Part shown: positions 1 to 64,000 of the stretch, one piece after another
Position numbering within the stretch: position 1 is the first letter of the stretch
Layout of the letters: the number at the start of each line of letters is the position of its first letter
Origin: Nitrospira sp. MA-1
Lineage (GTDB): Bacteria; Nitrospirota; Nitrospiria; Nitrospirales; UBA8639
Length of the DNA: 64,000 bases
Direction: 5' to 3'
Assembly: GCA_032139905.1 (NCBI GenBank)
Contig: JAQJDB010000006.1
Location: 558,001-622,000, forward strand
Program-made: the position numbers and the translations under genes
The notes under the pieces: generated by a model
What the model was told of the DNA's origin: nothing
The model's database searches: none
What the model saw: only the letters and a program-made list of their open reading frames with translations

Positions 1-120
1 ACCGAAGGGTTTGGCGTGTCGAAAAATCCCTCGTTATTTTTAGCCGCTCCGAATTTTGAAGAATCCTCGTTCGAGGTGATTGGGGAAGTGACCCATGTGG
101 ATGTTGACATGAAATATTAG
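1..120 (+). CDS. 3' end of a DUF2141-like gene (partial)
   Basis: An open frame in phase with base 1 runs to a TAG stop at 118-120 and encodes 39 residues. The residues read like the end of a DUF2141 protein: a GFGVSKNPS segment, then PNFEESSFEV and a closing beta-strand THVDVDMKY. In that family a 'GFSNN...FGPPSFE.A.F' tail is usual. The function of DUF2141 proteins is not established; many are exported. The gene starts outside the window, so its N-terminus and signal peptide cannot be judged. The call rests on the tail alone. Confidence 0.5.
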   Translation, partial: TEGFGVSKNPSLFLAAPNFEESSFEVIGEVTHVDVDMKY

Positions 121-526
121 TGCCATATCATCACCGTTGCCTGGGCATGTAAACGCATTCAGCCACTTGGATTGTTGCTATAGGGATAGACAGGTAAACT
201 GGAGATGTGGTCACAGAATCTTCGACGTCATTTGATTGTCTGCCAGCTGGCTATTTTGCCTATTGGCTGGAACCTTCAAGGGGATATCCTTCCTGGCCAT
301 GATGATGCTCTCTTACCGGATAGAAGTGTCGTGAGATTGGTTTCCGGCAACCATATTGATTTGCTATGAGGAGCGGGGCTGGATATGACGAGAAGCCTTA
401 TTTTTCTCATACCGCTTTTATAAAGGGGGGTCCAAGTCCGTTACGATGATGGTGCATATCGAAAGGTGTTCCGCACGTGGTCCTATGAATATCACGCCTC
501 TTTTAACGTAGCCATTTGAAGGGATA
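121..526. other. Intergenic stretch, no convincing gene
   Basis: About 400 bases between the DUF2141-like stop and the glycosyltransferase stop. A 54-codon frame at 205-369 (+) starts with ATG and has a hydrophobic stretch near its N-terminus, but it has no clear ribosome binding site and matches nothing I recognise. No RNA gene or repeat was seen. Confidence 0.4.
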
Positions 527-1792
527 TTAGTGCGCCGACATGAGTCGGAGATACTTTTCCGCGATCCTGCCTACTTCGAACTCCGTAGCGCGGGCACGCA
601 ACTGTTCCTGGCCAAGTGGATGGTCAAGGACTTCGAGAATAGCTTCGGCCAGCGCTTTGTCATCACCGACCGGTACCAATGGTCCAAAGGCCCCCTTTTG
701 AAGAATCTCGGTAGGACCGCTCGGGCAGTCCGTGCTGACAATCGGGCATCCACATGCTAGCGCTTCGATCAGCACATTCGGACAACCTTCCCATGCTGAC
801 GAGAGCACAAATACCGAAGCTCTGGCCATAAAGGCGAAGGGATTGTCGACAAATCCTGGCATGGAAATATCTTGGGTTAGGGCCAAGGTTTCAGCCAGCT
901 CTTCAAGCTCATTCCGCATCCTTCCCTCCCCGAGGATCACCAGTCGGGCTGGACGCACAGAACGAACTCGTCCAAAGGCCTTTATGAGACACGCGAAGTC
1001 CTTTTGTGGCACATGTCTCCCTACACCTAGGATGACCGGTAGAGTATCTGCTGGAAACCACGGATGGTCAACCGGGATGCGGGCTTTTTCTTGTACCTGG
1101 GTGAGGGCCACCGGATTGAAAATCGTCGTAATACGATCACGTTGGATTCCCGTTAACGAGGACACATCTTCCGCGACGCCATCCGCCACGGTCGCGATTT
1201 CATCTGCCCATGGGTATACGCGTTGTAAGAGAGGTGCAAGAAAACGCCAACGCCACTTTTTTGATGTCTTGATGATGGGAGACAAGCTGGTTTGTTCGTT
1301 GATCACAATGCGAGTTTTGCCACCTGCAAGGCGTGCGGCTAACAAGGCTATGAGGTTCGCAGGAGTTTTGGCCGTGAGCATCGTATCTGGTTTCTCATGC
1401 CGTAAATATTCAACCAGATCCGGGAGATATCCGATAGTTTTGGGAGGATGAGACGATAGCAAGATCGGGAGGAGCATTGACCATAAAGCCCCAAAATCAG
1501 CTGACACGGCATGGAAGCATCCCCGCCATTTTGTCCCCCCCTTGAGCCCGATGACCTGAACCTTCGGGGAAATGCTGTCCAGATAGGGACCTGAGACCTG
1601 ACATAAGATCAGGTCCACTCTGTGATTGCGATCGGCAAAGGCCTCTGAGAGATAGACCATAGCCCTTGCGACGCCGCCCCCGGCTAGAGATGGTAAAAAT
1701 ATCGCAAGATGTTTACGGTCTGGTGGTTCACTTTCTATATTTATCGATTGACTCGGGAGTGGGGCGAAATCCGAGGAATTCGTCGTCATCAT
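527..1792 (-). CDS. Glycosyltransferase family 4 (GT-B)
   Basis: Predicted to transfer a sugar from a nucleotide donor onto a surface polysaccharide or lipid-linked acceptor at the cytoplasmic face of the inner membrane. The N-terminal half carries the glycine-rich GGGVARAMVYLSEAF acceptor-side motif. The C-terminal half carries VILGEGRMRNELE and the E-x7-E donor signature EGCPNVLIEALACG, followed by GCPIVSTDCPSGPTEIL, all typical of GT4. The open frame extends to 1900, but that overlaps the upstream glycosyltransferase. The tandem ATG at 1790-1792/1787-1789 gives a 421-aa protein of normal family length and is preferred, though no strong Shine-Dalgarno is visible. It follows the GT2 gene on the same strand, so the two are probably co-transcribed. 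Substrate unknown. Confidence 0.85.
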   Translation of the reverse strand: MMTTNSSDFAPLPSQSINIESEPPDRKHLAIFLPSLAGGGVARAMVYLSEAFADRNHRVDLILCQVSGPYLDSISPKVQVIGLKGGTKWRGCFHAVSADFGALWSMLLPILLSSHPPKTIGYLPDLVEYLRHEKPDTMLTAKTPANLIALLAARLAGGKTRIVINEQTSLSPIIKTSKKWRWRFLAPLLQRVYPWADEIATVADGVAEDVSSLTGIQRDRITTIFNPVALTQVQEKARIPVDHPWFPADTLPVILGVGRHVPQKDFACLIKAFGRVRSVRPARLVILGEGRMRNELEELAETLALTQDISMPGFVDNPFAFMARASVFVLSSAWEGCPNVLIEALACGCPIVSTDCPSGPTEILQKGAFGPLVPVGDDKALAEAILEVLDHPLGQEQLRARATEFEVGRIAEKYLRLMSAH

Positions 1793-1838
1793 ATGATTAA
1801 AGGTCGCTTGAGACTTAATTGAATAGATACTGGGCTGA

Positions 1839-2843
1839 TCAGGTGAGAACGTGTTCTCGTATGGTATTGCCGAGGCTTTTGCGCAGGGGGGAGTGAACAT
1901 AATATTTCAGGGCTTTCCACCCCATGCCGTTCCAGGCCGCCCAACAGGTCCGTATCCACTTTTCGCGGACCGCTTGTGCAATTGCGCGCTGCGAATACCG
2001 GTGTGTCTGCAAATTGGCTTCTTGAAGTTTTAGTAACCAATTTTCCGCCCATTGAAGGTAATCATCGTCCGGCGTAAATTGGGATTTTCGCATGCGAGAC
2101 AACGTCAAATGCGGACCGAGATCTTCCTCGGTGAAAGGCACCCCCAAGACGTTGAGTTGATGGCGGATGATTGCCCGCTTTTTTTCATCACCCAGCTCCA
2201 CTGTTTGACTGGTAATTTGATCGGCGTGTATACGGCCGTAAACCAGGCACTCAGGGAGGTTGGCGAGTTTATATTTTTGGGCCAGTCTCACGTGGAGGTC
2301 ATAATCCTGACAGCGTGGGTAGTCATTTCGATACCCATATTCCCGCAAAATTTCAGTGCGAGCCATTATCGATCGGTTACTCAGGGAACATCGAAACAAC
2401 AGTTGAATGTCGACGTCCTCGGGTAAAATGGGCTGTCGCTTGATCCGTTTTAATGGCCGACCTTGTTCGTCCATCATGCGGCACCAGCTTCCTACTTGGG
2501 CATAATCAGGATGGGCATCCAGAAAGTTGACCTGTTTCTCCAGTCGTGTGGGAAACGCCTGATCGTCGCTATCTAACATGGCGATAAATTCACCACGAGC
2601 CTGTTCAATGCCTTTATTGCGGGTCTTGGGAATCCCGAGATTGTGTTCATTCTGGATGATGCGCACACGAGGATCGTGATATGAACGCATGATTTCACTG
2701 GTACGGTCTTTCGAACCATCATCTATCAGGAGTATTTCGAAATTGGTAAACGTTTGTGCCAAAATACTTTCAATGGCGTCTCCAATATATTTTTCGCGGT
2801 TATAAGCCGGGATAAATACGGTAACTTTTGGGTTGTTAAGCAT
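1839..2843 (-). CDS. Glycosyltransferase family 2 (GT-A)
   Basis: A 334-aa inverting GT-A enzyme. The N-terminal ~110 residues hold the hallmark pieces in order: VFIPAYNREKYI, ESILAQTF, the nucleotide-binding ILLIDDGSKD, NLGIPKTRNKGIEQARGEFIAMLDSDD (metal-binding DxD). The C-terminal ~100 residues lack a membrane helix and probably shape the acceptor site. It lies 46 bases upstream of the GT4 gene, which suggests a two-gene glycan operon. Its start is 276 bases from a divergent kinase-like gene. Donor and acceptor cannot be read from sequence. Confidence 0.88.
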   Translation of the reverse strand: MLNNPKVTVFIPAYNREKYIGDAIESILAQTFTNFEILLIDDGSKDRTSEIMRSYHDPRVRIIQNEHNLGIPKTRNKGIEQARGEFIAMLDSDDQAFPTRLEKQVNFLDAHPDYAQVGSWCRMMDEQGRPLKRIKRQPILPEDVDIQLLFRCSLSNRSIMARTEILREYGYRNDYPRCQDYDLHVRLAQKYKLANLPECLVYGRIHADQITSQTVELGDEKKRAIIRHQLNVLGVPFTEEDLGPHLTLSRMRKSQFTPDDDYLQWAENWLLKLQEANLQTHRYSQRAIAQAVREKWIRTCWAAWNGMGWKALKYYVHSPLRKSLGNTIREHVLT

Positions 2844-2923
2844 CGTCGTCTGACCGGAATGTTTCAGTTATCCCGGAGGAGTTCTCAATTCATGCGCTAT
2901 TGGAGCTAAAATTAGATAAGATA

Positions 2924-2952
2924 TTGACTCTTTTTTAAAAAAAGTTCATAAC
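2924..2952 (+). promoter_or_regulatory. Possible sigma-70 promoter for the kinase-like gene
   Basis: TTGACT and CATAAC separated by 17 bases in an AT-rich stretch, about 165 bases before the ATG at 3119. Match by eye only; the long leader is a weakness. Confidence 0.25.
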
Positions 2953-3118
2953 ACATCTCCTGAAAGTTCACGTGCCGATAGGGTAATCGGAGCTTCTCAG
3001 GCAGGCGGTAGTAACGCATTCTTCTCTAGGGGTATCAAATCATATCCGATGTATCCCCTGTTTTCCAAATTTTTGGTTTTTTGACACCACCGGTTTAACC
3101 CAGACACTCTTCAACACA

Positions 3119-3934
3119 ATGTCTTTTCAATTACAGGTCAAACAACGATCGCCCTTTTTCTTGAAGCGAGCCCGATATTTTTTATCTCGGCTTTTTGGAG
3201 TTCGCTTGCAAAAGGACAAAAGCCTGCATTTTGTGACAATCAATGGGCAGCAATTTAAGCGATTGGTTTTTTGTGATTCTTCCCTGGCTGTTGAAATTGA
3301 GCGGAATCTTGAGTGCTTCGGGGGGGCCGGGATCTTCCCAAATATGGTGATTCGTTATGAGCGGGAAATCTGGGTGGAGTTTGTTCAAGGGCCTCTCATC
3401 AAAGAGGTTGATGACTCACTCGTTGAAAAAGTGGCCATGTTTTATAATCGTTTATACTCTGAAGCTCCCCGGTTGGTGGAAACGAATACGACCATGTTCC
3501 CTGATCGCCTGGATCGGGATCTGCATTTTCTCAATCAGATTGGGATTCTTTCGAATGGATTGTTGGGGGAGCTCAGAAAATCCGTGGATGTCCTGCAGCC
3601 TACACACTGTTGGATCGGGTTCGATTATACCGACCCCGTTAAGAAAAACTTTGTCCTCAATCCCAAGACCCATTTGCTGTGTGCTGTCGATGTGGAAGGC
3701 CTCGTCAGCGAGCATCTCATAGGCATGGGTGCTGCCAAAGCCTTGGTGCGATGGCTGAATCCCTTCAAAAACGAGTTTCTCCGATTGTTGGCGAGTAAGG
3801 GCGCGCCGGATATTCAAGCCTATTATGGATTTATCGAATTGTGTTTTCTCGCCCAGTGGACGAAACGGGCATTTTTTGAACGAGATTGGAAAGCCATAAA
3901 GCCCGACTATTTCGAAGGGTATCGGGGACTGTAA
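3119..3934 (+). CDS. Protein-kinase-fold protein, LPS-kinase/APH-like
   Basis: A 271-aa soluble protein whose layout recalls the aminoglycoside-phosphotransferase/lipopolysaccharide-kinase superfamily. An N-terminal beta-rich lobe includes LHFVTINGQQFKRLVF, a hinge-like segment EIWVEFVQGPLIKEV follows, then a helical lobe. In that lobe CWIGFDYTDPVKKNFVLN sits where the catalytic loop (HGDxxxxN) would be, and LLCAVDVEGL where the metal-binding D of the IDxE motif would be. The canonical catalytic HxD is not clear, so it may be a pseudokinase. It lies between glycosyltransferases and oxygenases, which fits a role in cell-surface sugar decoration. This is family-level inference only. Confidence 0.45.
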   Translation: MSFQLQVKQRSPFFLKRARYFLSRLFGVRLQKDKSLHFVTINGQQFKRLVFCDSSLAVEIERNLECFGGAGIFPNMVIRYEREIWVEFVQGPLIKEVDDSLVEKVAMFYNRLYSEAPRLVETNTTMFPDRLDRDLHFLNQIGILSNGLLGELRKSVDVLQPTHCWIGFDYTDPVKKNFVLNPKTHLLCAVDVEGLVSEHLIGMGAAKALVRWLNPFKNEFLRLLASKGAPDIQAYYGFIELCFLAQWTKRAFFERDWKAIKPDYFEGYRGL

Positions 3935-3971
3935 GAGTATCGGCAATGAGGGTTGGAACGTATTGAGAAAA

Positions 3972-4691
3972 TCAGTACCCCTTAGGGCCTTTTCCAAAGA
4001 CCCGCTGGATTCGGTCAGCCAGCGAGAGCCGATTGATGACGACAATGAACACCTTTCGCATGTGCCCTTCCGGGCATTGAACGGGGCGGACCCCATGCCA
4101 GGATTTATCCAATCGTTGAAATAACAGACTGAAATTCCCAATGGCTGTTGAAGCCAACGATTGTGGGAAATCTTCAAAGCTGGGAGCGCTTTTTCGGCTA
4201 AATTTCCCTTGATCGTCGAGAATAACGGTCTCGCCACCCCAGGCGGGGTCCCAATCCTCTTTCGTATTAAAGTAGAAAATGTGAGACCCAAGTTTATGTT
4301 TGGCATCACAATGTGGAGAAACAGAGCATCCATTGGGGGTATAGTGCCAATGGAAATTCAATTCAAGGGACTTGACCCCAAATAATCGTTTTAAAAAATT
4401 CAAATAGGGTTTTCCCTGAAGCTCGGCTAGAAATTGATTCCAATGAGGAGAGAGAGGTAAGCCAGGGCGATACTCTAATGTGTAGCGATCATGGCTTTGT
4501 TGCCCATGAGCCCGTTTGACCCCAAAACGCTTTTGAAACATGGAGACATTCGGAAGGGTCTCAACCAGGCCTTGATAACCTGCATCCGTCAGGAGATCCG
4601 CGGGATTCATCCACGGATAGGGCTTGGCTTCCTGAAAGGATTGGGCTGAAATAGCTTCTAGGGCGGCAAAGTTTAAATACGTCATAACCAC
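3972..4691 (-). CDS. 2-oxoglutarate/Fe(II) oxygenase family protein
   Basis: A 239-aa cupin-fold dioxygenase of the prolyl-4-hydroxylase-like superfamily. The iron triad is visible: HCDAKHKLGSH supplies the HxD at about residue 127, and SWHGVRPV supplies the distal histidine at about 208. An arginine follows in GHMRKVFIVVIN and would bind 2-oxoglutarate. ELNFHWHYTPNG precedes the triad. Members of this group hydroxylate small molecules, glycans or peptides; the substrate here is unknown. The stop faces the kinase-like gene and the start is 18 bases after gpmA on the same strand, so it may be translated from the gpmA transcript. Confidence 0.75.
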   Translation of the reverse strand: MVMTYLNFAALEAISAQSFQEAKPYPWMNPADLLTDAGYQGLVETLPNVSMFQKRFGVKRAHGQQSHDRYTLEYRPGLPLSPHWNQFLAELQGKPYLNFLKRLFGVKSLELNFHWHYTPNGCSVSPHCDAKHKLGSHIFYFNTKEDWDPAWGGETVILDDQGKFSRKSAPSFEDFPQSLASTAIGNFSLLFQRLDKSWHGVRPVQCPEGHMRKVFIVVINRLSLADRIQRVFGKGPKGY

Positions 4692-4709
4692 AAACGATCA
4701 ATAATGAAC

Positions 4710-5453
4710 TTAGGGGAGGCAATATTTTAACAACTTTTGTGTGCAATCCTTCAATTTCGGCTTCCATCTCATATAGGAGTAGCTGACAAGATTGCCTTTG
4801 GCGTCAAATTTACAGACCAAGGGTTCTCCGGTTCTAATCGTGATTTGTTTGATACTGGCTTCATCGAGATGGAGAAGAAATTGTAGCAAACTTCGGATAC
4901 TATTGTTGTGTGCAACCAGCAGAATCCTTTTTTCCTCTTTAAGCAGGGGAGCAATGTCTTTCTCCCAGCAAGGAATGAGCCGGCGTTGGGTGTCCTGGAG
5001 GCTTTCTGTCAAAGGAAGGTCCTGAGAATTCAAACCTGCATATAAGGGATCCAGGCCTGGAAATCGATGATCCTGAGGAGAAAGGGCCGGTGGAACCGCG
5101 GAAAAGTGTCGCTGCCATATCAGGACTTGTTTCGCACCAAACTGTGTTGATGCTTCCCACCAGGTCATTCCTTGGAGAGCGCCGTAATGACGTTCATTCA
5201 GTCGCCAACTCTTCCGCACCGGGACAGAGGTTAAATCCATATTCTTAAGTACAATGGTTGCCGTTTCATGCGCTCTGCTTAAAACGGAGGAGAAACACAG
5301 GTCAAACATCATTCTTTTCCCCTTAAGAATGTGGGCTGCCCGCTGAGCTTCAATGACACCTTTTGGGCTTAACCCGATATCGGTCCAGCCTGTAAACCGT
5401 TTTTCGCGGTTCCATAGGCTTTCCCCATGGCGTAAAAGGACGAGCGTTCCCAT
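4710..5453 (-). CDS. gpmA: 2,3-bisphosphoglycerate-dependent phosphoglycerate mutase
   Basis: Interconverts 3- and 2-phosphoglycerate in cytosolic glycolysis and gluconeogenesis. The N-terminus has the phospho-histidine motif LVLLRHGESLWN, then RFTGWTDIGLSPKG. The middle has RLNERHYGALQGM, diagnostic for the dPGM family. The second catalytic histidine lies in LLVAHNNSIRSLL near residue 190, where most relatives have AHGNS, so N replaces G there. Length 247 aa is standard. The ATG at 5451-5453 begins MGTLVLLRHG directly at the first strand, so no other start is reasonable. Confidence 0.93.
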   Translation of the reverse strand: MGTLVLLRHGESLWNREKRFTGWTDIGLSPKGVIEAQRAAHILKGKRMMFDLCFSSVLSRAHETATIVLKNMDLTSVPVRKSWRLNERHYGALQGMTWWEASTQFGAKQVLIWQRHFSAVPPALSPQDHRFPGLDPLYAGLNSQDLPLTESLQDTQRRLIPCWEKDIAPLLKEEKRILLVAHNNSIRSLLQFLLHLDEASIKQITIRTGEPLVCKFDAKGNLVSYSYMRWKPKLKDCTQKLLKYCLP

Positions 5454-5783
5454 TTCGTTAGCAGGAAAGTTTGTTCCTTGATGTTTTGATTGACAGGTAA
5501 TCGCTTTGCAGGATTAATAGCGAAAGGCATTGAATATACAATCTTCGGATGCAATCCTAAGAATACCATAGGTTTTCCCGAGAATGAATAAGGATTTTCA
5601 AAAAGGGGCATTCTGTGTCACGGGGAGCTAATGGGAATGATTGACAGAACGGGTATTTTCAGGAATCATGAGTCGCTTTCCCTAATGCCCATGGGCAGGG
5701 GTCGTTCATTGGCATCCATGGAAGATGAATGAAGCCTAAGCTATACAGCCAAATTCTCCATTTTTCCGCACGGAATCGTATTT
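5454..5783. other. Divergent intergenic region
   Basis: About 330 bases between the divergent gpmA and dioxygenase genes, so promoters for both should lie here. No pair of boxes stands out. An 80-codon minus-strand frame overlaps the gpmA start and looks like chance. Confidence 0.4.
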
Positions 5784-6722
5784 ATGCCTCTATCCTCTGA
5801 AAATACGGATATGGTCAGGCAGCCGATTCGTCAGAATCGGCTTTATAAGGTACTGCATAAAAATCTGAGAATTCCCCCGTGGGTGGTTCGACCATTTTAC
5901 CGCGCGCTGAAAATCACCGGTAGCCCCACTCAATATCGTTTGAGAAATCGATTGGCCAGAGAAATTATTGCGATCACTAAGCCCGTGATGACCATTCCAG
6001 ACAGAGCCGGATACCGGCTGTTTGGGCCTGACGATATTGAAGGAACCGATCGCATTGTCAGGTATTGTGAAGCAGTGTATCAGCAATCACGAGCGGATTT
6101 TCCCCCGGAATATTTTCAAAAACATCCTCATAAGAAATTTCTGTTCCCGATTCTTGAAGGTGCCGAATTCTGCCGCCATCCGGAATTGCTCAGGTTTATG
6201 GTGTCCCGCCCTATTCTTGATGCCGCAGCCGCGTATCTGGGAACGGTACCGAAGTTAACCGGAGCCCGGCTCTGTTGGTCACCTGAAAATGAAACGGCTC
6301 GCTCCAGCCAGCTCTTCCACTTTGATTATGAAGATCTCAGACAGGTCAAAGTATTTATGAATATCTTTGAAACGAAGGAGGACCAGGGGCCGCTGACCTT
6401 TCTTCCCGCCGATATATCCCATCAGGTGCAGAGAGCGATCGGGCGTGTGCTTGGTCGTGTGCAGGACGAACGAATTTATGAGGGAGGGGGAAGAAACCAT
6501 GAGGTGAAGTTGATCGGACCGCCAGGCTCAGGGGCGTTCCTGGACACGTCCCGCTGTCTTCACTATGGGAGCCGGTGTAACCGACGAGATCGCGTGGTCC
6601 TGATCATCCAATTTCTTAATTGCTTTTCCGCGTTCCGACCAACGGCTCCATTCACTGTGCCTTCCGACCTTCCTGGATTTAAGCCGGACCTTGTTCAGAA
6701 GCTGGCCTTAGGGATCCATTAA
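5784..6722 (+). CDS. Phytanoyl-CoA dioxygenase-like 2OG/Fe(II) oxygenase
   Basis: A 312-aa protein with the PhyH-type dioxygenase core. FHFDYEDLRQVKVFMNIF provides the HxD iron ligands near residue 177. GAFLDTSRCLHYGSR provides the distal histidine near 255. The arginine in NRRDRVVLIIQF would hold 2-oxoglutarate. QGPLTFLPADISHQ matches the 'GxLxxxPGSH' segment common in the family. It is distinct from the P4H-like oxygenase at 3972-4691. Surrounded by glycan genes, it may modify a sugar or lipid, but no substrate can be assigned. An alternative ATG nine codons in (5811) is possible. Just after the stop begins the duplicated RHS-associated module. Confidence 0.75.
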   Translation: MPLSSENTDMVRQPIRQNRLYKVLHKNLRIPPWVVRPFYRALKITGSPTQYRLRNRLAREIIAITKPVMTIPDRAGYRLFGPDDIEGTDRIVRYCEAVYQQSRADFPPEYFQKHPHKKFLFPILEGAEFCRHPELLRFMVSRPILDAAAAYLGTVPKLTGARLCWSPENETARSSQLFHFDYEDLRQVKVFMNIFETKEDQGPLTFLPADISHQVQRAIGRVLGRVQDERIYEGGGRNHEVKLIGPPGSGAFLDTSRCLHYGSRCNRRDRVVLIIQFLNCFSAFRPTAPFTVPSDLPGFKPDLVQKLALGIH

Positions 6723-6934
6723 TCAGATCGGTTTCCGTATGACATATGCGGCTGCATCATTGCCTAGGAGTACAACTGAACCCTAATTTTGATGGCTCAA
6801 CTCTCAGAGATAAAAAATTTTTGAGATAATGGCTTAGCTTAACACCTATGGGCTTAATCCGGTTCTGCCAAGCACTAAGGACAAACCTCCCCCTTGTAGG
6901 GAGAATGAAATGGTCCCGCGGAGAAAGGATCCTG

Positions 6935-7510
6935 TTAGGAGGCAATGGAGAATTTTGATGCGCAGGGAGGGACCATCCCAGAAAGCCTGAAATTTAAGCA
7001 TGTTGTACGGTAGGGTCTGATCCCAAGCCTTTTACTTTGATTGGTCTTTTTCTCGGCTGCCTCCAGTATTCCGACCATTTTGTTATGTCCTCGTTGCTTA
7101 GCCTCTGATAACGCTGTATCTATTGGCCCAAGCCCCTTATTCAATGATCCGCCCAATTGGCCTATTTGTATTGTTGGGTCCGCACCAGATGCCAATAAAA
7201 GCTGGACGACTTCTTTATTTCCATTCCAAGCGGCGACAATTAAAGCCGTCGTCCCATCATTGGCTTGATGGTTAACCTTTGCCCCTGCGGAGAGCAATAA
7301 TTCACTTGTTTGCGGATCCTTAATAATTGCAGAAAACATAAGAGACCTATAGCCGTACCCTGGTTCGGTTTCATTGGGATCGGCACCGGCATTGAGTAAG
7401 TATTTCAAAATTGTAGGATCACAACCATTTCCACTAGCATTAAATATGGAGGCCAACCAAAGCCCATTGTTGGTTTTAAACTTATTGGCAACATTTTCCC
7501 CTTTTCCCAA
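6935..7510 (-). pseudogene. Truncated ankyrin-repeat protein
   Basis: A 191-aa frame covering only the second half of the 264-aa ankyrin lipoprotein at 12411-13205. Shared landmarks are GCDPTILKxLLxAGADxN, LLxxAGxxVNHQAxDGxTALIxAA, KEVVQLLLASGADP, and DTALSxAKxRGH. It lacks the signal peptide, the lipobox and the first two to three repeats, so it could not be exported as the full copy is. The reading frame instead continues upstream of 7510 into RHS-tail-like sequence, which suggests an internal deletion fused the two. The C-terminus also runs ~35 residues past the relative's end into leader sequence. Ankyrin proteins are one known class of immunity protein for polymorphic toxins. Confidence 0.65.
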
Positions 7511-7684
7511 TATCCAAGCCCTCCCATATCACCAACGCCTATCAATGTCCCAGCTACAGTTTCCTACGACAATTGCTCCATTTTCTCTTACCTTGCATTT
7601 TCTTTCTGTAAAATTCCGGGAAAAATGTATGGATCTGCAAGTCAGAAGTTGAGATGAATAGTTAAACATTCATATGATGCCAGG
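7511..7684. other. RHS-tail remnant and lipoprotein leader
   Basis: The minus strand of 7511-7620 can be read as ENGAIV followed, after a shift, by ETVAGTLIGVGDMGG. This resembles the ENGAIVEAAVAGAF segment in copy B (13590-13640). From about 7640 onward the sequence is nearly identical to 13690-13736 in copy B. No intact gene. Confidence 0.4.
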
Positions 7685-8455
7685 ATGATTTTCAAACGCA
7701 GAGTTAAAATGCACATAGGTTTATGGTTGGCTTTCCTGTTAGGACTTTATGGATGTGGTGGAGGGAACCCCAAAGTCCAATTATCTCTTAAAGACGTGGC
7801 TCAACTGAAAAGCGCCTCTCACGTTTATATCGTGGACTATCCATCACCGGAGTTTGCATGGTGGATCATGCCTTATTCACTGCCGTTCACCGGAGTAGTT
7901 AATCTCAATCTAGAAAAAGTTGAAAAATGGCTGGAACTCCCATCTCCCTTAGAACTTATAGATCCCACCCGCACACTCAGGAATCAAATCATGGCGACGT
8001 TAGAAGATAATTATCACTTCACCAATCTTGCTCTGCCCCAAGGGGGTTCGCTGGATGAAAATCTGATGGACCTGAGGAAAAACTTGAGAGAAGGAAAAGT
8101 CATCGCTATACAAACGTATTTTTGGGATCTTGTTCCTACCGGATCTGAAAACGGTGATTTCCTTCCTCCCAAAAAAATGCCGTATCAATTTCAATACTCA
8201 GGGATTATCCGGTTTATTGACCTTGACGGCCCGTATGTCATTCGTCAGCGTGAATGCCATTATCCACCAGAAAGTACAAATATGGGGGGATGGTTACGCC
8301 CGAAAGAATACGGCTCATTTTCTTTGGAAAGGCCAACTTGGGTAAATTCCATGCATGTCCCTGAATTAATTGACCAAAAAGGCGCCAAAATACAAGCCCA
8401 AATTCATAAAGCTGTGACTCATTGTCTTCAAGAATTTCAGAAATTGTTCCCCTAG
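7685..8455 (+). CDS. Putative lipoprotein, 256 aa (copy A), unknown function
   Basis: I do not recognise the family. After a short basic start the protein has a signal peptide MHIGLWLAFLLGLYGCGGG with a lipobox ending in Cys, so it is probably a lipoprotein; the basic, Lys/Arg-containing start suggests translation from 7685 or from the Met at 7709. The mature part is soluble, rich in prolines and aromatics, and contains PSPEFAWWIMPYSLPF, WLELPSPLELIDPTRTLRNQ and FSLERPTWVNSMHVPEL. A near-identical copy lies at 13737-14507. The first ~150 residues are the same except one, and the last ~100 differ in patches. It is convergent with the RHS fragment, 20 bases apart. It may be an immunity or accessory protein of the RHS system, by position only. 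Confidence 0.7.
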   Translation: MIFKRRVKMHIGLWLAFLLGLYGCGGGNPKVQLSLKDVAQLKSASHVYIVDYPSPEFAWWIMPYSLPFTGVVNLNLEKVEKWLELPSPLELIDPTRTLRNQIMATLEDNYHFTNLALPQGGSLDENLMDLRKNLREGKVIAIQTYFWDLVPTGSENGDFLPPKKMPYQFQYSGIIRFIDLDGPYVIRQRECHYPPESTNMGGWLRPKEYGSFSLERPTWVNSMHVPELIDQKGAKIQAQIHKAVTHCLQEFQKLFP

Positions 8456-8475
8456 CCAGCTTTCAGTTTATTCCC

Positions 8476-9567
8476 CTATCTGGTTATTTCCCAAAAACCT
8501 ACCTTAATTCCAGCTTCTCCGACTGAATCCGTCAAGCCACCAGGCAGTGTTATTGCTAGAGGAGCGAGCTCACCCAACCCATTTCCATCCGGAGCATTCC
8601 AAGAAGGTGAAGAATAATTAGAATAGGGAGTTTTTGGCATACCTCCACCAAAAGGCAAACCAAGGGAAGTGATAAAAGCGGTTGTGAAAGGAGATGTGAT
8701 TGCCCCTTCTATCCCTGCTTTTGATGCCCCACCAATAATTGATCGGAAATTTCCTCTTCCTCCTGCATAAGCTTCCGTCGCTCCTTTGCCTGCCCCAAGA
8801 ATGGCTCCAGAGATAGCCGTGCCTGCGGCAAATGCGTCTAACGTACCAAGGGATGGAAAAATAACCCCGCCTGCAGGATTGAGTAATCCGAACTTATCGA
8901 GTGTTCCTCCGGAAAAACCGCCAACAATGGCCCCGGTTGCAGTTCCAAACAAGACCCCCTTACTGATATCACCCTCATTTCTGCCGGCACTGAGACCCCC
9001 AGCTGCTCCTAGGCTTAACCCCCCAGCCAGGGCCCCATTAATGACAGGGCCCGCTGTGCATGGTGCACAGGCTATACTTGCTGCGGCCGTGCCAATAATT
9101 ATTTCTCCCGCCAAAACATACCGTCCGCTTTTCGACTGCGTTAATAATCCGGTCCCAAGAATGCCGGACTGAATAGGTGAGAGGAAAGGGACAGGAACTA
9201 TCCCAACCTGAATGCCAAAGCTGAGTGCGGTGAATCCCGGACTGCCTAGTGTGTTTTTCAATTTTCGGATGGCCTTTTTAAAGGCGTTTGTGATGGATTT
9301 GATCCCGAATCGTCCCGTGGGATCATTAAAAAGAATGGGGTTGTTATTCCCATAGGTGTATCGATTGAAATCTTGAGGGTTGCCCGGATTCGGCACAATC
9401 GTATCGGCTGATATAAATCGCCCGAGAACAGCGTCATAATAGCGGGCTTCGTAGAAGTAAAGTCCTGTGCTGCCATCCAATTCCTTACCTGTATATTTAT
9501 AGGCCACGTTGGCCGTACCGGCGTTCGTGAACGTATCCCCATAGGGATAATACACCAGGTCTTCTTC
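8476..9567 (-). pseudogene. RHS repeat-associated core and C-terminal domain (fragment)
   Basis: This is the 3' portion of an RHS/YD-repeat gene. Upstream codons GVKEEDLVYYPYGD are in frame before the GTG at 9553-9555. The RHS core follows: KYTGKELDGSTGLYFYEARYYD, LGRFISADTIVPNPGNPQ, NRYTYGNNNPILFNDPTGR. This is the conserved site after which toxin C-termini vary. The following ~260 residues are glycine/alanine-rich (AGGLSLGAAGGLSAGRNEG, GAILGAGKGATEAYAGGRG), with possible membrane-active stretches. No catalytic toxin motif is visible. The upstream RHS part is separated by a ~200-base insertion, so the full protein is not made. The last ~140 residues reappear at 14527-14957. Confidence 0.75.
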
Positions 9568-9584
9568 CTTTACTCCGCTACCAT

Positions 9585-9706
9585 GGGTCTGTTGAAAAAA
9601 GCCGCCAGCGGCGTTCTCGCCATTTTTCCGTACTCACGTATTCCGCATACGCTCCGCGCGTAAAAATGGTTGCGGCCTTGCTGGACGGACTTTTTTGAAC
9701 CGACCC
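9585..9706. mobile_element. Palindromic MITE-like element inside the RHS gene
   Basis: The two ends are imperfect inverted repeats: GGGTCTGTTGAAAAAAGCC on the left, and on the right the complement of GGGTCGGTTCAAAAAAGTCC. Further in, CCATTTTTCCG pairs with CGTAAAAATGG, so most of the 122 bases could fold into one long hairpin. It carries no gene. It lies within a ~200-base insertion (about 9568-9763) that separates GGSVE from EDLVYYPYG, two segments that would otherwise be contiguous in an RHS protein. Similar hairpin repeats are common in Nitrospira-type genomes as I recall, which is unverified here. Confidence 0.6.
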
Positions 9707-9760
9707 GCAGCCTTTGATGGGTCACCTCATCCTGGGCAAAATTGCACGTGAACATCCTCA

Positions 9761-10320
9761 TTATTCAACACTCCCACCATTGGTGAGCACGCTCGTCGAA
9801 CCTAAATGATCGGGATGGAAGTAACTGGTTGACCCGCTACCCACCTGTTTGATGGCGATCCTTTGTCCGCCCGCAAAGATCATCTTGGCGCAGGCGGTGC
9901 CACCGCACACGTAGAGCTTCCCGATATACGTTGTGGTTTGGGTGCCGACGGTCTTTGTGACCCGCCCGCCATCTCCATCATAGACAATCGTGGTGGTGGG
10001 GCCTGGCACCCACCAGGCGCCTTGGCCGTTGGCACTCTGGATGCTGACCCCATTCATCAACCAGGCATAGGTTGTGGGGGTTGTGAGGCCGGCAGTGGAA
10101 TTCTGCCATAGTAAATCCTTCTTTCCATCGCCATCCACATCCCCAACCCCCTTAATGACCCACTCCATCCCTGCGACCCCAGGCTGACCTGTTTGTTGCA
10201 CGCTGGTGCCGCTCATGAGCCACACAGATACCGAGCCGTCGGTGTGGCGCCACGACTGTCATAGCGGATCTCGGAGAGCGCGATCTTAGAGTCGGGGCCG
10301 GTGTTTCGGGTTTTCATGGT
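9761..10320 (-). pseudogene. RHS protein fragment with FG-GAP/VCBS-like repeat
   Basis: The minus strand reads YFDGLVRTMKTRNTGPDSK (an RHS/YD-repeat signature) at about 10250-10340. After a frameshift near 10230 it continues in a 154-aa frame. That frame holds a VCBS/FG-GAP-type calcium loop (GVGDVDGDGKKDLLWQN) and MNGVSIQ repeats, then YDGDGGRVTKTVG and YFHPDHLGSTSVLTNGGS. The last is the conserved 'HxDHLGSxxxxTN' RHS segment. The frame stops at 9761 where the inserted element begins. The mixture of RHS and VCBS repeats is typical of large secreted RHS proteins. At least one frameshift plus the insertion make it a pseudogene. Confidence 0.7.
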
Positions 10321-11075
10321 GCGGACCAATCCATCAAAATATGGCCAGGTCGACAAACTCAGCAATGTGCTGGTGAAGACATGTTGCGTGTCGACTGTGC
10401 CAAAGTTATTATTGGTGGTAATGGTCCACGACCACGTTGGGATCGTGGCATGTTTTTATTTTGTCCATTCAACCCAATATCCATCGCCACCCCATTTACT
10501 CCCTAATATATGCTCGAAATTACATGACTGAGTGGATTGGAGACGGTGATGGCAAAAGTTTGGCTGCCATCATAGGCTTTGGTCGTTGTATTGGCACGGG
10601 GATTGATTCATGGTGCAAATAACGTTGCCATAGCTATCATAGGCCATGCGGGTTTTCCGGACTACTCCCCCCGAAAGCCATTGGATCACACGAGTTAATT
10701 TCCCTTAAATGGGTTGTTGATTTGAGGCCGCGGCGCTGCAACTTGTCGTGCCAGCGTAATAAAGGCCCGTACGGGCCGCCACGGCCGTGTCAAACTCTCA
10801 TCCATAGTTTCCGTAGTGTGAAGCCGCAATACCCAGGCCGAGGTGTTAGGTAAAAAGGTGCGTGTTACCTTACCGGCATCGGCAGAAGAACCGGTATCAC
10901 CATACTGATCCTCTCGCGTAACACTGGGGTAGCTGTCGAAGGTGAAATCCGTGCGGATATACTTTACTGTAATTCGTGCCATCACAGATGGTATTTATCA
11001 CCGAACAAGGCGGTGTGAAAATGGAACCTGGGCATTGTCATCGGCTTGATAGATGGTGGACTCCGAATAGAAATT
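10321..11075 (-). pseudogene. Decayed 5' portion of the RHS gene
   Basis: Scattered RHS-like pieces survive in different frames on the minus strand. ESTIYQADDNAQVPFSHR lies near 11010-11070. TDFTFDSYPSVTREDQYGDTGSS followed by KVTRTFLPNTSAWVL lies in the 96-aa frame 10695-10985. NNFGTVDTQHVFTSTLLSLSTW lies near 10350-10430. These are typical YD-repeat linker segments. No start codon or signal peptide remains, and the gap 10430-10690 is unreadable. It continues downstream into the fragments at 9761-10320 and 8476-9567, so one original gene probably spanned about 8476-11075 or more. Confidence 0.6.
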
Positions 11076-11160
11076 TCATGCTCCATCAGTAACTCTCGTG
11101 CGATAGCAATATCGTAAGAATGATAGATCTCATTTTAGAATAACGAAGAGGCGACGGCTT

Positions 11161-12084
11161 ATGGCTCAATCTTTACCATTGAATTTTCGTGTGTCACGTG
11201 AGGAAATTTACTCCGCGTTTGAACCATTCGTTCATCGACGTTTTCGCAGAAGCGATATGCGTTGGAAGCGTAGAGTGTTTCGATCTTGGCGGAAAAAATT
11301 TCTTGAATTTTGGCAACACAAAATTTTCAAGCGTTTGAACACCTCCTTTGGGGGGCGGCAATATAAAGTGAAAAGTACATACGAGGACTTTTGGGGTTCT
11401 ACCGAGACCGGCGCGCACCTGAGCACGAAGGGGAAGGCTACCCCGTGTTTGTGGGGAGAGGATCGGATGTTAGCCAGAGGAATCGGGACCAAACGTGTAC
11501 ACCTTCTCTTGTTGAAACGGGCTCTTGAGGCCGTGCAACCCGAAAGCGTTCTTGAGGTTGGGAGTGGCTATGGCATTAATCTATTTGTTCTGTCCGGGTA
11601 TTTTCCTGCCATACGGTTCTCCGGTTTGGAATTGACCCGACAGGGGGCCTTGGCAGCAAAAAAGATCGGAACAATGTCCTGTCTTTCTCAGGATATCGTC
11701 GATTTTGCCCCTGATCAAATTATAGATCAAAGTGCAAATAGGCGGATCAATTTTTATCAGGGAAGTGCCAAGAATTTGCCGTTTGCGGATAACAGTTTCG
11801 ATGTGGTCTATACCGTGCTGGCCTTAGAAGCCATGGAGGAAATTCGCCATCAGGCTCTTCAGGAATTGGCCAAGGTCGCCAGGAAATATGTTATCATGAT
11901 CGAACCTTTTTCTGATTTCAATGAGAAAGGCATTCGATATCTCTATCATACCAGCCACCAATATTTTCGTGGGAGAGTTGACGAATTGCGCCAGGATGGT
12001 CTCGAGCCCCATCTTGTGTATTCCGATATTCCCCACAAGATTCGCCTATGGCCTGCAATGGTCATTGCCAGTCCCATATCATAA
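11161..12084 (+). CDS. Class I SAM-dependent methyltransferase
   Basis: A 307-aa protein. After a basic ~110-residue N-terminal part comes the Rossmann-type methyltransferase core. VLEVGSGYGINLFVLS is motif I (SAM binding) near residue 130. FSGLELTRQGALAAKK is motif II. NLPFADNSFDVVYTVLALEAM is motif IV near 215. YVIMIEPFSDF is motif VI. This is the Methyltransf_11/25 pattern of small-molecule, sugar or lipid methylases. It sits between the two RHS-associated modules. Its last ~19 codons (DIPHKIRLWPAMVIASPIS) recur as a fragment at 14963-15019, so a second copy of the gene once stood there. Substrate unknown. Confidence 0.8.
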   Translation: MAQSLPLNFRVSREEIYSAFEPFVHRRFRRSDMRWKRRVFRSWRKKFLEFWQHKIFKRLNTSFGGRQYKVKSTYEDFWGSTETGAHLSTKGKATPCLWGEDRMLARGIGTKRVHLLLLKRALEAVQPESVLEVGSGYGINLFVLSGYFPAIRFSGLELTRQGALAAKKIGTMSCLSQDIVDFAPDQIIDQSANRRINFYQGSAKNLPFADNSFDVVYTVLALEAMEEIRHQALQELAKVARKYVIMIEPFSDFNEKGIRYLYHTSHQYFRGRVDELRQDGLEPHLVYSDIPHKIRLWPAMVIASPIS

Positions 12085-12410
12085 TTCCACGATCTTGAAC
12101 CCGATCGACTTCCGTATGGCATCTGTGCCTACATTATTGCCTAGGAGTACATCGAAACCTTAATTGTGATGGCACAATCTTCGGAGATAGAAAACTGTTT
12201 AGATAGCGGCTTAGATTAACCTCTATGGGCCGAATTCCGGCACTGCCAAGCAATGGCAAACCGCAGCATGATGGGCAGAATGAAAAGGTCAGGCGTTGAA
12301 AGGACTCCACTAAGAAAAGGATGGAAAAATTGAATCGCCAGGACGGGCCATTCATCTTTGATCGCCTAAATTTTAAACATGTTGCATAACAAGATCTGGT
12401 CCCAAGCCTT

Positions 12411-13205
12411 TTACTTTAATTGGTTTTTTTTTGCTGCCTCCAGTAATGCGACCACTTCGCTATGTCCGCGTCGCTTAGCCACTGATAATGCGGTATCAGT
12501 GGGTTTCAGGTCGCTATTCAATGGTCCCCTTCCCTGGTTTGCTCTGATTTTTTGATCTGCACCAGCCGCCAGTAGCCCTTGAACTACCTCCTTACTTCCT
12601 TTGCCAGCGGCCGCTATTAAAGCTGTTATCCCATCATAGGCTTGATGGTTAACAATTCCTCCTGCACAGAGTAAAATTCCCACTGTCTTAAGATTCCCAA
12701 TATTTGCGGCGAAAATAAGAGGACTCCAACCGAACTGGTCATCAATTCCATTGGCATCTGCACCGGCTTTGAGTAATTCTTTGAGAATAGTGGGATCACA
12801 TCCGCTTGCACTGGCAATTAATAGAGGGGTCATCGAAAATTCATTGTCATTTTTAAATTTGAACGTAAAATTTGCCCCTCTTTCTAACAGTGCCCTGACA
12901 ACATTTTCGTGACAATAATACGTGGCCACATATAATGGCGTTTCTCCTCTGTTTCCTCGAGCATTGATCTCCGCTCCTTTGTTTAGGAGCAAATCAACAA
13001 TGGTTTCCTGACCTCCTTGGGCAGCATAATGTAGGGCCGTTAAGCCCCGAATATCCCTTTCAGAGATACTTTCTCCATTTTCCAACAGTTCCATAACGTC
13101 CTGACCATTGCCTCTATAGGCTGCCACTTGTAGGTTTGTGGCACAGCCTGTCAAGAAAACAAAAGCCGAAACTCCCCAGATGACATGTCTAAGATTTTTT
13201 TTCAT
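12411..13205 (-). CDS. Ankyrin-repeat lipoprotein
   Basis: A 264-aa protein with a lipoprotein signal peptide, where VIWGVSAFVFLTGC supplies the hydrophobic core and lipobox Cys at about residue 21. About seven ankyrin repeats follow, marked by GxTxLHYAAQGGQ, TIVDLLLNKGAEINARG, TPLYVATYYCHENVVRALLERGA, GCDPTILKELLKAGAD, WSPLIFAANIGN, ITALIAAAGKGSKEVVQGLLAAGAD and DTALSVAKRRGHSEVVALLEAA. It is expected in the periplasm or on a membrane as a protein-binding scaffold. It lies just downstream, on the same strand, of a possible toxin-tail fragment (13293-13640). That layout fits an immunity protein, but this is inference. A truncated paralog lies at 6935-7510. Confidence 0.85.
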   Translation of the reverse strand: MKKNLRHVIWGVSAFVFLTGCATNLQVAAYRGNGQDVMELLENGESISERDIRGLTALHYAAQGGQETIVDLLLNKGAEINARGNRGETPLYVATYYCHENVVRALLERGANFTFKFKNDNEFSMTPLLIASASGCDPTILKELLKAGADANGIDDQFGWSPLIFAANIGNLKTVGILLCAGGIVNHQAYDGITALIAAAGKGSKEVVQGLLAAGADQKIRANQGRGPLNSDLKPTDTALSVAKRRGHSEVVALLEAAKKNQLK

Positions 13206-13292
13206 TCTAGGGCTACACTCACTGAGAGAAAAATTTTTTCTGATATCTTGTGATTAAGCTGTTTTCCATTCTTTGAACTAGACAAATAAATT

Positions 13293-13660
13293 TTAAGGGT
13301 TACCAGAACCAATTCTGCACTCTGGATCACTGAATGTTCCTGAACAGCTTTCATGTCCACCATTTTCTACAGCTTTCCTAAGGATGAAATCTGACAATCG
13401 GCCATTGGTTAGCACATCATAACCCGAAGCTCCAGAAATCGCTAAGCTTGAGATAATGGGATTTTGAGTCAATTCTTGGAACGTTTTGGCGCCCAAGATA
13501 GTATAGCGGGTCCCAAAATCAAAGTTACTGCCTGATGATTTTGGAGGGGGGCGCCAAATGTAATTCGAATTCTTCCTAAAGCATCTATAGTAGTAAAAGC
13601 CCCAGCCACCGCTGCTTCAACAATTGCTCCATTTTCGCTTGCCTTGCATCTTCTTGCTTT
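13293..13660 (-). pseudogene. Orphan RHS-tail-like fragment
   Basis: A 67-codon frame (13293-13496) reads GAKTFQELTQNPIIS and ends CSGTFSDPECRIGSGNP. Its frame is open further upstream: GTRYTILGAKTF, and, after a one-base shift in a C-run near 13545, ENGAIVEAAVAGAFTTIDALGRIRITFGAP. I do not recognise a toxin family. Its place between the ankyrin gene and the lipoprotein gene, and its low-complexity alanine/glycine segment, suggest a displaced polymorphic-toxin C-terminus, but the evidence is thin. The equivalent part of copy A is mostly deleted. Confidence 0.35.
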
Positions 13661-13736
13661 AAAATTCCGAGAAAAAATGTATGGGTCGGAAAGTCAGAAG
13701 TTGAGATGAATAGTTAAACATTCATATGATGCCAAG

Positions 13737-14507
13737 ATGATTTACAAACGCAGAGTTAAAATGCACATAGGTTTATGGTTGGCTTTCCTGTTAGGACTTT
13801 ATGGATGTGGTGGAGGGAACCCCAAAGTCCAATTATCTCTTAAAGACGTGGCTCAACTGAAAAGCGCCTCTCACGTTTATATCGTGGACTATCCATCACC
13901 GGAGTTTGCATGGTGGATCATGCCTTATTCACTGCCGTTCACCGGAGTAGTTAATCTCAATCTAGAAAAAGTTGAAAAATGGCTGGAACTCCCATCTCCC
14001 TTAGAACTTATAGATCCCACCCGCACACTCAGGAATCAAATCATGGCGACGTTAGAAGATAATTATCACTTCACCAATCTTGCTCTGCCCCAAGGGGGTT
14101 CGCTGGATGAAAATCTGATGGACCTGAGGAAAAACTTGAGAGAAGGAAAAGTCATCGCTATACAAACGTATTTTTGGAAATTGGTTCCTACCGGATCTGA
14201 AAACGGTGATTTTCTTCCTCCCAAAAAAATGCCGTATCAATTTCAATACTCAGGGAATATCCGGTTTATTGACCTTGACGGCCCGTCTGTCATCCACCAG
14301 CATTTATGTCATTACCCACCGGAAATGGCGATATATGGGGAAGGGTTACGACCGAAAGAGTACGGCTCATTTTCTTTGGAAAGGCCAACTTGGGTAAATT
14401 CCATGCACGTTCCTGAATTAATCGAAAATCGTGGCGAAAAACTACAAACCCAAATTCATAAAGCTGTGACCCATTGTCTTCAAGAGTTCCAGAAATTATT
14501 CCCCTAG
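13737..14507 (+). CDS. Putative lipoprotein, 256 aa (copy B), unknown function
   Basis: Near twin of 7685-8455, with the same lipoprotein signal (lipobox GLYGC) and the same length. Through about base 14175 the two genes differ at only one or two positions (MIY versus MIF at the start). After that, substitutions cluster: FWKLVP against FWDLVP, SVIHQHLCHYPPEMAIYGEG against the YVIRQRECHYPPESTNMGGW region, and ENRGEKLQTQ against DQKGAKIQAQ. Both frames are intact, so both may be expressed. The pattern fits a recent gene-conversion tract over an older duplication. Convergent with the RHS fragment 20 bases away. Function unknown. Confidence 0.7.
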   Translation: MIYKRRVKMHIGLWLAFLLGLYGCGGGNPKVQLSLKDVAQLKSASHVYIVDYPSPEFAWWIMPYSLPFTGVVNLNLEKVEKWLELPSPLELIDPTRTLRNQIMATLEDNYHFTNLALPQGGSLDENLMDLRKNLREGKVIAIQTYFWKLVPTGSENGDFLPPKKMPYQFQYSGNIRFIDLDGPSVIHQHLCHYPPEMAIYGEGLRPKEYGSFSLERPTWVNSMHVPELIENRGEKLQTQIHKAVTHCLQEFQKLFP

Positions 14508-14526
14508 CCAAATCTCAACTTCGTCC

Positions 14527-14957
14527 CTACCTGCGTAATTCTGAAATACCTACTACAAGCCCAGCTTCTCCGACTGAATCCGTCAAGCCGCGAGGCAGTG
14601 TTATTGCCAGAGGAGCGAGCTCACCCAACCCATTTCCATCCGGGGCATTCCAAGTTAAAGAATAATTAGAATAGGGAGTGTCTATCTGCCCGCCACCCAA
14701 AAATTGCCAAGAAAGTAATGTCCCGCCATAGGGTGGGAAAGGAGATGTAATTGATCCCGTTATTGCGCTTTGTGCAGCCCCACCAATAATTGATTTGAAA
14801 TTTCCTCTCCCTCCTGCATAGGCCTCCGTCGCACCTTTGCCTGCCCCCAATAAGGCTCCAGAGACAGGCGTGCCCGCAACAAATGGGCCTGAAGTGCCAA
14901 AGGATGGAAGAATAACGCTACCTGCAGAATTGAGTAATCCGAATTTATCTTGTGTTT
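14527..14957 (-). pseudogene. RHS C-terminal fragment, copy B
   Basis: About 143 residues matching the end of the RHS fragment at 8476-9567: KFGLLNSAGSVILPSFG, GALLGAGKGATEAYAGGRGNF, TPYSNYSLTWNAPDGNGLGELAPLAITLP, TDSVGEAG. The upstream RHS core is absent. At about 14957 the match stops and the sequence becomes the 3' end of a methyltransferase gene on the other strand. The in-frame ATG at 14994 therefore lies in unrelated antisense sequence. No function is expected unless it acts as a donor cassette for recombination with the RHS gene. Confidence 0.65.
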
Positions 14958-14962
14958 TCTGA

Positions 14963-15019
14963 CATTCCCCACAAAATTCGCTTATGGCCGGCAATGGTCA
15001 TTGCCAGTCCAATCTCTTA
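14963..15019 (+). pseudogene. 3' remnant of a methyltransferase gene
   Basis: Reads DIPHKIRLWPAMVIASPIS then stop, identical in protein to the last residues of the methyltransferase at 11161-12084, with silent differences in the DNA. Similarity continues ~30 bases past the stop (gatcttgaa..ccgat). It marks the right edge of the duplicated block. Confidence 0.75.
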
Positions 15020-15106
15020 ACTTGAAGATCTTGAAGCCGATTGACTTTCTAGCTGAAAGATGGGGGCTTTCCTGATTTAGTCGTCCGGTTAGCAGGACTA
15101 TGCGGG

Positions 15107-16129
15107 TTAGATTGATGCAATCCGTCGACGGATTCGGCGTAGAATTTTATGGGTTTTTCGTTTTCCTAAGAAACCGACCTGTCGAAGTGTCCATGTCTGC
15201 TTGAGCCACCATAATCGCCATCTGATTCGTCCTAGGGATGAATCATGCTGAATGGTCTGAGGTGATACCCCGGAATGGTTTTGAGCCTCAGGCTTTCGTG
15301 CTACCGCCCGGATGTGATGGAAATCGCTCGTCCGGCGGTTGTCAATCGTGCATTCAATCAATACAAAGCCGGCGGCTTTAAGATATCTGGCAGTGGTCTG
15401 TGCGGTGAGATGATATTGATGGACGGGACCAGACTGAAACACCGATCCGGTTTTGTATCGAGCCGGGTTCAGCACATCTTTCTCGTCAAGAAAGAGATAG
15501 CCGCCTGGTTTAAGTACGCTGAAAATATTTTCCAGGAGCGTGCGGGGGGACAGGACGTGGGCCAGGACATGATGTGTCAGGACATTGACCGCATCGAAGG
15601 GACCCTGAAAGGGAATCGGTAACTGGGAGAACCGGGAAAATGGCAAAGGAAAGATCTCGGATAATCCACGTCGCTCGCTAGCGTACCATCTGTTTTTTTC
15701 GAACGGCTCTACGCAGAAAACTTTCGCCCCTCCCGCCTGGAGCTGTGCCGAGAGTGCACCGGTTTGGCATCTCAGATCGAGAATCCGTTTGTCTTTAACC
15801 TGAATGAAACGGTTGATGATGTTCAAACCCCACTCCGCGACGGCATCCTGTTTTTGAATGTCATCTTCATCTTCGATTCCTTCCCCAGGCCTACTGCGGC
15901 TACCGGGGTCGTTGGCAAAGCTACTTTCATAGAATTTGTCCAAATCCTCCTGTTCAATTTGTGGAAAAGCGTACATCAATTGACAATGGATGCATATCAC
16001 AATGCGGCAATTCAGTTTCGATGGTTCTGCCACAACAAAGGCTTCTGTGGAACGGCAGAGATCACAGTTTCCCTTTACGACGCGATCCCTGTCCATTTTC
16101 TGAACGGGTTGGGCTAGAAGTTTACTCAA
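15107..16129 (-). CDS. SAM methyltransferase with N-terminal zinc-binding domain
   Basis: A 340-aa protein. The N-terminal ~60 residues hold two CxxC pairs (CDLCRST and CIHCQLMYAF) that would bind zinc, as in sugar C-methyltransferases and related enzymes. The catalytic core follows: RILDLRCQTGALSAQLQAGGAKVFCVEP is the SAM site, although the usual GxG is replaced by RCQTG. FDAVNVLTHHVLAHVLSP and LKPGGYLFLDEKDV follow, of the Methyltransf_23 type. The basic C-terminal ~50 residues (RIRWRLWWLKQTW) are unusual. It is the last gene of the minus-strand glycan array, so it probably methylates a sugar on a surface glycan. The internal Met at residue 13 is another possible start. Confidence 0.75.
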   Translation of the reverse strand: MSKLLAQPVQKMDRDRVVKGNCDLCRSTEAFVVAEPSKLNCRIVICIHCQLMYAFPQIEQEDLDKFYESSFANDPGSRSRPGEGIEDEDDIQKQDAVAEWGLNIINRFIQVKDKRILDLRCQTGALSAQLQAGGAKVFCVEPFEKNRWYASERRGLSEIFPLPFSRFSQLPIPFQGPFDAVNVLTHHVLAHVLSPRTLLENIFSVLKPGGYLFLDEKDVLNPARYKTGSVFQSGPVHQYHLTAQTTARYLKAAGFVLIECTIDNRRTSDFHHIRAVARKPEAQNHSGVSPQTIQHDSSLGRIRWRLWWLKQTWTLRQVGFLGKRKTHKILRRIRRRIASI

Positions 16130-16296
16130 GCCATTATTCCTTATCCTAAGGGTAAAAGTGGAACTTTAAGGGAAAGCACTGGTTGGTTCGTCAGGGGCTG
16201 AACATAGGGGGTGTTCATAGCCAACCGAGCCATTTGACCTGCGAGATGACCTCTGATTAGCAGATGGTTCATCCTCATCTTGACTGGATTCAGATG

Positions 16297-17004
16297 TTAT
16301 GCCTGTTTCTTGGCATAGATGAATTCTGCAAGTTCCAAATCCCACATGGTATCGATACTGACCAGATCCTCGTCGAGAAGGAGGGCTCCAGTTCGTTGAC
16401 CCATGATGCTCCTTCCTTCCAGAAGGCAGTTTCGTGTCATAACATAGGCCACCCCGTTCCGGTGATAGACGGGAGTGAGTTGCTGCCGGGCAATGATTTG
16501 GCTCCCGTTGGGGTCATAATAGTCGATCTTGCCTGAGTCAAGAGTCAGTTGTTTGAGAGGGTGTGACTTGGAATCGGTTTCGGACAGCGTCCAGACGGCA
16601 TCCCATTGTTCATTCACCAGCATTTCGATGGCCTGGATGACGTGTTCCGGCCGGCGAAGAGGAGATGTTGGCTGCAGCATGATCACGATGTCGTATTGGA
16701 CATTGTCTTGATGCTCCATTTCTTCTAATGCATGGATCAATACCGGGGCGTCGGATATTCGGTCCCCTGAAAGGTCGGGAGGCCGGAAAAAAGGGGCGTC
16801 TAGGCCAGATTTTTTCGCACACTCGGCAATTTCAGGATGGTCGGTCGAGACTACGGCTCGGTCGATGAAGGGGATCTCCTTAACCAACTGGCCAACTCTG
16901 GCGACTAACGGGATTCCTAGAAAGGGAGTCAGATTTTTGAGCGGAATCCCTTTGCTGCCGCCCCTGGCTGGACACACAGCCAGAATCCGTTGCGTACCTA
17001 TCAT
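16297..17004 (-). CDS. neuA: Acylneuraminate cytidylyltransferase family (CMP-nonulosonate synthetase)
   Basis: Activates a nonulosonic acid (sialic, legionaminic or pseudaminic type) with CTP to give the CMP-sugar donor in the cytosol. The N-terminus has the P-loop-like nucleotide site AVCPARGGSKGIPLKN, then VVSTDHPEIAECAKKSGL, IVIMLQPTSPLRRPEHV, VYHRNGVAYVMTR and an end LLDEDLVSIDTMWDLELAE. These are the standard landmarks of the family, and 235 aa is normal. Neighbours on the same strand are a HAD phosphatase and a NeuB-like synthase, which supports the pathway. The exact sugar cannot be told from sequence. Confidence 0.85.
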   Translation of the reverse strand: MIGTQRILAVCPARGGSKGIPLKNLTPFLGIPLVARVGQLVKEIPFIDRAVVSTDHPEIAECAKKSGLDAPFFRPPDLSGDRISDAPVLIHALEEMEHQDNVQYDIVIMLQPTSPLRRPEHVIQAIEMLVNEQWDAVWTLSETDSKSHPLKQLTLDSGKIDYYDPNGSQIIARQQLTPVYHRNGVAYVMTRNCLLEGRSIMGQRTGALLLDEDLVSIDTMWDLELAEFIYAKKQA

Positions 17005-17128
17005 TGGGTTTTTTTAGGGATATACCGCATTGTTGATATAGCCATCGGTTGGGTGTAAATCATAACTTCCTGTGGCAAAAGTGTAAAGAATTTTCAACTG
17101 CAATGGTGCGAGTAGATGCTCAATGGTT

Positions 17129-17812
17129 TTAGGTAGGTGCATTTCCGTTTTCTTGAAGGTTTTGCACGATTCCTCTGAGATTATCCAGACTTGTCACATG
17201 GAGTGATGGGATCAGTCTGAAGCGGCTGTTCTCACCAAGAATGACTCCCGCAAAGTGACAGCCAAATTTACCAGCAGCCTCCAGATCATCCTCACTGTCT
17301 CCAACAAAAAGCATCTCATCTGGTTTTGCCTGAGTCAGCTCTTGGATGTGACGCAAGTTTTCCAGTTTACTTGCGGGAGCTCCGTATATCCCCGAGAAAT
17401 AGTGGGTGAGGTTTCGTAGGGTCACAAGTCGATTGAGGGCGTTGGTGGGCGTTTTTGAGTTGAGGTATAGAGGAATCCCTTCATTCAACAGCCAGGTCAG
17501 TATCCCTGAGGCCCCAGGTACTTCCTGGCACCTGACAATGGCTGTTTCGCAGGTAGCTGTGTAGGTCTCCGCCCATTGTAAGCCGAGGATTTCTGTGCTT
17601 GTGGGTGGCGGGATTAGCCCTTTCGCCTTGAACTCGCGGGCAAGTTCACGGGTGATTCCGTATCGATCTTTTTGAGAGCATCGCTGAAGAACGTCAGTGA
17701 CAGTGCAACCGCTGGGATCGTATTCCTCGACAATCTTGTAAAAGGACTGAACCTTCACCTGGTTTGAATCAACCAGCGTTCCGTCAAAATCGAATGCGAC
17801 GCAAGCAATCAT
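17129..17812 (-). CDS. HAD-family phosphatase
   Basis: A 227-aa HAD hydrolase. Motif I is CVAFDFDGTLVDSN with the nucleophile and acid aspartates. Motif II is around PLYLNSKTPTNAL. The motif III lysine is in GAPASKLENL. Motif IV is MLFVGDSEDDLEAAGKFG. A helical cap lies between residues 15 and 85. The ATG overlaps the NeuB-like gene stop by four bases, so the two are translationally coupled. The setting suggests it removes phosphate from a 9-phosphorylated nonulosonic acid made by its neighbour, as KDN/Neu5Ac-9-phosphatases do, or recycles another sugar phosphate. This role is inferred from position. Confidence 0.8.
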   Translation of the reverse strand: MIACVAFDFDGTLVDSNQVKVQSFYKIVEEYDPSGCTVTDVLQRCSQKDRYGITRELAREFKAKGLIPPPTSTEILGLQWAETYTATCETAIVRCQEVPGASGILTWLLNEGIPLYLNSKTPTNALNRLVTLRNLTHYFSGIYGAPASKLENLRHIQELTQAKPDEMLFVGDSEDDLEAAGKFGCHFAGVILGENSRFRLIPSLHVTSLDNLRGIVQNLQENGNAPT

Positions 17813-19392
17813 TGCGCCTGAGGATCGGGCAAAGGCACTTCAGGAGCTTTCTCCGAGGATGGCTGTTGGGCGATTTGAAACCGTCCCCAATGATCAACCA
17901 TGGTTTTTCGCTCGGATCGTTGCAGCTTATTGATTCGTTTGTCGGCATAGAAGGAGTCGTTGTTGTAATGGGTGGTGGACACTTCTTCAAAAACCACCCC
18001 GGTGTCTGTCCAAAAGGAATGCCACACTCCAGGTAGGATGAGAATGGTTTCACCGGGATGTAAAATGCGGGGATAGCCGTCGATATTCACGTGGAGGATG
18101 CCAAACAGTATTTGAAAGGTTTCCTCTTTCCTCGCATGATAATGTGAGGGGTGTCGCTGTCCCGGCAATTGAATGACGAGTTTTTTGCAATACTCCCGAT
18201 TGATACATTCAATAAGGACTGCGCCGGTTTGTCGGAAATTTTCAAGTCCGTAATGATGCGAATATTCGACTTTAAACTCACTGCCTAGTTGAATATTGGC
18301 TTGGTTGAGCAAGGCTTTGACTTCGTGAATCGCTTGCTTGAGGGTCACGAGACCTTGGTTGACCGTGATCTCGACCGCGTCCCGCATGACCGGTTGATCC
18401 GGCGTCATGTCCTGGACGGCCGTATAGCCCTCTTTCCAGGCTCCACTTTCCATCTGCCCTTCGACGTAGGGCATGGCAAAATACACAAGATCCCGTGTGA
18501 GTTCCCGGCCTTTTTTAATGAGCCGTTTGGCAAAGACTCCACGTCGAAGGCCATCCAATGAGGCCTGTTCCACTTCTGAGGCGGGTGGACGGGTTTTTGA
18601 GCCACACAATTCTTTTGCCCGATGGTAGGCTTCCAGCCAGGTGTCCACTTGCTGTGAGGTGGACGAGTAGGCATTCAATTTGATGGATTCGGTTTCCAGT
18701 CCAATGTGCCGTTCGAAAAGTCTGGCTCCAAGAGCGACGGCAATTTGAACAGGAACCGTGTCACCGGGATTTTCATGAGTGGACCAGCCAATGGGAATAT
18801 TGGGATACCGGTTGCGCAAGACCTGTATTTGATTCAAATTCATTAGCGGGTCAGGAGTTGGATACACCGACACGCAGTGCATGAGTGCGAATTGCACGGC
18901 CCGATGTTGGAAGAAACTCACCACATTATCGATGTCCTCCAGTGTCAGACCACCGGTTGAGCACACCACGGGCGGCCCGGCGCCGGCAATTTCCTCAAGA
19001 AGCGGCCAATCCTTGGCTGAACAACTGGCGACCTTTAACACATTAAAACCCATGTCGACGGCAATATTGACAGACTCTTCATCGAAAGGGGTGCACATGG
19101 CTAGCAGCCCTTGAGCCCAGACTTCATTGAGCAATGTTTGAAATTGTGCCTGGTCCAACCGGGTGGATTGAAATCGTTGAATGTATTTGAGTTCGCTGTT
19201 TGATTGATGATCTGTATGAATGAAGGTGTCGAGTTGGCGGAATTGGAATTTGATTGCTGCCCGGACCTGGTGCCGTTTGACCACCTCAGCCATTGATTGG
19301 ATGATTCCCAGGCCGTGTTCCACGCTTCCCTGGTGGTTGTTGGCTAAATCCAATATGAATAAATCATGGAAATTGAAATCTTGGTCTATCAT
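17809..19392 (-). CDS. neuB: NeuB-family nonulosonate synthase fused to a cupin
   Basis: Residues 1-270 form a NeuB-type TIM barrel that condenses phosphoenolpyruvate with an aldose: FILDLANNHQGSVEHG, AAIKFQFRQ, MCTPFDEESV, LKVASCSAKDWPLL, CSTGGLTLEDID, LMHCVSVYPTP and IGWSTHENPGD. Residues ~275-350 (RRGVFAKRLIKKGREL) form the antifreeze-like SAF domain. Residues ~375-500 add a cupin: QLPGQRHPSHYHARKEETFQIL and LHPGETILILPGVWHSFWTD supply the His/Glu metal ligands. At 527 aa it is ~180 longer than plain NeuB. The cupin resembles sugar isomerase-type cupins and may act on the substrate. The end overlaps the HAD gene by four bases. Confidence 0.87.
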   Translation of the reverse strand: MIDQDFNFHDLFILDLANNHQGSVEHGLGIIQSMAEVVKRHQVRAAIKFQFRQLDTFIHTDHQSNSELKYIQRFQSTRLDQAQFQTLLNEVWAQGLLAMCTPFDEESVNIAVDMGFNVLKVASCSAKDWPLLEEIAGAGPPVVCSTGGLTLEDIDNVVSFFQHRAVQFALMHCVSVYPTPDPLMNLNQIQVLRNRYPNIPIGWSTHENPGDTVPVQIAVALGARLFERHIGLETESIKLNAYSSTSQQVDTWLEAYHRAKELCGSKTRPPASEVEQASLDGLRRGVFAKRLIKKGRELTRDLVYFAMPYVEGQMESGAWKEGYTAVQDMTPDQPVMRDAVEITVNQGLVTLKQAIHEVKALLNQANIQLGSEFKVEYSHHYGLENFRQTGAVLIECINREYCKKLVIQLPGQRHPSHYHARKEETFQILFGILHVNIDGYPRILHPGETILILPGVWHSFWTDTGVVFEEVSTTHYNNDSFYADKRINKLQRSERKTMVDHWGRFQIAQQPSSEKAPEVPLPDPQAQ

Positions 19393-19415
19393 GCTTTTTC
19401 CCTTCCTCTGAAGAT

Positions 19416-20507
19416 CTACAGCACTTCTAGTGCCTGTGGTGTATAGCCTTTGCGGTAATCGATGCGCACAGTTCGTTTCTTGGCTGATGAGAGATGCGCG
19501 GCGGCCACCACCAGCATGGTTTCCAGGCCTCGCTCCAGTGAGAGGACGGAATCTTTGATTTTGCCTGTCATCACGGCCTCGATATGCTGTAATTCCCAGA
19601 TGAAATCATCCGGTCGCGTTTTCTGAATGGTGCGGAATTGAGCATCTTCTTTGCCGGTTTTCCAATCGACTCTGTCGACCCCTGGTTGGTGCCCGATGGT
19701 GAGCTCCGCGAAACCGTCATTTCCTTGAATCCTTGCCCACTTTCTGGAAGGGGAGGTAATGACGTCTTGCACCACCCTCCCGATTAAGCCTGTTTCAGTC
19801 CTCAGGGTAAGCAGGCAGAGTTTATCGTACTCCACCATATCTGTCTGGACATAATCCAGTGTTGCGGAGACTTCGGTGATACGGCCTTTTCCCAGGCCCC
19901 CACTCAAAAATTGCCAAAGGTTTATCGCGTGGGAATGTTCTCCACTGGCACCTCCACCCCGTTTCCAAAACCCCAGATAACTGTCCTGTGGACCCTGTAA
20001 CCATGAATGAGCCGCGAAGATGCCGCCCCAATGTTCACGAAATTCCACGTCGATGGTTTCAATGGTCGATAATTGGCGACCGGCTTGGAGTGTTTCCTGC
20101 GCGGCCTTTCCCACGACGTGGTCATATCCTACGAATGCGAATGTGCCAGACTCGGTTACCATATTTTGTAATGTTTCGGCCTGTTCCAGGTCTGGGGAGC
20201 AAAGAGGTTTTTCCACAAGAATAGCTTTGGGCTTTTCCTCAAGAGCCCCGAGAGCCAGGGAGAGGTGGGAATCTGGCGGCGTTCCAACGACGATGAGGTC
20301 AAACCCTCCTCTCGGGGCGTTTTTGACCAGGGAAAGCTTGACGGCCTCGTCCCATTTTCCATAACGAGTGGGATAAATTGTCTGTTTTGTCCGATCCAAT
20401 GCTGCTTGGTCCACATCGCATATCGTGACGTTCCAACCGAGGGAGCGGGATGCGTGAGCTAAATGGTTACCAATGGAGCCCGCTCCAAAAATTTTTACGT
20501 TATACAT
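19416..20507 (-). CDS. Gfo/Idh/MocA-family oxidoreductase
   Basis: A 363-aa NAD(P)-dependent dehydrogenase. The N-terminal Rossmann domain has KIFGAGSIGNHLAHASRSLGWNVTICDVD. DLIVVGTPPDSHLSLALGALEEKPKAILVEKPLC holds the family's conserved EKP lysine, and the HAINLWQFLSGG segment lies near the active site. A strong ribosome site (AAGGAGG, 4 bases before ATG at 20505-20507) fixes the start. Members oxidise or reduce hydroxyls on sugars and nucleotide sugars. Placed 23 bases before the NeuB-like gene in a glycan array, it likely prepares a modified sugar for surface glycan synthesis. Exact substrate unknown. Confidence 0.83.
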   Translation of the reverse strand: MYNVKIFGAGSIGNHLAHASRSLGWNVTICDVDQAALDRTKQTIYPTRYGKWDEAVKLSLVKNAPRGGFDLIVVGTPPDSHLSLALGALEEKPKAILVEKPLCSPDLEQAETLQNMVTESGTFAFVGYDHVVGKAAQETLQAGRQLSTIETIDVEFREHWGGIFAAHSWLQGPQDSYLGFWKRGGGASGEHSHAINLWQFLSGGLGKGRITEVSATLDYVQTDMVEYDKLCLLTLRTETGLIGRVVQDVITSPSRKWARIQGNDGFAELTIGHQPGVDRVDWKTGKEDAQFRTIQKTRPDDFIWELQHIEAVMTGKIKDSVLSLERGLETMLVVAAAHLSSAKKRTVRIDYRKGYTPQALEVL

Positions 20508-20599
20508 GTATCCTCCTTAGAATGTTCACTACTCGGTATATGGATGCACCTTTATGCTCAGCATAATTGCGGGTATAGGGATTCTTCATTCCTGAGAAT

Positions 20600-22000
20600 T
20601 TATTTGGGAAATATTTCAAAAATATTGTCGTGCAGGGGCCTGACTTGTGTGTGATGAAATCTTCCTAATGCATGTTGTAACCGCTTGATGCGGTCTTCGA
20701 TCTGCGCCAGGTTGATGTCAGGGAAAATGTGGTTCAGATAATTGTAGCGTTGCGATCGGTTTTGATCGCTCATGCGAAATTGAGCGTTGAATCGCCGCCG
20801 TAATTTTCTGCCGAGCGCCTGGGATTTTGCGGCCAATAGCGTGCCTAGTTTCGGGGTCGGGGGTGAATAGGTGGTGTCGAATGTTTCGAGCGTATTCACG
20901 ATGTTTTCTGAGGCAAAAGGCCCTTGAAGGGCCGCGAGATATTGCTCAATTAAACGGGTTTGGGCTTCAGAGTCATGTTCCTGTGCAGTCTGGTTACCTG
21001 CAAGGGTTGTTTTGACGAGTTCAATTAATTCCGGAGAGGATGTTGCACGGCGGCTAACGGCATTCGGAAGTTTTTTGTCAAAACGGTCGGACATGATCGG
21101 CTGAAAGGCAAAAACGGGACGTTTCAGAACATACCCTTCCAAGCCGGTGGTGCAACTATTATGAATAATGGCATCGGCCGCCAATAACCAGGGAATGACA
21201 TGTCCTTCTATGTGAACCTGGACATTTGGATATCCTTTTGCAGCCTGTCTCCATGTCTCATGGCTTTCAGAGGGGTGGGGACGGATCAATATAGTGTGTG
21301 CGGGGAAGGCTGCGGCCATTTGGCCTACCATGTCCTGGAAATGCTGAAATAGCGCCAGGCGGTGCCTGGCCATTCCAAGTTCAGATTCGTCCACGTCAGA
21401 TGGTGAGACCGTTGCTCGTTCAAGCGCCTCTTTTTCAGCTCCCTTGTTGGGCCTGAAGTGGTTCAATTTACCGAAATTGGTATTGATCAGGATGACCTTT
21501 CCGAATTTTTTATGGATGGATTCGACTTCCGGTTTCCAATATTGGCGCAGTTCCGGTCGTAATAAATCCACACGGGAATTTCCGGTTATATGGATGGGCA
21601 TCCCGTTGTATTGGGGCTGTGACTTCCAGATTCTGGCATTCTCTGTTCCCCATGCTAAAAAGAAATTTGGTCGGGTAAATTCTGTCGAGCCCAATTTTTC
21701 TTTCACATACACTTCCGGAGAACAGTACACAATCGCCTCCTCGTCCGTTCCTACCAGCGCGTGCCCCAATTGAGCCAGAAGGGAGAAGACAATAGCATTC
21801 CGGTTATGAAGGTTTGTGGGGAGATAGATGGATCTGGGTAAAGAGGCCAGATTGAGTTGAATTTCATGCTTTTCGCCAATAATGACGGAAAATCCCCGTT
21901 CTGCGGCGAAGCAGGAAAGCAAAACTTTGGCGTCAAATTCCCTGTTGAAAACTTCAACGGGGATAGTCAGTTGTCGACGGGGTTTTGGTATGCGTGACAA
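20600..22000 (-). CDS. Surface carbohydrate biosynthesis protein (GT-B-like)
   Basis: A 466-aa protein of the poorly characterised 'surface carbohydrate biosynthesis' family, related in fold to CDP-glycerol glycerophosphotransferases. The start is TTG at 21998-22000, followed by RRQLTIPVEVFNREFDAKVLLSCFAAERG, a strong family N-terminus. Later come HITGNSRVDLLRPELR, KVILINTNFG, HTILIRPHPSESHETW and the C-terminal donor-site-like LLAADAIIHNSCTTGLEGYVLKRPVFAF. The last ~70 residues are helical and basic. It lies 18 bases after the ELM1-like gene on the same strand. It probably transfers a sugar or polyol phosphate onto a surface polymer, but the chemistry is undefined. Confidence 0.75.
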   Translation of the reverse strand: MSRIPKPRRQLTIPVEVFNREFDAKVLLSCFAAERGFSVIIGEKHEIQLNLASLPRSIYLPTNLHNRNAIVFSLLAQLGHALVGTDEEAIVYCSPEVYVKEKLGSTEFTRPNFFLAWGTENARIWKSQPQYNGMPIHITGNSRVDLLRPELRQYWKPEVESIHKKFGKVILINTNFGKLNHFRPNKGAEKEALERATVSPSDVDESELGMARHRLALFQHFQDMVGQMAAAFPAHTILIRPHPSESHETWRQAAKGYPNVQVHIEGHVIPWLLAADAIIHNSCTTGLEGYVLKRPVFAFQPIMSDRFDKKLPNAVSRRATSSPELIELVKTTLAGNQTAQEHDSEAQTRLIEQYLAALQGPFASENIVNTLETFDTTYSPPTPKLGTLLAAKSQALGRKLRRRFNAQFRMSDQNRSQRYNYLNHIFPDINLAQIEDRIKRLQHALGRFHHTQVRPLHDNIFEIFPK

Positions 22001-22018
22001 TATAATTTCCGTAGATTT

Positions 22019-24439
22019 TCAAGACTGATCAAAAAACCCCAAGGCCTTTTTGACTTTTTTAGCCACGTCCCCGGTTTCGTTTAATTGTGGGCGCTTCCCG
22101 TTTTCTATGGGGTCGCCAAATGGTCGAGCCACTCCATTTTTGAAAAGGGAATCATGCAACATGCTGAGATTTCGTCGAGGCTGAATCAACCCCGAACGAA
22201 TCAGGCGGGCGCAAAGCCGTTCAATCCCTTGTTGGGGACGGGCGGTTCCCCTTTTATTGAGGGGTTGGAAGTGCGCACGTTGTACAATCTTTTCACTGAG
22301 GCGCACTTTCCACGTTGGTGAATGTTCAGGAAGTGGGACGATATAGACGGGCTTGCCCAGAGATGCGGCTTCGGCCAACATCGATTCGCTTTCTCCTGTG
22401 ACAATTAGCACGTCTGCGCCAGCTAAATACGCAAAATACGGATTGTCGGATTGGTTTGGTTGCCATGTATGAACAACATGGTCAGGAGTCAGAGTTTCCT
22501 CAAGGGCTTGACTCAAATCCTTACCCGTTCTGGGGGATGTGACAGCAAAAATCTTCCCATGGCATGTTTCGGCCAAGTCTTTGAGTTGGTTCCCAATCAT
22601 GCGAGCCATATCCGGAGTAAATTTGAACCGTGCGGTGGAACCTCCCACGACAAAGACTATGCGAGGATGGGGAGCGTTGCCAAAGAGGTCCGGCCAACGT
22701 TGGCTGACTGTCTCCAAGTCTTCTTGTGTCAATCCGTTCAACGGGGCGAGTGTCTCAATACGGTTCGGATGCGGCGAAAATCCATAATAGGTTGGTGTAA
22801 TCACGACATCAAATAAATCAGCAGGACCTCCTCCCTTCCGACCTAATTGAATGATTCGTGTTCTTCCCTGGCTCTGGTCACGAATCCATCTGGCAATTGG
22901 TGCCGGTCGCCATCCTGTCGAGATTACCACGTCAGGCCAAGGGGCCTGGAGGGGGGAAGAGTGACGTTGATCTAACCCTATAATATTCGGTGGGGCCAAC
23001 CCCCACAGAAATTTTTGAATTTTATGCCACCCGTAGAATCGTAACTGTTTAATATCATAAGGCCACCCCAACGACTTTGCGAGTAATTCTGATTGGGTCG
23101 TATGTCCAGTTTTGCCGTCTGAGAGTATCCAGATTCGCGGAAGCGTTCCAATCCAATTGCCTCCACAACGGATTTGACTCTGTGTTATTCCCTTTGAGGA
23201 GTGGGTGTGGAACACGACTTTCCAGTGAATAGCCGGATAGCGGGCACTGATTGAGTCAATATGACTGATCCACCAGTTGAAATCTCGTGTTAAATCTGAT
23301 TGAAGAGGGGCGGCGGTGAAGGACTGGAGTGGATACGTGCTTTCTATTCCCACATAGACCATACATTTTGCGCGATGAAACAGGGCTTCGATGACCCATG
23401 GAATATCGTCATCCGGAATGAGTTGCAGTCCTTTGGGTGCAAGAACAATGTCGAATTTTTGAAATCCTAGATCCTTAGATTCTGGATGACAAAGGTCAAG
23501 AGTCGTCATGGCTAAGGGGGAAAGGCCGCCGGGCTTCAGATGTTCCGGAATGCGGTGAACAGGTTCCCCGAGATGACAATAGAGAAGAGTTTTGGGCTTG
23601 AGAATGTGGATTGCTTCTTCTATCTCGGATACGGTCTCGGTATCCTGGATAGGGATGTTGGCCTGGATATCGCGTGCTTGAGTGGCGAATTTGGTAAATA
23701 GTGAAGATGGATTGGATTGGGTGAAGGGCAGGAACCCTTCTTGATTGGCGCTGTATTCCAAGTTGAACCACACATCTCCAACCGAGCTTTTCTGGTACAC
23801 AAATTCCTCGGGGAAAGGCTGCCAGGGTTGCGTATGAAGAGCTGTAAAATGGAGGACTTTTGACCGCCCTGTTTGATATTCCTCGTCGCGGGCATTCCAT
23901 TCGGGTTCTAATTGTCCCCAGAGGTTGGGTACATTTAAGGCGCGTTCCAACAGTGCATTTTTTCTCTCAAATTTGGCTGCGTTAAGCGACCAGACCTTTG
24001 CCATTTTGGCGCAATCCATCAGCATGACGGAGGAATCATTTTGAGCAATAGAGAGAAAGCCATGATCGTTCAAATCGTGGTCGAATAATTCCCCAGGGTC
24101 GGCCAGATAGATTTGGTCCACATCGTTGTAAATCGCTCGTCCGACCTGGCCTGCAAATGATGAAATCGCAAATCGATAATTCGTAAACCCTGTGAGCCAT
24201 TTCCGTCTGTCAAATCCTGATAATTCCTTCATGAGAAAAATTTCGTAGACTCGACCTGGATCACGAACCTGTTCAATGGACCACACGAGGATGCGTTCAG
24301 CCCTGTATTGGGATGATTCACTTCCAATAAAAATTCTGACTGGAGATTTCCCGGAGGAGGTATGTCCTTCTCTGGCTTCCAAGGTTATTTTTTCGGGAAT
24401 TGCCCTAATGCCGTTTGGTCTAGAGCGGTGGCGTGTCAT
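22019..24439 (-). CDS. Three-part fusion: GT8-like, methyltransferase-like, ELM1-like
   Basis: An 806-aa protein built from parts. Residues ~30-250 resemble a family-8-type GT-A transferase: VRIFIGSESSQYRAERILVWSI, then AIYNDVDQIYLADP with a DxD-type metal site, and VLHFTALHTQPW near the end. Residues ~265-430 (LYCHLGEPVHRIPEHL, FDIVLAPKGLQLIPDDDIPWVIEAL) look like a degenerate methyltransferase. Residues ~435-760 form an ELM1-like (PF06258) domain: IWILSDGKTGHTTQSELLAKSLGWPY, DVVISTGWRPAPIARWIR, RIVFVVGGSTARFKF, LAGADVLIVTGESESMLAEAASLGKPVYIVPL. The plant ELM1 domain has a GT-B-like fold. No membrane helix. It probably builds surface glycan; the combination is unusual. Confidence 0.7.
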   Translation of the reverse strand: MTRHRSRPNGIRAIPEKITLEAREGHTSSGKSPVRIFIGSESSQYRAERILVWSIEQVRDPGRVYEIFLMKELSGFDRRKWLTGFTNYRFAISSFAGQVGRAIYNDVDQIYLADPGELFDHDLNDHGFLSIAQNDSSVMLMDCAKMAKVWSLNAAKFERKNALLERALNVPNLWGQLEPEWNARDEEYQTGRSKVLHFTALHTQPWQPFPEEFVYQKSSVGDVWFNLEYSANQEGFLPFTQSNPSSLFTKFATQARDIQANIPIQDTETVSEIEEAIHILKPKTLLYCHLGEPVHRIPEHLKPGGLSPLAMTTLDLCHPESKDLGFQKFDIVLAPKGLQLIPDDDIPWVIEALFHRAKCMVYVGIESTYPLQSFTAAPLQSDLTRDFNWWISHIDSISARYPAIHWKVVFHTHSSKGITQSQIRCGGNWIGTLPRIWILSDGKTGHTTQSELLAKSLGWPYDIKQLRFYGWHKIQKFLWGLAPPNIIGLDQRHSSPLQAPWPDVVISTGWRPAPIARWIRDQSQGRTRIIQLGRKGGGPADLFDVVITPTYYGFSPHPNRIETLAPLNGLTQEDLETVSQRWPDLFGNAPHPRIVFVVGGSTARFKFTPDMARMIGNQLKDLAETCHGKIFAVTSPRTGKDLSQALEETLTPDHVVHTWQPNQSDNPYFAYLAGADVLIVTGESESMLAEAASLGKPVYIVPLPEHSPTWKVRLSEKIVQRAHFQPLNKRGTARPQQGIERLCARLIRSGLIQPRRNLSMLHDSLFKNGVARPFGDPIENGKRPQLNETGDVAKKVKKALGFFDQS

Positions 24440-24500
24440 GGGAGGTTTGGAAATAGGTTTAGGTGGTTATTTCGACATGTGATCGAAACAGAAACATTTT

Positions 24501-25730
24501 TTAATTGAGAATTGCATCCGGTTGCACCTGAGCAGGGTTGGTGTGGGTTGGAGTGATATGAGACAACTCTGCAAATGCAGAAATAATTTTTTCAATTTGT
24601 TTCTTCGTATGGGCTGCACTGACACTTAATCGAAGGAGGCATTCGCCGTTTGGTGTGGCAGGAGGAATCATGAGGTTGACATAAATGCCATATTCCAAGA
24701 GTTGTTGCCACATAGCAAGAGCCAATTCTCTGGTAGGGATCATCGCTGCCATAATCGGTCCGACCTCTGCCCCAAGCGTATACCCACTCTTTATTAATCC
24801 ATTATACAAATCCTGTGAATTCGTCCATAGCTGTTGGCGAAGTTCGGGGTGAGACTGGATAATGCGAATGGTTGCCCGTGTGGAAGCGACAACAGATGGA
24901 CATGGGGAGGCCGTAAAAATATAGGGACGACTGGCATAGCGGATTAACTCGAACTCTGGATGAGAACTTATACCGAATCCTCCTGTTGAGCCCAGGCTTT
25001 TACTGAATGTCCCGACGATGCAATCGACGTCCTGTTCGACGCCTGTTTCTTCCGCCAAGCCTCGTCCATGTTGGCCGAGTATGCCCAACGAATGGGCTTC
25101 GTCAACGATCAGTGTGGCTCCATACTTTTTCTTCACTTCGACGATCTCGGCCAGAGGAGCTCGATCTCCCAACATGCTATAAATGCCCTCGACAACAATT
25201 AAGGTCTGCTGGCTTCTGTCCCCCAATCGACGAAGACGTTTTTCTAAGTCTGCCACGTCATTATGCTTAAACCGGATGATTTCTGCCCCTCCAAGCCTGC
25301 ATCCATCATAAATGCTGGCATGAGAGTCCCCATCCATTAATATGGTATCCCCCGCGCCTGCAAGAGCAGAAAGGACGCCAAGATTAGCTTGGTACCCCGT
25401 GGAAAAAACGATTGCATAAGGCGCACCATAGAATTCCGCGATGGCCTTCTCAAGCTCACGGTGGCTCGCAAAAGATCCATTCGCCATCCTCGATCCCGTT
25501 GTGCCGGTCCCTTCCTGAGCAAGAGCCTGTTGACCGGCCAGAATGGCATCAGGGTGAAAGGTTAGACCTAAGTAGTTATTCGTGCCAACTAGAATAGTCG
25601 TTCGCCCGTTGATGATGGCCTCTGTTGGTGAAAGGATCTTGTCGACAGTGATATGAAAGGGGTTGACTCCACTTTTTAGCAACTCATTTCTGGCTTCTTG
25701 AATAGGAAGAAATTTGTCGAATAATGACAT
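24501..25730 (-). CDS. spt: Serine palmitoyltransferase (alpha-oxoamine synthase)
   Basis: A PLP enzyme predicted to condense serine with an acyl thioester to form 3-ketosphinganine, the first step of sphingolipid synthesis, in the cytosol. Landmarks are FDKFLPIQEARNELLKSGVNPFHITVDKILSPTEAIINGR (N-terminus close to Caulobacter-type Spt), GTNNYLGLTFHPDAI, GTGTTGSRMANGSFASHRELE, MDGDSHASIYDGCRLGGAEIIRFKHND and VDEAHSLGILGQHGRGL. The PLP lysine lies in GTFSKSLGSTGGF near residue 240. Bacterial Spt and 8-amino-7-oxononanoate synthase share this fold, but the adjacent acyl carrier protein, acyl-AMP ligase and reductase genes point to Spt. The start lies two bases after the carrier protein stop, so the two are coupled. 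Confidence 0.87.
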   Translation of the reverse strand: MSLFDKFLPIQEARNELLKSGVNPFHITVDKILSPTEAIINGRTTILVGTNNYLGLTFHPDAILAGQQALAQEGTGTTGSRMANGSFASHRELEKAIAEFYGAPYAIVFSTGYQANLGVLSALAGAGDTILMDGDSHASIYDGCRLGGAEIIRFKHNDVADLEKRLRRLGDRSQQTLIVVEGIYSMLGDRAPLAEIVEVKKKYGATLIVDEAHSLGILGQHGRGLAEETGVEQDVDCIVGTFSKSLGSTGGFGISSHPEFELIRYASRPYIFTASPCPSVVASTRATIRIIQSHPELRQQLWTNSQDLYNGLIKSGYTLGAEVGPIMAAMIPTRELALAMWQQLLEYGIYVNLMIPPATPNGECLLRLSVSAAHTKKQIEKIISAFAELSHITPTHTNPAQVQPDAILN

Positions 25731-25732
25731 GA

Positions 25733-25978
25733 TTACCCTTTCAGCAATTTCTCAATCTCTTCGCCTAGGTCCTTCACTGTTCGGATTTTGGGAAGATTGT
25801 TCAGAGGGATGGAAATATCAAAGTGATCCTCGATTTTCAAGAGAACTTGCATAACCTGCAAGGAATCTAATCCCAACTCGGCAACCAGCTCTGTTTGTTC
25901 TTTTAACCGAAAGTTCTCTTTGGCAAACGGCTTAAGGGTGTCGAACAGTTGGGGGAGAATGTCAGAATAACTTATCAT
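25733..25978 (-). CDS. Acyl carrier protein, Spt-associated
   Basis: An 81-aa acyl carrier protein. The frame is open further upstream, but the ATG at 25976-25978 (MISYSDILPQLFD) gives the normal length and is preceded by AAGAAGG five bases away. The phosphopantetheine attachment serine is in AELGLDSLQVMQVLL near residue 40, with EDHFDISIP following, a standard four-helix carrier. It sits between the reductase and spt. In Caulobacter a dedicated carrier in this position delivers the acyl group to Spt. Loading by the acyl-AMP ligase at 26995-28758 is likely. Its upstream edge is 37 bases from the reductase stop. Confidence 0.9.
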   Translation of the reverse strand: MISYSDILPQLFDTLKPFAKENFRLKEQTELVAELGLDSLQVMQVLLKIEDHFDISIPLNNLPKIRTVKDLGEEIEKLLKG

Positions 25979-26015
25979 AATAGCCTTCTTGATGAGGGAG
26001 GAGGACGGATCTGTA

Positions 26016-26960
26016 CTAATCCCTATGGGATGGCATGAGACTATCCGATGTGAACAATCGACGCAAGCCTTCTTTGAGTGAGATTTGAGGAGTCCAGCCG
26101 AGGGTCTGAGCCACCTGGGTATTGTCACAGACCCAATTAAGGTGGAGAAGTTCAGCCGCCTTCCCGCTGGTGAAAAGAGGAGTATATCTCAAGAGGTGGG
26201 AAAATATTTCATTACTTTTTCCTCCAATTTGTAGGAGGCTTGGTGGAATTTGCAAGCACAGGCGGAGGCGAGGATTGGAAATACGAAAGACATCCTCCCA
26301 GGAATATCCACCAGGGAAGCCATCATCAATCTCAAAAATTTGAGAGGGTGGGGCCTGGATTTTCAGCCAATAAAGAATAGCGTTGCAGAGATCGTCAACA
26401 TGAATCAAGGAAAATCTGGCTTGGGAAGGACCAAGTTGAATCCCTATTCCTTTGCGTAATATGGTAAAAAGTGGGAGCAGGGCACGGTCTTGCGGTCCAT
26501 AGACGGCAGGTGGACGAAAAATACTCCACTTCAGGTCCCCCGCCTCACGGGTTAAAACTGCTTCACCTTCATGTTTGCTCCAGGCATAGGGTGAAAGTGA
26601 TGGCTCACGAGCGGCGAGGGATGAGAGAAGAACAAATCGTGGGGGAGAGGAATGCGCGAGACAGGCTTGAATGATATTAGAGACTCCCATCACATTGGTC
26701 GGATAGAAGTCCTCTCGGCTAATTCCGCGAATCGCACCTGCACAATGAATGACGGCAAACGAGTCTTTGACCAGGGCTAAAAGGCTGGCAGGATTTTCCA
26801 ACCGGCATTGGACAGGTTCTATTCCGAGATTTTCGAGCTTTTGAACTTGGCGTGGAGAGCGGGCCAAACCACGGACATGCCACCCAGCTTTCTTTAAATG
26901 CTGAGCTATGACTCCCCCAATAAAACCGGAAGCCCCTGTTAGGGCGACGGTAGTTCCCAT
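26016..26960 (-). CDS. NAD(P)-dependent epimerase/dehydratase-like reductase (CerR-like)
   Basis: A 314-aa extended short-chain dehydrogenase. VALTGASGFIGGVIAQHLKKAGWHVRGLAR is the NAD(P) site (GxxGxxG), CAGAIRGISREDF follows, LLSSLAAREP carries the serine and YAWSKHEGE carries the YxxxK catalytic pair near residue 125. FRPPAVYGPQDRALLP is the usual downstream segment. Although annotated as a sugar epimerase family, a protein of this type next to spt in Caulobacter (CerR) reduces the 3-keto group of the sphingoid/ceramide intermediate. The neighbours here are acyl-AMP ligase, carrier protein and spt, so the same role is inferred. Confidence 0.77.
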   Translation of the reverse strand: MGTTVALTGASGFIGGVIAQHLKKAGWHVRGLARSPRQVQKLENLGIEPVQCRLENPASLLALVKDSFAVIHCAGAIRGISREDFYPTNVMGVSNIIQACLAHSSPPRFVLLSSLAAREPSLSPYAWSKHEGEAVLTREAGDLKWSIFRPPAVYGPQDRALLPLFTILRKGIGIQLGPSQARFSLIHVDDLCNAILYWLKIQAPPSQIFEIDDGFPGGYSWEDVFRISNPRLRLCLQIPPSLLQIGGKSNEIFSHLLRYTPLFTSGKAAELLHLNWVCDNTQVAQTLGWTPQISLKEGLRRLFTSDSLMPSHRD

Positions 26961-26994
26961 AGTGGAGGACGAGTGAGGAAAGGATAGTCCGGTC

Positions 26995-28758
26995 TTAAGC
27001 AGACCTGGCTATGGACAGCATTGGAGTGACCTCTTCCCACTGAATTCGAGTGAGAAAGTCTGCTTTGGCTCGAGATCGAGAAAGTTTTCCAGATGATGTT
27101 CGCGGGAGTGTCCTGGGGGGGATAAGTTCAATATAGCAGGGAATAGACAACTCCTTGTGAACTAAGGATCGTAGGCGCTGAACCAAGTCCTCCCGTTTTT
27201 GAGAATCCATTTCACGGCATTGCACAACCATGATGGCGATCTCATGACCGTCAGGGGAGGAAACGGAAAAAGCGGATGAATCACCAGGTCGGACTTCCGC
27301 CTGTTGTTCTGCCATGAATTCTAAATCTTGAGGCCAGATATTCCGTCCATTAATGATGATCATATCTTTGGACCGGCCAATAATGACGAGACTGTTGTTG
27401 ACCCAATAGCCGATGTCGCCCGTATTGAGCCAGCCATCGTGGGAGAGGACCTCTTCCGTCATGATTGGATCATTGAAATATCCAGTCATGGTGCTTGCCC
27501 CACGCACAAAAATTACTCCACTTTCTCGCTCATCGAGGACATCTCCGTTCATATTACGTATTTGAACTTCATATCCAGGGAGAGGAACACCGCAATTCAC
27601 AAATTTGCTGCATCGAGCCTGGTTGTCATCAGTGGAGGATGGGACAAAAGGCATGGCTAACCGGTTATTCGAGAGCTGATCTCCGTCAACCCTGTCAACC
27701 TCGAGGCCTTTGTTCAATGGAGCGAAACTAACTGCCAAAGAACATTCAGCCATCCCATAGCAAGCCAAAAATGCTTCAGATTTAAACCCGCTGGCCTTCA
27801 GGGTTTTGGCAAAACGGGAGAGGCTATCGGCACGAATTGTTTCTGCTCCAGCGCCAGCGATTCGCCAGGAGCTGAGATCATACTGTTCATTGAAATCTTC
27901 CCCAAGTCTTCGCACGCAGAGCTCGTATCCAAAGGAAGGGCTGAATGAAATTGTTGCCCGACTCTTGGTCATTAAACTCAGCCACTGACGAGGACGCATG
28001 GCAAAATCGCGTGTGCTCAAATAATCAACAGAAAGCTGTGAAGCGATTGGACCAAGAACGAATCCGACTAGTCCCATATCATGGTAAAAGGGAAGCCAGG
28101 AGACACAACGGTCGCCAGTCTGAACTTGTAAGCCATGCTGAATGATTCCGGATAGATTGGTCATCACGGCCGATTGGGTGACTTCAACGCCTCTAGGCCA
28201 ACGTGTGCTACCAGAGGTGTATTGAATATAGGCTAATTCGTGCGGCTCCAGTGGTCTGAGCGGATCATGAGTTTCTTGCAATGAGGCGAATGTTTCTGGG
28301 CCTCCGATGAGGGCCAGATCCATCTCGGCTGCTGCTTCCTCTAAAAATGGCAAAAAGCCTTCAGGTGCCATGGCGATAGAGGCTTGGCAGCTCTCGAGTA
28401 GCCGTTTAAGTTGGGTGACGTATGCCTGATGTCCCCCTAAATGCAGCGAAATAGGAAGAGGAACCGGAACAAGTCCGGCATACTGACAGGCGAAAAAGAA
28501 TCGAATGAAATCCGGGGTGGTGTCAGCAATGAGGGCCACCCGAGCGCCACGAGCTAGTCCTAATCCGTTCAGTCTTCTTGCTAGATTTTGAGCTTGTTGT
28601 TGCAGGCCGGCATATGTCAACACGTGGGTGAGTTTGCCTCTCCCTGAATAAAAATTACAGCCGGTTTCTCCTGAAGCCGCATAATCAAGGGCCTCTGAAA
28701 GGGTGGAGAAGTTCCCATGTTTAAGTCTGAGTTGGTGATGAGTTGGTGTAGCGTTCAT
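26995..28758 (-). CDS. Fatty-acyl-AMP ligase / acyl-ACP synthetase
   Basis: A 587-aa adenylating enzyme that activates a fatty acid with ATP and passes it to a carrier protein. The P-loop is YIQYTSGSTRWPRGVEVT near residue 190. SWLPFYHDMGLVG, ACYGMAECSLAVSF, MTGYFNDP, WLNTGDIGYW and GRSKDMIIINGRNIWPQDLE follow in order. The C-terminal LPRTSSGKLSRSRAK holds the A10 lysine. FYHDMGLVG and the length favour the fatty-acyl-AMP ligase group over CoA ligases. It heads the minus-strand array and is followed by the reductase, carrier protein and spt, the Caulobacter ceramide set, so it likely loads the carrier for Spt. Confidence 0.85.
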   Translation of the reverse strand: MNATPTHHQLRLKHGNFSTLSEALDYAASGETGCNFYSGRGKLTHVLTYAGLQQQAQNLARRLNGLGLARGARVALIADTTPDFIRFFFACQYAGLVPVPLPISLHLGGHQAYVTQLKRLLESCQASIAMAPEGFLPFLEEAAAEMDLALIGGPETFASLQETHDPLRPLEPHELAYIQYTSGSTRWPRGVEVTQSAVMTNLSGIIQHGLQVQTGDRCVSWLPFYHDMGLVGFVLGPIASQLSVDYLSTRDFAMRPRQWLSLMTKSRATISFSPSFGYELCVRRLGEDFNEQYDLSSWRIAGAGAETIRADSLSRFAKTLKASGFKSEAFLACYGMAECSLAVSFAPLNKGLEVDRVDGDQLSNNRLAMPFVPSSTDDNQARCSKFVNCGVPLPGYEVQIRNMNGDVLDERESGVIFVRGASTMTGYFNDPIMTEEVLSHDGWLNTGDIGYWVNNSLVIIGRSKDMIIINGRNIWPQDLEFMAEQQAEVRPGDSSAFSVSSPDGHEIAIMVVQCREMDSQKREDLVQRLRSLVHKELSIPCYIELIPPRTLPRTSSGKLSRSRAKADFLTRIQWEEVTPMLSIARSA

Positions 28759-28826
28759 TCTATCTCAAGGATTAAAGGCAATATTATTCCAAATGGTTTG
28801 CTATAAAGCATTTTATTAATTAAGCA

Positions 28827-28855
28827 ATTATAGTGCCATCATGATTTTTTGATTA
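28827..28855 (-). promoter_or_regulatory. Candidate promoter of the spt/glycan array
   Basis: On the minus strand a perfect TATAAT (28827-28832) lies in AT-rich sequence, about 70 bases before the ATG of the acyl-AMP ligase. No good -35 box is visible at 17 bases, so it may need an activator. The rest of 28759-28987 shows no gene. Confidence 0.35.
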
Positions 28856-28987
28856 ATGATTAAGAACGAAGGAAAAGTGAAAGTGAATTTTCTTATTCGG
28901 TTTAAATTGTAGTAAAAAAACCGCAATTTGAGTCTATTTTGCAACAGTCAGTTTCCGGTATATAGGTAATTGTAGCTAGATAAAAGT

Positions 28988-29419
28988 TCAGCGAATCCAG
29001 TTGTTTTTGAGGTGACTGAAAATTGTTTGGTGCACCTCTTCTGAGGTGTCATTTGAATTCTTGAGTTGAGGTGGCCCAGGCCATCCATGGTCAAAAAATT
29101 GCTGCTGAGAAAATAATCGAGGCGTGTCATACCGGGGAATGACATGAAAATGAACCTCGGGGTCAACCATCATCAACATAAGGTAATTTATTTTGCTATA
29201 GCCAAATGTGCGTGAGACACTTGTCTCAATCTCACGTATGATCCCAGGCAGTTCTTTAAATGCATCGGCACTAATTTGGGAAAACGCTGTGGCCTCCTCT
29301 CGACAAATTAATACCAGGGAGCCAAGGGTCACTTGTTGGGGGCGCAGGAGCACAACCCATTGGGAAAAATCTTTGAGACAGGTATCGGGATACCCAAATT
29401 TTTTCATTGTGGTGTTCAT
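28988..29419 (-). CDS. HIT-family protein
   Basis: A 143-aa histidine-triad protein. The signature is VDPEVHFHVIPRYDTPR near residue 95, a shortened form of the HxHxHxx nucleotide-binding loop. The N-terminus has the usual small beta-domain (QWVVLLRPQQVTLGSLVLICREE) and a helical AFKELPGIIREIE. HIT proteins hydrolyse or transfer nucleotidyl groups. It begins 383 bases from the divergent hydroxylase-like gene and ends ~230 bases before the acyl-AMP ligase. A link to lipid headgroup chemistry is possible but unproved. Confidence 0.8.
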   Translation of the reverse strand: MNTTMKKFGYPDTCLKDFSQWVVLLRPQQVTLGSLVLICREEATAFSQISADAFKELPGIIREIETSVSRTFGYSKINYLMLMMVDPEVHFHVIPRYDTPRLFSQQQFFDHGWPGPPQLKNSNDTSEEVHQTIFSHLKNNWIR

Positions 29420-29802
29420 GGACCTGCACTTATACCCAAAGAGATATTCTTGTGTCTATGAGGCAAAGAGTCTCTTCTGTCCCCATGGGCCTATATTGGC
29501 ATCCCGAGTGGCCCATCGAAATATATCACGGGTTTTATGCTAAAACCCGGTTTCAATATTACTATGCAGCTATGTTAGGCATTGATCCTGTAATGGATTG
29601 AACCAGGTTTTTGAGTGTGGGAATTAATGCATTCCGTTATAATCATTCAGGCTTTTCGATTGGAGGTATCGGTTTCCAGTTGTCTATTCTTGTGGCTTCT
29701 TCCGAAGGTTTCTATAATTGTCATAGGGGATGATCCTGAAGAATCAGGTGTGGGATGGATTGAGGGCAACAGGCAAATGAGGAAAGGGATGGAGGTTCCA
29801 GG
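29420..29802. other. Divergent intergenic region
   Basis: 383 bases between the HIT gene and the hydroxylase-like gene. A 47-codon frame from ATG 29458 (+) ends YYAAMLGIDPVMD; it is not recognised and lacks a ribosome site. Promoters for both flanking genes are expected here. Confidence 0.35.
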
Positions 29803-30537
29803 GTGCTAACCAGTCAATGGTATCGTGAAAAGTATCTCCTTGATCGCATGACGTTTCGCGATCTGATATGGGCGTACGTTTTATACCCAAGTATTCAATT
29901 ATATGGGGTGTTATTGGCCTGTAGTATCGTCGGTGCCATCGTCATTTTCGAGTACTTTCCTGTTTCTCCCCTTCACATGGCAGGAAGTATTGTTCTGACC
30001 CTGCTTGCTTATCCCTTCGTAGAATATGCTGTCCATCGGTTTATTTTACATGGGCGATACCTGTATCGGTCGCCATGGACGGCAGCCTTGTGGAAACGGA
30101 TTCACTATGATCACCACCAAGATTCCAATGATTTACGGGTGTTGTTCGGGGCGGGCTCGACCACCCTACCTACGATTGTCGTGGCCACTTTCCCTATTGG
30201 GATGAGTGTTGGAGGCTGGGTGGGGGCCGCCCTTTCTTTTGGGACAGGATTGGCGTGTTTTATGGTGTATGAACTCTGTCATTGCATGCAGCATCTGCGC
30301 GTGAATCCCAAAGTTAAGTTTTTACGGCGGATCAAGCGACATCATTTGCTGCATCATTTTCATAACGAACAAGGAAACTTTGGGATCACGAGTCTGTTTT
30401 GTGACCGGATTTTCGGTAGTGAGTATGGGAGTGCTGAGGATGTGCCGTTCAGTCAGACCGTTTCCAACCTGGGTTATGCGGATGAGGAACGATCCCACTA
30501 CCCTTGGGTGGCCCAACTATCCGAACAGAAGCCATAA
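29803..30537 (+). CDS. Fatty acid/sphingoid hydroxylase superfamily membrane protein
   Basis: A 244-aa integral membrane di-iron enzyme of the sterol desaturase/fatty acid hydroxylase superfamily. Histidine clusters are EYAVHRFILHGRYL, IHYDHHQDSND, ELCHCMQHLRVN and RHHLLHHFHNEQGNFG, and hydrophobic segments lie at ~25-75 and ~120-150. The start is GTG at 29803, chosen because GGAGG at 29791-29795 stands seven bases before it. Superfamily members hydroxylate fatty acids, sterols or the sphingoid C4/acyl C2 positions. Adjacency to spt genes and to a ceramide-synthase-like gene makes a sphingolipid hydroxylase the best guess, but the specificity cannot be read. Confidence 0.8.
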   Translation: MLTSQWYREKYLLDRMTFRDLIWAYVLYPSIQLYGVLLACSIVGAIVIFEYFPVSPLHMAGSIVLTLLAYPFVEYAVHRFILHGRYLYRSPWTAALWKRIHYDHHQDSNDLRVLFGAGSTTLPTIVVATFPIGMSVGGWVGAALSFGTGLACFMVYELCHCMQHLRVNPKVKFLRRIKRHHLLHHFHNEQGNFGITSLFCDRIFGSEYGSAEDVPFSQTVSNLGYADEERSHYPWVAQLSEQKP

Positions 30538-30636
30538 AAGGCCCATGAAGATTCGTAGTAGTGATCCTCGCATCGCCTCACGAGGCCGCACTTCCTGTAG
30601 GCGAAGGGTTCGCCAAGATGGCTGGGGAAAGGCGTT

Positions 30637-31761
30637 TTGATTCGCATTGAACCGGTCACCGACCGCGCCGGTCTCAAAGAGTTTATTCGCCTTCCCTGGA
30701 AGTTGTACCACTCAGATCCTCATTGGATTCCGCCTTTATTGGTCGAACGGCTCCATACCTTTTCCCAGAAAAATCCCTATTTTCAACATGCTCGTTGGCA
30801 ATGTTGGCTGGCTTATCGAGGACAGGAACCCGTCGGTCGAATTTCTGCCCAGATTGATGACCTGCATCTCAGTCGTTATCAGGATCGGACGGGGTTTTTT
30901 GGCCTGCTTGAAGCAGAGGAGGAGTCCAGTATCTTTCACGCGCTATTTCAGGCTGCGGAAACCTGGCTTCAGACTCAGGGGATGACGAACGTTCGTGGGC
31001 CGTTTAACCTGTCGATCAATCAGGAATGTGGTCTGTTGGTTGATGGGTTTGATTCACCGCCCATGATTATGATGGGCCACGCCATGCCTTACTACCCATA
31101 CGGTGTTGAACAAAATGCCTATGAAAAGGCCCAAGATCTTCTGGCCTATCGTATTGGAATACATTTTAGTTTTCCCCCTGGAGTTTCTCTGTTTCTCAAA
31201 AAAGCGAAAACCTCGATGCGAATTCGTCCGTTACGGCGGAAGCATCTGAATGAAGATTTAGCGATTATTAAGGATATTTTCGAAGAGGCCTGGTCAGATA
31301 ATTGGGGATTTCTTCCGTTTACCGATGCAGAATTTGCTGAGATCGGACAGCAGCTTAAGCTATTGGTTGAAGATGATTTTGTCCAGATCGCTGAAATCGA
31401 TGGTGAACCAACGGCGATGTTGGTTGCCTTTCCCAATATGCATGAGGTCATTCGAGATCTGAATGGGCATCTATTTCCATGGGGTTGGCTGAAAATCTTA
31501 TGGCGGTTGAAAGCGTCCTATCCCCGGTCGGGTCGGGTTGCCTTAATGGGCGTGCGTAAACGATTTCAATCAAGTCCGATGGGTGCGGCGATGGCCTATG
31601 GATTAATTGAAGCGGTGAGGGAAGCAGGGCTTCGAAAACAAATTCAGCATGTCGAAATGTCCTGGATTTTAGAAAATAATAAACGCATGCGTCACATTCT
31701 AGAATCCCTCGGAGCCGAACCATACAAGACGTATAGAATTTACGAGAAGCATCTTCAATGA
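30637..31761 (+). CDS. GNAT-fold acyltransferase, likely bacterial ceramide synthase
   Basis: A 374-aa protein matching the family that includes the Caulobacter ceramide synthase. The conserved N-terminus is TDRAGLKEFIRLPWKLYHSDPHWIPPLLVER, with PVGRISAQIDDLH, GFFGLLEAEEE, VRGPFNLSINQECGLLVDGFDSPPMIMM (a hallmark stretch) and a C-terminal GNAT-like half with MGVRKRFQSSPMGAAMAYGLIEA and EMSWILENNKRMRHILESLGAE. It would N-acylate the sphingoid amine with an acyl-CoA. The start is TTG at 30637 with GGGGAAAGG upstream. It sits ~100 bases after the hydroxylase and 27 before the MobA-like gene. Assigned from recalled family features, not from a search. Confidence 0.75.
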   Translation: MIRIEPVTDRAGLKEFIRLPWKLYHSDPHWIPPLLVERLHTFSQKNPYFQHARWQCWLAYRGQEPVGRISAQIDDLHLSRYQDRTGFFGLLEAEEESSIFHALFQAAETWLQTQGMTNVRGPFNLSINQECGLLVDGFDSPPMIMMGHAMPYYPYGVEQNAYEKAQDLLAYRIGIHFSFPPGVSLFLKKAKTSMRIRPLRRKHLNEDLAIIKDIFEEAWSDNWGFLPFTDAEFAEIGQQLKLLVEDDFVQIAEIDGEPTAMLVAFPNMHEVIRDLNGHLFPWGWLKILWRLKASYPRSGRVALMGVRKRFQSSPMGAAMAYGLIEAVREAGLRKQIQHVEMSWILENNKRMRHILESLGAEPYKTYRIYEKHLQ

Positions 31762-31788
31762 ATGCAGATATGTGTTTCGTGAAGCCAT

Positions 31789-32619
31789 ATGGAGCTTGAC
31801 CATCCACCTGTGACGGCCCTGGTGCTTGCTGGTGCCCGATCCGGGCGAGATCCGGTTGCCCAGATGGCAGGGGTATCAACTAAGGTCCTGGCACAGGTGG
31901 GTGGGGAACCCATGATTTCCCGTGTATTGCAGACGTTAGACCAGTCGCGCACGGTGGGGAAAAGAATATTATGCGGGCCTTCATGGGAAACAATACAAAA
32001 TAATCCGTTTCTAGGAACATTGATTGAGTCAGGAGGGGTACAGTGGGTGGAGCCTCAACAAGGTCCGAGTCTTAGTGTTGCAAGGTTTCTGGATGGTCAC
32101 CCTCAGGAATTCCCTGTTCTGGTCACGACGGCGGACCATGCCTTGTTAACGGCAGAAATGGTTGATTATTTTCTCCATGCGGCGCAGGAAAAACAGATGG
32201 ATGTGGCCGTGGGGCTGGTGCCGTATTCCTCAGTTGTGGCGTCATACCCTCAATCTAAGCGAACGGTTACCCGACTCACGGGCGGAGGGTTTTGCGGGTG
32301 TAATCTCTTTGTTCTCTGCACCCCAAAGGCTAAGCGAATGGTGGAATTTTGGAGCCAGGTTGAGCGTGAGCGCAAGCATCCCATTCGCCTGATTCGAACT
32401 CTTGGAGGGCTGGCCCTGGTCCGTTATCTATTTGGTTGGTTGTCGCTTGCGGAAGCCTTGAATCGACTTGGGCGGAAGCTCAATCTTCAGGTGCAAGAAG
32501 TGCTGCTTCCGTTTCCCGAAGCGGCTATTGATGTAGACACTCCTGAAGATCTGGCCTTGGCGGAAGCCATCTTGGCGAAACGACAGGAAGACATAGAGAA
32601 AGGCGTGGCTCCTGGCTAA
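31789..32619 (+). CDS. MobA-like nucleotidyltransferase
   Basis: A 276-aa GT-A-like NTP transferase. The N-terminal VTALVLAGARSGRDPVA is the nucleotide P-loop, changed from the usual GGxSxRMG. VSTKVLAQVGGEPMISRVL supplies the conserved lysine and 'PL(I)xRV' element. PVLVTTADHALL supplies the metal-binding DH(A). The end, AAIDVDTPEDLALAEAIL, closes the family. Such enzymes make NDP-sugars, CDP-polyols or cofactors. It follows the ceramide-synthase-like gene by 27 bases, so it is probably co-transcribed. A role in making a nucleotide-activated headgroup for a sphingolipid is plausible; nothing in the sequence fixes the substrate. Confidence 0.75.
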   Translation: MELDHPPVTALVLAGARSGRDPVAQMAGVSTKVLAQVGGEPMISRVLQTLDQSRTVGKRILCGPSWETIQNNPFLGTLIESGGVQWVEPQQGPSLSVARFLDGHPQEFPVLVTTADHALLTAEMVDYFLHAAQEKQMDVAVGLVPYSSVVASYPQSKRTVTRLTGGGFCGCNLFVLCTPKAKRMVEFWSQVERERKHPIRLIRTLGGLALVRYLFGWLSLAEALNRLGRKLNLQVQEVLLPFPEAAIDVDTPEDLALAEAILAKRQEDIEKGVAPG

Positions 32620-32688
32620 TCATGGAGGAATGGGCATGGGTGTCTTCCTCGACAATCACCTAACGTAAAAAATCGTTGGAGCCCCATT

Positions 32689-33417
32689 TCACGAGGGATG
32701 AATTTTGAACAGACGTTCAGCATGTTCTAAGTCGGATGGATTATCGATCTCAGCCCAGTTCAACCCCTTAATGCAAAAAGTGGATACATGACCCTGTTGG
32801 GCCAATTCGTCGAGGAGTGATAAGTACCATTGCTTGAGGGCCTCCGGTTTACGAATTCGTTGGTCTAGTGTTGATAGAAAGATTTTAGGTCCATTGCCCT
32901 GAAAACGGATCATGCCGATGGACTCTCCGTTCACCTGTTCGATTGGCAGGGTTTTGCCGATTCGATCCAATTGTGTGCCACGGACGATGACTTTCATGTC
33001 GTCAGCATCGTAGCAAGCTTTCTCATCGGTTACTAAGGTAATGGGCGTAGGGGGGGCCTGCAGCAGACCTTGTAGCACCGCCGATTCAAATAGGGTGTCC
33101 CCATTAATTAATATAAAATCCTGGGTCATGTCGTTTCGGGCCGCCCAACAACTCATCAAATTATCTGCCATGGCAAAAAATGGATTATAGATCGTACGGA
33201 CAGAACCGGAGGCGATATCGTCAGCCAGAAGAGCTTCGACCTTCTCGGCCCCGAACCCTACCACAATGTGAATGGAATCAATTCCCAGGCGAAGAAGTTC
33301 CTGGATTTGCCATTTCACAATTGGTTGTCCATTGACCGGAACGGTACATTTGGGTTTGTCGACTGTATGCGGGAGTAACCGTTTTCCCTGTCCAGCACTT
33401 AAGATCACGGCTTTCAT
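32689..33417 (-). CDS. NTP transferase (sugar-/polyol-phosphate cytidylyltransferase-like)
   Basis: A 242-aa nucleotidyltransferase: AVILSAGQGKRLLPHTVDKPKCTVPVNGQPIVKWQI holds the GxGxR P-loop and lysine, and FILINGDTLFES holds the metal-binding D. GLNWAEIDNPSDLEHAERLF is the C-terminal metal site. The architecture matches LicC-type phosphocholine and inositol-1-phosphate cytidylyltransferases, as well as small sugar-1-P nucleotidylyltransferases. It is on the minus strand between two plus-strand lipid genes. It could make the CDP-alcohol used by the CDP-alcohol phosphotransferase at 36000-37205. That link is inference, though archaeal inositol-phospholipid enzymes pair these two activities. 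Confidence 0.8.
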   Translation of the reverse strand: MKAVILSAGQGKRLLPHTVDKPKCTVPVNGQPIVKWQIQELLRLGIDSIHIVVGFGAEKVEALLADDIASGSVRTIYNPFFAMADNLMSCWAARNDMTQDFILINGDTLFESAVLQGLLQAPPTPITLVTDEKACYDADDMKVIVRGTQLDRIGKTLPIEQVNGESIGMIRFQGNGPKIFLSTLDQRIRKPEALKQWYLSLLDELAQQGHVSTFCIKGLNWAEIDNPSDLEHAERLFKIHPS

Positions 33418-33476
33418 CGTGGTAAGCCTCCTATCATGAGATGTTCACTGTCTATTGCTGTGTTGAGGTATGGTCG

Positions 33477-34535
33477 ATGTTAGTCAGATATCTAGTTCGA
33501 GAGGTCCTGAAGCCAACAGCTGTCGTCTGTGGCCTTTTGGTGGCCTTGTTTGCCGGATACAGTTGGGTCACATTTTTAGCCAAGGCCGTCAATGCACTTT
33601 TGCCGGCAAATATGATTCTCACGCTCATTGCGTTAAAAGTGGGAATTGCGCTTGAGGTCCTCATTCCTATTTCGTTGTATTTCGGGGTTATTTTAGGTTT
33701 TGGCCGTTTGTATACCGATTCTGAAATGAAAGCCTTTATGGCGTGTGGTGTCAATCCGTATCGGATCCTTTTGGCGATTTTTGTTCTTAGCTGTTTTGTG
33801 GGCGTGATTGTCAGCATCTTTTCTTTGTATCTTCGTCCATTGGCCTATGAGGAAAGTTATCGATTAAAGGCTGAAGGAGAGGCTGGATTTCGTTTGAGCA
33901 ATTTAGATGCCGGGCATTTTTATGAACGACGAAATGGATCCCTGGTGTTTTTTGCAGAGGGTGTCGATCAAGACCATCAAAAATTAAGTGGGGTCTTTGT
34001 TCAAAGTGAAAACGGAGATAATTTGCAAGTCTTTTCGGCAAAGACCGCTCAAGAGGAGATTGATCCCCAAAGTGGTATCTCGATTCCAGTTCTCTTTGAT
34101 GGATTCGAATATAAACTGACAAGGGAGGGGGAGATCAAGCACATTTCTGGTTTTTCACGGTTAGCAATTTATCCTCAGGAGCTTGTAGCGGAGTATAAAC
34201 GCAAGGCCGAATCCACACAAAATTTATTAAAATCTGATGCTCGCAAGGATATCGCAGAACTTCAATGGAGGTTTATCGCTCCTTTTTCGGCTATTCTCAT
34301 GGGTCTGCTAGGAGTTCCCTTGAGTCGTGCTTCTCCAAGACAAGGCAAATATGCCAAAACCTTCACAGCCACCGTAATTTTTTCAGTCTATTACTTTGCC
34401 CAGTTGATGGTGAAGACGTTGGTGGAGCAAGGCAACCTCCCCATCATTCCCGGTCTTTGGTGGATTATTCTTGGGTTAGGAGCCTTACTAGCCTATTGGC
34501 TGGCCCCCAAACGTTTCACCAGGTCTTTATCGTAG
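33477..34535 (+). CDS. lptF: LptF/LptG-family permease (LptF-like)
   Basis: An inner-membrane permease of the YjgP/YjgQ family, 352 aa from the ATG at 33477 (GAGG eight bases upstream). A longer frame starts at 33441 but adds only a cysteine-rich stub. The N-terminus LVRYLVREVLKPTAVVCGLLVALFAGY is the family start, with helices at ~12-35, 55-85, 100-130 and three near the C-terminus. The middle ~130 residues form the periplasmic beta-jellyroll (FYERRNGSLVFFAEGVDQ). MGLLGVPLSRASPRQGKYAK is the conserved loop. It partners with the LptG-like gene 95 bases downstream; LptB is not in the window. It sits in the sphingolipid neighbourhood. Confidence 0.87.
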   Translation: MLVRYLVREVLKPTAVVCGLLVALFAGYSWVTFLAKAVNALLPANMILTLIALKVGIALEVLIPISLYFGVILGFGRLYTDSEMKAFMACGVNPYRILLAIFVLSCFVGVIVSIFSLYLRPLAYEESYRLKAEGEAGFRLSNLDAGHFYERRNGSLVFFAEGVDQDHQKLSGVFVQSENGDNLQVFSAKTAQEEIDPQSGISIPVLFDGFEYKLTREGEIKHISGFSRLAIYPQELVAEYKRKAESTQNLLKSDARKDIAELQWRFIAPFSAILMGLLGVPLSRASPRQGKYAKTFTATVIFSVYYFAQLMVKTLVEQGNLPIIPGLWWIILGLGALLAYWLAPKRFTRSLS

Positions 34536-34629
34536 AAGCAGTAGTCCATGGTTTTCCAATATTCTCAGGTATTCTGACGGGATGCCTGGTAAGAGATAAA
34601 CCCCCGTCAATGGGCTTCACGATATTTTC

Positions 34630-35700
34630 ATGAAAACTCTCAATCGGTACCTGGCGGGTAGTTTACTAAAGGGATATCTTCCGGTCCTGGCGATCTTTTT
34701 GGCGGTTTTTAGTTTAATTGTTTTTGTTGAAGAACTGGATGAGGTAGGCAAAGGCCGTTATACATTTTGGAGCGCGAGTGAGTATTTGTTGCTGACCATG
34801 CCAAGCCGACTGGTGTTTTTGGCTCCGTTTGTAGCCTTATTAGGGAGTATTATGGCCTTAGGGGGGCTTGCCAATGGTTGTGAACTCATCGCAATGCAGG
34901 CCGGGGGAGTTTCTCCCTATCAAATAGCCTGGTCGGTGATGAAGGTTGGGGCATGTTTTATTGTACTCGTGGGAATTCTGGAAGAGGTTGTCAATCCTCC
35001 CCTGGACCAGGAGGCGTATTTTAAGCGATCAATGGCCCTGTCGGATTCTGGGGCCTATAAGGGAAAGCAGGGTTTCTGGTTTCGTGAAGGAAGGCGCTTC
35101 ATCAGAATTCATCAAATTCGCTACGGAGAGAGTCCGCAAGGCCTTGATATTTTTGAATTTAATGATGGCGGCCAATTGGACTTCTATATGCATGCTCAAG
35201 AGGCAGAAATTGTCAATCCTCAGAAGTGGACTCTGAAAAATATTAAAAAGCAGGTCATTCACGGATATCGTGTTTCTCAGGAGCAGTTGGCGAGCCTGGA
35301 ATGGGACTCTCCGCTCAAACAGAATGAAGTCCGGTTATTGACTCTTCCTTCTTCCACATTGGCCCCTTCGGAGCTCTACCAATACATGGAATTCTTAAAA
35401 CGTAAAAAACAAAATTTTCTGAGATATGAGTTAAGCTTTTGGGACAAAATATTTATGCCCTTGAATACCGGTCTCATGATCTTAGTGGCCATACCGTTTG
35501 TCTTCGGTCCCTTGCGAATGTCTCCAGCTGGGAAGAGGGTATTCATTGGATCCCTGGTCGGTCTGGCATATTATTTGATGACGGAAATTTCTAAACATGT
35601 TGGAATTTTGTTCGGAGCCTCTCCGTTATTGACGACGGCCGCTCCCTTCCTACTGTTGTCCCTTGTCACGTTTGTTTTGTGGCGGCGTTATCTCAATTGA
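34630..35700 (+). CDS. lptG: LptF/LptG-family permease (LptG-like)
   Basis: A 356-aa partner of the preceding permease. The N-terminus is MKTLNRYLAGSLLKGYLPVLAIFLAVFSLIVFVEELDE, then helices, and GGLANGCELIAMQAGGVSPYQIAW, the coupling-helix segment that contacts the ATPase in LptFG. The periplasmic domain (FREGRRFIRIHQIRYGE) is followed by LMILVAIPFVFGPLRMSPAGKRVFIGSLVG and two further helices. Together with LptF, LptB and LptC it extracts lipopolysaccharide from the inner membrane. The two permeases lie in a lipid cluster, so they may instead, or also, move the cluster's sphingolipid. Confidence 0.88.
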   Translation: MKTLNRYLAGSLLKGYLPVLAIFLAVFSLIVFVEELDEVGKGRYTFWSASEYLLLTMPSRLVFLAPFVALLGSIMALGGLANGCELIAMQAGGVSPYQIAWSVMKVGACFIVLVGILEEVVNPPLDQEAYFKRSMALSDSGAYKGKQGFWFREGRRFIRIHQIRYGESPQGLDIFEFNDGGQLDFYMHAQEAEIVNPQKWTLKNIKKQVIHGYRVSQEQLASLEWDSPLKQNEVRLLTLPSSTLAPSELYQYMEFLKRKKQNFLRYELSFWDKIFMPLNTGLMILVAIPFVFGPLRMSPAGKRVFIGSLVGLAYYLMTEISKHVGILFGASPLLTTAAPFLLLSLVTFVLWRRYLN

Positions 35701-35999
35701 AAAGTAGTGGAAAGTGGACATAGAGATCATGCATGATCAACGACTCTTTGGTTCCATGTGGGTGTCTGGTCCCGGTCGATGGGGCATGGGGGATATTTAT
35801 CGGCATCCCATTGATGAGGTATAAGCCATGTTGTTTGCGAATTCAGGCGTATGCTCTAGGGATTTGTTGGAATGAATTCCGATGGCAGTCATAGACCGGA
35901 TTAAGACCGCAATCAGATTTATCTCCGTCAGTTAGTAAGGGAAAGTCAGTCGACTCTATTAATATTTAATGTGTAAGGGAAATAAGGCGTGGTAGTTCA
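35701..35999. other. Intergenic region
   Basis: 299 bases between the LptG-like gene and the CDP-alcohol phosphotransferase. No gene, terminator or repeat stands out. A new promoter for the headgroup genes may lie here. Confidence 0.3.
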
Positions 36000-37205
36000 A
36001 TGACTGTGTCTGCATATATTATCAATGATCCGAATGTCCGTTTGTGGAATTTGACCTCCCGTATCCGGTATGAACGAATGTTAAGTCGATTGGGGGTTGG
36101 GAATTTTCTCAATAATCTCAGCGATCTTCCATCCGATCATTCGCTTCTTGTTATTAGAGGAGATTTTTTATTTGATGCGCGCATATTCTCCTTCCTCCTG
36201 AAACAAACCAATGTTGTCCTGGAAGTTGAGGTTCAAGCTGGGTTGCGCCCGGTTATGGCTCATGTCGATTCCACTTTAGCTTCCGCAACGTGTGAAGGGA
36301 TGCAACGAGAACACACCAGAGATGTTGCAAACTTACAATCTGTGACATTGCAAGATCTTTCAATTTCTTTTTCAAACGAATTGCGAAAAACTGATCATCC
36401 CTACGTGTTCCCCATTCGCGAAAATAACCGGGTGGCTTTGGAAGAACATTTATTTACGGGATCATATAAAGGCGTCACTGATCTGGTGACGAAGTTTCTT
36501 TGGCCTGTTCCGGCCAAATGGGCCACTCGGCTTTGTGCGGGTTGGGGGATTTCGCCTAATCAGGTGACCTCGCTGAGCTTATTACTTGTGATTGCCGCGG
36601 GAGTGTTGTTCGCGTTTGGGCAGTTTTTCTGGGGACTTGTCCTGGGCTGGATAATGACGTTCCTCGATACGGTGGACGGAAAATTAGCTCGAGTAACGGT
36701 GACCTCCAGTAAATGGGGCAATATTTTTGATCATGGCATTGATTTAATCCACCCTCCTCTTTGGTATTTAGCTTGGGGGTTGGGTCTCACCGCGTTTTCC
36801 CCTTTTCTCTCTTGGTTAACTCTGGAAATCACCTTTGGAATCATTTTGCTCGGATATGTGTTGGGACGCATGGTTGAAGGAATTTTTCAATGGTGGTTGG
36901 GGGGATTTGTCATCTTTTGTTGGAAACCGTTGGACTCCTATTTCAGGCTTGTCACGGCTCGGCGTAATCCTAATCTCATCTTCTTAACGGCTAGCCTTCT
37001 TGTTGGACGTCCCGATTTGGGTTTGGAGGCTGTGGCCATTTGGACGGTGGGCTCGACTTTGATTCTTCTGGGCAGACTCCTAATGGCGGGCTGGGGAAAA
37101 GCTCGGGTAGGTTCCCTCACTTCCTGGTTGGCTGAGATCGATCCAGTGAATCGAAATTCTTTGGCAGTGAGAATGTTTACCAATCCTCCGGTCACCATCA
37201 AATGA
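36000..37205 (+). CDS. CDP-alcohol phosphatidyltransferase with N-terminal extra domain
   Basis: A 401-aa fusion. Residues ~155-390 form the membrane CDP-alcohol phosphotransferase, whose signature D-G-x2-A-R-x8-G-x3-D-x3-D is intact in DTVDGKLARVTVTSSKWGNIFDHGID near residue 225, with helices around it. Residues 1-150 are soluble and look like a degenerate nucleotidyltransferase (RYERMLSRLGVGNFL, LLVIRGDFLFDARI), followed by LEEHLFTGSYKGVTDLVTKFLWP, the usual linker before the membrane part. Archaeal inositol-1-P cytidylyltransferase/DIPP synthase has a similar two-part design. It would transfer a phospho-alcohol between a CDP-linked lipid and a polyol, or the reverse. With spt genes nearby a phosphosphingolipid is a fair guess. 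Confidence 0.8.
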   Translation: MTVSAYIINDPNVRLWNLTSRIRYERMLSRLGVGNFLNNLSDLPSDHSLLVIRGDFLFDARIFSFLLKQTNVVLEVEVQAGLRPVMAHVDSTLASATCEGMQREHTRDVANLQSVTLQDLSISFSNELRKTDHPYVFPIRENNRVALEEHLFTGSYKGVTDLVTKFLWPVPAKWATRLCAGWGISPNQVTSLSLLLVIAAGVLFAFGQFFWGLVLGWIMTFLDTVDGKLARVTVTSSKWGNIFDHGIDLIHPPLWYLAWGLGLTAFSPFLSWLTLEITFGIILLGYVLGRMVEGIFQWWLGGFVIFCWKPLDSYFRLVTARRNPNLIFLTASLLVGRPDLGLEAVAIWTVGSTLILLGRLLMAGWGKARVGSLTSWLAEIDPVNRNSLAVRMFTNPPVTIK

Positions 37206-37258
37206 TCGTTCATGTAGATATGACATATTTGTACGTCTACCCGAACTCCCCAATGTAA

Positions 37259-38278
37259 ATGCTTCCTATCTCATCTTTGCCGTCGCTTGAGCTCGGTCGC
37301 ACCGGGTCTAAGATGCATGTGGGGATCCTTCATAATTCGCTGAGTGGTCGTAATAGGCGGAAGCCAGCTCTTTTCCAGGGAATTTACCTCAAATATCCCG
37401 AAGTGCAACGGGCTGAGGTCAGCACGCCTGCGGATATCCTGGAAGCTCTGAAGACGTTTGCCCACCGTCAGGTGAATTGTGTGGTCGTCAATGGAGGGGA
37501 TGGGACCATTCAAGCCACCATTGGGGCTTTGTTTCATCATCGTCCGTTTGCCCTCATGCCCCGGTTGGCTGTGTTGCCAGCAGGGACGGCCAATCTGATT
37601 GCGGGAGATGTGGGTTTAGGGAGATTTGAGTCACACACGCTTGAACAGTTATTGGTTCAAGCCGAAGCCATGACTCCGGGATTATGTTTTGAAACACGAC
37701 CAGTTCTTCGTATTCAATTTCCAGAAAGCCGCGAACCCCTGCATGGGATGTTTTTCGGGGCTGGGGCTATTTATCATGGCACGCAACTCGGCATTGAAAC
37801 CAAACAATCGATAGGCCGGTTAGGGGAATGGGGAGCCGGGCTGATTCTGCTGAAATTTTTATTGGCGTTGGCCTCCGGGTCCCGAAAAGGGTTGAATCCG
37901 ATCACGGTGCGTGTGGCAACTGGAGAATCAGCACCTCTCCAGCATGAGTATTTAGTCTTGTTGGTCACCACCCTGGATCGCTTATTTTTAGGGATGAAAC
38001 CGTTCTGGGGCAAGCAATCCCAGCCTCTGCGATACACGAGTCTTCGAGTGCCGTATCGCTATTTATGGCGTGCCTTGCCAACATTGTTTCGTGGGAAGAC
38101 CCACCCTTTAGCCACGACAGAACATGGCTATGTCAGTGAAAATCTCTCAAGGCTTCGTTTAGTGTTTAACAGCGGATTTGTCTTGGATGGTGAAGTGTAT
38201 GCGTCTTCCCTGCCTGAAGAGCCTTTAACCCTGGATTCTCCTGGCGAGTTGTCATTTGTGCGGTTAAAGACTGAATAA
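37259..38278 (+). CDS. Diacylglycerol kinase-family lipid kinase
   Basis: A 339-aa protein of the DAGK/sphingosine-kinase/ceramide-kinase superfamily. VNGGDGTIQATIGALF near residue 80 is the GGDGT nucleotide loop, LPAGTANLIAGDVGL is the second conserved element (PxGTxNxxA), and GMFFGAGAIYHGTQLGIETKQ is the third. The C-terminus RLVFNSGFVLDGEVYASS holds the DGE motif. It phosphorylates a lipid hydroxyl using ATP at the cytosolic face of the inner membrane. The ATG at 37259 starts a hydrophilic extension; the Met at 37313 (MHVGILHN) is closer to the family start. The setting suggests diacylglycerol, sphingoid base or ceramide as substrate. Confidence 0.85.
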   Translation: MLPISSLPSLELGRTGSKMHVGILHNSLSGRNRRKPALFQGIYLKYPEVQRAEVSTPADILEALKTFAHRQVNCVVVNGGDGTIQATIGALFHHRPFALMPRLAVLPAGTANLIAGDVGLGRFESHTLEQLLVQAEAMTPGLCFETRPVLRIQFPESREPLHGMFFGAGAIYHGTQLGIETKQSIGRLGEWGAGLILLKFLLALASGSRKGLNPITVRVATGESAPLQHEYLVLLVTTLDRLFLGMKPFWGKQSQPLRYTSLRVPYRYLWRALPTLFRGKTHPLATTEHGYVSENLSRLRLVFNSGFVLDGEVYASSLPEEPLTLDSPGELSFVRLKTE

Positions 38279-38280
38279 CT

Positions 38281-39237
38281 GTGATGGATGGCTCCCCAAC
38301 AGTCCTCGAGGTCGTGAGCCAGCCGAGCGCTCGACCCATTCCTGTGCCTATTCAAGCAGCGGGAAATTTCCTGGCTAAAAAATACGGGAATGCTGTCCAA
38401 GGAATCTTATTGTATGGCTCCTGCCTGCGGGCGGGAACGGATCAAGACGGATTAGTGGATTGTTATGTCATTGTGGATCAGTATGCTTCGGTCTACCAGT
38501 CTGTTTGGTTGGCCCTCCTCAATCGTTGGCTTCCACCAAACGTGTTCTATGGAGAAGTGAACCTGGAAGGACGGATTGTTCGAATGAAGTATGCCGTGCT
38601 CTCGTTAGGGGATTTTGAGCGAAGTGTGACTTCAAAATGGTTTCATTCATACTTTTGGGGACGCTTTGCGCAACCGACGGCCGTGATGGCCAGTCCGAGC
38701 CACACGATAAGTCAACGGATTATTTCAGGCTTGGGACGGGCGGTCCTGACATTTTTGGGGAATGTTGTTCCTCAAATGCCGCAACAATTTTCTGCCAAAG
38801 ATGCATGGAGTATTGGGTTGGCCCTCAGTTATAGCGCCGAATTACGTGCCGAATCAAAAGGGCGAATCGCCACATTGTGGGACAGTAACCAAGCCTATTA
38901 TGAACAAGTCGCACATGCGGCGTTTTCAGCCAATTTCCCAAAGATCAAGGTCATTCAGGGGAATGACATAATCATGTATGAGATGGAATATTCCAGGTGG
39001 GACCACATGAAGAATCGCATAGCCTGGATTGTTCGGAAAGTGCAGGGGAAGGTGTTATCTATTTTGCGGTTGATGAAAGCGGCCTTTACGTTTCAGGGAG
39101 GGGCGGACTACCTCATCTGGAAAATCGAGCGGCATTCCGGAGTGAAAATCGAATTGACCCCCACCCAGCGTCGGCATCCCATTTGGGCCGGACTTACGAC
39201 ATTCTGGCGCCTCTATCGCAAAGGGGCCTTCCGGTAA
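38281..39237 (+). CDS. Tam41-like nucleotidyltransferase (phosphatidate cytidylyltransferase-like)
   Basis: A 318-aa protein starting at GTG 38281, two bases after the lipid kinase stop, so it is tightly coupled to it. The nucleotidyltransferase core is AVQGILLYGSCLR followed by GLVDCYVIVD, the GS...DxD-type metal site near residues 45-65. WLPPNVFYGEVNLEGRIVRMKYAVLSL and YFWGRFAQPTAVMASP are typical of the mitochondrial Tam41 family, which makes CDP-diacylglycerol. It probably converts the phospholipid product of the kinase to a CDP-lipid for the CDP-alcohol phosphotransferase. If the kinase acts on ceramide, the product would be a CDP-ceramide, which would be novel. This is inference from order. 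Confidence 0.68.
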   Translation: MMDGSPTVLEVVSQPSARPIPVPIQAAGNFLAKKYGNAVQGILLYGSCLRAGTDQDGLVDCYVIVDQYASVYQSVWLALLNRWLPPNVFYGEVNLEGRIVRMKYAVLSLGDFERSVTSKWFHSYFWGRFAQPTAVMASPSHTISQRIISGLGRAVLTFLGNVVPQMPQQFSAKDAWSIGLALSYSAELRAESKGRIATLWDSNQAYYEQVAHAAFSANFPKIKVIQGNDIIMYEMEYSRWDHMKNRIAWIVRKVQGKVLSILRLMKAAFTFQGGADYLIWKIERHSGVKIELTPTQRRHPIWAGLTTFWRLYRKGAFR

Positions 39238-39466
39238 GTAAATGATGGGCCAGATGATGGCACCCACACTCCTTGCTTTCCCAAAATGCTTGGTATTACT
39301 ATTTGGATGCCGGTCTGACATTGGTTGTCGAGAACTTCTCTTCCACGCGCTCATTCCCGACAGTTTTTATCGGGAACCCATCTTAGTTTTTCCTATTCAA
39401 AAAATGTTGGTAAGTGGAACACGTCTCTGTTAAATCAAAGGGAATGTTCAAGTGGTTATTAATGAT

Positions 39467-39708
39467 GCCGGGTTTCGCCCCGGCGGACGAGCCACTTTTG
39501 TTTCGGCAAAAGTAGCCAAAACCATGTTGGCCGTGGTGTGGCCCTTCGGGTCCCCTGCGCGGTTCGGCGACTCCGGCGGCGCGCAAACTCGCTGCGCTCA
39601 AACAGTGCGCGCCTTTCCCCGGTGTCGGCTACACTGCTCAGCCACACCACCAGGCCAGGGAGACTCCTGAAACAATGAGTCCCTCCAAAAGCCGGACAGC
39701 AGGCGTCG
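39467..39708. repeat. Intergenic repeat family, copy 1
   Basis: Begins GCCGGGTTTCGCCCCGGC and ends GGACAGCAGGCGTCG, with TTTCGGCAAAAGTAGCCAAAACCAT inside. Copies 2 and 3 (42721-42907 and 44515-44726) carry the same landmarks in the opposite orientation. The first 18 bases can form a hairpin. Confidence 0.6.
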
Positions 39709-39851
39709 TTGTTCTTTAGTGCTTGTGGTCAAATGTTGCCAAGAAAAGTTTAAGCCGTTGCGGGAGATTTGCGATAGGAAAGAATTGGTTAAAAAGGATG
39801 AGCATCTGGGATGACAAAAAATACTAAAAATTTAACACTTCCACTAAAGAA

Positions 39852-39958
39852 CTGTTACATTTTTGACTATACCCTATAAGCAGAGGGTTTTAATAAGGTT
39901 TTGAAACAGGAAGAATTTAGCCACCAACCATAGTCTGGATAGCCTGAAAATGTAACAG
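39852..39958. promoter_or_regulatory. Inverted repeat CTGTTACATTTT/AAAATGTAACAG before the nuclease-like gene
   Basis: Two perfect 12-base half-sites (39852-39863 and 39947-39958) face each other across ~83 bases, and a third TGTTACAT (39971-39978) overlaps the GTG start at 39970. This is the layout of a repressor operator with looping, or of a small mobile or excision site. Another CTGTTACAT lies near 42592 after the gene. Confidence 0.4.
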
Positions 39959-40895
39959 AATACCTTATAGTGTTACATGAGTTTGTCAAAACAAAGGGCG
40001 TCATTATAAAAGGACTTGAAATGCATGATGGGTTTACTCCGTCAGAACGATTCGTAACCGCTCTGTGCGAACAATCATTTCTTAAGCTGTGGACACATCC
40101 CAATCCAAAGGGCAAAAAGAATAAAGAGCTTTGCGATTGCCTCATTGTTTGCGGCCCTCATATCGTCATCATCTCTGTAAAGGAATGTAATTATAAAGAT
40201 ACTGGTGACAAAACCGGCTTGGATCGTTGGATGAAAAACGCAGTTAAAAAATCCGCAGCACAAATCTGGGGCGCTGAACGGTGGCTTGAAACGACTGTCG
40301 AATTTGAACGCAACGATGGGCGTATGGTTAGGCTACCCGCAAAGGAAGAACGCATCGTCCACCGAGGCTCGGTGTCGCTAGGCGGAGCAGGTAAAGTCCC
40401 GTTCAAATGGGGTGATTTGGGGAATGGATTTGTTCATGTTTGTAATGAGAAAAGCGTCGACGTACTGTTAGGCGCGTTAGATACCATCACAGACCTTGTT
40501 GAATTTCTAACAAAGAGCGAAAAGCTCATTAACGATGGTGTTTACCTAATGTTTGACGGTGGGGGATTAGAGGACCTTGTCGCCCTATATTTATCTTGGG
40601 GTAATTCCTTTGAAGCGCCAGTAGATTTACCACAGCAACCCGATATGCTTATTCTGGATGATAATTTGTGGGAGTATTACTCCAATTCCCCAAAATTCGA
40701 CGCTAAACGGAAAGAATTGGAAAATTCATACTATTGGGATCAGCTAATTGAGAATTTTACGGCCGACCTTCTCACGAACTGCATGTTCGATATGCACAGT
40801 AAAAAAGTCACAGACAACGAGTTGGCTCTCGTGGCTATGGCGTTACAACCACGGGGGCACCGAGCTAATCTTGCAGAAGTGGTCTTCCCCCAGTT

Positions 40896-41765
40896 TCACG
40901 GACGGGTTAAAGAAGACTGTGGATCGTGTTGCTCCCTAAAATTCTTCGGGGCCAGTCCCTGAGTAAAGGAGTGGCTCCGCTGATGATTGTAAAACCGCTC
41001 AATGTAGTCAAAAATATCGGCGCGGGCCTCTGCCCGGGTTTGGTACTGCCGCCGATGGACTCGCTCTCGTTTGAGGAGGCCAAAGAAACTCTCTGCCACG
41101 GCATTGTCATAACAACTTCCCACGCCACTCATACTGCTGACAATCCCATGAGCCTGGAGAAAGGCTTGAAACTCCTGTGAGGTATACTGGGTGCCTCGGT
41201 CGGAATGCAGGATGACAGGGGCCGCACTCGTCCGCTGCCACACGGCCATCAGCACGGCTTGGAGGACCAGGTCCCGTCCCAGTTGTGGCTGCATCGACCA
41301 CCCAATCACTTGCCGAGAGAACAAATCGAGCACCACCGCCAAGTACAGCCAGCCTTCTTGCGTGGGAATATAGGTGATATCCGTCACCCATTTGGCATTC
41401 GGACCTGGGGCTGAAAAATCCCGGGCCAACTGATTCGTGATTCCAGCCGGTCGGTCTCCAGATCTCCGCCGTTTCCAACGCGTGGGAGCAGGAATCCCTC
41501 GCAACCGCTCCCGTTGCATTAAACGGGCAACACGATGTTTCCCACAGCCCTCGCCTTGCCTGCGTAACACCTGCCAGATCTTCGGGCTCCCATAGACCCC
41601 ATCACTGTCTGCATGGATGATGCGAATGGCGGCCGTCAGGCGCTGACAGTCTTGAGCCCAGGGACTCGGAGAGCGGCGCTGCCGGGCATAAAACCCACTC
41701 GGGGAGACGTGGAGGAGACGACACATCAGACGCAGAGGAAACATGGTGCGACAACGTTGAATCAT
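40896..41765 (-). CDS. IS3-family transposase OrfB (DDE integrase)
   Basis: A 289-aa transposase with a helix-turn-helix-like N-terminus (FPLRLMCRLLHVSPSGFYARQ), an HTH_21 region (DSDGVYGSPKIWQVLRRQG) and an rve integrase core. The DDE residues are in WVTDITYI (first D), LHSDRGTQYTSQEF (second D) and SCYDNAVAESFFGLLKRE (E). YNHQRSHSFTQGLAPKNF is the typical C-terminal end. Intact and probably active. In IS3 elements OrfB is made as an OrfAB fusion by -1 frameshifting; its frame here begins nine bases after the OrfA stop, and the extended open frame could allow that. Confidence 0.93.
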   Translation of the reverse strand: MIQRCRTMFPLRLMCRLLHVSPSGFYARQRRSPSPWAQDCQRLTAAIRIIHADSDGVYGSPKIWQVLRRQGEGCGKHRVARLMQRERLRGIPAPTRWKRRRSGDRPAGITNQLARDFSAPGPNAKWVTDITYIPTQEGWLYLAVVLDLFSRQVIGWSMQPQLGRDLVLQAVLMAVWQRTSAAPVILHSDRGTQYTSQEFQAFLQAHGIVSSMSGVGSCYDNAVAESFFGLLKRERVHRRQYQTRAEARADIFDYIERFYNHQRSHSFTQGLAPKNFREQHDPQSSLTRP

Positions 41766-41773
41766 GGCATCCC

Positions 41774-42061
41774 TTATCGGGAGGTCTTGGCGAAGAACGC
41801 TGCCGCCTCTTTTAAAAAATCCCGCTCGCGAGTGACCAGGGCCAATTCACGTTTGAGGCGAGCCAACTCTTGATCGTGAGGCATCCCAGTGCCTGGAAAA
41901 GCTTTCGCCCCTCGCCGTCCGGCCTCCCGACACCACCGCCCCAACATGGCCGCATTAAGGCCTAAAGCCTTCGCCACTTGGGTAATCGCCCCACCGGCCT
42001 GTTTGGTCAGTTGAACGGCTTCCTGCTTAAACTCTTGGCTGTACTTTCTCCGTTGCTCCAT
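41774..42061 (-). CDS. IS3-family transposase OrfA
   Basis: A 95-aa DNA-binding subunit: RRKYSQEFKQEAVQLTKQAGGAITQVAKALGLNAAMLGRWCREAG is the helix-turn-helix that recognises the IS ends. ELARLKRELALVTRERDFLKEAAAFFA is the leucine-zipper coiled coil. The T/A-run near its end (ga-tttttt-aaaa-g on the minus strand) is a possible slippage site for the fusion with OrfB. Intact. Confidence 0.92.
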   Translation of the reverse strand: MEQRRKYSQEFKQEAVQLTKQAGGAITQVAKALGLNAAMLGRWCREAGRRGAKAFPGTGMPHDQELARLKRELALVTRERDFLKEAAAFFAKTSR

Positions 42062-42720
42062 GACACACCTCCTTGCCTAGTATGAGGCTTTTTAGATGTG
42101 TCCGTAAATTCGGGGGAAGACCAAAGCTTTCATGGCATTTCTAAAGAACTCCGAGCTAAAAATCACTTCACGTGCCGCATTAGGACATGCGAACACAGCC
42201 TTCGTCTTCCTGATTGGGAAAAGCAGCATGAGAGAGTATCGCGCTCAAGAGTTGAAACTAAGATGTTTGGTCATAAGAGGCAGAGCGCCTGATGTCACTA
42301 CTGTAGTAGGTATAGCAACTGACCGCCCTGGCACTTCCGAAAATGGTTATTCTGAAGATATCGTAAATCTGCACATGCCCGAATGGACGGCTGAAAATGA
42401 GCAGCAAGTTTGCGACATTCAGGCTGAACTAAAATACTTTCGGAATGCCAAATGGTCGAACCATCGAGCGTAGTGGCAGATGACGCCCAACAAACGTATG
42501 AAAGGAACGCCTTTTTCTCTATGGCTTCGGTTCTGGTCCAAAGCCACCCCTAATGCATGGTGTTGAAGGAAAGTGTAACCGACTAGGCAGTTCTGTTACA
42601 TGGATTGGTAATTGGAAACCTTCCTGACCACTTTTTTAAGCAAGAACGGAACCTCCTTTGTTCCGCTCCTTCGGTATAACGGATGGCACCTACTCCCTTG
42701 GTGTGATGGGGATTTGTTTC

Positions 42721-42907
42721 CGACGCCTGCTGTCCTACCATGGGGACGGGCGCTCTTATTTCTCGGTGGGCCTTGTCTGAGCAGAGCGAGTTGAACCGCC
42801 CTCCTGTATTCCGCGGCCGTCCTATTTAAGGAGGTCGGACTGGGCGTCAATGGTTTTGGGTCCTTTTCCCGAAAAAAAGGAACTCGCCTGCCGGGGCGAG
42901 ACCCGGC
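42721..42907. repeat. Intergenic repeat family, copy 2
   Basis: Inverted relative to copy 1. Starts CGACGCCTGCTGTCC and ends with the complement of GCCGGGTCTCGCCCCGGC. Closest to copy 3 across its length, including 'attccgcggccgtcctat' and 'caatggttttgggtcc'. Confidence 0.65.
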
Positions 42908-43106
42908 AACATCAAAAATCGCTTGGATATAACTCAAGGGCGTGAGCTTCCACCGTTCAAGCGGTCACACGGATTGATGACAGGATGGATTTCCGCTAAA
43001 ACTTGGGGGAATGACGGGAAAAAATACATGCAGGCTTTGTAGGTGTGTAAGGAAGAAGGCTATTCCTTAGGACATTCAATACCGGATTTATTGTTGGAAG
43101 GAGAGG

Positions 43107-43235
43107 CTATTGATCGCGGTTGACTATGTAGAAGGCGGTGATGGAGAGGAATCGTTTGGCTATGCAGGCGGAGAACGGTTCGAGGTCGAGACGGCGGTTT
43201 TGGCGTATTCTCGTGCGTCGAAGGGTTCGAGAGTA
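43107..43235 (-). pseudogene. 3' fragment of a polyprenyl synthase gene
   Basis: The minus strand matches the last ~40 codons of the synthase gene at 44936-45940. A frame reads EPFSACIAKRFLSITAFYIVNRDQ and then stop, against EPFSACTAKRSLSITACYMVNRDQ in the intact gene. The upstream part is frameshifted. No function is expected. Confidence 0.75.
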
Positions 43236-43249
43236 GTCACAGGGGAGGG

Positions 43250-44203
43250 CTAGTGCTCTACTTCTACTCTATCTACCTTTGACTTTTTAGGCCAGCGACG
43301 TTTCAGGCATATCCATTGTCCCGGTGCTTCTCTAATCCACTGTTCAAATTTTCGATTCAATTGACACGTCATATCGATAGCCTGTTCCGAGGAAGATGCT
43401 GAAGGGTTGTCGGGGAGTATTGGTTTGTCCACACAGATTCGGTAACGATAGTCCGGCAGTCGCACCACATGAACCGGGATAAAAGCGCATTGGTTGCGCA
43501 AGGCAAGGCGAGCCGGCGTGGTATTCGTGGGTGCCTCAATACCAAAGAAGGGGATCATTTCGGCACCGTCCAGCCGCGTATCTATGGCCAAACCAATGGA
43601 ATGGCCATTCTTGAGTTCGCGAGCCAGCGTTCGAATACCACCATCACGGGATACCAGGCGTACGGGGAAGGCGTTGCGTAATTTGAAAAAAAACTCTCTA
43701 AGATAGGGGTTGGACTCCGGTGCATAGATGATAGAGACACGCAAACTAAATTGTGCTGCCAAAAAATTCGTGAATTGCCAGGCTTGGGTGTGTGCAGTAA
43801 CAAAAACGATGGGTCGATCACCGCACAAAACTTCTTCGCTCTCTGGGGCAACGGAAAATTCAAGGCGTTGGTCACGCTGTTCCCACACTGTAAGCATATG
43901 AATCAATTCTGAAAGAGCAAGCCCCAGGCTGTGAAAGGTTTCTCGGCTAAGTTGCTGGATCTCTTGTTCGGTTTTATCGGGAAAGGTCAGTCGCAAATTT
44001 TTTTTGGCTGTATTAATCCTTGGAGTGAAACCTGCGAATGTTTTGAAAATCCCGCCACTAAGCGCCCCCGAAAACTGCATAGGTAATGCCCTTAATACCA
44101 GAAAAACTCCAGCGAATAGCCATGCTTCAATTTTCCACACGATTTTTTTTAGCGAGGGGAAAGCCAGGCTTAGGCGGCGAGAAATTAGATAGTGTTCAGC
44201 CAT
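43250..44203 (-). CDS. LpxL/HtrB-family lysophospholipid acyltransferase
   Basis: A 317-aa inner-membrane-associated acyltransferase of the lipid A biosynthesis family. An N-terminal hydrophobic segment (AWLFAGVFLVLRALPMQF) precedes NTAKKNLRLTFPDKTEQEIQQL, a family hallmark. The catalytic HxxxxE/D site reads FVTAHTQAWQF near residue 135, so the acidic partner is Q here, which may reduce activity or change the mechanism. RDGGIRTLARELKNGHSIGLAIDTRLDGAEMIPFFGIEAPTNTTPARLALR follows the usual pattern. It would add a secondary acyl chain to lipid A or another lipid. It is flanked on both sides by duplicated ispB-tail and repeat sequence. Confidence 0.8.
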   Translation of the reverse strand: MAEHYLISRRLSLAFPSLKKIVWKIEAWLFAGVFLVLRALPMQFSGALSGGIFKTFAGFTPRINTAKKNLRLTFPDKTEQEIQQLSRETFHSLGLALSELIHMLTVWEQRDQRLEFSVAPESEEVLCGDRPIVFVTAHTQAWQFTNFLAAQFSLRVSIIYAPESNPYLREFFFKLRNAFPVRLVSRDGGIRTLARELKNGHSIGLAIDTRLDGAEMIPFFGIEAPTNTTPARLALRNQCAFIPVHVVRLPDYRYRICVDKPILPDNPSASSSEQAIDMTCQLNRKFEQWIREAPGQWICLKRRWPKKSKVDRVEVEH

Positions 44204-44935
44204 TCTTAATCTTACGTCATATGGGGCGAAATTTCGAACATTTGCGTTTGAGTCGGTTTACGATAGTCGTATCTGAGCCTAACTCCGAAGCGCTCGCGTC
44301 GGCGGGCTGGTCTAGCACGTGCCCATGTTGGCAGGGTAATTAGGCAGTCCCCTGACCTTTCAATTCACCCGTTCCGGTTTTTAGGCTTTAACTCCTGTGT
44401 TACAAATGACTCCTGCCTATGTGTTAAGCAAAAAATCGATTTCTCCATTTTCGCCGCGCCTTCGGTACAGCGCCTGTCAGCCACTTTTTTCATGGTGTGT
44501 TGTTCATTTGCTTACGACGCCTGCTGTCCGATCATGGGGACGGGCGCTCTTTTTTCTTGGCGGGCCTTGTTTGAGCCCTTCGCCCCGACTCAGGACAGCC
44601 TCCGCGAGTTGGACCGCCCTCTTGTATTCCGCGGCCGTCCTATCTAATGAGGTCGGACTGAGCGTCAATGGTTTTGGGTCCTTTTCCCGAAAGAAAAGGA
44701 CCTTGCCTGCCGGGGCAAGACCCGGCAACATTGAACATCGCTCAGACATGGTCATTTGATAAACGAGTAAGACGCATTGTCTTAAAACACCGTTTTGGGG
44801 ACTTTCAAAAGCGAAGATGGATTTCCGCCAAAAACTGGCGGGAATGACAGGGGGTGGAGGATGGGCTTAGGCGAAGAATGAGCCAATGCTCGATTCTTAT
44901 ACTTCGAAAAAGGAACTACGAAGAATTTTGGAGTG
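44204..44935. other. Intergenic region with repeat copy 3
   Basis: About 730 bases. An 83-codon minus-strand frame (44504-44755) lies over repeat copy 3 and matches a frame over copy 2, but the pair differ by gaps that break codons, so it is not treated as a gene. The rest shows nothing distinct. Confidence 0.5.
44515..44726. repeat. Intergenic repeat family, copy 3
   Basis: Same orientation as copy 2, opposite to copy 1. It carries an extra ~25 bases (gcccttcgccccgactcagg region) absent from copy 2. Confidence 0.65.
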
Positions 44936-45940
44936 TTATTGGTCGCGGTTGACCATGTAGCAGGCGGTGATGGAGAGGGATCGTTTGGCGGTGCAGGCGG
45001 AGAACGGTTCAAGGTCAAGGGCCGCGGCTTCGACGAACTCCCGTGCTCGAGCGGTGGAATAGGCCAGTGATCCTTGTTTCTGCATTAATTGGATGATTTT
45101 CGTGACGTCCTCATCTTCAATGGCATGGGCCAAAATCTTTTCGGTGATCCATTGGTTGTCTTGAGAAGAGCAAGTCTGGAGAAGGTGGAGTAATGGGATG
45201 GTAATCATGCCCTGGCGAATATCCTGACCAAGGGCTTTACCGAGTTTTGCACGGTCTGCCGCATAATCCAAGCGATCATCAGCCAATTGAAAGGCCATGC
45301 CAAGATGATAGCCAAACCGATAAAGAGCGGCTTGTTCTTCGATTGAGGCACCTCCAACGATCGCCCCAACCTTACAGGAGGCAGCAACAAGGGCTGCTGT
45401 TTTATATTCAACAATTTTGAGGTAGGCGGCCTCCGATAGGTGTGGTTGACTATTGGCGCAGAGTTGAAGAACCTCCCCTTCAGCCATCTTTCGGCAGGCA
45501 TCCGCTAAGGCTTCGTTGATGCCATGATTGTGGAAGGTGGCAATCAGGGCCATGGCCTGAGAATACAAATAATCGCCCACAAGGATGCTGGCCTGGTTTC
45601 CCCAGAGTTTCCTTGCGGTAGGTTGTCCCCGTCGGAGGTCGGCTTCGTCTAAGACGTCATCATGTAATAACGTGGCCGTATGAATAAACTCGACGAGACT
45701 GCCCAGCAACAAAAAGTCTTTTTGGAGATATCCACAGAGACGAGCGCAGAGAATCAGAAGCAGCGGACGGATACGTTTCCCTCCACTGGCAAAGATGTGA
45801 CCAGCGACGGTATTTATGAGCGGGGCATGCGATTCAAGGTGTTTGGTAATCTGGCTTTCAACCTCAATTAGGTCCGGCCGAAAGGCTTCCCACACATCCT
45901 CCATGGATTCCAGGTCTCTGAGGGCTGGTTCCTGATGCAT
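44936..45940 (-). CDS. ispB: Polyprenyl diphosphate synthase (octaprenyl type)
   Basis: Extends allylic diphosphates with IPP to make the long isoprenoid chain of the respiratory quinone. GGKRIRPLLLILCARL is the substrate-binding start. The first aspartate-rich motif is TATLLHDDVLDEADLRRGQPT, the second is GMAFQLADDRLDYAAD, and the lysine site is EYKTAALVAASCKVGA; all are intact. From the ATG at 45938-45940 (MHQEPALRDLESMED) it is 334 aa, the usual size. A frame 16 codons longer exists but has no family support. It is divergent from gltB. Its 3' end has a duplicate at 43107-43235. Confidence 0.9.
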   Translation of the reverse strand: MHQEPALRDLESMEDVWEAFRPDLIEVESQITKHLESHAPLINTVAGHIFASGGKRIRPLLLILCARLCGYLQKDFLLLGSLVEFIHTATLLHDDVLDEADLRRGQPTARKLWGNQASILVGDYLYSQAMALIATFHNHGINEALADACRKMAEGEVLQLCANSQPHLSEAAYLKIVEYKTAALVAASCKVGAIVGGASIEEQAALYRFGYHLGMAFQLADDRLDYAADRAKLGKALGQDIRQGMITIPLLHLLQTCSSQDNQWITEKILAHAIEDEDVTKIIQLMQKQGSLAYSTARAREFVEAAALDLEPFSACTAKRSLSITACYMVNRDQ

Positions 45941-46064
45941 GGCGGCGATACTAGGGGGTAGCCTGTGGATTGTCAAGCTGAACCACATGCTGGAAATCGA
46001 TCAACATATTTTTAAAAACCAAATGGCTGTATGGAAAAATTTCCATAGGGAAAAGGGGATCGTC

Positions 46065-46092
46065 TTGACAGATTTTTTGACCATCCATTAAT
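46065..46092 (+). promoter_or_regulatory. Candidate promoter of gltBD
   Basis: A perfect TTGACA (46065-46070) and ATTAAT (46087-46092) 16 bases apart, ~145 bases before the gltB start, in the divergent ispB-gltB gap. Seen by eye only. Confidence 0.35.
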
Positions 46093-46238
46093 GTTGTTCC
46101 TTAATTTTGATTCGTTCTTCCCTTATTCTTCCGTCGCTCTCCGGGACCACACAAAGGCATACATGGCCCATTGAGTCTCTGCTAAGGGGTGGCGTGTCTC
46201 CCTCGTGACGATGGCCAACAACATTTTTTAGGTGAAAC

Positions 46239-49200
46239 GTGAAACAGGTGCATAACCAACCAGTGTGGAATCTCCCGGGATTGCCTTCAGCCCAAGGCCT
46301 CTACCATCCTGGAAATGAGCATGATGGCTGTGGAATCGGGTTTGTTGCCCATATAAAGGGGCAAAAATCACACGACATCATAGAAAAGGGCCTGGAGGTC
46401 AACAAAAATCTGACTCATCGGGGAGCACAAGGATCTGACCCATGTACCGGCGATGGGGCAGGAATTCTCTCCCAGATACCCCATGATTTTTTTCATCGGG
46501 TTGCCACTGAATCTGGTATCGACCTTCCGGTAGCCGGGGCCTATGGGGTAGGCATGGTGTTTTTGCCCCAGGATGCCAAGACCAGGCAACAGTGCGAAGC
46601 CGTCTTTGAAGCGATCATAGGGGAAGAGGGTCAAAGATTTTTAGGGTGGCGTGATGTTCCAGCCAAAGAGGATCAAATCGGGGAACAGGCTCGAAAAACG
46701 ATGCCCGCCATTCGACAGTTTTTTGTCGCACGTGAATTACTGAATCCGATGCAGTTTGAACGAAAACTGTATGTCATTCGTAAACGCATAACCCGGGCCG
46801 TTCGGGAATCAGCTCTCCCGGGGAAAGAATGGGTGTATATATCCAGTCTATCCGGCAACACGATTGTCTATAAGGGAATGTTGTTGCCTGAACAGGTTTC
46901 ACTGTTTTATCCCGATCTTGCGGATCCCACATTTACCTCGGCGTTGGCCCTTGTGCATTCCCGCTTTAGTACAAACACGTTTCCAACCTGGGCCTTAGCC
47001 CATCCCTATCGCTATTCGGTCCATAATGGCGAAATTAATACGCTGAAGGGGAATGTCAATTGGATGCGGGCCCGACAGGGGCGGCTGGCCTCTGAACTAT
47101 TTGGAGAGGATCTGAAAAAACTCTTTCCGATTATCGATGATTCCACGCAAAGCGATTCAGCCTGTTTGGATAATGCCATTGAGTTTTTGGTGATGGCCGG
47201 CCGGTCCCTGCCTCATGCCATGATGATGTTGATTCCGGAACCGTGGGTGGGAAATCCTCAAATGGATTTTGACCGACGAGGGTTTTATGAATATCACGCG
47301 GCCGTGATGGAACCGTGGGATGGACCAGCGGCCGTGTGCTTTACCGATGGGAAACTTGTCGGTGCGACCTTGGATCGGAATGGTCTGCGTCCCTGCCGGT
47401 ATCAAATTACCAAGGATGATGTCGTGGTGTTGGCTTCAGAAGCAGGAGTGCTTCCGGTAGATCCTAAGACCATTCGCATGAAGGGACGCCTGCAACCGGG
47501 TCGGATGTTTGTCGTGGATACCGTCCAAGGGCGTATTCTTGACGACGAAGAAATTAAAGCCGATATCACCAAACGGAAGCCCTATCGACAATGGTTAACG
47601 CAATATCGGGTGTCTTTAGATGAACTGCCTGAGCCACTCAATGTGCCGCAACCCGATCATCCGACGTTGCGCCAACGCCAGCAAGCCTTTGGGTATACGG
47701 TGGAAGAATTGAAAATGGTGTTGATTCCTATGGCGGTAACCGGTGAAGAGCCTATTTCTTCAATGGGAACCGATACGCCTTTAGCCGTGTTGTCCGAACG
47801 GCCGCAACTTCTTTTCAAATATTTCAAACAATTGTTTGCTCAAGTCACGAATCCTCCTATCGATCCGATCCGGGAGCATCTGGTGATGTCCCTTTTCACC
47901 AACATAGGGCCTAAGCCGAACGTTATTGCGGAGATTCCTGAGGCCTGTCGAAGGATTAAATTGCAGCAACCGATCCTTAGCAATCTTGACCTGCAAAAGA
48001 TTCGCATGATTGGAGATCCTCACTTTAAAAGTAAGACCCTTTCATTGCTCTTTAACGTGGCTGAGGGACCTGAGGGCATGGCTGCAGCTCTTGATCAATT
48101 ATGTCAGCAAGCTTCGAGAGCAATTAAGGATGGGGAAAAGTTTCTGATTCTGAGCGATCGAGGCATTAATGCCGAGTGGGCACCTATTCCCAGTTTATTG
48201 GGGGTCTCAGCCGTTCATCATCATCTGGTTCGAGAAGAAACCCGAACAGAGGTCGGGTTGATTCTGGAAACAGGGGAACCGCGTGATGTGCATCATTTTG
48301 CCTGCCTCATTGGATACGGAGTCGGGGCCATCAATCCGTATTTGGTGTTTGAGTCCCTCGTGGATATGGAACGGGAAGGGTATTTTCCTGAAAGTGTCGA
48401 TGCGGCGACGGCCGAATCCAAGTTTATCAAGGCAGTTAACAAAGGATTGCTGAAAATTTTCTCAAAGATGGGGATTTCTACGGTCCAGTCCTATTGTGGC
48501 GCTCAAATTTTTGAGGCTATTGGCCTGAATAACCAGTTGATTGATCGGTTTTTTACCGGAACGGCTTCACGGATCGAAGGCATTGGTCTCAGTGAGGTGG
48601 GTGAAGAGACCTTGCGCCGGCATGCTCTGGCCTATCGTCCCGTCCCCATGCGCCAATTAGATTTTGGTGGCGAAATCCATTATCGGATTCAGGGAGAGCA
48701 TCATAATTGGAATCCTGAAACGATTTACAAACTTCAGCATGCGTCGCGTGCGAATGATGCCAAAGCCTATGCCGATTTTTCAGCCCTCGTGAATAAGGAA
48801 GACCAACGGCGCTCGAATCTTCGTGGGTTGTTTGAGTTTAACTGGGCAGCCGAACCCATCCCCCTTGAGGACGTGGAACCTGCCAGTGAAATTGTGAAGC
48901 GATTTACCACGGGTGCCATGTCATTTGGGGCAATCAGTAAAGAAGCGCATGAAACATTGGCCATCGCCATGAATCGCATCGGTGCCAAAAGTAATACCGG
49001 AGAGGGCGGCGAGGACCCGGAACGATTTAACCCCTTGCCAAACGGGGATTCCAAAAATTCCTATATAAAGCAGGTGGCGTCCGGTCGTTTTGGGGTGACG
49101 GCACATTATCTGGTGAATGCCCGGGAATTGCAGATCAAAATGGCCCAGGGGGCTAAGCCTGGTGAAGGAGGACAGTTGCCGGGACACAAGGTGGATGAAA

Positions 49201-50819
49201 TTATTGCCAGGCTTCGGTATTCCACGCCAGGAGTGCAACTGATCTCGCCCCCTCCTCATCATGATATTTATTCTATCGAGGATCTCAAACAACTCATTTT
49301 TGACCTGAAGAATTCCAATCCCGAAGCCGCGATTTCCGTGAAACTCGTGGCCGAAGTCGGGGTCGGAACCGTGGCGGCAGGAGTGGCAAAGGCTCATGCC
49401 GATAAAGTCCTTATCAGCGGTGATTCCGGTGGAACCGGGGCTTCTCCCTTATCCTCCATCAAGTATGCGGGAGTACCCTGGGAATTGGGTCTGGCCGAAA
49501 CGCACCAGACGCTCGTGCTCAATGATCTGCGTGGACGTATTCGAGTGGAAACCGACGGCCAACTTAAAACGGGCCGTGATGTGGTGATTGCCACGCTCTT
49601 GGGGGCGGAAGAATTCGGTTTTTCTACGGCGCCATTGATCGTTGAGGGGTGCATCATGATGAGGAAATGCCACCTCAATACCTGTCCGGTAGGAGTGGCC
49701 ACCCAAGATGGGGAGTTGCGAAAACAATTTACGGGGAAACCAGAGCATGTTGTGAACTTCTTTATGTTTGTGGCGGAAGAAATTCGCTCTCTGATGGCAA
49801 AGCTCGGATTCAGGACCATTCGGGAGATGATCGGACGTGTGGATAAGCTCAAAGTGCATAAAGCTGTTGATCATTGGAAAGCCAAAGGGCTGGATTTGTC
49901 TCCGTTATTGATCAAGCCGGATGTCGGTCCTGAAGTGGCCACATCGTGTGTGCAAAAACAAGATCACGGTCTGAAGGAGATTTTGGATAATCAATTGGCG
50001 GAATGGTGTCAACCAGCCATTGAGCGGGGAGAGTCGGTTTCCTTGGATCTGCCTATACGAAATGTAAACCGGACCACCGGGACTGTTCTGTCAAGCCATA
50101 TTGCCCGTAGGTACGGGCCGGATGGACTCCCTTCTGACACGATTCGGATTAAGTTTACCGGATCGGCTGGACAATCCTTTGGTGCCTTTTTGTCGAAGGG
50201 TATTACGCTCATTCTGGAAGGCGAGTCGAATGACTATTTGGGGAAAGGTCTCTCTGGAGGGAAAATTATTGTGATTCCACCGAAGGGAGTGACGTATTCG
50301 CCGGAAGACACGATTCTGATCGGGAACACGTCCCTCTATGGGGCGACAGGTGGTGAAGGGTATTTTTATGGCATTGCGGGAGAACGGTTTGCTGTCCGGA
50401 ATAGTGGCGCACGGGCCGTCATTGATGGAACCGGTGATCATGGGTGTGAATATATGACCGGGGGTGTGGTGGTGGTTCTTGGGAAAACGGGACGTAATTT
50501 TGCGGCCGGGATGTCCGGAGGCGATGCCTATGTGTTGGATGAGGATGGGCAATTCCCCGCACGTTGCAATATGGGCATGGTGGAATTAGAACCTGTTGTG
50601 TCATCGGAAGATAAACAGACCCTTCGTGGGATGATAGAGGCCCATCTTCGTTACACCCAAAGTGCCAATGCCAGGAGGGTTCTTGAATCGTGGGATATGA
50701 TGTTGCCGAAATTTGTCAAAGTCATGCCCAGTGATTACAAGCGAGTGCTGCAGGAAAGGAAAACGGCCTTGGCCAAAGAACATGCTCAACGGGAGCGGGA
50801 GGCGGTGAGCCGTGGCTGA
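46239..50819 (+). CDS. gltB: Glutamate synthase, large subunit
   Basis: Converts glutamine and 2-oxoglutarate to two glutamates with reducing power from the small subunit; central to ammonium assimilation. 1526 aa, full length. The propeptide ends before the catalytic N-terminal cysteine in [16 protein letters not shown] (Cys ~31), followed by class II amidotransferase motifs ([51 protein letters not shown]). The FMN barrel includes [42 protein letters not shown] and the 3Fe-4S cysteines in [15 protein letters not shown]. The C-terminal glycine-rich beta-helix is present. The start is GTG 46239 with AGGTG just upstream. It overlaps gltD by eight bases. Confidence 0.96.
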
Positions 50820-52242
50820 TCCTCGTGGTTTTTTGAAATATAAACGGGAAGGACCTCAACGACGGCCGGTTGAGCTACGGGTTCTCGATTGGAAAGAAAT
50901 TTATGAACCCTTTTCCGACGACAAACTCAAAACGCAGGGTGCACGCTGTATGGATTGCGGGGTGCCATTTTGTCAAAGCCCCTCTGGCTGTCCTGTGGTG
51001 AATTTGATCCCGGAATGGAACGATCTGGTACATAAGGGACGATGGAAAGATGCCCTCAAGGCGCTTCATGCCACCAATAACTTTCCTGAGTTTACCGGAC
51101 GTCTCTGTCCGGCTCCATGCGAGTCAGCATGTGTGTTAGGCATTAATAGCGATCCGGTCTCTATCCGAGTCATTGAATGGAATATTATTGATAAAGGGTT
51201 TGAAGAAGGGTGGGTTGAACCGGTGCTACCGGTTGTCTCATCCGGGAAACGGGTTGCCATTGTCGGGTCGGGTCCAGCAGGGTTGGCGGCGGCCCAACAA
51301 TTAGCCCGGACTGGTCATGAAGTGACAGTTTTGGAAAAGGCTGATCGGATTGGAGGCTTGCTTCGCTATGGTATTCCAGATTTTAAAATGGAGAAGTGGG
51401 TATTAGACCGTCGATTGGAGCAGATGCGGAAAGAGGGGGTGACCTTTCAGACTAGCGTGTGCGTTGGTGTGGACACCACTGTCGAGGCACTCCGTCGTGA
51501 CTATGATGCGGTGTTGCTGGCGATGGGGGCCGAGCAACCAAGAGAATTGCCCGTTCCAGGAAGAGATCTTAAGGGCGTTCATCTCGCCATGGATTATCTT
51601 ACTCAACAGAATAAGCAAGTGGCCGGGGATACCCTTCTGGGAGAGCACATATCGGCTAAAGGCAAACGGGTGGTGATTATCGGTGGTGGTGATACGGGAT
51701 CGGATTGTCTTGGTACGGCTCATCGTCAAGGGTGTGTTGAAGCTCATCAATTTGAGTTGTTACCCGAACCTCCACCGAATCGGGCTCAATCGACACCATG
51801 GCCTTTATGGCCCATGCAATTACGAACGTCGCATGCCCACGAAGAAGGGTGTGATCGCGAATGGAGTATCTCCACCACAAAGTTTTCAGGGGAAAATGGG
51901 CACCTCACCAGATTGCATGCGACCCGTGTGAATTTTGAGAATGGAAAGGTGGTTCCTGTTCCCGGGGCCGAGATCAAGATGGATGTTGAGCTGGTCTTGT
52001 TGGCGATGGGGTTTGTCGGGCCGGTTAAAGGGGGCCTGCTGGATTCTCTTGGGCTTCAATATGATTCTCGTGGGAATGTGGCTGTTGATGAACACTTCAT
52101 GACTAATATGGATGGGGTGTTTGCCACAGGGGACACTAAGCGTGGCGCGTCTTTGATTGTCTGGGCTATTGCAGAAGGTAGAAAGTCTGCGGCCGGGATT
52201 CACCGGTATCTACAAGCTGGACGATCCTTTCGGGTGTCCTGA
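50812..52242 (+). CDS. gltD: Glutamate synthase, small subunit
   Basis: Feeds electrons from NADPH through FAD and two 4Fe-4S clusters to GltB. 476 aa. The N-terminal cysteines are in [30 protein letters not shown] and [17 protein letters not shown]. The FAD site is [29 protein letters not shown] and the NADPH site is [21 protein letters not shown]. The C-terminal FAD contact is [26 protein letters not shown]. The start is GTG 50812, inside the gltB stop region, so translation is coupled. Confidence 0.96.
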
Positions 52243-52497
52243 TTTCTTTCCATTCCTGGATGTTTTCCGCTTAGGTCGGTTTTTCAAAAGCTCTTGTGAA
52301 ATGTAAAGTGGGTGTGTGTCCATCACAGATCATCAAGAAGGTGTTGAGTCCTACCAACAGCAGTCCGTCCGTCACGTGGCTGTGACTATGCCTCCTTCCC
52401 CTGCTCTGTTCGTCCCGGTAATATTGAGCTTGCTGACGCGCATTTTTTGAACGTCTTTCCTCTGGATTATTATCCCCTTAGCTTCTTAAGTCACTGA

Positions 52498-54003
52498 ATG
52501 AGGAAACCTTTGCGCTATACAGATTTGTCACGTGGGGAGGCTATTTACGAAGAGTTCCTTCGGCGGGCAGGCAGGATTCCATTTCTGGGCCTTGGTTTAT
52601 CGGTGGATGTGTATTCACCTGATATATTTGACCTATACGAGGAACTTCGAAGTCAGCAAATCCCGATGGCCTATCTTGAAATCTTTCATGCGGCTTCGGA
52701 GGCTTTGGCGATGGTTCGAGCCCGACTTTCTGACATTCCTCTGGCCTACCATGCCGAGGGGATTTGGGTCACACAACCTGATTGGGACACCGCGTACAAT
52801 TCTCAAGAGCGATTACAGGCTACTGCCTTCAATCTTCGAATGTTACAGCCTCATTGGGTTAATCAAGAATGTGCGGCCAAAGAAATAGGCGGCTTTTCGT
52901 TCGGGACCTACTTGCCTCCCGTATTTACCAGAGCTTCTGCAGAAATTACGGCTTACCAGACGTGGAATGCTCAGCTGCAGCTCGATCAATTTGATTGGGG
53001 ACAGCAGGTCAGCTCGCCATTGCTGCTTTTGGAGGTTCCGCCCTTAACCTATTTTTCGATGGGTGAGATGCCTTATGCAGAATTTTTCGCGAACATTTCA
53101 GCCAAGTCACCCTGCGGGTTGGTATTGGATCTGGGCCACGTCTGGACGGCCTATCGATATTCCGGCGCTTGGCGAAAACAGGGGCTGGAATCGTTTTTCG
53201 AAGCCTTTCTTGAGCAATTTCCCCTGGAGAGAGTCATTGAAATTCATATCGCCGGTCTGGATTGCCATCCGAACATCCACACCGGACTTGATGCAGAGCC
53301 ACACGGACCCCAAAATTGGATTGATGCCCATGAGGCTCCCATCCCAGACGAATTACTTATGCTCCTGACTCGGGTTTTAGGGGATTCTCGTCTTCTCAAT
53401 CTCAAAGGAATCGCCTTAGAAGTAGACAATAAGCCCATACCGCTTATCTGCCGGGAAATGAAAATGGTGATGGAGATGGTAGAGCCTCCGGGGCATTTGA
53501 TTGCTCAGGTGCGTTCGTCTGCCACAGAATTGCAAAGGGAATCAAACTTTCCAGTGGAAAACGTCGAGCCTTCTAGGGAAACCCGTGATGGATTAACCCT
53601 CCAATACAGGGAGTACATGGCACTGGTCAGAGAAGTCCTGAGTGGTCGGCTGGATGTACCTGGTTCTTTGGATGCTGAAATGAATATGGGGCTTCATGTG
53701 TATGCGACTCAGTATTTACCATATGAAATTCTCACATGGGGTGGAGATGTGAGGGTGATGTTTCCCAATGCGTGTGATCTTTTGGCCCAATACGGGATTT
53801 CATTGAAACAATTTGTGGAATTTTGGTTTGCCCATCCTCGAACATCTGAGTGTGGGATTGAGTATGATTTCTTTTTGCTCAAAATTGATTTATTTGTGAA
53901 ATTTATTGGGCAGATGTTTCCTGAGGCAAGTTCCCTTGTCAAACAGGAAGCCGAACTTCTTATTCAGGGCTACCTCCTCGCATCTCAGGGGGCATCGACG
54001 TAA
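52498..54003 (+). CDS. DUF692-family protein (MbnB/TglH-like) with C-terminal extension
   Basis: A 501-aa protein. Residues ~28-330 fit the DUF692 TIM barrel of multinuclear iron oxidases: FLGLGLSVDVYS, MAYLEIFHAAS, LAYHAEGIW (metal His), WVNQECAAKEIGG, SPLLLLEVPPL, GLVLDLGHVWTAY (metal Asp/His), VIEIHIAGLD and GIALEVD. Known members modify cysteines in small peptides (methanobactin, thiaglutamate). At 501 aa it is ~200 longer than usual. The extra C-terminus (YREYMALVREVLSGRLD, LHVYATQYLPYEILTWGGDVRVMFP, FAHPRTSECGIEYDFFLL) is unrecognised and could be a fused partner domain. No precursor peptide gene was seen beside it. It lies 255 bases after gltD. Confidence 0.7.
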   Translation: MRKPLRYTDLSRGEAIYEEFLRRAGRIPFLGLGLSVDVYSPDIFDLYEELRSQQIPMAYLEIFHAASEALAMVRARLSDIPLAYHAEGIWVTQPDWDTAYNSQERLQATAFNLRMLQPHWVNQECAAKEIGGFSFGTYLPPVFTRASAEITAYQTWNAQLQLDQFDWGQQVSSPLLLLEVPPLTYFSMGEMPYAEFFANISAKSPCGLVLDLGHVWTAYRYSGAWRKQGLESFFEAFLEQFPLERVIEIHIAGLDCHPNIHTGLDAEPHGPQNWIDAHEAPIPDELLMLLTRVLGDSRLLNLKGIALEVDNKPIPLICREMKMVMEMVEPPGHLIAQVRSSATELQRESNFPVENVEPSRETRDGLTLQYREYMALVREVLSGRLDVPGSLDAEMNMGLHVYATQYLPYEILTWGGDVRVMFPNACDLLAQYGISLKQFVEFWFAHPRTSECGIEYDFFLLKIDLFVKFIGQMFPEASSLVKQEAELLIQGYLLASQGAST

Positions 54004-54090
54004 CCACGACGGTTCCTAGGAAAATCGGTTCTGTCTGTCAGTGACCTGATCAGGTGAATAGTGGATTGGGAACTTCTGCTTGGCAGGGAT

Positions 54091-54927
54091 TTAAAAGTTC
54101 TTGGCCTGGGCTGCTGCTCCGGTAGACAGGGCTTGATGAATTTCCTGAATGAGGCGCAGTTCAATATCGGTGACTTCAGATTGCTGAGCTGAGAACATCT
54201 GGCCGTTTTTGGAAATTTTTTCGAATTCGGCACGGACCCAAATGATGGTATGATCGGAAGGCCCTTTCTCAATCGAGAGGAGGTATTGGTTCCGAAAACC
54301 TGATAGTTCCAGTGAGGGAGGAAGTGACGTTTTGCGATCAGTAATATAGACGGCTTTTTGATCTGTTTGCATGCTGGAAAGTATTGAATAGCCGTTTTTT
54401 GTGAGTGCGCCTTCTATGATTTCTGAAGCTAAGGAAAAGGGAAACGGCAACTCCTGGCTTTGACCACCAATTTGATGAAGGGTAAGGGTCTTCCTCATCT
54501 GGTCCCTTTGGCTCCTGAGCCATTTGTTTTCTCCTTCCAACTTTCGATGTTCTTCTTCCAATATTTTAATTTTGGCTCCATCTTTTTTGGGGCTGTTTGC
54601 CAGTTCCGCCATTTGAGCCTGTGCATCCCGAAGTTGTTCTTTGTGTGTCGCTTCGGCTGTTCTAGCATCTTGGTTCAGCCGGTCGATTTGTTGTTGTAGG
54701 ACTTTATTGCCTTCCTGCAGAGATTGAATAAATGACTCCAATTTGTCGATCTTTTTGGTCAGCTTTTTATTTTCTTCTTGAAAAGCAGAATGATCTTCGG
54801 GACACCCGGTGAGAAAGAGTAGGAGTATGGCTGCCAAAAGGTAAAAGGCCTTGCTCACACTGCAGGGGAGTATATCTTGCCTCTGCCGGGATGTTCGCGG
54901 GCGCTGGAAGAATGCTTGAGTTTTCAC
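54091..54927 (-). CDS. Coiled-coil lipoprotein, unknown function
   Basis: A 278-aa protein. After ~25 basic residues comes a lipoprotein signal, KAFYLLAAILLLFLTGC, with lipobox LTGC near residue 42. Residues ~50-145 are a heptad-rich coiled coil (ENKKLTKKIDKLESFIQSLQEGNKVLQQQIDRL; EEEHRKLEGENKWLRSQRDQMR). Residues 155-275 are a mixed alpha/beta domain with NGYSILSSMQTDQKAVYITDRK and LLSIEKGPSDHTIIWVRAEFEKI. I do not recognise the family. Convergent with the DUF692 gene, divergent from the MBL gene. It probably sits in the outer or inner membrane facing the periplasm. Confidence 0.75.
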   Translation of the reverse strand: MKTQAFFQRPRTSRQRQDILPCSVSKAFYLLAAILLLFLTGCPEDHSAFQEENKKLTKKIDKLESFIQSLQEGNKVLQQQIDRLNQDARTAEATHKEQLRDAQAQMAELANSPKKDGAKIKILEEEHRKLEGENKWLRSQRDQMRKTLTLHQIGGQSQELPFPFSLASEIIEGALTKNGYSILSSMQTDQKAVYITDRKTSLPPSLELSGFRNQYLLSIEKGPSDHTIIWVRAEFEKISKNGQMFSAQQSEVTDIELRLIQEIHQALSTGAAAQAKNF

Positions 54928-55149
54928 CGGCTCAGCGCATCCGTGAATGGAGGATAGTGTTGTGATTTGATCAAATGGGTACCTTTTATTAGGTATTTTA
55001 TTCCTAATCAGTTCTTATTTCAAACTTCCATATTGAGGGGGGTATAAAGAATGGGGAATAATCTGTTATTCCTTTGAGAAATCGTGAAAATCTGAAGACA
55101 TCTTAAGGGTGGAAGGTAGGTCGTGTTGAAACATTATGAGGAATCTGGA

Positions 55150-55788
55150 ATGGATCAGTTTATTAGAATAACTTTCCCCGTCCCTCCACTTTCATGTAAT
55201 TGTTCGATCATCGGTGATAACGAAACTAAACAGGCCATTGTGGTGGACCCAGGGGGAAACCCTGAGCGCATACTCGGGGAAATTGATGCCATGGGATTCA
55301 CGGTCACTGCCGTTTTGCATACGCATGCCCATTTTGACCATTTCCTAGCCTCCGGTCATATTAAGGAGGCGACCGGGGCTTCCCTGTTTTTGCATCCGCA
55401 AGATCAGGATCTTTGGGGCATGCTGGAAATTCAATGTCGAATGTTTAATATTCCTTATGTGCCTGTCCCTCCGCCGGACAAATGGATTAAAGATGAGTCA
55501 GAAGTGCAAGTTGGTCCCTATACGGGAACCGTGATCCATACTCCTGGCCACACTCCTGGCTCGGTTTGTTTTTTCTTTGAAAGCCAAAGTTTGGTGTTTT
55601 CAGGGGATACCTTGTTTCGTGGCGGAATTGGCCGAACTGATCTTTGGGGTGGAGATGGTCAGATAATCGAGCGATCTATTCGAGAACGCTTGTACACCCT
55701 CAAGGAAAGCACGCTTGTGATCCCAGGGCATGGGCCTGAATCATCCATTGGATGGGAACGAGAGCATAATATGTTTGTGCATGGATAA
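55150..55788 (+). CDS. MBL-fold metallohydrolase (glyoxalase II-like)
   Basis: A 212-aa cytosolic hydrolase from the ATG at 55150 (a frame nine codons longer begins at GTG 55123). The metal ligands are VLHTHAHFDHFLASG (HxHxDH), IHTPGHTPGSVCF (His), FSGDTLFRGGIGRTDLWGG (bridging Asp) and VIPGHGPESSIGWE (His). The N-terminus LSCNCSIIGDNETKQAIVVDPGG is typical of the YcbL/glyoxalase II group. It probably hydrolyses a thioester such as S-lactoylglutathione or a persulfide relative. No partner genes nearby suggest a substrate. Confidence 0.87.
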   Translation: MDQFIRITFPVPPLSCNCSIIGDNETKQAIVVDPGGNPERILGEIDAMGFTVTAVLHTHAHFDHFLASGHIKEATGASLFLHPQDQDLWGMLEIQCRMFNIPYVPVPPPDKWIKDESEVQVGPYTGTVIHTPGHTPGSVCFFFESQSLVFSGDTLFRGGIGRTDLWGGDGQIIERSIRERLYTLKESTLVIPGHGPESSIGWEREHNMFVHG

Positions 55789-56168
55789 GCATTGAGGATT
55801 AATGTTTGAAAGATAATGGGACTTTTGGGATTGGCTATTAGGTATGTTGAGAAATAAGAGAAAAATAGTCTTAAAAAAATAATTGCCCCGTTATAAAAAC
55901 CCATTCTTCATTGAGGAAAGGAATCTTAATCCTAAAAAAAATGAAAAAGGGTTGAGTATTTCTTAGTACTCTTATTGATTTAATAGGGCACACTTTCCTA
56001 TTTTAATCTCCAAGAATTGCAATTATAAATACCATCTTGCGTCGAAGAATGTCATATGCTATAACCAACCCTCTTGTTGAAAACTAAGACGGTATAAATA
56101 AGAAATTTGGCTTGCGTTTTTCAGGTAAAACTTTCATTATCAACAGCTTCTCAATGAGGAGGTAGGCG
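55789..56168. other. AT-rich intergenic region
   Basis: 380 bases with no gene. It is rich in A and T, holds the palindrome GAGTATTTCTTAGTACTC near 55955, and the candidate promoter of the cupredoxin gene. Confidence 0.4.
56037..56065 (+). promoter_or_regulatory. Candidate extended -10 promoter of the cupredoxin gene
   Basis: TGCTATAAC (TG at 56057-56058, TATAAC at 56060-56065) with TTGCGT 17 bases before it, about 100 bases upstream of the ATG at 56169. Seen by eye. Confidence 0.35.
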
Positions 56169-56666
56169 ATGCACAGAGTGCTTCTATCCGTCCTTTTAAG
56201 TGTAGTGTTCGTTGTGGCCGGAAGTTCAGCAGCATTTGCGTTACAGTCCGGTGGTGTGGAAATTGGCGACCTTGAAACAGGATCTGTCGTGGGCCAGCCA
56301 TTCCAAAAGTTGGATGTGGATATTGAGTTAAATGCCATGGAAATTGGTGGCAAGAAAGTCTGGTATCCTCCGGTATCAATTTTGAGTCTTATTTCCAGTG
56401 CGACAGGTGGTAGAGCCGGAAGGCCGGTTTTGGTCAAGGTCACCAATACTATGAAGGAGGCGCACGGTTTTTCTCTTTCCGCGGCTTCCACACAGACTGG
56501 TCCAACTACGATGGAAATCAACCTTGAGTTGGCTCCAGGTGAGACCAAGTATATTGGGATACCCATCAGTGATCTCACCTATGTGACTTCGAACAGTTTG
56601 TTGAATTATAAGTGTCAACTACATTCAGCCCACCTTGGTGGACAATTATTAGTGTTGACCAAGTAG
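56169..56666 (+). CDS. Secreted cupredoxin-like protein
   Basis: A 165-aa periplasmic protein. The signal peptide is LLSVLLSVVFVVAGSSAAFALQ, with a probable AFA cleavage site near residue 25. The mature part shows a cupredoxin beta-sandwich: VKVTNTMKEAHGFSLS carries the N-terminal copper histidine. Near the C-terminus YKCQLHSAHLGGQLLV carries the Cys and two His in a CxxHxxH arrangement, with no Met ligand in the usual spot. A strong ribosome site GAGGAGG at 56156-56162 precedes the ATG by six bases, so high expression is likely. It may shuttle electrons or bind copper in the periplasm, as many Nitrospira cupredoxins are thought to. Confidence 0.8.
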   Translation: MHRVLLSVLLSVVFVVAGSSAAFALQSGGVEIGDLETGSVVGQPFQKLDVDIELNAMEIGGKKVWYPPVSILSLISSATGGRAGRPVLVKVTNTMKEAHGFSLSAASTQTGPTTMEINLELAPGETKYIGIPISDLTYVTSNSLLNYKCQLHSAHLGGQLLVLTK

Positions 56667-56695
56667 AAATTATTCAGACGTAGAGTTTTGTAAAG

Positions 56696-56735
56696 ATAAG
56701 CCCCATCCTTTTCATAAGGGATGGGGCTTATTTAA
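56696..56735. terminator. Bidirectional hairpin terminator
   Basis: A perfect 13-base stem (ATAAGCCCCATCC at 56696-56708 pairs with GGATGGGGCTTAT at 56719-56731), a 10-base loop and a short T-rich tail. It lies between the convergent cupredoxin and small exported-protein genes. Confidence 0.8.
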
Positions 56736-56755
56736 TATATGAATGCCTTTATCAA

Positions 56756-57088
56756 CTACACTTCCTCATCGCTACGACAATCCACATTAGCATTCAACGG
56801 AATTTTCTGAGCCGCAAACAGTTCTCCTTCTACAACCAATAATAAAAAACGACTCTCTGTCGGTGCCTCATCAGGTAAATTTCTGACGCTGGTGTTGAGG
56901 TCGACAATTATTTCTTCGGGGGATTCGGTTGTGGTGTTATTAATCACCCAGAAGTAATGGCTACCCTTTGGGTACAGGGTAGAGACAAACCGGTCGATGG
57001 CGGTTGAAATCGAAGGGTGAGCTGAGGTGCTGGTAAAGGAAATGAATACCAAAGAGATTCCGAGCAGGAGAGTTGGGAGGTAGCGCAT
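56756..57088 (-). CDS. Small exported protein, unknown
   Basis: A 110-aa protein from the ATG at 57086-57088 (MRYLPTLLLGISL), chosen because it begins directly at a signal peptide (LLLGISLVFISFTSTSAHP); the frame runs back to 57157 with a non-signal-like extension. The mature part contains RFVSTLYPKGSHYFWVINNTT and EIIVDLNTSVRN, ending in an acidic CRSDEEV. It is not recognised. Convergent with the cupredoxin gene across the terminator. Confidence 0.6.
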   Translation of the reverse strand: MRYLPTLLLGISLVFISFTSTSAHPSISTAIDRFVSTLYPKGSHYFWVINNTTTESPEEIIVDLNTSVRNLPDEAPTESRFLLLVVEGELFAAQKIPLNANVDCRSDEEV

Positions 57089-57316
57089 ACGAGGCCTCCA
57101 TGGTATGAGGTAAAGGTTTACTTTGTGTTGAATGTCGAGAGAGGGCTTTTTATCCATATTTCATTGTGGCTGAAATATTAACAATCTACATGATATCTTA
57201 ATATCTTATCCCTCGTCTGTTGTTTGAGCAAATCGGGAAATGATTGAATTGAGCTTGCCTGGGGAAATTTCCATGGACCGAGGCAAGGGAAGAAAAATAA
57301 GGAAATATGTAAAATC

Positions 57317-57814
57317 ATGTTGTCTTTTCTCAAAGGTAAAGGGGCTCCAAGTAAAAAGCGAATTATCTTTCTTCTGGTAATGGCCTTGTTCCTGATTTCC
57401 GGCGCATTATTGTTTAATGCTCCGGAACAGACACAGGTTATCAATATAAATTTTCCCGAGGGTGGTGTATTGAAAGCGGAGGTTGCGGATACACCGGAAA
57501 AACTTTTATTCGGATTGGCATTTAGAAATGCTCTTCCTCCCAATGAGGGAATGATTTATATTTTTGAAGATTCCGGTCTCCATCGGGTCTGGACAAAAGA
57601 GTTTCAATTTCCTGTTGATGTGATTTGGGTCGATGAGAGTAAAATTGTCGTGCACATAGTCGAAGGGGCTCTTCCATGCCGTGAAAGGCAATGTCCCTGG
57701 TATGGTCCCCCGCCTCAAGATGCGCGTTATATTGTTGAAGCCAATGCTGGGTTTGTGGACCAAGCCAAAATTAAGATAGGTGCGCAGGTAACCTTTACAT
57801 TGCTTGTCTCGTAA
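57317..57814 (+). CDS. DUF192 family membrane-anchored protein
   Basis: A 165-aa protein with one N-terminal anchor helix (RIIFLLVMALFLISGALLF, residues 15-33). The DUF192 domain follows: AEVADTPEKLLFGLAFRNALPPNEGMIYIFEDSG, VWTKEFQFPVDVIWVDESKIVVHIVEGALPC and YIVEANAGFVDQAKIKIGAQV. The canonical 'GLMxRxxLxxxxGMLFxF' and 'MKNTxxPLDxxF' elements are both recognisable. Function unknown; the family is widespread in bacteria and archaea. The stop is 10 bases before the Rieske gene ATG. Confidence 0.88.
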   Translation: MLSFLKGKGAPSKKRIIFLLVMALFLISGALLFNAPEQTQVININFPEGGVLKAEVADTPEKLLFGLAFRNALPPNEGMIYIFEDSGLHRVWTKEFQFPVDVIWVDESKIVVHIVEGALPCRERQCPWYGPPPQDARYIVEANAGFVDQAKIKIGAQVTFTLLVS

Positions 57815-57824
57815 AGATGAACGG

Positions 57825-58220
57825 ATGATGAATGATTCCAGTTCCGAGCGTGATATGGACTGCAGGATACATGAACCATTGAGTCCCAAAGAGGGATTTG
57901 TGTTTGTCGGGAAGCTGGAGGATATCCCCAAAGGAAAAGGGCGTGTATTCAAGGTCGGCGGGAAAAGTGTGGCTGTATTTCGCATTGATGATCGGTGCTT
58001 TGCTATTAATGATATTTGTCCGCACCAGGGAGCCTCATTGGGGAAAGGCCGATTGAAAGGTTTTGTGGTTTCTTGTCCGTGGCATCATCAACAATTTGAC
58101 ATTCGATCGGGATTCGGGCCAGATGGCGGAGGTTATTGTGTGGTCAATTATGATGTGGTGGTTGATAAGGGAAATGTTTTTGTCTGTCTGAAAAAACGTG
58201 ATTGGCTGACAGGAGAATGA
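57825..58220 (+). CDS. Rieske [2Fe-2S] domain protein
   Basis: A 131-aa soluble Rieske protein. The cluster ligands are in DICPHQGASLG (Cys, His) and SCPWHHQQFDIRSG (Cys, His), the C-x-H...C-x2-H pattern of ferredoxin-type or NirD-type Rieske proteins. FVFVGKLEDIPKGKGRVFKVGGKSVAVFRIDDRCFAIND precedes it. The start is ATG 57825 (or 57828); a TTG start at 57804 would overlap the DUF192 gene. It probably carries electrons for an oxygenase or reductase not in this window. Likely an operon with the next two genes. Confidence 0.87.
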   Translation: MMNDSSSERDMDCRIHEPLSPKEGFVFVGKLEDIPKGKGRVFKVGGKSVAVFRIDDRCFAINDICPHQGASLGKGRLKGFVVSCPWHHQQFDIRSGFGPDGGGYCVVNYDVVVDKGNVFVCLKKRDWLTGE

Positions 58221-58269
58221 TAGATTTTACAGGCGTAACAAGGAGTCAAGGTTTCGTCAAGGTGAAAGC

Positions 58270-58584
58270 ATGAACATAGAGCAGGTGCAGACAAAAACTA
58301 TTCAGGTGTTCAAATCGGCCACCTTTATGGTGCATTTATGGGAAGATCGGACCCGCGGGGAACAATGGGTGCCAAGTTATGACCCTAAAGCGCTGGGATT
58401 GGTGGGAGATGAATTTCTTCGAACTGTTAGTAATAATGCGGTAGATTCCGGTCGGCGATCATTTGAATTTCAAGCGTTGGAACCAGGGACCCATCATTTG
58501 GAATTTAGTAAAAGGATGGCTTGGAAGTTTACAGCAGAGGATCGACGGATTTTTAAGGTCATTGTCCTGCAGTCACCTTCCTGA
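58270..58584 (+). CDS. Chagasin-like (I42) small protein
   Basis: A 104-aa protein: FMVHLWEDRTRGEQWVPSYDPKALGLVGDEF, then RRSFEFQALEPGTHHLEFSKRMAWKF. The arrangement of a GxxW turn, a long loop and a C-terminal 'R..W' strand resembles the chagasin/I42 cysteine-protease inhibitor fold. No signal peptide is visible, so it would be cytosolic. It lies between the Rieske and aminotransferase genes on the same strand, with 13 bases to the next start. Function inferred only from fold resemblance. Confidence 0.5.
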   Translation: MNIEQVQTKTIQVFKSATFMVHLWEDRTRGEQWVPSYDPKALGLVGDEFLRTVSNNAVDSGRRSFEFQALEPGTHHLEFSKRMAWKFTAEDRRIFKVIVLQSPS

Positions 58585-58597
58585 ATAAATTTTCATC

Positions 58598-59452
58598 ATG
58601 CCGGATATCGGGTATCTCAATGGACACTTTTCTCCATTAGGAGAGGTGAAGATCTCTCCGGATGATCGTGGGTTCTTATTTGGGGATGGTGTCTATGAGG
58701 TTATTCGTGCTTATCATGGGGTTCCCGCCTTTTTGGGTGAGCATTTCAAGAGGCTCGTTAGGAGTGCCAAAGAAATCCAGCTCCCTTTTTCTTTAGAACA
58801 AGCCGAATTTCAGCGTCTCCTACTTCACGGCCTTCAGCAGAGTGGGTATCAGGAAGGGAAAATCTATATTCAGGTGACCAGAGGGGTGGCTCCACGGGAG
58901 CATATCTTCCCCCCAATTGGAGAACCAACGGTCTTTTTGGCATTTCGGAAAATGGTTGCCTTGCCGACAGAAGTCTGCCAACGGGGAGTCAATGTCATTA
59001 CCCTACCTGATACACGTTGGCACCGCTGTGATATAAAAAGCCTGAATTTGCTTCCGAATGTATTGGCTAAGCAAAAGGCCCGGGAGGCCAATGCCTTTGA
59101 GGGAATTTTTGTGAGAGACGGACAGGTGACCGAAGGGGCTACCAGTAATATCTTTGCTGTGAAAAATGGCACAATTATCACTCCGGAACGCAATCATTTG
59201 GTTCTCGCCGGTGTGACGCAACAGCAGGTGGTGACCTTAGCTCAGGCAAAAGGTTTAAACGTCCAATTTCGACCTATTCCTATTTCAGAGTTCCTGCAAT
59301 CCGACGAAGCCTTTCTTGTGGGTACCACAATTGAAATTCTGCCAGTCATTCAAGTTAATGGGGAAACGCTACGGGATGGAAAGCCTGGTCCCATTACCAC
59401 AATTCTGCAACAGCAGTTTACTGCCCATGTTTCCCGCCTCACGATGTCGTAG
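58598..59452 (+). CDS. dat: D-amino-acid transaminase (class IV aminotransferase)
   Basis: A 284-aa PLP enzyme of fold type IV that interconverts D-amino acids and 2-oxo acids. The N-terminus is YLNGHFSPLGEVKISPDDRGFLFGDGVYEVIRAYHGVPAFLGEHFKRL, YIQVTRGVAPREHIFP follows, and the PLP lysine is in RCDIKSLNLLPNVLAKQKA near residue 145. EGIFVRDGQVTEGATSNIFAVKNG is the cofactor loop. The RxH-type substrate motif (GVAPREH) favours the D-amino-acid group over branched-chain aminotransferases, but aminodeoxychorismate lyase remains possible. Confidence 0.82.
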   Translation: MPDIGYLNGHFSPLGEVKISPDDRGFLFGDGVYEVIRAYHGVPAFLGEHFKRLVRSAKEIQLPFSLEQAEFQRLLLHGLQQSGYQEGKIYIQVTRGVAPREHIFPPIGEPTVFLAFRKMVALPTEVCQRGVNVITLPDTRWHRCDIKSLNLLPNVLAKQKAREANAFEGIFVRDGQVTEGATSNIFAVKNGTIITPERNHLVLAGVTQQQVVTLAQAKGLNVQFRPIPISEFLQSDEAFLVGTTIEILPVIQVNGETLRDGKPGPITTILQQQFTAHVSRLTMS

Positions 59453-59603
59453 TTTCTAAAAGTCAGAATTTTTAATCTGAAGGGGAATTAAACTGGCAGC
59501 CATTCGGCGACCGTTTGCCTAGATTTACATTTTCATTTCGGGTATGCCATTTTAATATTTCTGATGATAAATGCGAATGAAATCAAACTTAAATCTTTCG
59601 GAC

Positions 59604-59632
59604 TTGACAGCCTGAATCGATTGGATTACCTT
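59604..59632 (+). promoter_or_regulatory. Candidate promoter of the multicopper oxidase
   Basis: A perfect TTGACA (59604-59609) and a weak TACCTT (59627-59632) separated by 17 bases, about 100 bases before the start at 59731. The weak -10 suggests an activator. Confidence 0.35.
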
Positions 59633-59730
59633 TGGCCCTTCCCAACATTTTGATGGAATATTATCGACTGTTTGATTTGTAAGAAAAGTCTTTGGTTTGT
59701 CAGTTTATTTCACATTAAGGAGGCCGGTCC

Positions 59731-62700
59731 ATGTTTCACGTGAAATCTAGGAAAGCCATCACCACACTTTCCATTGGATTGTTAGTCGGGGGAACAAGTT
59801 TTTTGTCAGGGGGAACGCTCCTGGCCGAAGAAATCCAGGATAAAGTTATGCACAGCACGGGAATGGTTCATCAAGAATCACCTGGATGGGCAGAGCGGTT
59901 AAAGGGGCAGACAATCATGGAGGACACCCAGGAAGGTCGTCCGAACCGGGCCGCCATGGTAGAACGCCAACATGATCGGATCATGTTGAGAATGGAAAAC
60001 GAATCCGGTGCCCAACATGCCGACCATACAGCGACCGGTTTTTATAATACGATGACCAACATGCATCAATATGGCGCAGGAGGCCAGGATTTACTTTTGG
60101 CATCCGATCGGAATGTGGAACCTGTTGCGGCGAGTGGTGGAAATTGTCCATCAACTGCCCCTGTCAGGGAATATGACATTTCCGCCATCAATGCCGAGAT
60201 TACCCTCAACCAATGGCTTGATTACTATCCGGGCTACATGTATGTCCTGACGGAGAATATCGATAAGGTACGCGAAGAGGAAACCAAGAATGCGGAAGCG
60301 AGAGAGGTGGATGGTCATGGTGACCCCGGCGCGGTGACAAACGGTCTTCAGAACCAATGGATTCAACCTCTTGTGATCAGAGGAAATCAAGGCGATTGTG
60401 TGAAATTCACTCTCCGGAATCAACTCGAGTTTGGTGAGGAGGCCAGTCTCCACATTCATGGCTCGAATATGGTTATCAGCAAAACCGGACAGCCTGCTAC
60501 GACAACCAATCGTGACACCGTGGCTGAAGAAGGGCAAGTCGTAGAGATGGAATGGTATATCCATCCAGACACCCAGGAGGGTGGCCGACAATTTCATACA
60601 TTTAGTAATGATCGCGAATTAACGGTTATGGGTCTCATGGGGACCTTTGTGGTTGAACCACACGGTTCCGAATATTTGGATCCGTTAGGAAACGGGGACC
60701 CAACACCTATGGCCAGCGGATGGCAGGCCATTATCAAAAATGGAACGGGGCCTGATTTTCGTGAGTTTGTGTTGATTTACCATGAGGTTGGTGACGAAGC
60801 GTTTCGTCCGGTAAATAAACATGGTGATTTCTTGCCACAACGGGATCCTCTTACCGATGCCTATCGGCCAGGGGCTCGAGCTCTCAATTATCGAAGTGAG
60901 CCGTTTGGCATTAACAACATGCATGTGCAGCACGAATATTTCGGTTTTGAAGATGAATCGATGGGCTATAGTTCTTACACTTTTGGTGATGCACCAACGA
61001 CGATTCCTCGATCCTATCTCGGCGATCCTGCCAAGTTCAGACTAGTTCACGGAGGGTCTGAGGTATTCCATTCCCACCATCCACATGGTGGGACGATCCG
61101 ATGGCCGAGAAGCCCGCGGGCCATTGACGAAATGCCACTATGGCATGCCGCGAAAAACGGTCCCGTCAAATATCCGGTCATCAGGACTAAAACCGACAGG
61201 GTTGATGTGGAAGTAATCGGACCATCAGAAGCTTTGGATTTGGAGACGGAATGTGGGTCAGGCTTATGCCAACAATTGGCAGGGGACTTTCTGTTTCATT
61301 GCCATGTGGCCCATCATTACGTTGCGGGAATGTGGGGGTATTGGCGTGTATATAACACCATGCAGACAGATGACAACCGCACGGATGTCATGCCAAACCT
61401 CAGAGAGTTGCCCGATAGAAAAGGTCGGATGAAGGCGGGTGTCACTTCTGATCAATTGATTGGAAAAACGGTCGATTGGTTTGGGAAAAAATTCACCATC
61501 GTGGAAAAAGGAAAGAGCGATTGGAAATCGAACCCAGCGGTCATCAATATTAAAGAATGGGTGGAAATTCAGTTGCCGGCCCAAGGGAAGCCTGGTCATA
61601 AAGATGACGAAAAGGGTCAGATTATTTCTTATGATGCGACGGTACTGGATTGGGCATGGGATGGTAATAAAGCCATGTCTGAGAAAGAAAGCACAATTGA
61701 GAATCCCAAGTACCATTCTCCAACACCTGGGAAACGTCGACCAATTCTGTTTGAGTCGAGAACCGGAAAGGTGTCATGGCCGCATCTGACGCCACATTTC
61801 GGAAAACGGGTCATGTTCCCACCAAATCACAATCCAGCCCCATGGTTGGAAATGATTCATCAGGATGAAAATGGTCTACGAACTTCTGAGCCAGCCCAAC
61901 CGGGAGAAAACGGCCGATGGAGTTTGTGTCCGGAGAATGCCGGACGAAAGTATTACAATATTCATTTCATCAATACTCCAATTGAAATGGCCGGCCCTCA
62001 GGGTAAGGAAGCTCCTGTCATTGACCCCTACGGGTTAATTTATGTCCTCCATGAAGAGGAGGAGGAAACACGAAAAAATAACGACAAAAAATTACCGTTG
62101 GTGTTTCGTGCCAACATTTATGATTGTATTGACTATACGTTGACCAGCGAATGGTTGGATGACGACTTTACAAACTTCCAATCCTCCAAAATTAATATTC
62201 ATCCTCATTTTCTCCAATTCGACAACCAGGCATCGGATGGAGTGATCACCGGTTTTTCATATGAACAGTCTGTCCGTCCGTTTACAATGCTGGAGAAAAA
62301 GACCAAGAAGGGTCTTCCTGTGCCGATGAATACAGTCTTTACGGCAAAGGCAAAAAAAGGCGATTCCAGCATTAAGGTCAAAAATGCGGCGCAATACCAT
62401 GTCAATACGGAATTGTTGGTTGGTGCCGATAATGTCAAGGGCAACGAGATTCGTCGCATCAAATCTATTAAGGGCGACACCATTACCTTTGTTCGACCCC
62501 TGAAGCATGATCATCCCGTCGGGGATATCGTGACGGTGGAATTTGTGCGGTCACGCCTTTGGGCTGATGCTGACGTGGGAACCGTGTTTTGGCATGATCA
62601 TGCCTTCGGGGCCACTACTTGGCCTCATGGTGGATTCGGCACCTTAGTCGTGGAACCAGTTGGATCAACCTATCATGATCCTAAGACCGGGAAACTGGTC

Positions 62701-64000
62701 AGGAGCGGTCCAATTGCGGATATCCATACCGTTGAACCGGTTGGCTATGGTGTAGATAATAGCTTCCGGGAAATGGTGGTCCAAGTTCATGATACGGTTC
62801 CTCATACGGTCAATATTGTGACCGCTGGCAACCCGCCAGGGCAGCCGGTCGAGGTAGCGTTGGAAGCCGGTAAAACAGTGTCATTTATGATGCCGGAAAA
62901 AATTCTTATGACCCCAATGCCCTTCCTCAACGGAGGGACACATACAACGGGAAGCGGTCTGAATTTCAGGGCGGAACCTATCGCTCAACGTTTAGCCGTT
63001 AATCCAGATGCCTCAAAAATATTCAGTAGTGCCGAGCATGGTGATCCGGATACGCCATTATTGCGTGCGTACCTGGGTGATACTGTGGTGATCCGTCTTT
63101 TGCATACCCTCATGAATGAAACGATGACCTGGACAATATCAGGGCATACGTTTTTGAGTGAGCGATATGCCGGTGATGCCAATAGGAAAAATTCCATGCA
63201 TATTGGGATCGCTGAGCGATATGATTTAGTGGTTCCAAAGGCAGGGGGTCCTCGTCTGCAGCCTGGGGACTATATTCATTTTAATGGACGGTCTTCAAAG
63301 TTTTCCGAGGGAGGTTGGGGAATCCTGAGGGTCTTGGATAAGGAGACGCCAGACCTGAAGCCGCTCCCAGCCGGGTATTCAGGTCGAAATGAGATTCCCA
63401 AGCCCCTTCCTGTTTGTCCTGAAGAGGCTCCGGTGAAATCATTTAATGTGGTCGCGATGGACTTTCCAGGGATGAGTTTTAATCCCAGTGCTCCGGAATC
63501 CATTGAGATTGACTTTGAGAGGACCATTGAGCTGAGAAATCCTGAGGGCAAGATCTACGTCCTTGAGGATGAGGTCACTAAAGTGGCAGGGGATTATCAC
63601 CCGATGCCATTGACTATTCGAGCAAACGTGGGAGATTGCATTAAAGTTAATCTCAAAAATAAAATGAAGGAGAGCCGGGCTTCCTTCTCGGCAATATCAT
63701 TGGCCTTTAATCCCCAAGATTCATTGGGGGCAAATGTCGGTAATAACAAAGGGGATCAAACGATTGCCCCAGGAGAGTCAAAGACCTATACCTATTATGC
63801 AGATCCTTTTAACGGAGAGATTTCTTCCCTGGTATGGGACTGGGGAAATGTGATGTTAAACCCACGAAACGGTTTGTTCGGGGCGGTCATCATCGGGCCT
63901 AAAGGGTCGCAATACCGTGATCCGAAGACTGGTGCGGACATTTCCTTAAAAAATAGCTGGGAAGCGGATGTGATTGTCGATAAGACCATTCCAGGTCAAG
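59731..64000 (+). CDS. Giant secreted multicopper oxidase (partial, runs off the window)
   Basis: Open from ATG 59731 to the window edge without a stop, at least 1423 codons. AAGGAGG at 59717-59723 sits seven bases before the ATG. The signal peptide is HVKSRKAITTLSIGLLVGGTSFLSGGTLLAEE. Copper-binding clusters recur: SLHIHGSN, EVFHSHHPHGGTIRW, GDFLFHCHVAHHYVAGMWGYW, NIHPHFLQFD, VFWHDHAFGATTWPHGGFGTLVVEP and ISGHTFLSERY. This shows several cupredoxin domains in tandem. The size and the HCH..AHH pattern are like manganese-oxidase (MnxG/MofA-type) and other large oxidases. It is expected in the periplasm or outside. The substrate, whether Mn(II), Fe(II), Cu(I) or organic, is not determined. Confidence 0.88.
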   Translation, partial: MFHVKSRKAITTLSIGLLVGGTSFLSGGTLLAEEIQDKVMHSTGMVHQESPGWAERLKGQTIMEDTQEGRPNRAAMVERQHDRIMLRMENESGAQHADHTATGFYNTMTNMHQYGAGGQDLLLASDRNVEPVAASGGNCPSTAPVREYDISAINAEITLNQWLDYYPGYMYVLTENIDKVREEETKNAEAREVDGHGDPGAVTNGLQNQWIQPLVIRGNQGDCVKFTLRNQLEFGEEASLHIHGSNMVISKTGQPATTTNRDTVAEEGQVVEMEWYIHPDTQEGGRQFHTFSNDRELTVMGLMGTFVVEPHGSEYLDPLGNGDPTPMASGWQAIIKNGTGPDFREFVLIYHEVGDEAFRPVNKHGDFLPQRDPLTDAYRPGARALNYRSEPFGINNMHVQHEYFGFEDESMGYSSYTFGDAPTTIPRSYLGDPAKFRLVHGGSEVFHSHHPHGGTIRWPRSPRAIDEMPLWHAAKNGPVKYPVIRTKTDRVDVEVIGPSEALDLETECGSGLCQQLAGDFLFHCHVAHHYVAGMWGYWRVYNTMQTDDNRTDVMPNLRELPDRKGRMKAGVTSDQLIGKTVDWFGKKFTIVEKGKSDWKSNPAVINIKEWVEIQLPAQGKPGHKDDEKGQIISYDATVLDWAWDGNKAMSEKESTIENPKYHSPTPGKRRPILFESRTGKVSWPHLTPHFGKRVMFPPNHNPAPWLEMIHQDENGLRTSEPAQPGENGRWSLCPENAGRKYYNIHFINTPIEMAGPQGKEAPVIDPYGLIYVLHEEEEETRKNNDKKLPLVFRANIYDCIDYTLTSEWLDDDFTNFQSSKINIHPHFLQFDNQASDGVITGFSYEQSVRPFTMLEKKTKKGLPVPMNTVFTAKAKKGDSSIKVKNAAQYHVNTELLVGADNVKGNEIRRIKSIKGDTITFVRPLKHDHPVGDIVTVEFVRSRLWADADVGTVFWHDHAFGATTWPHGGFGTLVVEPVGSTYHDPKTGKLVRSGPIADIHTVEPVGYGVDNSFREMVVQVHDTVPHTVNIVTAGNPPGQPVEVALEAGKTVSFMMPEKILMTPMPFLNGGTHTTGSGLNFRAEPIAQRLAVNPDASKIFSSAEHGDPDTPLLRAYLGDTVVIRLLHTLMNETMTWTISGHTFLSERYAGDANRKNSMHIGIAERYDLVVPKAGGPRLQPGDYIHFNGRSSKFSEGGWGILRVLDKETPDLKPLPAGYSGRNEIPKPLPVCPEEAPVKSFNVVAMDFPGMSFNPSAPESIEIDFERTIELRNPEGKIYVLEDEVTKVAGDYHPMPLTIRANVGDCIKVNLKNKMKESRASFSAISLAFNPQDSLGANVGNNKGDQTIAPGESKTYTYYADPFNGEISSLVWDWGNVMLNPRNGLFGAVIIGPKGSQYRDPKTGADISLKNSWEADVIVDKTIPGQ

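Follow-up and report, generated by a model that had tools for sequence, protein, structure and literature searches.

The locus examined here, part of a window of 64,000 nucleotides from the genome of Nitrospira sp. MA-1, raised the question of whether this organism makes ceramide and, if so, which lipid the ceramide would become. Gene content, homology, conserved motifs, synteny and co-inheritance were observed directly. By comparison of sequences and analogy with Caulobacter, the locus very probably represents a complete Caulobacter-type phosphosphingolipid pathway, in which ceramide would be converted to an anionic lipid resembling ceramide-(poly)phosphoglycerate and then exported by a dedicated Lpt system.

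Gene content and the ceramide backbone

The CPG/CPG2 locus of Caulobacter crescentus (CC_1152–CC_1168) comprises CpgA–D, AasR, CerR, AcpR, Spt, CerS and LptF2/G2 (PMC11324152, PMC12275187, PMC10331486). Within approximately 17 kb, the window carries the five ceramide genes and, by homology, the entire phosphosphingolipid set of Caulobacter: CpgA, CpgB, CpgC, CpgD, CC_1153, a hydroxylase of Scs7 type and an additional LptF/LptG pair (Table 1). The cluster of Caulobacter sp. Root343 served as the orthology reference for percent identities.

Table 1. Features of the cluster, with window coordinates and supporting evidence
Feature	Position	Strand	Evidence
ELM1/GtrOC1-type putative glycosyltransferase, accessory	22019..24439	-	Pfam PF06258 E 2e-59
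Spt, serine palmitoyltransferase	24501..25730	-	NF047599, PDB 2x8u, tree, 57% to Caulobacter Root343 Spt
AcpR-type acyl carrier protein	25733..25978	-	Pfam PF00550 E 7e-10; phosphopantetheine Ser in DSL motif
CerR-type SDR reductase	26016..26960	-	Pfam Epimerase; 32% to Caulobacter CerR, same position
AasR, fatty acyl-AMP ligase / acyl-ACP synthetase	26995..28758	-	NCBIfam NF006624; 45% to Caulobacter AasR
HIT-family protein, CC_1157 homologue	28988..29419	-	42% to Caulobacter gene; motif HFHV[IFL]PRY
Scs7/FA2H-like N-acyl chain hydroxylase (predicted)	29803..30537	+	Pfam PF04116 E 1e-21; SCS7 PDB match
bCerS, GNAT-type bacterial ceramide synthase (predicted)	30637..31761	+	44% over 375 aa to Caulobacter CerS
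CC_1153-type MobA-like nucleotidyltransferase	31789..32619	+	Pfam NTP_transf_3; 38% to Caulobacter gene adjoining bcerS
CpgD, CTP:phosphoglycerate cytidylyltransferase (predicted)	32689..33417	-	48% to Caulobacter CpgD; active-site residues
LptF2, dedicated export permease (predicted)	33441..34535, start possibly 33477	+	NCBIfam TIGR04407 above cut-off
LptG2, dedicated export permease (predicted)	34630..35700	+	NCBIfam TIGR04408 above cut-off; tree
CpgA, CDP-alcohol phosphotransferase (predicted)	36000..37205	+	Pfam PF01066; motif; 42% to Caulobacter CpgA
CpgB, ceramide kinase, DAGK family (predicted)	37259..38278	+	Pfam PF00781; GGDGT at residue 79; 30% to Caulobacter CpgB
CpgC, proposed CTP:ceramide-1-phosphate cytidylyltransferase	38281..39237	+	33% to Caulobacter CpgC, E 2e-42; remotely Tam41-like

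The ceramide genes named in an earlier note on this DNA are intact open reading frames. The acyl-AMP ligase, epimerase-type reductase, acyl carrier protein and Spt are adjacent on the minus strand, as it had described (24501–28758), with intergenic gaps of 2–37 bp, and the GNAT and fatty acid hydroxylase genes lie on the plus strand across a divergent gap that separates both from the minus-strand operon. A promoter scan of the divergent region returned no more matches than in shuffled sequence. The span to 39237 also holds the CC_1153, CpgD, CpgA, CpgB and CpgC homologues, LptF2 and LptG2, which had been left uninterpreted. The earlier claim of a complete Caulobacter-type ceramide set was borne out, as all five genes (spt, acpR, cerR, aasR and bcerS) have counterparts in the Root343 cluster, where the order aasR-cerR-acpR-spt is identical and the acyl carrier protein gene is likewise placed between cerR and spt. 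The ceramide part of the earlier reading is supported, and its scope was incomplete and understated because head-group and export genes are also present.

Spt scored 624.8 bits against the NCBIfam SPT model NF047599 (cut-off 500) and 345.2 bits against the bioF model, below its cut-off of 426, and also fell below the cut-offs of the KBL and ALAS models. The best solved relatives of Spt are SPTs (PDB 2x8u, E 4.7e-139), with KBL at E 7e-68, and in the tree Spt is nested within SPTs and split from BioF and KBL at 100/96. Identity as BioF, the possibility against which the earlier note had weighed its proposal, or as KBL is ruled out by the NCBIfam cut-offs, the PDB E-values and the tree. Spt is a serine palmitoyltransferase by these sequence comparisons, with serine as its predicted substrate. 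AasR scored 788.9 bits against NCBIfam NF006624 (cut-off 600). The proposed role of the GNAT protein as a ceramide synthase gained support from its identity to Caulobacter CerS and to E. coli YghO (49%), itself located in an spt cluster; a search of the PDB with bCerS gave no match. The hydroxylase carries the His-rich boxes HX4H, HX2HH and HHX2HH, and its sole PDB match is the ceramide fatty acid hydroxylase SCS7 (E 4e-12). CerR and CpgB share just 30–32% identity with their Caulobacter counterparts, which counts against the favoured explanation. The best reading of these sequences is that the host makes ceramide.

Head-group genes and the CpgC step

The identities of the four Cpg proteins to those of Caulobacter Root343 range from 30% (CpgB) to 48% (CpgD). 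The residues of Caulobacter CpgD that bind CTP and glycerate have been reported (PMC13228409). In the window protein R16, K26, N90, N110 and D112 are invariant at the numbered alignment columns, and S170 and W201 are present in ESIG and WYLS motifs, one column off in Root343 numbering. CpgA carries the full CDP-alcohol phosphotransferase motif, D-x2-DG-x2-AR-x8-G-x3-D-x3-D. The activities of CpgC and CpgA in Caulobacter are putative assignments (PMC12275187, PMC13228409).

A lipid that keeps the ceramide backbone and the export route while carrying a different head group, for which CpgD and CpgA would use an inositol or choline phospho-alcohol or glycosylation by the ELM1/GtrOC1-type protein would dominate, appears unlikely. 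The top PDB match of CpgA is a phosphatidylinositol synthase, CpgD belongs to the LicC/IMPCT family, and the glycosyltransferase gene adjoins spt, all of which would suit such a lipid. However, the 48% identity of CpgD is to Caulobacter CpgD itself, the glycerate-contacting N90, N110 and S170 are kept, and in the alignment LicC has Asp where CpgD has N110.

For the phosphoglycerate head group, a candidate mechanism was suggested by CpgC. A possible alignment with Tam41 (PDB 6ig2) covers the middle third of CpgC, scored at 85.6% by hhalign over a 136-residue Tam41 stretch, with the control at 0.2%. The hmmsearch match between CpgC and Tam41 was weak (E 0.03), and the window CpgC scored 19.2 bits against Pfam PF09139, under the cut-off of 24. 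PF09139 matched five of 13 CpgC members at E <= 1 (best E 4.6e-6), and when seven CpgC homologues were checked singly one matched, at 22.7 bits, under the cut-off. A single-sequence AlphaFold model of CpgC (pLDDT 38.7) was discarded. Tam41 is the mitochondrial CTP:phosphatidate cytidylyltransferase, and because CpgC is remotely similar to it, CpgC may make CDP-ceramide, the expected lipid being ceramide-1-phosphate where that of Tam41 is phosphatidate. That CpgC is a Tam41-like CTP:ceramide-1-phosphate cytidylyltransferase, and that bacterial phosphosphingolipids are made via CDP-ceramide, is a tentative proposal given somewhat less than an even chance. No paper on CDP-ceramide as a nucleotide-activated sphingolipid was found in the literature searched. 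If true, CDP-ceramide would be the counterpart of CDP-diacylglycerol in the making of phospholipids and would be consumed by a CDP-alcohol phosphotransferase, for example CpgA. CpgC would then account for the step that studies of Caulobacter ascribe to ‘an unidentified mechanism’. CpgC is the most useful new lead, and its remote likeness to Tam41 renders an enzymatic step testable.

The second LptF/LptG pair and the proposed pathway

The genome has two LptF/LptG pairs. The second was present in nine of the nine cluster-bearing genomes compared and in none of 12 cluster-free relatives, and in the tree LptF2 and LptG2 group with permeases of proteobacterial sphingolipid clusters, apart from the housekeeping pair of the genome. 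The curated models name both proteins LptF/LptG and LpxC is present in the genome, as would be expected of a spare LPS permease merely located at this site; such a coincidence is improbable given that the presence of the pair matches that of the cluster exactly and that the tree places it away from the housekeeping pair. The strict co-inheritance of the second pair provides comparative support for the proposed dedicated bacterial sphingolipid exporter. That the oxoamine synthase takes alanine, glycine or cysteate to yield a sphingolipid analogue of 1-deoxyceramide or sulfonolipid type is highly improbable, for although oxoamine synthases share a fold class and 1-deoxyceramides have been inferred for Black Sea bacteria (PMC11334938), Spt exceeds the cut-off of an equivalog model for SPT, the PDB match to cysteate-C-fatty acyltransferase is far weaker (E 2e-59 vs 5e-139), and a 1-OH is necessary for a ceramide kinase.

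In the favoured phosphosphingolipid pathway, all reactions in this organism are inferred with roles taken from Caulobacter. AasR would load a fatty acid onto AcpR, and Spt would form 3-oxosphinganine from L-serine and acyl-ACP. N-acylation by bCerS and reduction by CerR would then give dihydroceramide, with the N-acyl chain probably 2-hydroxylated by the Scs7-like enzyme. Ceramide would be phosphorylated by CpgB and converted by CpgC, probably via CDP-ceramide, to ceramide-phosphoglycerate, which CpgD (CDP-glycerate) and CpgA would extend to CPG2. LptF2/LptG2 would extract the anionic lipid from the inner membrane for passage to the outer membrane. If this is right, an anionic, possibly LPS-supporting proteobacterial sphingolipid is also made in a Nitrospira-like branch, among bacteria that are environmentally important and whose envelope lipids are little studied. 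The pathway points lipid chemists to a specific compound, and the cluster-free sister species are ready controls.

Related clusters and distribution

CC_1153 is required for CPG2 in Caulobacter, where CC_1158 is helpful and dispensable. The window shares with Caulobacter the five ceramide genes, CpgA, CpgB, CpgC, CpgD, CC_1153, the HIT gene and the LptF2/LptG2 pair. In contrast to Caulobacter, the host belongs to a different phylum, the hydroxylase is Scs7-like rather than DesA-like, the Lpt pair is of gammaproteobacterial type, and the cluster lacks LptC2 and a flippase gene, with no metallophosphoesterase (CC_1158-type phosphatase) among its open reading frames; these absences also weigh against the favoured explanation. 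Plasmid pBYT5-2 of Pseudomonas sp. BYT-5 has the same gene set in the same divergent layout as the window, FAAL-CerR-ACP-Spt against bCerS-CC_1153-LptF-LptG-CpgB-CpgC; CpgA, CpgD and the ELM1 gene lie close by. It differs in being plasmid-borne, in an LpxO-like Asp/Asn beta-hydroxylase that replaces the Scs7-like enzyme, and in the presence of a metallophosphoesterase; a HIT gene was not found in the pBYT5-2 cluster. The yghO region of E. coli strain KE47 shares Spt, ACP, CerR, FAAL, bCerS (YghO) and paired LptF/G permeases of matching type, whereas CpgA–D were not found there and YghR/S/T-like ATP-binding and flippase-like proteins stand in their place.

Of 396 sampled genomes of the same phylum, 14 carry full-length CpgA together with bCerS, and the five congeneric genomes are all among these 14. 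Full-length CpgA was limited to cluster-bearing genomes plus one other. The clustering is far beyond chance: genomes of the same genus and others of the same order keep this gene order, and the genes also lie together in Caulobacter sp. Root343, E. coli, Pseudomonas, Diaphorobacter and Roseomonas. Both Spt and the Lpt permeases fall among proteins of gammaproteobacterial sphingolipid clusters, which makes an ancient interphylum transfer likely. The G+C content of the cluster (48%) is the same as that of its surroundings, and composition is therefore uninformative on transfer. The pathway itself is already known; the whole set outside Proteobacteria is new within the literature searched, in which the matches listed for Nitrospira and sphingolipids were incidental co-mentions. 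The main text of the Black Sea survey, covering 38 phyla, does not name Nitrospirota, which its supplement may list. The HIT gene is conserved across the clusters, and an ELM1/GtrOC1-type gene also adjoins those of Pseudomonas and Diaphorobacter.

Caulobacter counterparts of the cluster genes

Every gene of the cluster was compared with the genome of Caulobacter sp. Root343, in which the order AasR, CerR, ACP, Spt, Tam41-like, kinase, CDP-alcohol transferase and HIT is followed by an LptF/LptG pair, bCerS, MobA-like and LicC-like genes. CC_ numbers of the Root343 genes were assigned from their order and from published descriptions (PMC11324152, PMC12275187, PMC10331486), with AasR, CerR, ACP and Spt corresponding to CC_1165-1162. 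Because counterparts were found gene by gene, the window contains all five ceramide genes plus the ceramide-(poly)phosphoglycerate (CPG/CPG2) genes save CC_1158, which is present in the Caulobacter locus and is dispensable there for CPG2. The complete Caulobacter-type ceramide gene set proposed in the earlier note was borne out, with five of five genes having Root343 counterparts at 32-57% identity. The genes it named are genuine, intact ORFs, and the minus-strand ceramide genes are tightly packed. A sphingolipid backbone alone is unsurprising, since PMC11334938 already reports such genes in many phyla; in the literature searched, no description of the full head-group and export set outside Proteobacteria was found.

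Genes of the window cluster, with identity of each product to its Root343 counterpart and the Caulobacter assignment
Gene product	Position	Strand	Identity	Caulobacter	Remark
ELM1/GtrOC1-type glycosyltransferase	22019-24439	minus			after oxoamine synthase
Oxoamine synthase (Spt)	24501-25730	minus	57%
ACP	25733-25978	minus	39%
Epimerase-type reductase (CerR)	26016-26960	minus	32%
Fatty acyl-AMP ligase (AasR)	26995-28758	minus	45%
HIT protein	28988-29419	minus	42%	CC_1157	first gene of operon
Fatty acid hydroxylase	29803-30537	plus
GNAT (bCerS)	30637-31761	plus	44%	CC_1154 (CerS)
MobA-like nucleotidyltransferase	31789-32619	plus	38%	CC_1153
LicC-like nucleotidyltransferase (CpgD)	32689-33417	minus	48%	CC_1152 (CpgD)	among plus-strand genes
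LptF	33441-34535	plus		LptF2
LptG	34630-35700	plus		LptG2
CDP-alcohol phosphotransferase (CpgA)	36000-37205	plus	42%	CC_1159 (CpgA)
DAGK-family kinase (CpgB)	37259-38278	plus	30%	CC_1160 (CpgB, ceramide kinase)
Tam41-like protein (CpgC)	38281-39237	plus	33% (E 2e-42)	CC_1161 (CpgC)

The HIT protein has an invariant HFHV[IFL]PRY-type motif with the third triad His replaced. Nitrospira-like bacteria, Caulobacter, Roseomonas and Diaphorobacter all keep its gene in their sphingolipid clusters; CC_1157 was described in the Caulobacter work as probably not sphingolipid-related.

Spt and the probable head-group enzymes

The earlier note had named a firm grouping of Spt with BioF as evidence against its pathway; model scores, structures and phylogeny all placed Spt elsewhere. 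Spt scored 624.8 bits against the NCBIfam serine palmitoyltransferase model NF047599 (cut-off 500 bits) and fell under the cut-offs of the bioF, KBL and ALAS models. Among solved structures, SPTs matched it best (2x8u, E 5e-139; 2jg2, E 6e-133), followed by KBL (E 7e-68) and cysteate acyltransferase (E 2e-59), and the sole other oxoamine synthase of the host genome is 38% identical. In a maximum-likelihood tree of 39 sequences, Spt fell among the SPTs, on the other side of a 100/96 split from BioF, KBL and paralogues, and clustered with gamma- and betaproteobacterial SPTs (96/99). A BioF-type enzyme was ruled out by the NF047599 score, the sub-cut-off bioF match and this split.

Residues R16, N90 and N110, named in crystal work on CpgD, and K26 and D112, named in an earlier paper, are invariant in window CpgD and its homologues; S170 and W201, also from the crystal work, are shifted by one column when numbered as in Root343 and were found in conserved ESIG and WYLS motifs. 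CpgA retains the full catalytic motif of CDP-alcohol transferases.

An alignment of 13 CpgC sequences showed an invariant nucleotidyltransferase-like motif, YGS-x2-R ... D-x-Y. The CpgC profile matched a nucleotidyltransferase over its first 70 positions (E 0.002) and solved Tam41 (6ig2) over positions 87-224 (E 0.03), and hhalign gave 85.6% against a Tam41 stretch and 0.2% against a control. PF09139 was matched by 5 of 13 members (best E 5e-6), window CpgC being below the cut-off. From these sequence relationships CpgC might, tentatively, convert ceramide-1-phosphate and CTP to CDP-ceramide. CpgA and CpgC lie side by side in one distant genome, with no CpgB match found within the 20 kb read, a pairing that would fit a maker and a user of a CDP-lipid. 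Given that Caulobacter makes CPG even without CpgA, the CDP-ceramide scheme would still lack a transferase for the first head group.

In the PDB the hydroxylase matched only SCS7, the ceramide fatty acid 2-hydroxylase of yeast (E 4e-12). Comparison of this slot with L068 24146-24913 (Pseudomonas sp. BYT-5 plasmid pBYT5-2), L069 4940-6055 and L070 13192-13971 showed it filled by unrelated enzymes: Scs7-like in the window and Roseomonas, Asp/Asn beta-hydroxylase (LpxO-like) in Pseudomonas and fatty acid desaturase type in Diaphorobacter.

Distribution and probable origin of the cluster

bCerS homologues occurred in 164 of 396 genomes sampled from the host's phylum. The window cluster type was present in 14 (bCerS 56-100% identity), comprising 5/5 from the host's genus, five further members of its family and four more from its order, with gene order kept in most where the contig permits; among the four order-level loci, L044 and L046 have only bCerS and the two nucleotidyltransferases still together. 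Full-length CpgA was confined to these 14 and one distant genome. The remaining homologues (about 150 genomes, at most 40% identity) form a second, divergent type, with CerR-Spt-bCerS adjacent in most loci read (L048-L065, deep same-phylum genomes) and Spts in a separate clade beside Bacteroidota SPT in the maximum-likelihood tree.

The host genome has two LptF/LptG pairs. Nine cluster-bearing genomes of the order gave four family matches each, but three in one 91%-complete genome; all 12 cluster-free genomes gave exactly two. In a joint tree, window LptF and LptG each clustered with counterparts from gammaproteobacterial sphingolipid clusters (100 and 99), apart from the housekeeping pair. 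A quick tree built from the five ceramide proteins in concatenation put the Nitrospira-like cluster into a single clade (97) adjoining a gammaproteobacterial clade. A single old transfer of the cluster between phyla would fit these trees best.

In E. coli KE47 (L067 7341-15125), YghO is a bCerS homologue within a full spt/acp/cerR/FAAL/LptF/LptG cluster, near YghR/S/T-like ATP-binding proteins; CpgA-D were not found there. The divergent-type locus L055 neighbours enolase, M48 peptidase and cytochrome c assembly genes, and head-group genes were not found in this neighbourhood. In G137, a CpgA copy close to the end of a contig has after it a second CpgA that spans the contig end and start (L102 1-2612 with L041 17347-19242), and cpgA looks duplicated in tandem. 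At L100 6613-13452 (G087, a distant same-phylum genome), CpgA, CpgC and a metallophosphoesterase directly follow an arrangement like that of a diversity-generating retroelement, with a reverse transcriptase and a variable protein of the Mtd type. Shortly past the window cluster is an IS3-type transposase pair (OrfA/OrfB-like, 40896-42061). Two near-identical lipoprotein-like ORFs (7685-8455 and 13737-14507), adjoining RHS-like and ankyrin-repeat ORFs, are apparently a recent duplication.

Follow-up and report, generated by a model that had tools for sequence, protein, structure and literature searches.

A probable ceramide phosphoglycerate-type gene cluster in Nitrospirales with a candidate CDP-ceramide synthase

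Genes of the cluster and their order

The window, a stretch of 64,000 nucleotides from Nitrospira sp. MA-1, contains three adjacent genes on the + strand: 36000-37205 encodes a CDP-alcohol phosphotransferase of 401 aa with a degenerate N-terminal cytidylyltransferase-like domain (cpgA homologue), 37259-38278 a lipid kinase of 339 aa from the DAGK_cat family (cpgB homologue) and 38281-39237 a Tam41-fold nucleotidyltransferase of 318 aa (cpgC homologue). The kinase stop at 38278 and the GTG start of cpgC at 38281 are two bases apart, as stated in the original prediction, which also correctly placed a CDP-alcohol phosphotransferase upstream of the kinase.

The genes for ceramide synthesis all lie upstream of this trio. 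Four are found on the - strand, each as a reciprocal best hit: spt (24501-25730; serine palmitoyltransferase, NF047599, 624.8 bits with a cut-off of 500), acpR (25733-25978; an acyl carrier protein recognised from its translation, its start set at an internal ATG of the open reading frame 25733-26128), cerR (26016-26960; a reductase of the NAD-dependent epimerase/dehydratase family, PF01370, 88 bits) and a fatty-acyl-AMP ligase gene (aasR/ACS, 26995-28758; NF006624, 789 bits). The homologue of the bacterial ceramide synthase bCerS (CC_1154-like; 30637-31761, + strand; GNAT fold, Acetyltransf_1) shares 42% identity, across 375 residues, with the gene that occupies the CC_1154 position in the Roseomonas cluster, and the earlier observation of spt and a ceramide synthase in the neighbourhood thus holds. 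Further members are two LptF2- and LptG2-type permease genes (33441-34535 and 34630-35700, + strand; PF03739, 203 and 235 bits; reciprocal best hits) and two additional nucleotidyltransferase genes, one encoding a CC_1153-like MobA/CofC-type NTP transferase (31789-32619, + strand; PF12804, 52 bits; reciprocal best hit) and the other being the cpgD homologue (32689-33417, - strand). A HIT-family protein gene (28988-29419, - strand), matching its HIT counterpart in the Roseomonas cluster at 46%, presumably equals CC_1157, judged from its position in the gene order. Hence spt, acp, cerR, ligase and bCerS genes are present alongside cpgA, cpgB, cpgC and cpgD.

Fourteen of the 15 window genes compared have their reciprocal best hits among the cluster genes of Roseomonas marmotae (L138) and/or of a Pseudomonas plasmid (L137). 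The exception is a fatty acid hydroxylase gene (29803-30537, + strand; PF04116, 78 bits), which had a match in neither of the two clusters; among the loci compared it was a neighbour in those of Nitrospirota only, and its product perhaps hydroxylates ceramide. Orthology to the cpg genes rests on these named alpha- and gammaproteobacterial clusters, both taken from plasmid records, and on the published gene order, with which the order of the Roseomonas cluster agrees (Caulobacter CC_1152-CC_1166; PMC11324152); among the best 80 of 277 matches from a single scan of genome contigs, none was labelled Caulobacter. In the locus comparison, the same gene order recurred in Nitrospirota, Desulfobacterota-type and proteobacterial loci and is therefore not due to chance. 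The window resembles the Caulobacter crescentus cluster CC_1152-CC_1168 (cpgABC, cpgD) in its ceramide genes, kinase, CpgC, CpgA, CpgD, CC_1153-like enzyme and LptF2/G2 homologues, as well as in the HIT protein, which is matched through the order of the Roseomonas cluster, whereas it differs in the Nitrospirota host, the fatty acid hydroxylase gene inside the cluster and the arrangement of the operons. A CC_1158-type metallophosphoesterase gene is absent from its slot in the window and in loci of the same genus, e.g. L056 and L058; six organisms listed in PMC11324152, Hyphomonas among them, are reported to lack it too, and it therefore does not define cluster membership. The gene set is probably that of the ceramide phosphoglycerate (CPG/CPG2) cluster published for Caulobacter, located in this case in Nitrospirales (Nitrospirota).

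The nucleotidyltransferase CpgC

CpgC is the reciprocal best hit of both the Roseomonas and the Pseudomonas cluster genes. In hmmscan it scored 19.2 bits against Pfam Tam41_Mmp37, below the cut-off of 24, and had no other Pfam match, while 11 of 14 family members match this model (best 7.2e-9). A PF09139 search of the genome itself returned nothing even at E 1, which, set against the hmmscan score, indicates that the first look of the search misses the divergent CpgC. Comparison with the PDB by phmmer gave zero matches, and a CpgC profile matched Tam41 6ig2 (E 2.3e-5). The best structural match to the AF2 model (pLDDT 81) was the CTP-bound Tam41 structure 7ecd (VIA Z 17.9, 3.3 A over 229 residues), followed by the Tam41 structures 6ig4 and 6ig2 (VIA Z 16.9 and 16.7), and the next family reached only 6.9. 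The predicted structure thus bears out the earlier Tam41-like call at a sub-threshold Pfam score. The common fold extends over model residues 4-271 and includes K-Y and R-F-x-x-P stretches, with an identity of 14-18% in the structural alignment; Y45, G46, S47, D60, K103 and R128 are invariant in 39 homologues.

Tam41, a mitochondrial-type CDP-diacylglycerol synthase, makes CDP-diacylglycerol. The expected lipid substrate of CpgC is instead ceramide-1-phosphate, although specificity for ceramide-1-phosphate versus phosphatidate cannot be read from its sequence. Because the whole Tam41 fold is present in the model, our best guess is that CpgC is a CTP:ceramide-1-phosphate cytidylyltransferase (CDP-ceramide synthase), which would convert CTP and ceramide-1-phosphate to CDP-ceramide; the fold points to a direct assay with these two substrates. 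CDP-activated ceramide had been put forward as an undescribed intermediate, but CC_1161 had already been suggested in 2024, as a guess, to make an NDP-activated ceramide, in the study reporting that deletion of CC_1161 abolishes CPG in Caulobacter (PMC11324152), and the function of CpgC was posed as a question in other Caulobacter work (PMC12275187). A demonstration of nucleotide-activated ceramide at the CpgC step was not found in the literature.

It is unlikely that CpgC uses the Tam41 fold for another reaction, e.g. the direct joining of glycerate and ceramide-1-phosphate or the nucleotidylation of CPG. Such a reaction would suit the scheme in PMC12275187, where CpgC leads from ceramide-1-phosphate to CPG with no mechanism assigned, as well as the lack of a known separate CPG transferase and the high conservation of the C-terminal part, the model being of low confidence past about residue 260; however, joining the two directly, with no activation, is energetically unfavourable (PMC11324152), and CTP-using CDP-lipid synthases are the sole close folds found.

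CpgA and its pairing with CpgD

CpgA scored 41 bits against PF01066 (CDP-OH_P_transf; cut-off 22), and D223, D226-G227, A230-R231, G240, D244 and D248 are all eight invariant in 30 homologues, residues which we take to correspond to the CAPT motif DxxDGxxARx8Gx3Dx3D. The model of CpgA matched AF2299 (Z 21.9) and IPCT-DIPPS (Z 20.2) over about 320 residues, and its residues 2-366, including the N-terminal cytidylyltransferase-like domain, align to 4o6m/4mnd. Like CpgA, both proteins combine an N-terminal cytidylyltransferase-like domain with a membrane CDP-alcohol phosphotransferase in one fusion, and IPCT-DIPPS uses a CDP-polyol (CDP-inositol, by its PDB name). In CpgA, unlike in these proteins, the N-terminal domain is short and degenerate, and the cytidylyltransferase is encoded by the separate gene cpgD.

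CpgD, a predicted CTP:phosphoglycerate cytidylyltransferase making CDP-glycerate, shares 50% identity with its counterpart in the Roseomonas cluster and 51% with that in the Pseudomonas cluster. The equivalents of R16, K26, N90, N110, D112, M147, K161, S170 and W201, i.e. the catalytic and glycerate-contact residues in Caulobacter CpgD numbering (mapped by spacing), were invariant in 33 of 33 homologues. A CpgD paralogue in the genome, located beside another CDP-alcohol phosphotransferase gene, differs at N90, N110, M147, S170 and W201.

The presence of CpgA and CpgD was compared in 50 CpgC genomes, corresponding to 50 loci out of the best 80 of 277 matches; the set excludes 18 loci, chiefly short contigs or close duplicates belonging to the genus of the window, and another 12 dropped to keep the number at 50. 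Both genes were found in 28 genomes, CpgA alone in 5, CpgD alone in 0 and neither in 17. In 4 of the 5 genomes with CpgA alone, the CpgD slot is occupied by a TagD-like cytidylyltransferase (263-322 bits, compared with <=71 bits in other genomes), which by eye we take to be a homologue of TagD, CTP:glycerol-3-phosphate cytidylyltransferase. This homologue is absent from the window, and its carriers (L117, L118, L120, L125) form one clade on the tree; three of their CpgAs, all of those tested, differ at T235, S236 and H251 beside the catalytic motif. The Fisher test (p 2.7e-9, or 1.8e-12 counting TagD) ignores relatedness and was thus not taken as proof. On the tree, co-variation of CpgA and CpgD amounted to one independent pair on well-supported branches and six on the best tree, i.e. 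few of the co-variations are phylogenetically independent. Since CpgD or a TagD-like gene accompanies CpgA, and CpgD is absent without CpgA, CpgA seems to be paired with the maker of a CDP-headgroup. This pairing supports CDP-glycerate as the presumable donor of CpgA, for which we propose the function of a CDP-glycerate:CPG phosphoglycerate transferase, and predicts a variant headgroup in the TagD-like clade.

In the original prediction, kinase, nucleotidyltransferase and phosphotransferase could act one after the other on ceramide. The ceramide substrate is probable and CDP-ceramide plausible, but the three consecutive steps, which leave out CpgD, are not supported: a chain in which CpgA moves phosphoceramide from CDP-ceramide onto an alcohol is distinctly improbable. 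Adjacency of the three genes, the presence of CpgA in 25 of 25 CpgC genomes among 117 relatives and a second CpgA directly after CpgC in two Nitrospirales (L072, L074) would agree with it, whereas CpgA is missing from 17 of the 50 CpgC genomes, accompanies CpgD or TagD-like enzymes and has its nearest folds in AF2299 and the CDP-inositol user. Moreover, in a Caulobacter mutant lacking CC_1159 (CpgA) and CC_1160, CPG was restored by the kinase gene CC_1160 alone (PMC11324152), and the first headgroup step therefore does not require CpgA. CpgA most likely does not consume CDP-ceramide. In the CpgA-less loci inspected (blast, by eye), no CDP-alcohol phosphotransferase was seen as a conserved extra gene for a CDP-ceramide transferase.

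Lipid substrate and proposed pathway

CpgB (PF00781, DAGK_cat, 53 bits with a cut-off of 23.6; reciprocal best hits) contains the GGDG motif and two Cys only, hence no CxxxCxxC; these are features of a CpgB-type kinase, and its sequence predicts a ceramide kinase. A very improbable reading is that CpgB and CpgC act on diacylglycerol and provide an additional source of phosphatidate and CDP-diacylglycerol: the latter is the product of Tam41 itself, no DAGK_cat gene other than the cpgB homologue was found in the genome, and cpgB and cpgC occur without ceramide genes in the stretches of L075, L088 and L139 that were compared, but the pair lies amid ceramide genes both in the window and at many other loci, and the genome encodes a CdsA and, judged by eye, a PssA-like gene adjoining a Psd-like one. 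In vitro, the CpgB of Caulobacter phosphorylates diacylglycerol, whereas its deletion leaves phosphatidate unchanged (PMC10331486) and loss of CC_1161 abolishes CPG (PMC11324152). Elsewhere, the genome encodes one CdsA and four additional CDP-alcohol phosphotransferases, ruling out the trio as its only CdsA/PgsA functions; together with the orthology to the cpg cluster, this indicates that the genes probably act on ceramide, as had been suggested. The expected product is ceramide phosphoglycerate rather than the inositol- or glycerol-phosphoceramide suggested before.

The activities of CpgB and CpgD and the lipid profiles of mutants were established by others in Caulobacter, where CPG requires the kinase; presumably, therefore, the phosphate of ceramide-1-phosphate is retained and needs to be activated (PMC11324152, PMC12275187). 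In the scheme that we moderately favour as a whole, Spt, AcpR, the ligase, CerR and bCerS would make ceramide, CpgB would phosphorylate it to ceramide-1-phosphate, and CpgC would transfer CMP from CTP to yield CDP-ceramide, which a transferase encoded outside the cluster would couple with glycerate or phosphoglycerate, yielding CPG. In a separate branch, CpgD would form CDP-glycerate from CTP and 2-phosphoglycerate, and CpgA would transfer phosphoglycerate from it onto CPG to yield CPG2; the LptF2/LptG2-type permeases are proposed to export the finished sphingolipid. Our own results comprise the reciprocal-best-hit homology, the folds, the conserved active-site residues and the co-variation of CpgA with CpgD or TagD, and we infer the CpgC reaction, the CpgA donor, export and the validity of this scheme in Nitrospirales. 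The cluster predicts anionic phosphosphingolipids in Nitrospirales, an order including nitrite oxidisers.

We give about even weight to a wider proposal, in which CpgC is a CDP-ceramide synthase, the first of its kind and equivalent to Tam41 but for ceramide, and is central to a phosphosphingolipid pathway extending from Proteobacteria to Nitrospirota, with CpgA and a CDP-headgroup maker (CpgD for glycerate, a TagD-like enzyme for perhaps glycerol) as an exchangeable second module and a separate CDP-ceramide transferase yet to be found. The CC_1153-like enzyme was found in 46 of the 50 CpgC genomes and is retained in 14 of the 17 that lack CpgA, which does not fit the role in the CPG-to-CPG2 step published for this enzyme.

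Gene content and relatives of the cluster

The original prediction placed a kinase (CpgB, 37259-38278, + strand), a Tam41-like nucleotidyltransferase (CpgC, 38281-39237, +) and a CDP-alcohol phosphotransferase (CpgA, 36000-37205, +) at consecutive CDP-ceramide steps, and all three reading frames were confirmed. It left out two further Pfam-assigned nucleotidyltransferases, a CC_1153-like enzyme (31789-32619, +) and a homologue of the cytidylyltransferase CpgD (32689-33417, -), and these alter its meaning. Reciprocal best hits in the plasmid clusters of Roseomonas marmotae and/or Pseudomonas were obtained for 14 of 15 window genes compared, including spt, acp, cerR, the fatty-acyl-AMP ligase, GNAT-type bCerS, lptF, lptG and two nucleotidyltransferases; the fatty acid hydroxylase matched neither cluster. 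The Roseomonas genes follow the order that PMC11324152 gives for the sphingolipid region of Caulobacter. This is a known kind of cluster, here outside Proteobacteria. The genome that holds the window belongs to Nitrospirales: among the best 80 of 277 matches, CpgC of MAG UBA8639 is 98% identical to the window protein. Searches joining sphingolipid, Nitrospirota and serine palmitoyltransferase returned no literature, and none of the matches listed was relevant literature with Nitrospira.

CpgC as a putative CDP-lipid synthase

The Caulobacter pathway was taken from the available text of PMC11324152, PMC12275187, PMC10331486, PMC13228409, PMC7018664 and PMC11334938. There, CpgB (CC_1160, CCNA_01218) is reported as a ceramide kinase (PMC10331486) and CpgC (CC_1161) as required for ceramide phosphoglycerate, CPG (PMC11324152, PMC12275187). 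The term 'CDP-ceramide' was not found in the literature searched, to the extent of the text available; PMC11324152 uses 'activated ceramide' in that sense and suggests NDP-activated ceramide as a possible CC_1161 product.

A single-sequence search of the PDB with CpgC gave no match, and a 39-member CpgC profile found Tam41 (6ig2/6ig4; E ~2e-5, profile positions 87-212). The CpgC model, with a pLDDT of 81 and lower confidence beyond about residue 260, matched CTP-Mg-bound Tam41 7ecd with Z 17.9 (229 residues, 3.3 A) and further Tam41 structures with Z 16.9 and 16.7, followed by antibiotic nucleotidyltransferases at Z 6.9. Residues invariant in the 39 homologues include Y45 G46 S47, D60, K103, R128 F129, Y184 and R189, and in the profile match the KY, RF..P and SLSY..R stretches of Tam41 align with invariant positions. 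Based on predicted fold, profile match and matching residues, CpgC is taken to be a CTP-using CDP-lipid synthase, and cluster context together with Caulobacter genetics points to ceramide-1-phosphate as its probable lipid substrate. The proposed CDP-ceramide step is now better grounded than it was, and there are good grounds against the phosphotransferase as the consumer of CDP-ceramide.

CpgA, its donor and the proposed CDP-ceramide-using step

In Caulobacter, CpgA (CC_1159) is described as required for CPG2 and dispensable for CPG (PMC11324152), and CpgD (CC_1152, CCNA_01210) as making CDP-glycerate (PMC13228409, PMC12275187). Thirty CpgA homologues keep the full CAPT motif, and over nearly its whole length the CpgA model aligns with AF2299 (Z 21.9) and with IPCT-DIPPS (Z 20.2). 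When Caulobacter CpgD residues were mapped onto homologues by spacing, nine reported catalytic and glycerate-contact residues (PMC13228409, PMC12275187) were invariant in 33 homologues including that of the window; the T93 position is S in 32 of the 33, and T88, a backbone contact, is variable. The genome also has a CpgD paralogue, next to a different CDP-alcohol phosphotransferase, in which N90, N110, M147, S170 and W201 are changed and K161 and D112 kept. On contig 7 of the same genome, a second cytidylyltransferase and CDP-alcohol phosphotransferase pair (locus L004, 3-578 and 589-2073) is followed by a membrane protein.

Co-occurrence was determined in the genomes of 50 of the 80 CpgC loci (best 80 of 277 matches), where MAG incompleteness can mimic gene loss in absence calls. 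CpgA was present in 33 genomes (at least 267 bits; next lower match 52) and CpgD in 28 (230 bits or more, with the next match at 109), every one of them CpgA-bearing. Four of the five genomes with CpgA and no CpgD (G154, G155, G157, G159) carry a gene like TagD, a glycerol-3-phosphate cytidylyltransferase family (263-322 bits; at most 71 in other genomes searched); in the fifth, G163, CpgA lies at a contig edge. At loci L117 (3864-4301), L118 (3830-4273) and L120 (3806-4249) this gene occupies the cpgD slot between the CC_1153-like gene and lptF, and in three TagD-type CpgAs T235, S236 and H251 are replaced by N, Y and F. The TagD-like gene suggests that the CDP-headgroup donor differs in one clade of Desulfuromonadales type. 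The TagD-bearing group is a single clade, and CpgA/CpgD presence changed independently once when strong branches are counted and six times on the best tree. Among 117 Nitrospirota relatives, all 25 CpgC genomes have CpgA, hence there is no contrast there; five more MAGs, all fragmented, have CpgA without CpgC.

The CC_1153-like enzyme was found in 14 of 17 CpgA-less versus 32 of 33 CpgA-bearing genomes, and the CC_1158-type phosphoesterase in 16/17 versus 28/33. Both are kept without CpgA and therefore accompany the CpgB/CpgC core, a distribution at odds with the reported Caulobacter mutants, which assign them to the step from CPG to CPG2. One possibility, by analogy with phosphatidylglycerol synthesis, is that CDP-ceramide would react with phosphoglycerate and the CC_1158-type phosphoesterase would then remove the spare phosphate. 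A CDP-ceramide-using transferase was not found in the loci inspected. Two Nitrospirales MAGs have a second CpgA directly after CpgC, NPIRA04 (L072, 7704-8933 and 11143-12384) and NPIRA01 (L074, 7713-8942 and 11205-12431); this copy could serve a further headgroup extension or be the missing transferase.

Neighboring genes

The fatty acid hydroxylase gene (29803-30537) adjoins the cluster in Nitrospirota loci only, among the loci compared; in Caulobacter, ceramides are reportedly hydroxylated by CC_0202, a protein of the DesA type. A HIT-family protein (28988-29419) is also found at the CC_1157 position of the Roseomonas cluster, and for a nucleotide-phosphate enzyme, a place next to CDP-lipid enzymes may be no coincidence. 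The Pseudomonas plasmid bearing the cluster (L137, 4473-22990) also has intI1 and sul1, and its sphingolipid pathway is possibly mobile. Adjoining spt, an ELM1/GtrOC1-type glycosyltransferase (22019-24439) shares 34% identity with one beside the Pseudomonas cluster and has a match in locus L127. By eye, 40896-41765 resembles an IS3-type transposase, 1.7 kb downstream of cpgC, and genes at 16297-20507, beside the sphingolipid genes, resemble NeuB/NeuA-type CMP-sugar synthesis, likely a surface glycan locus.
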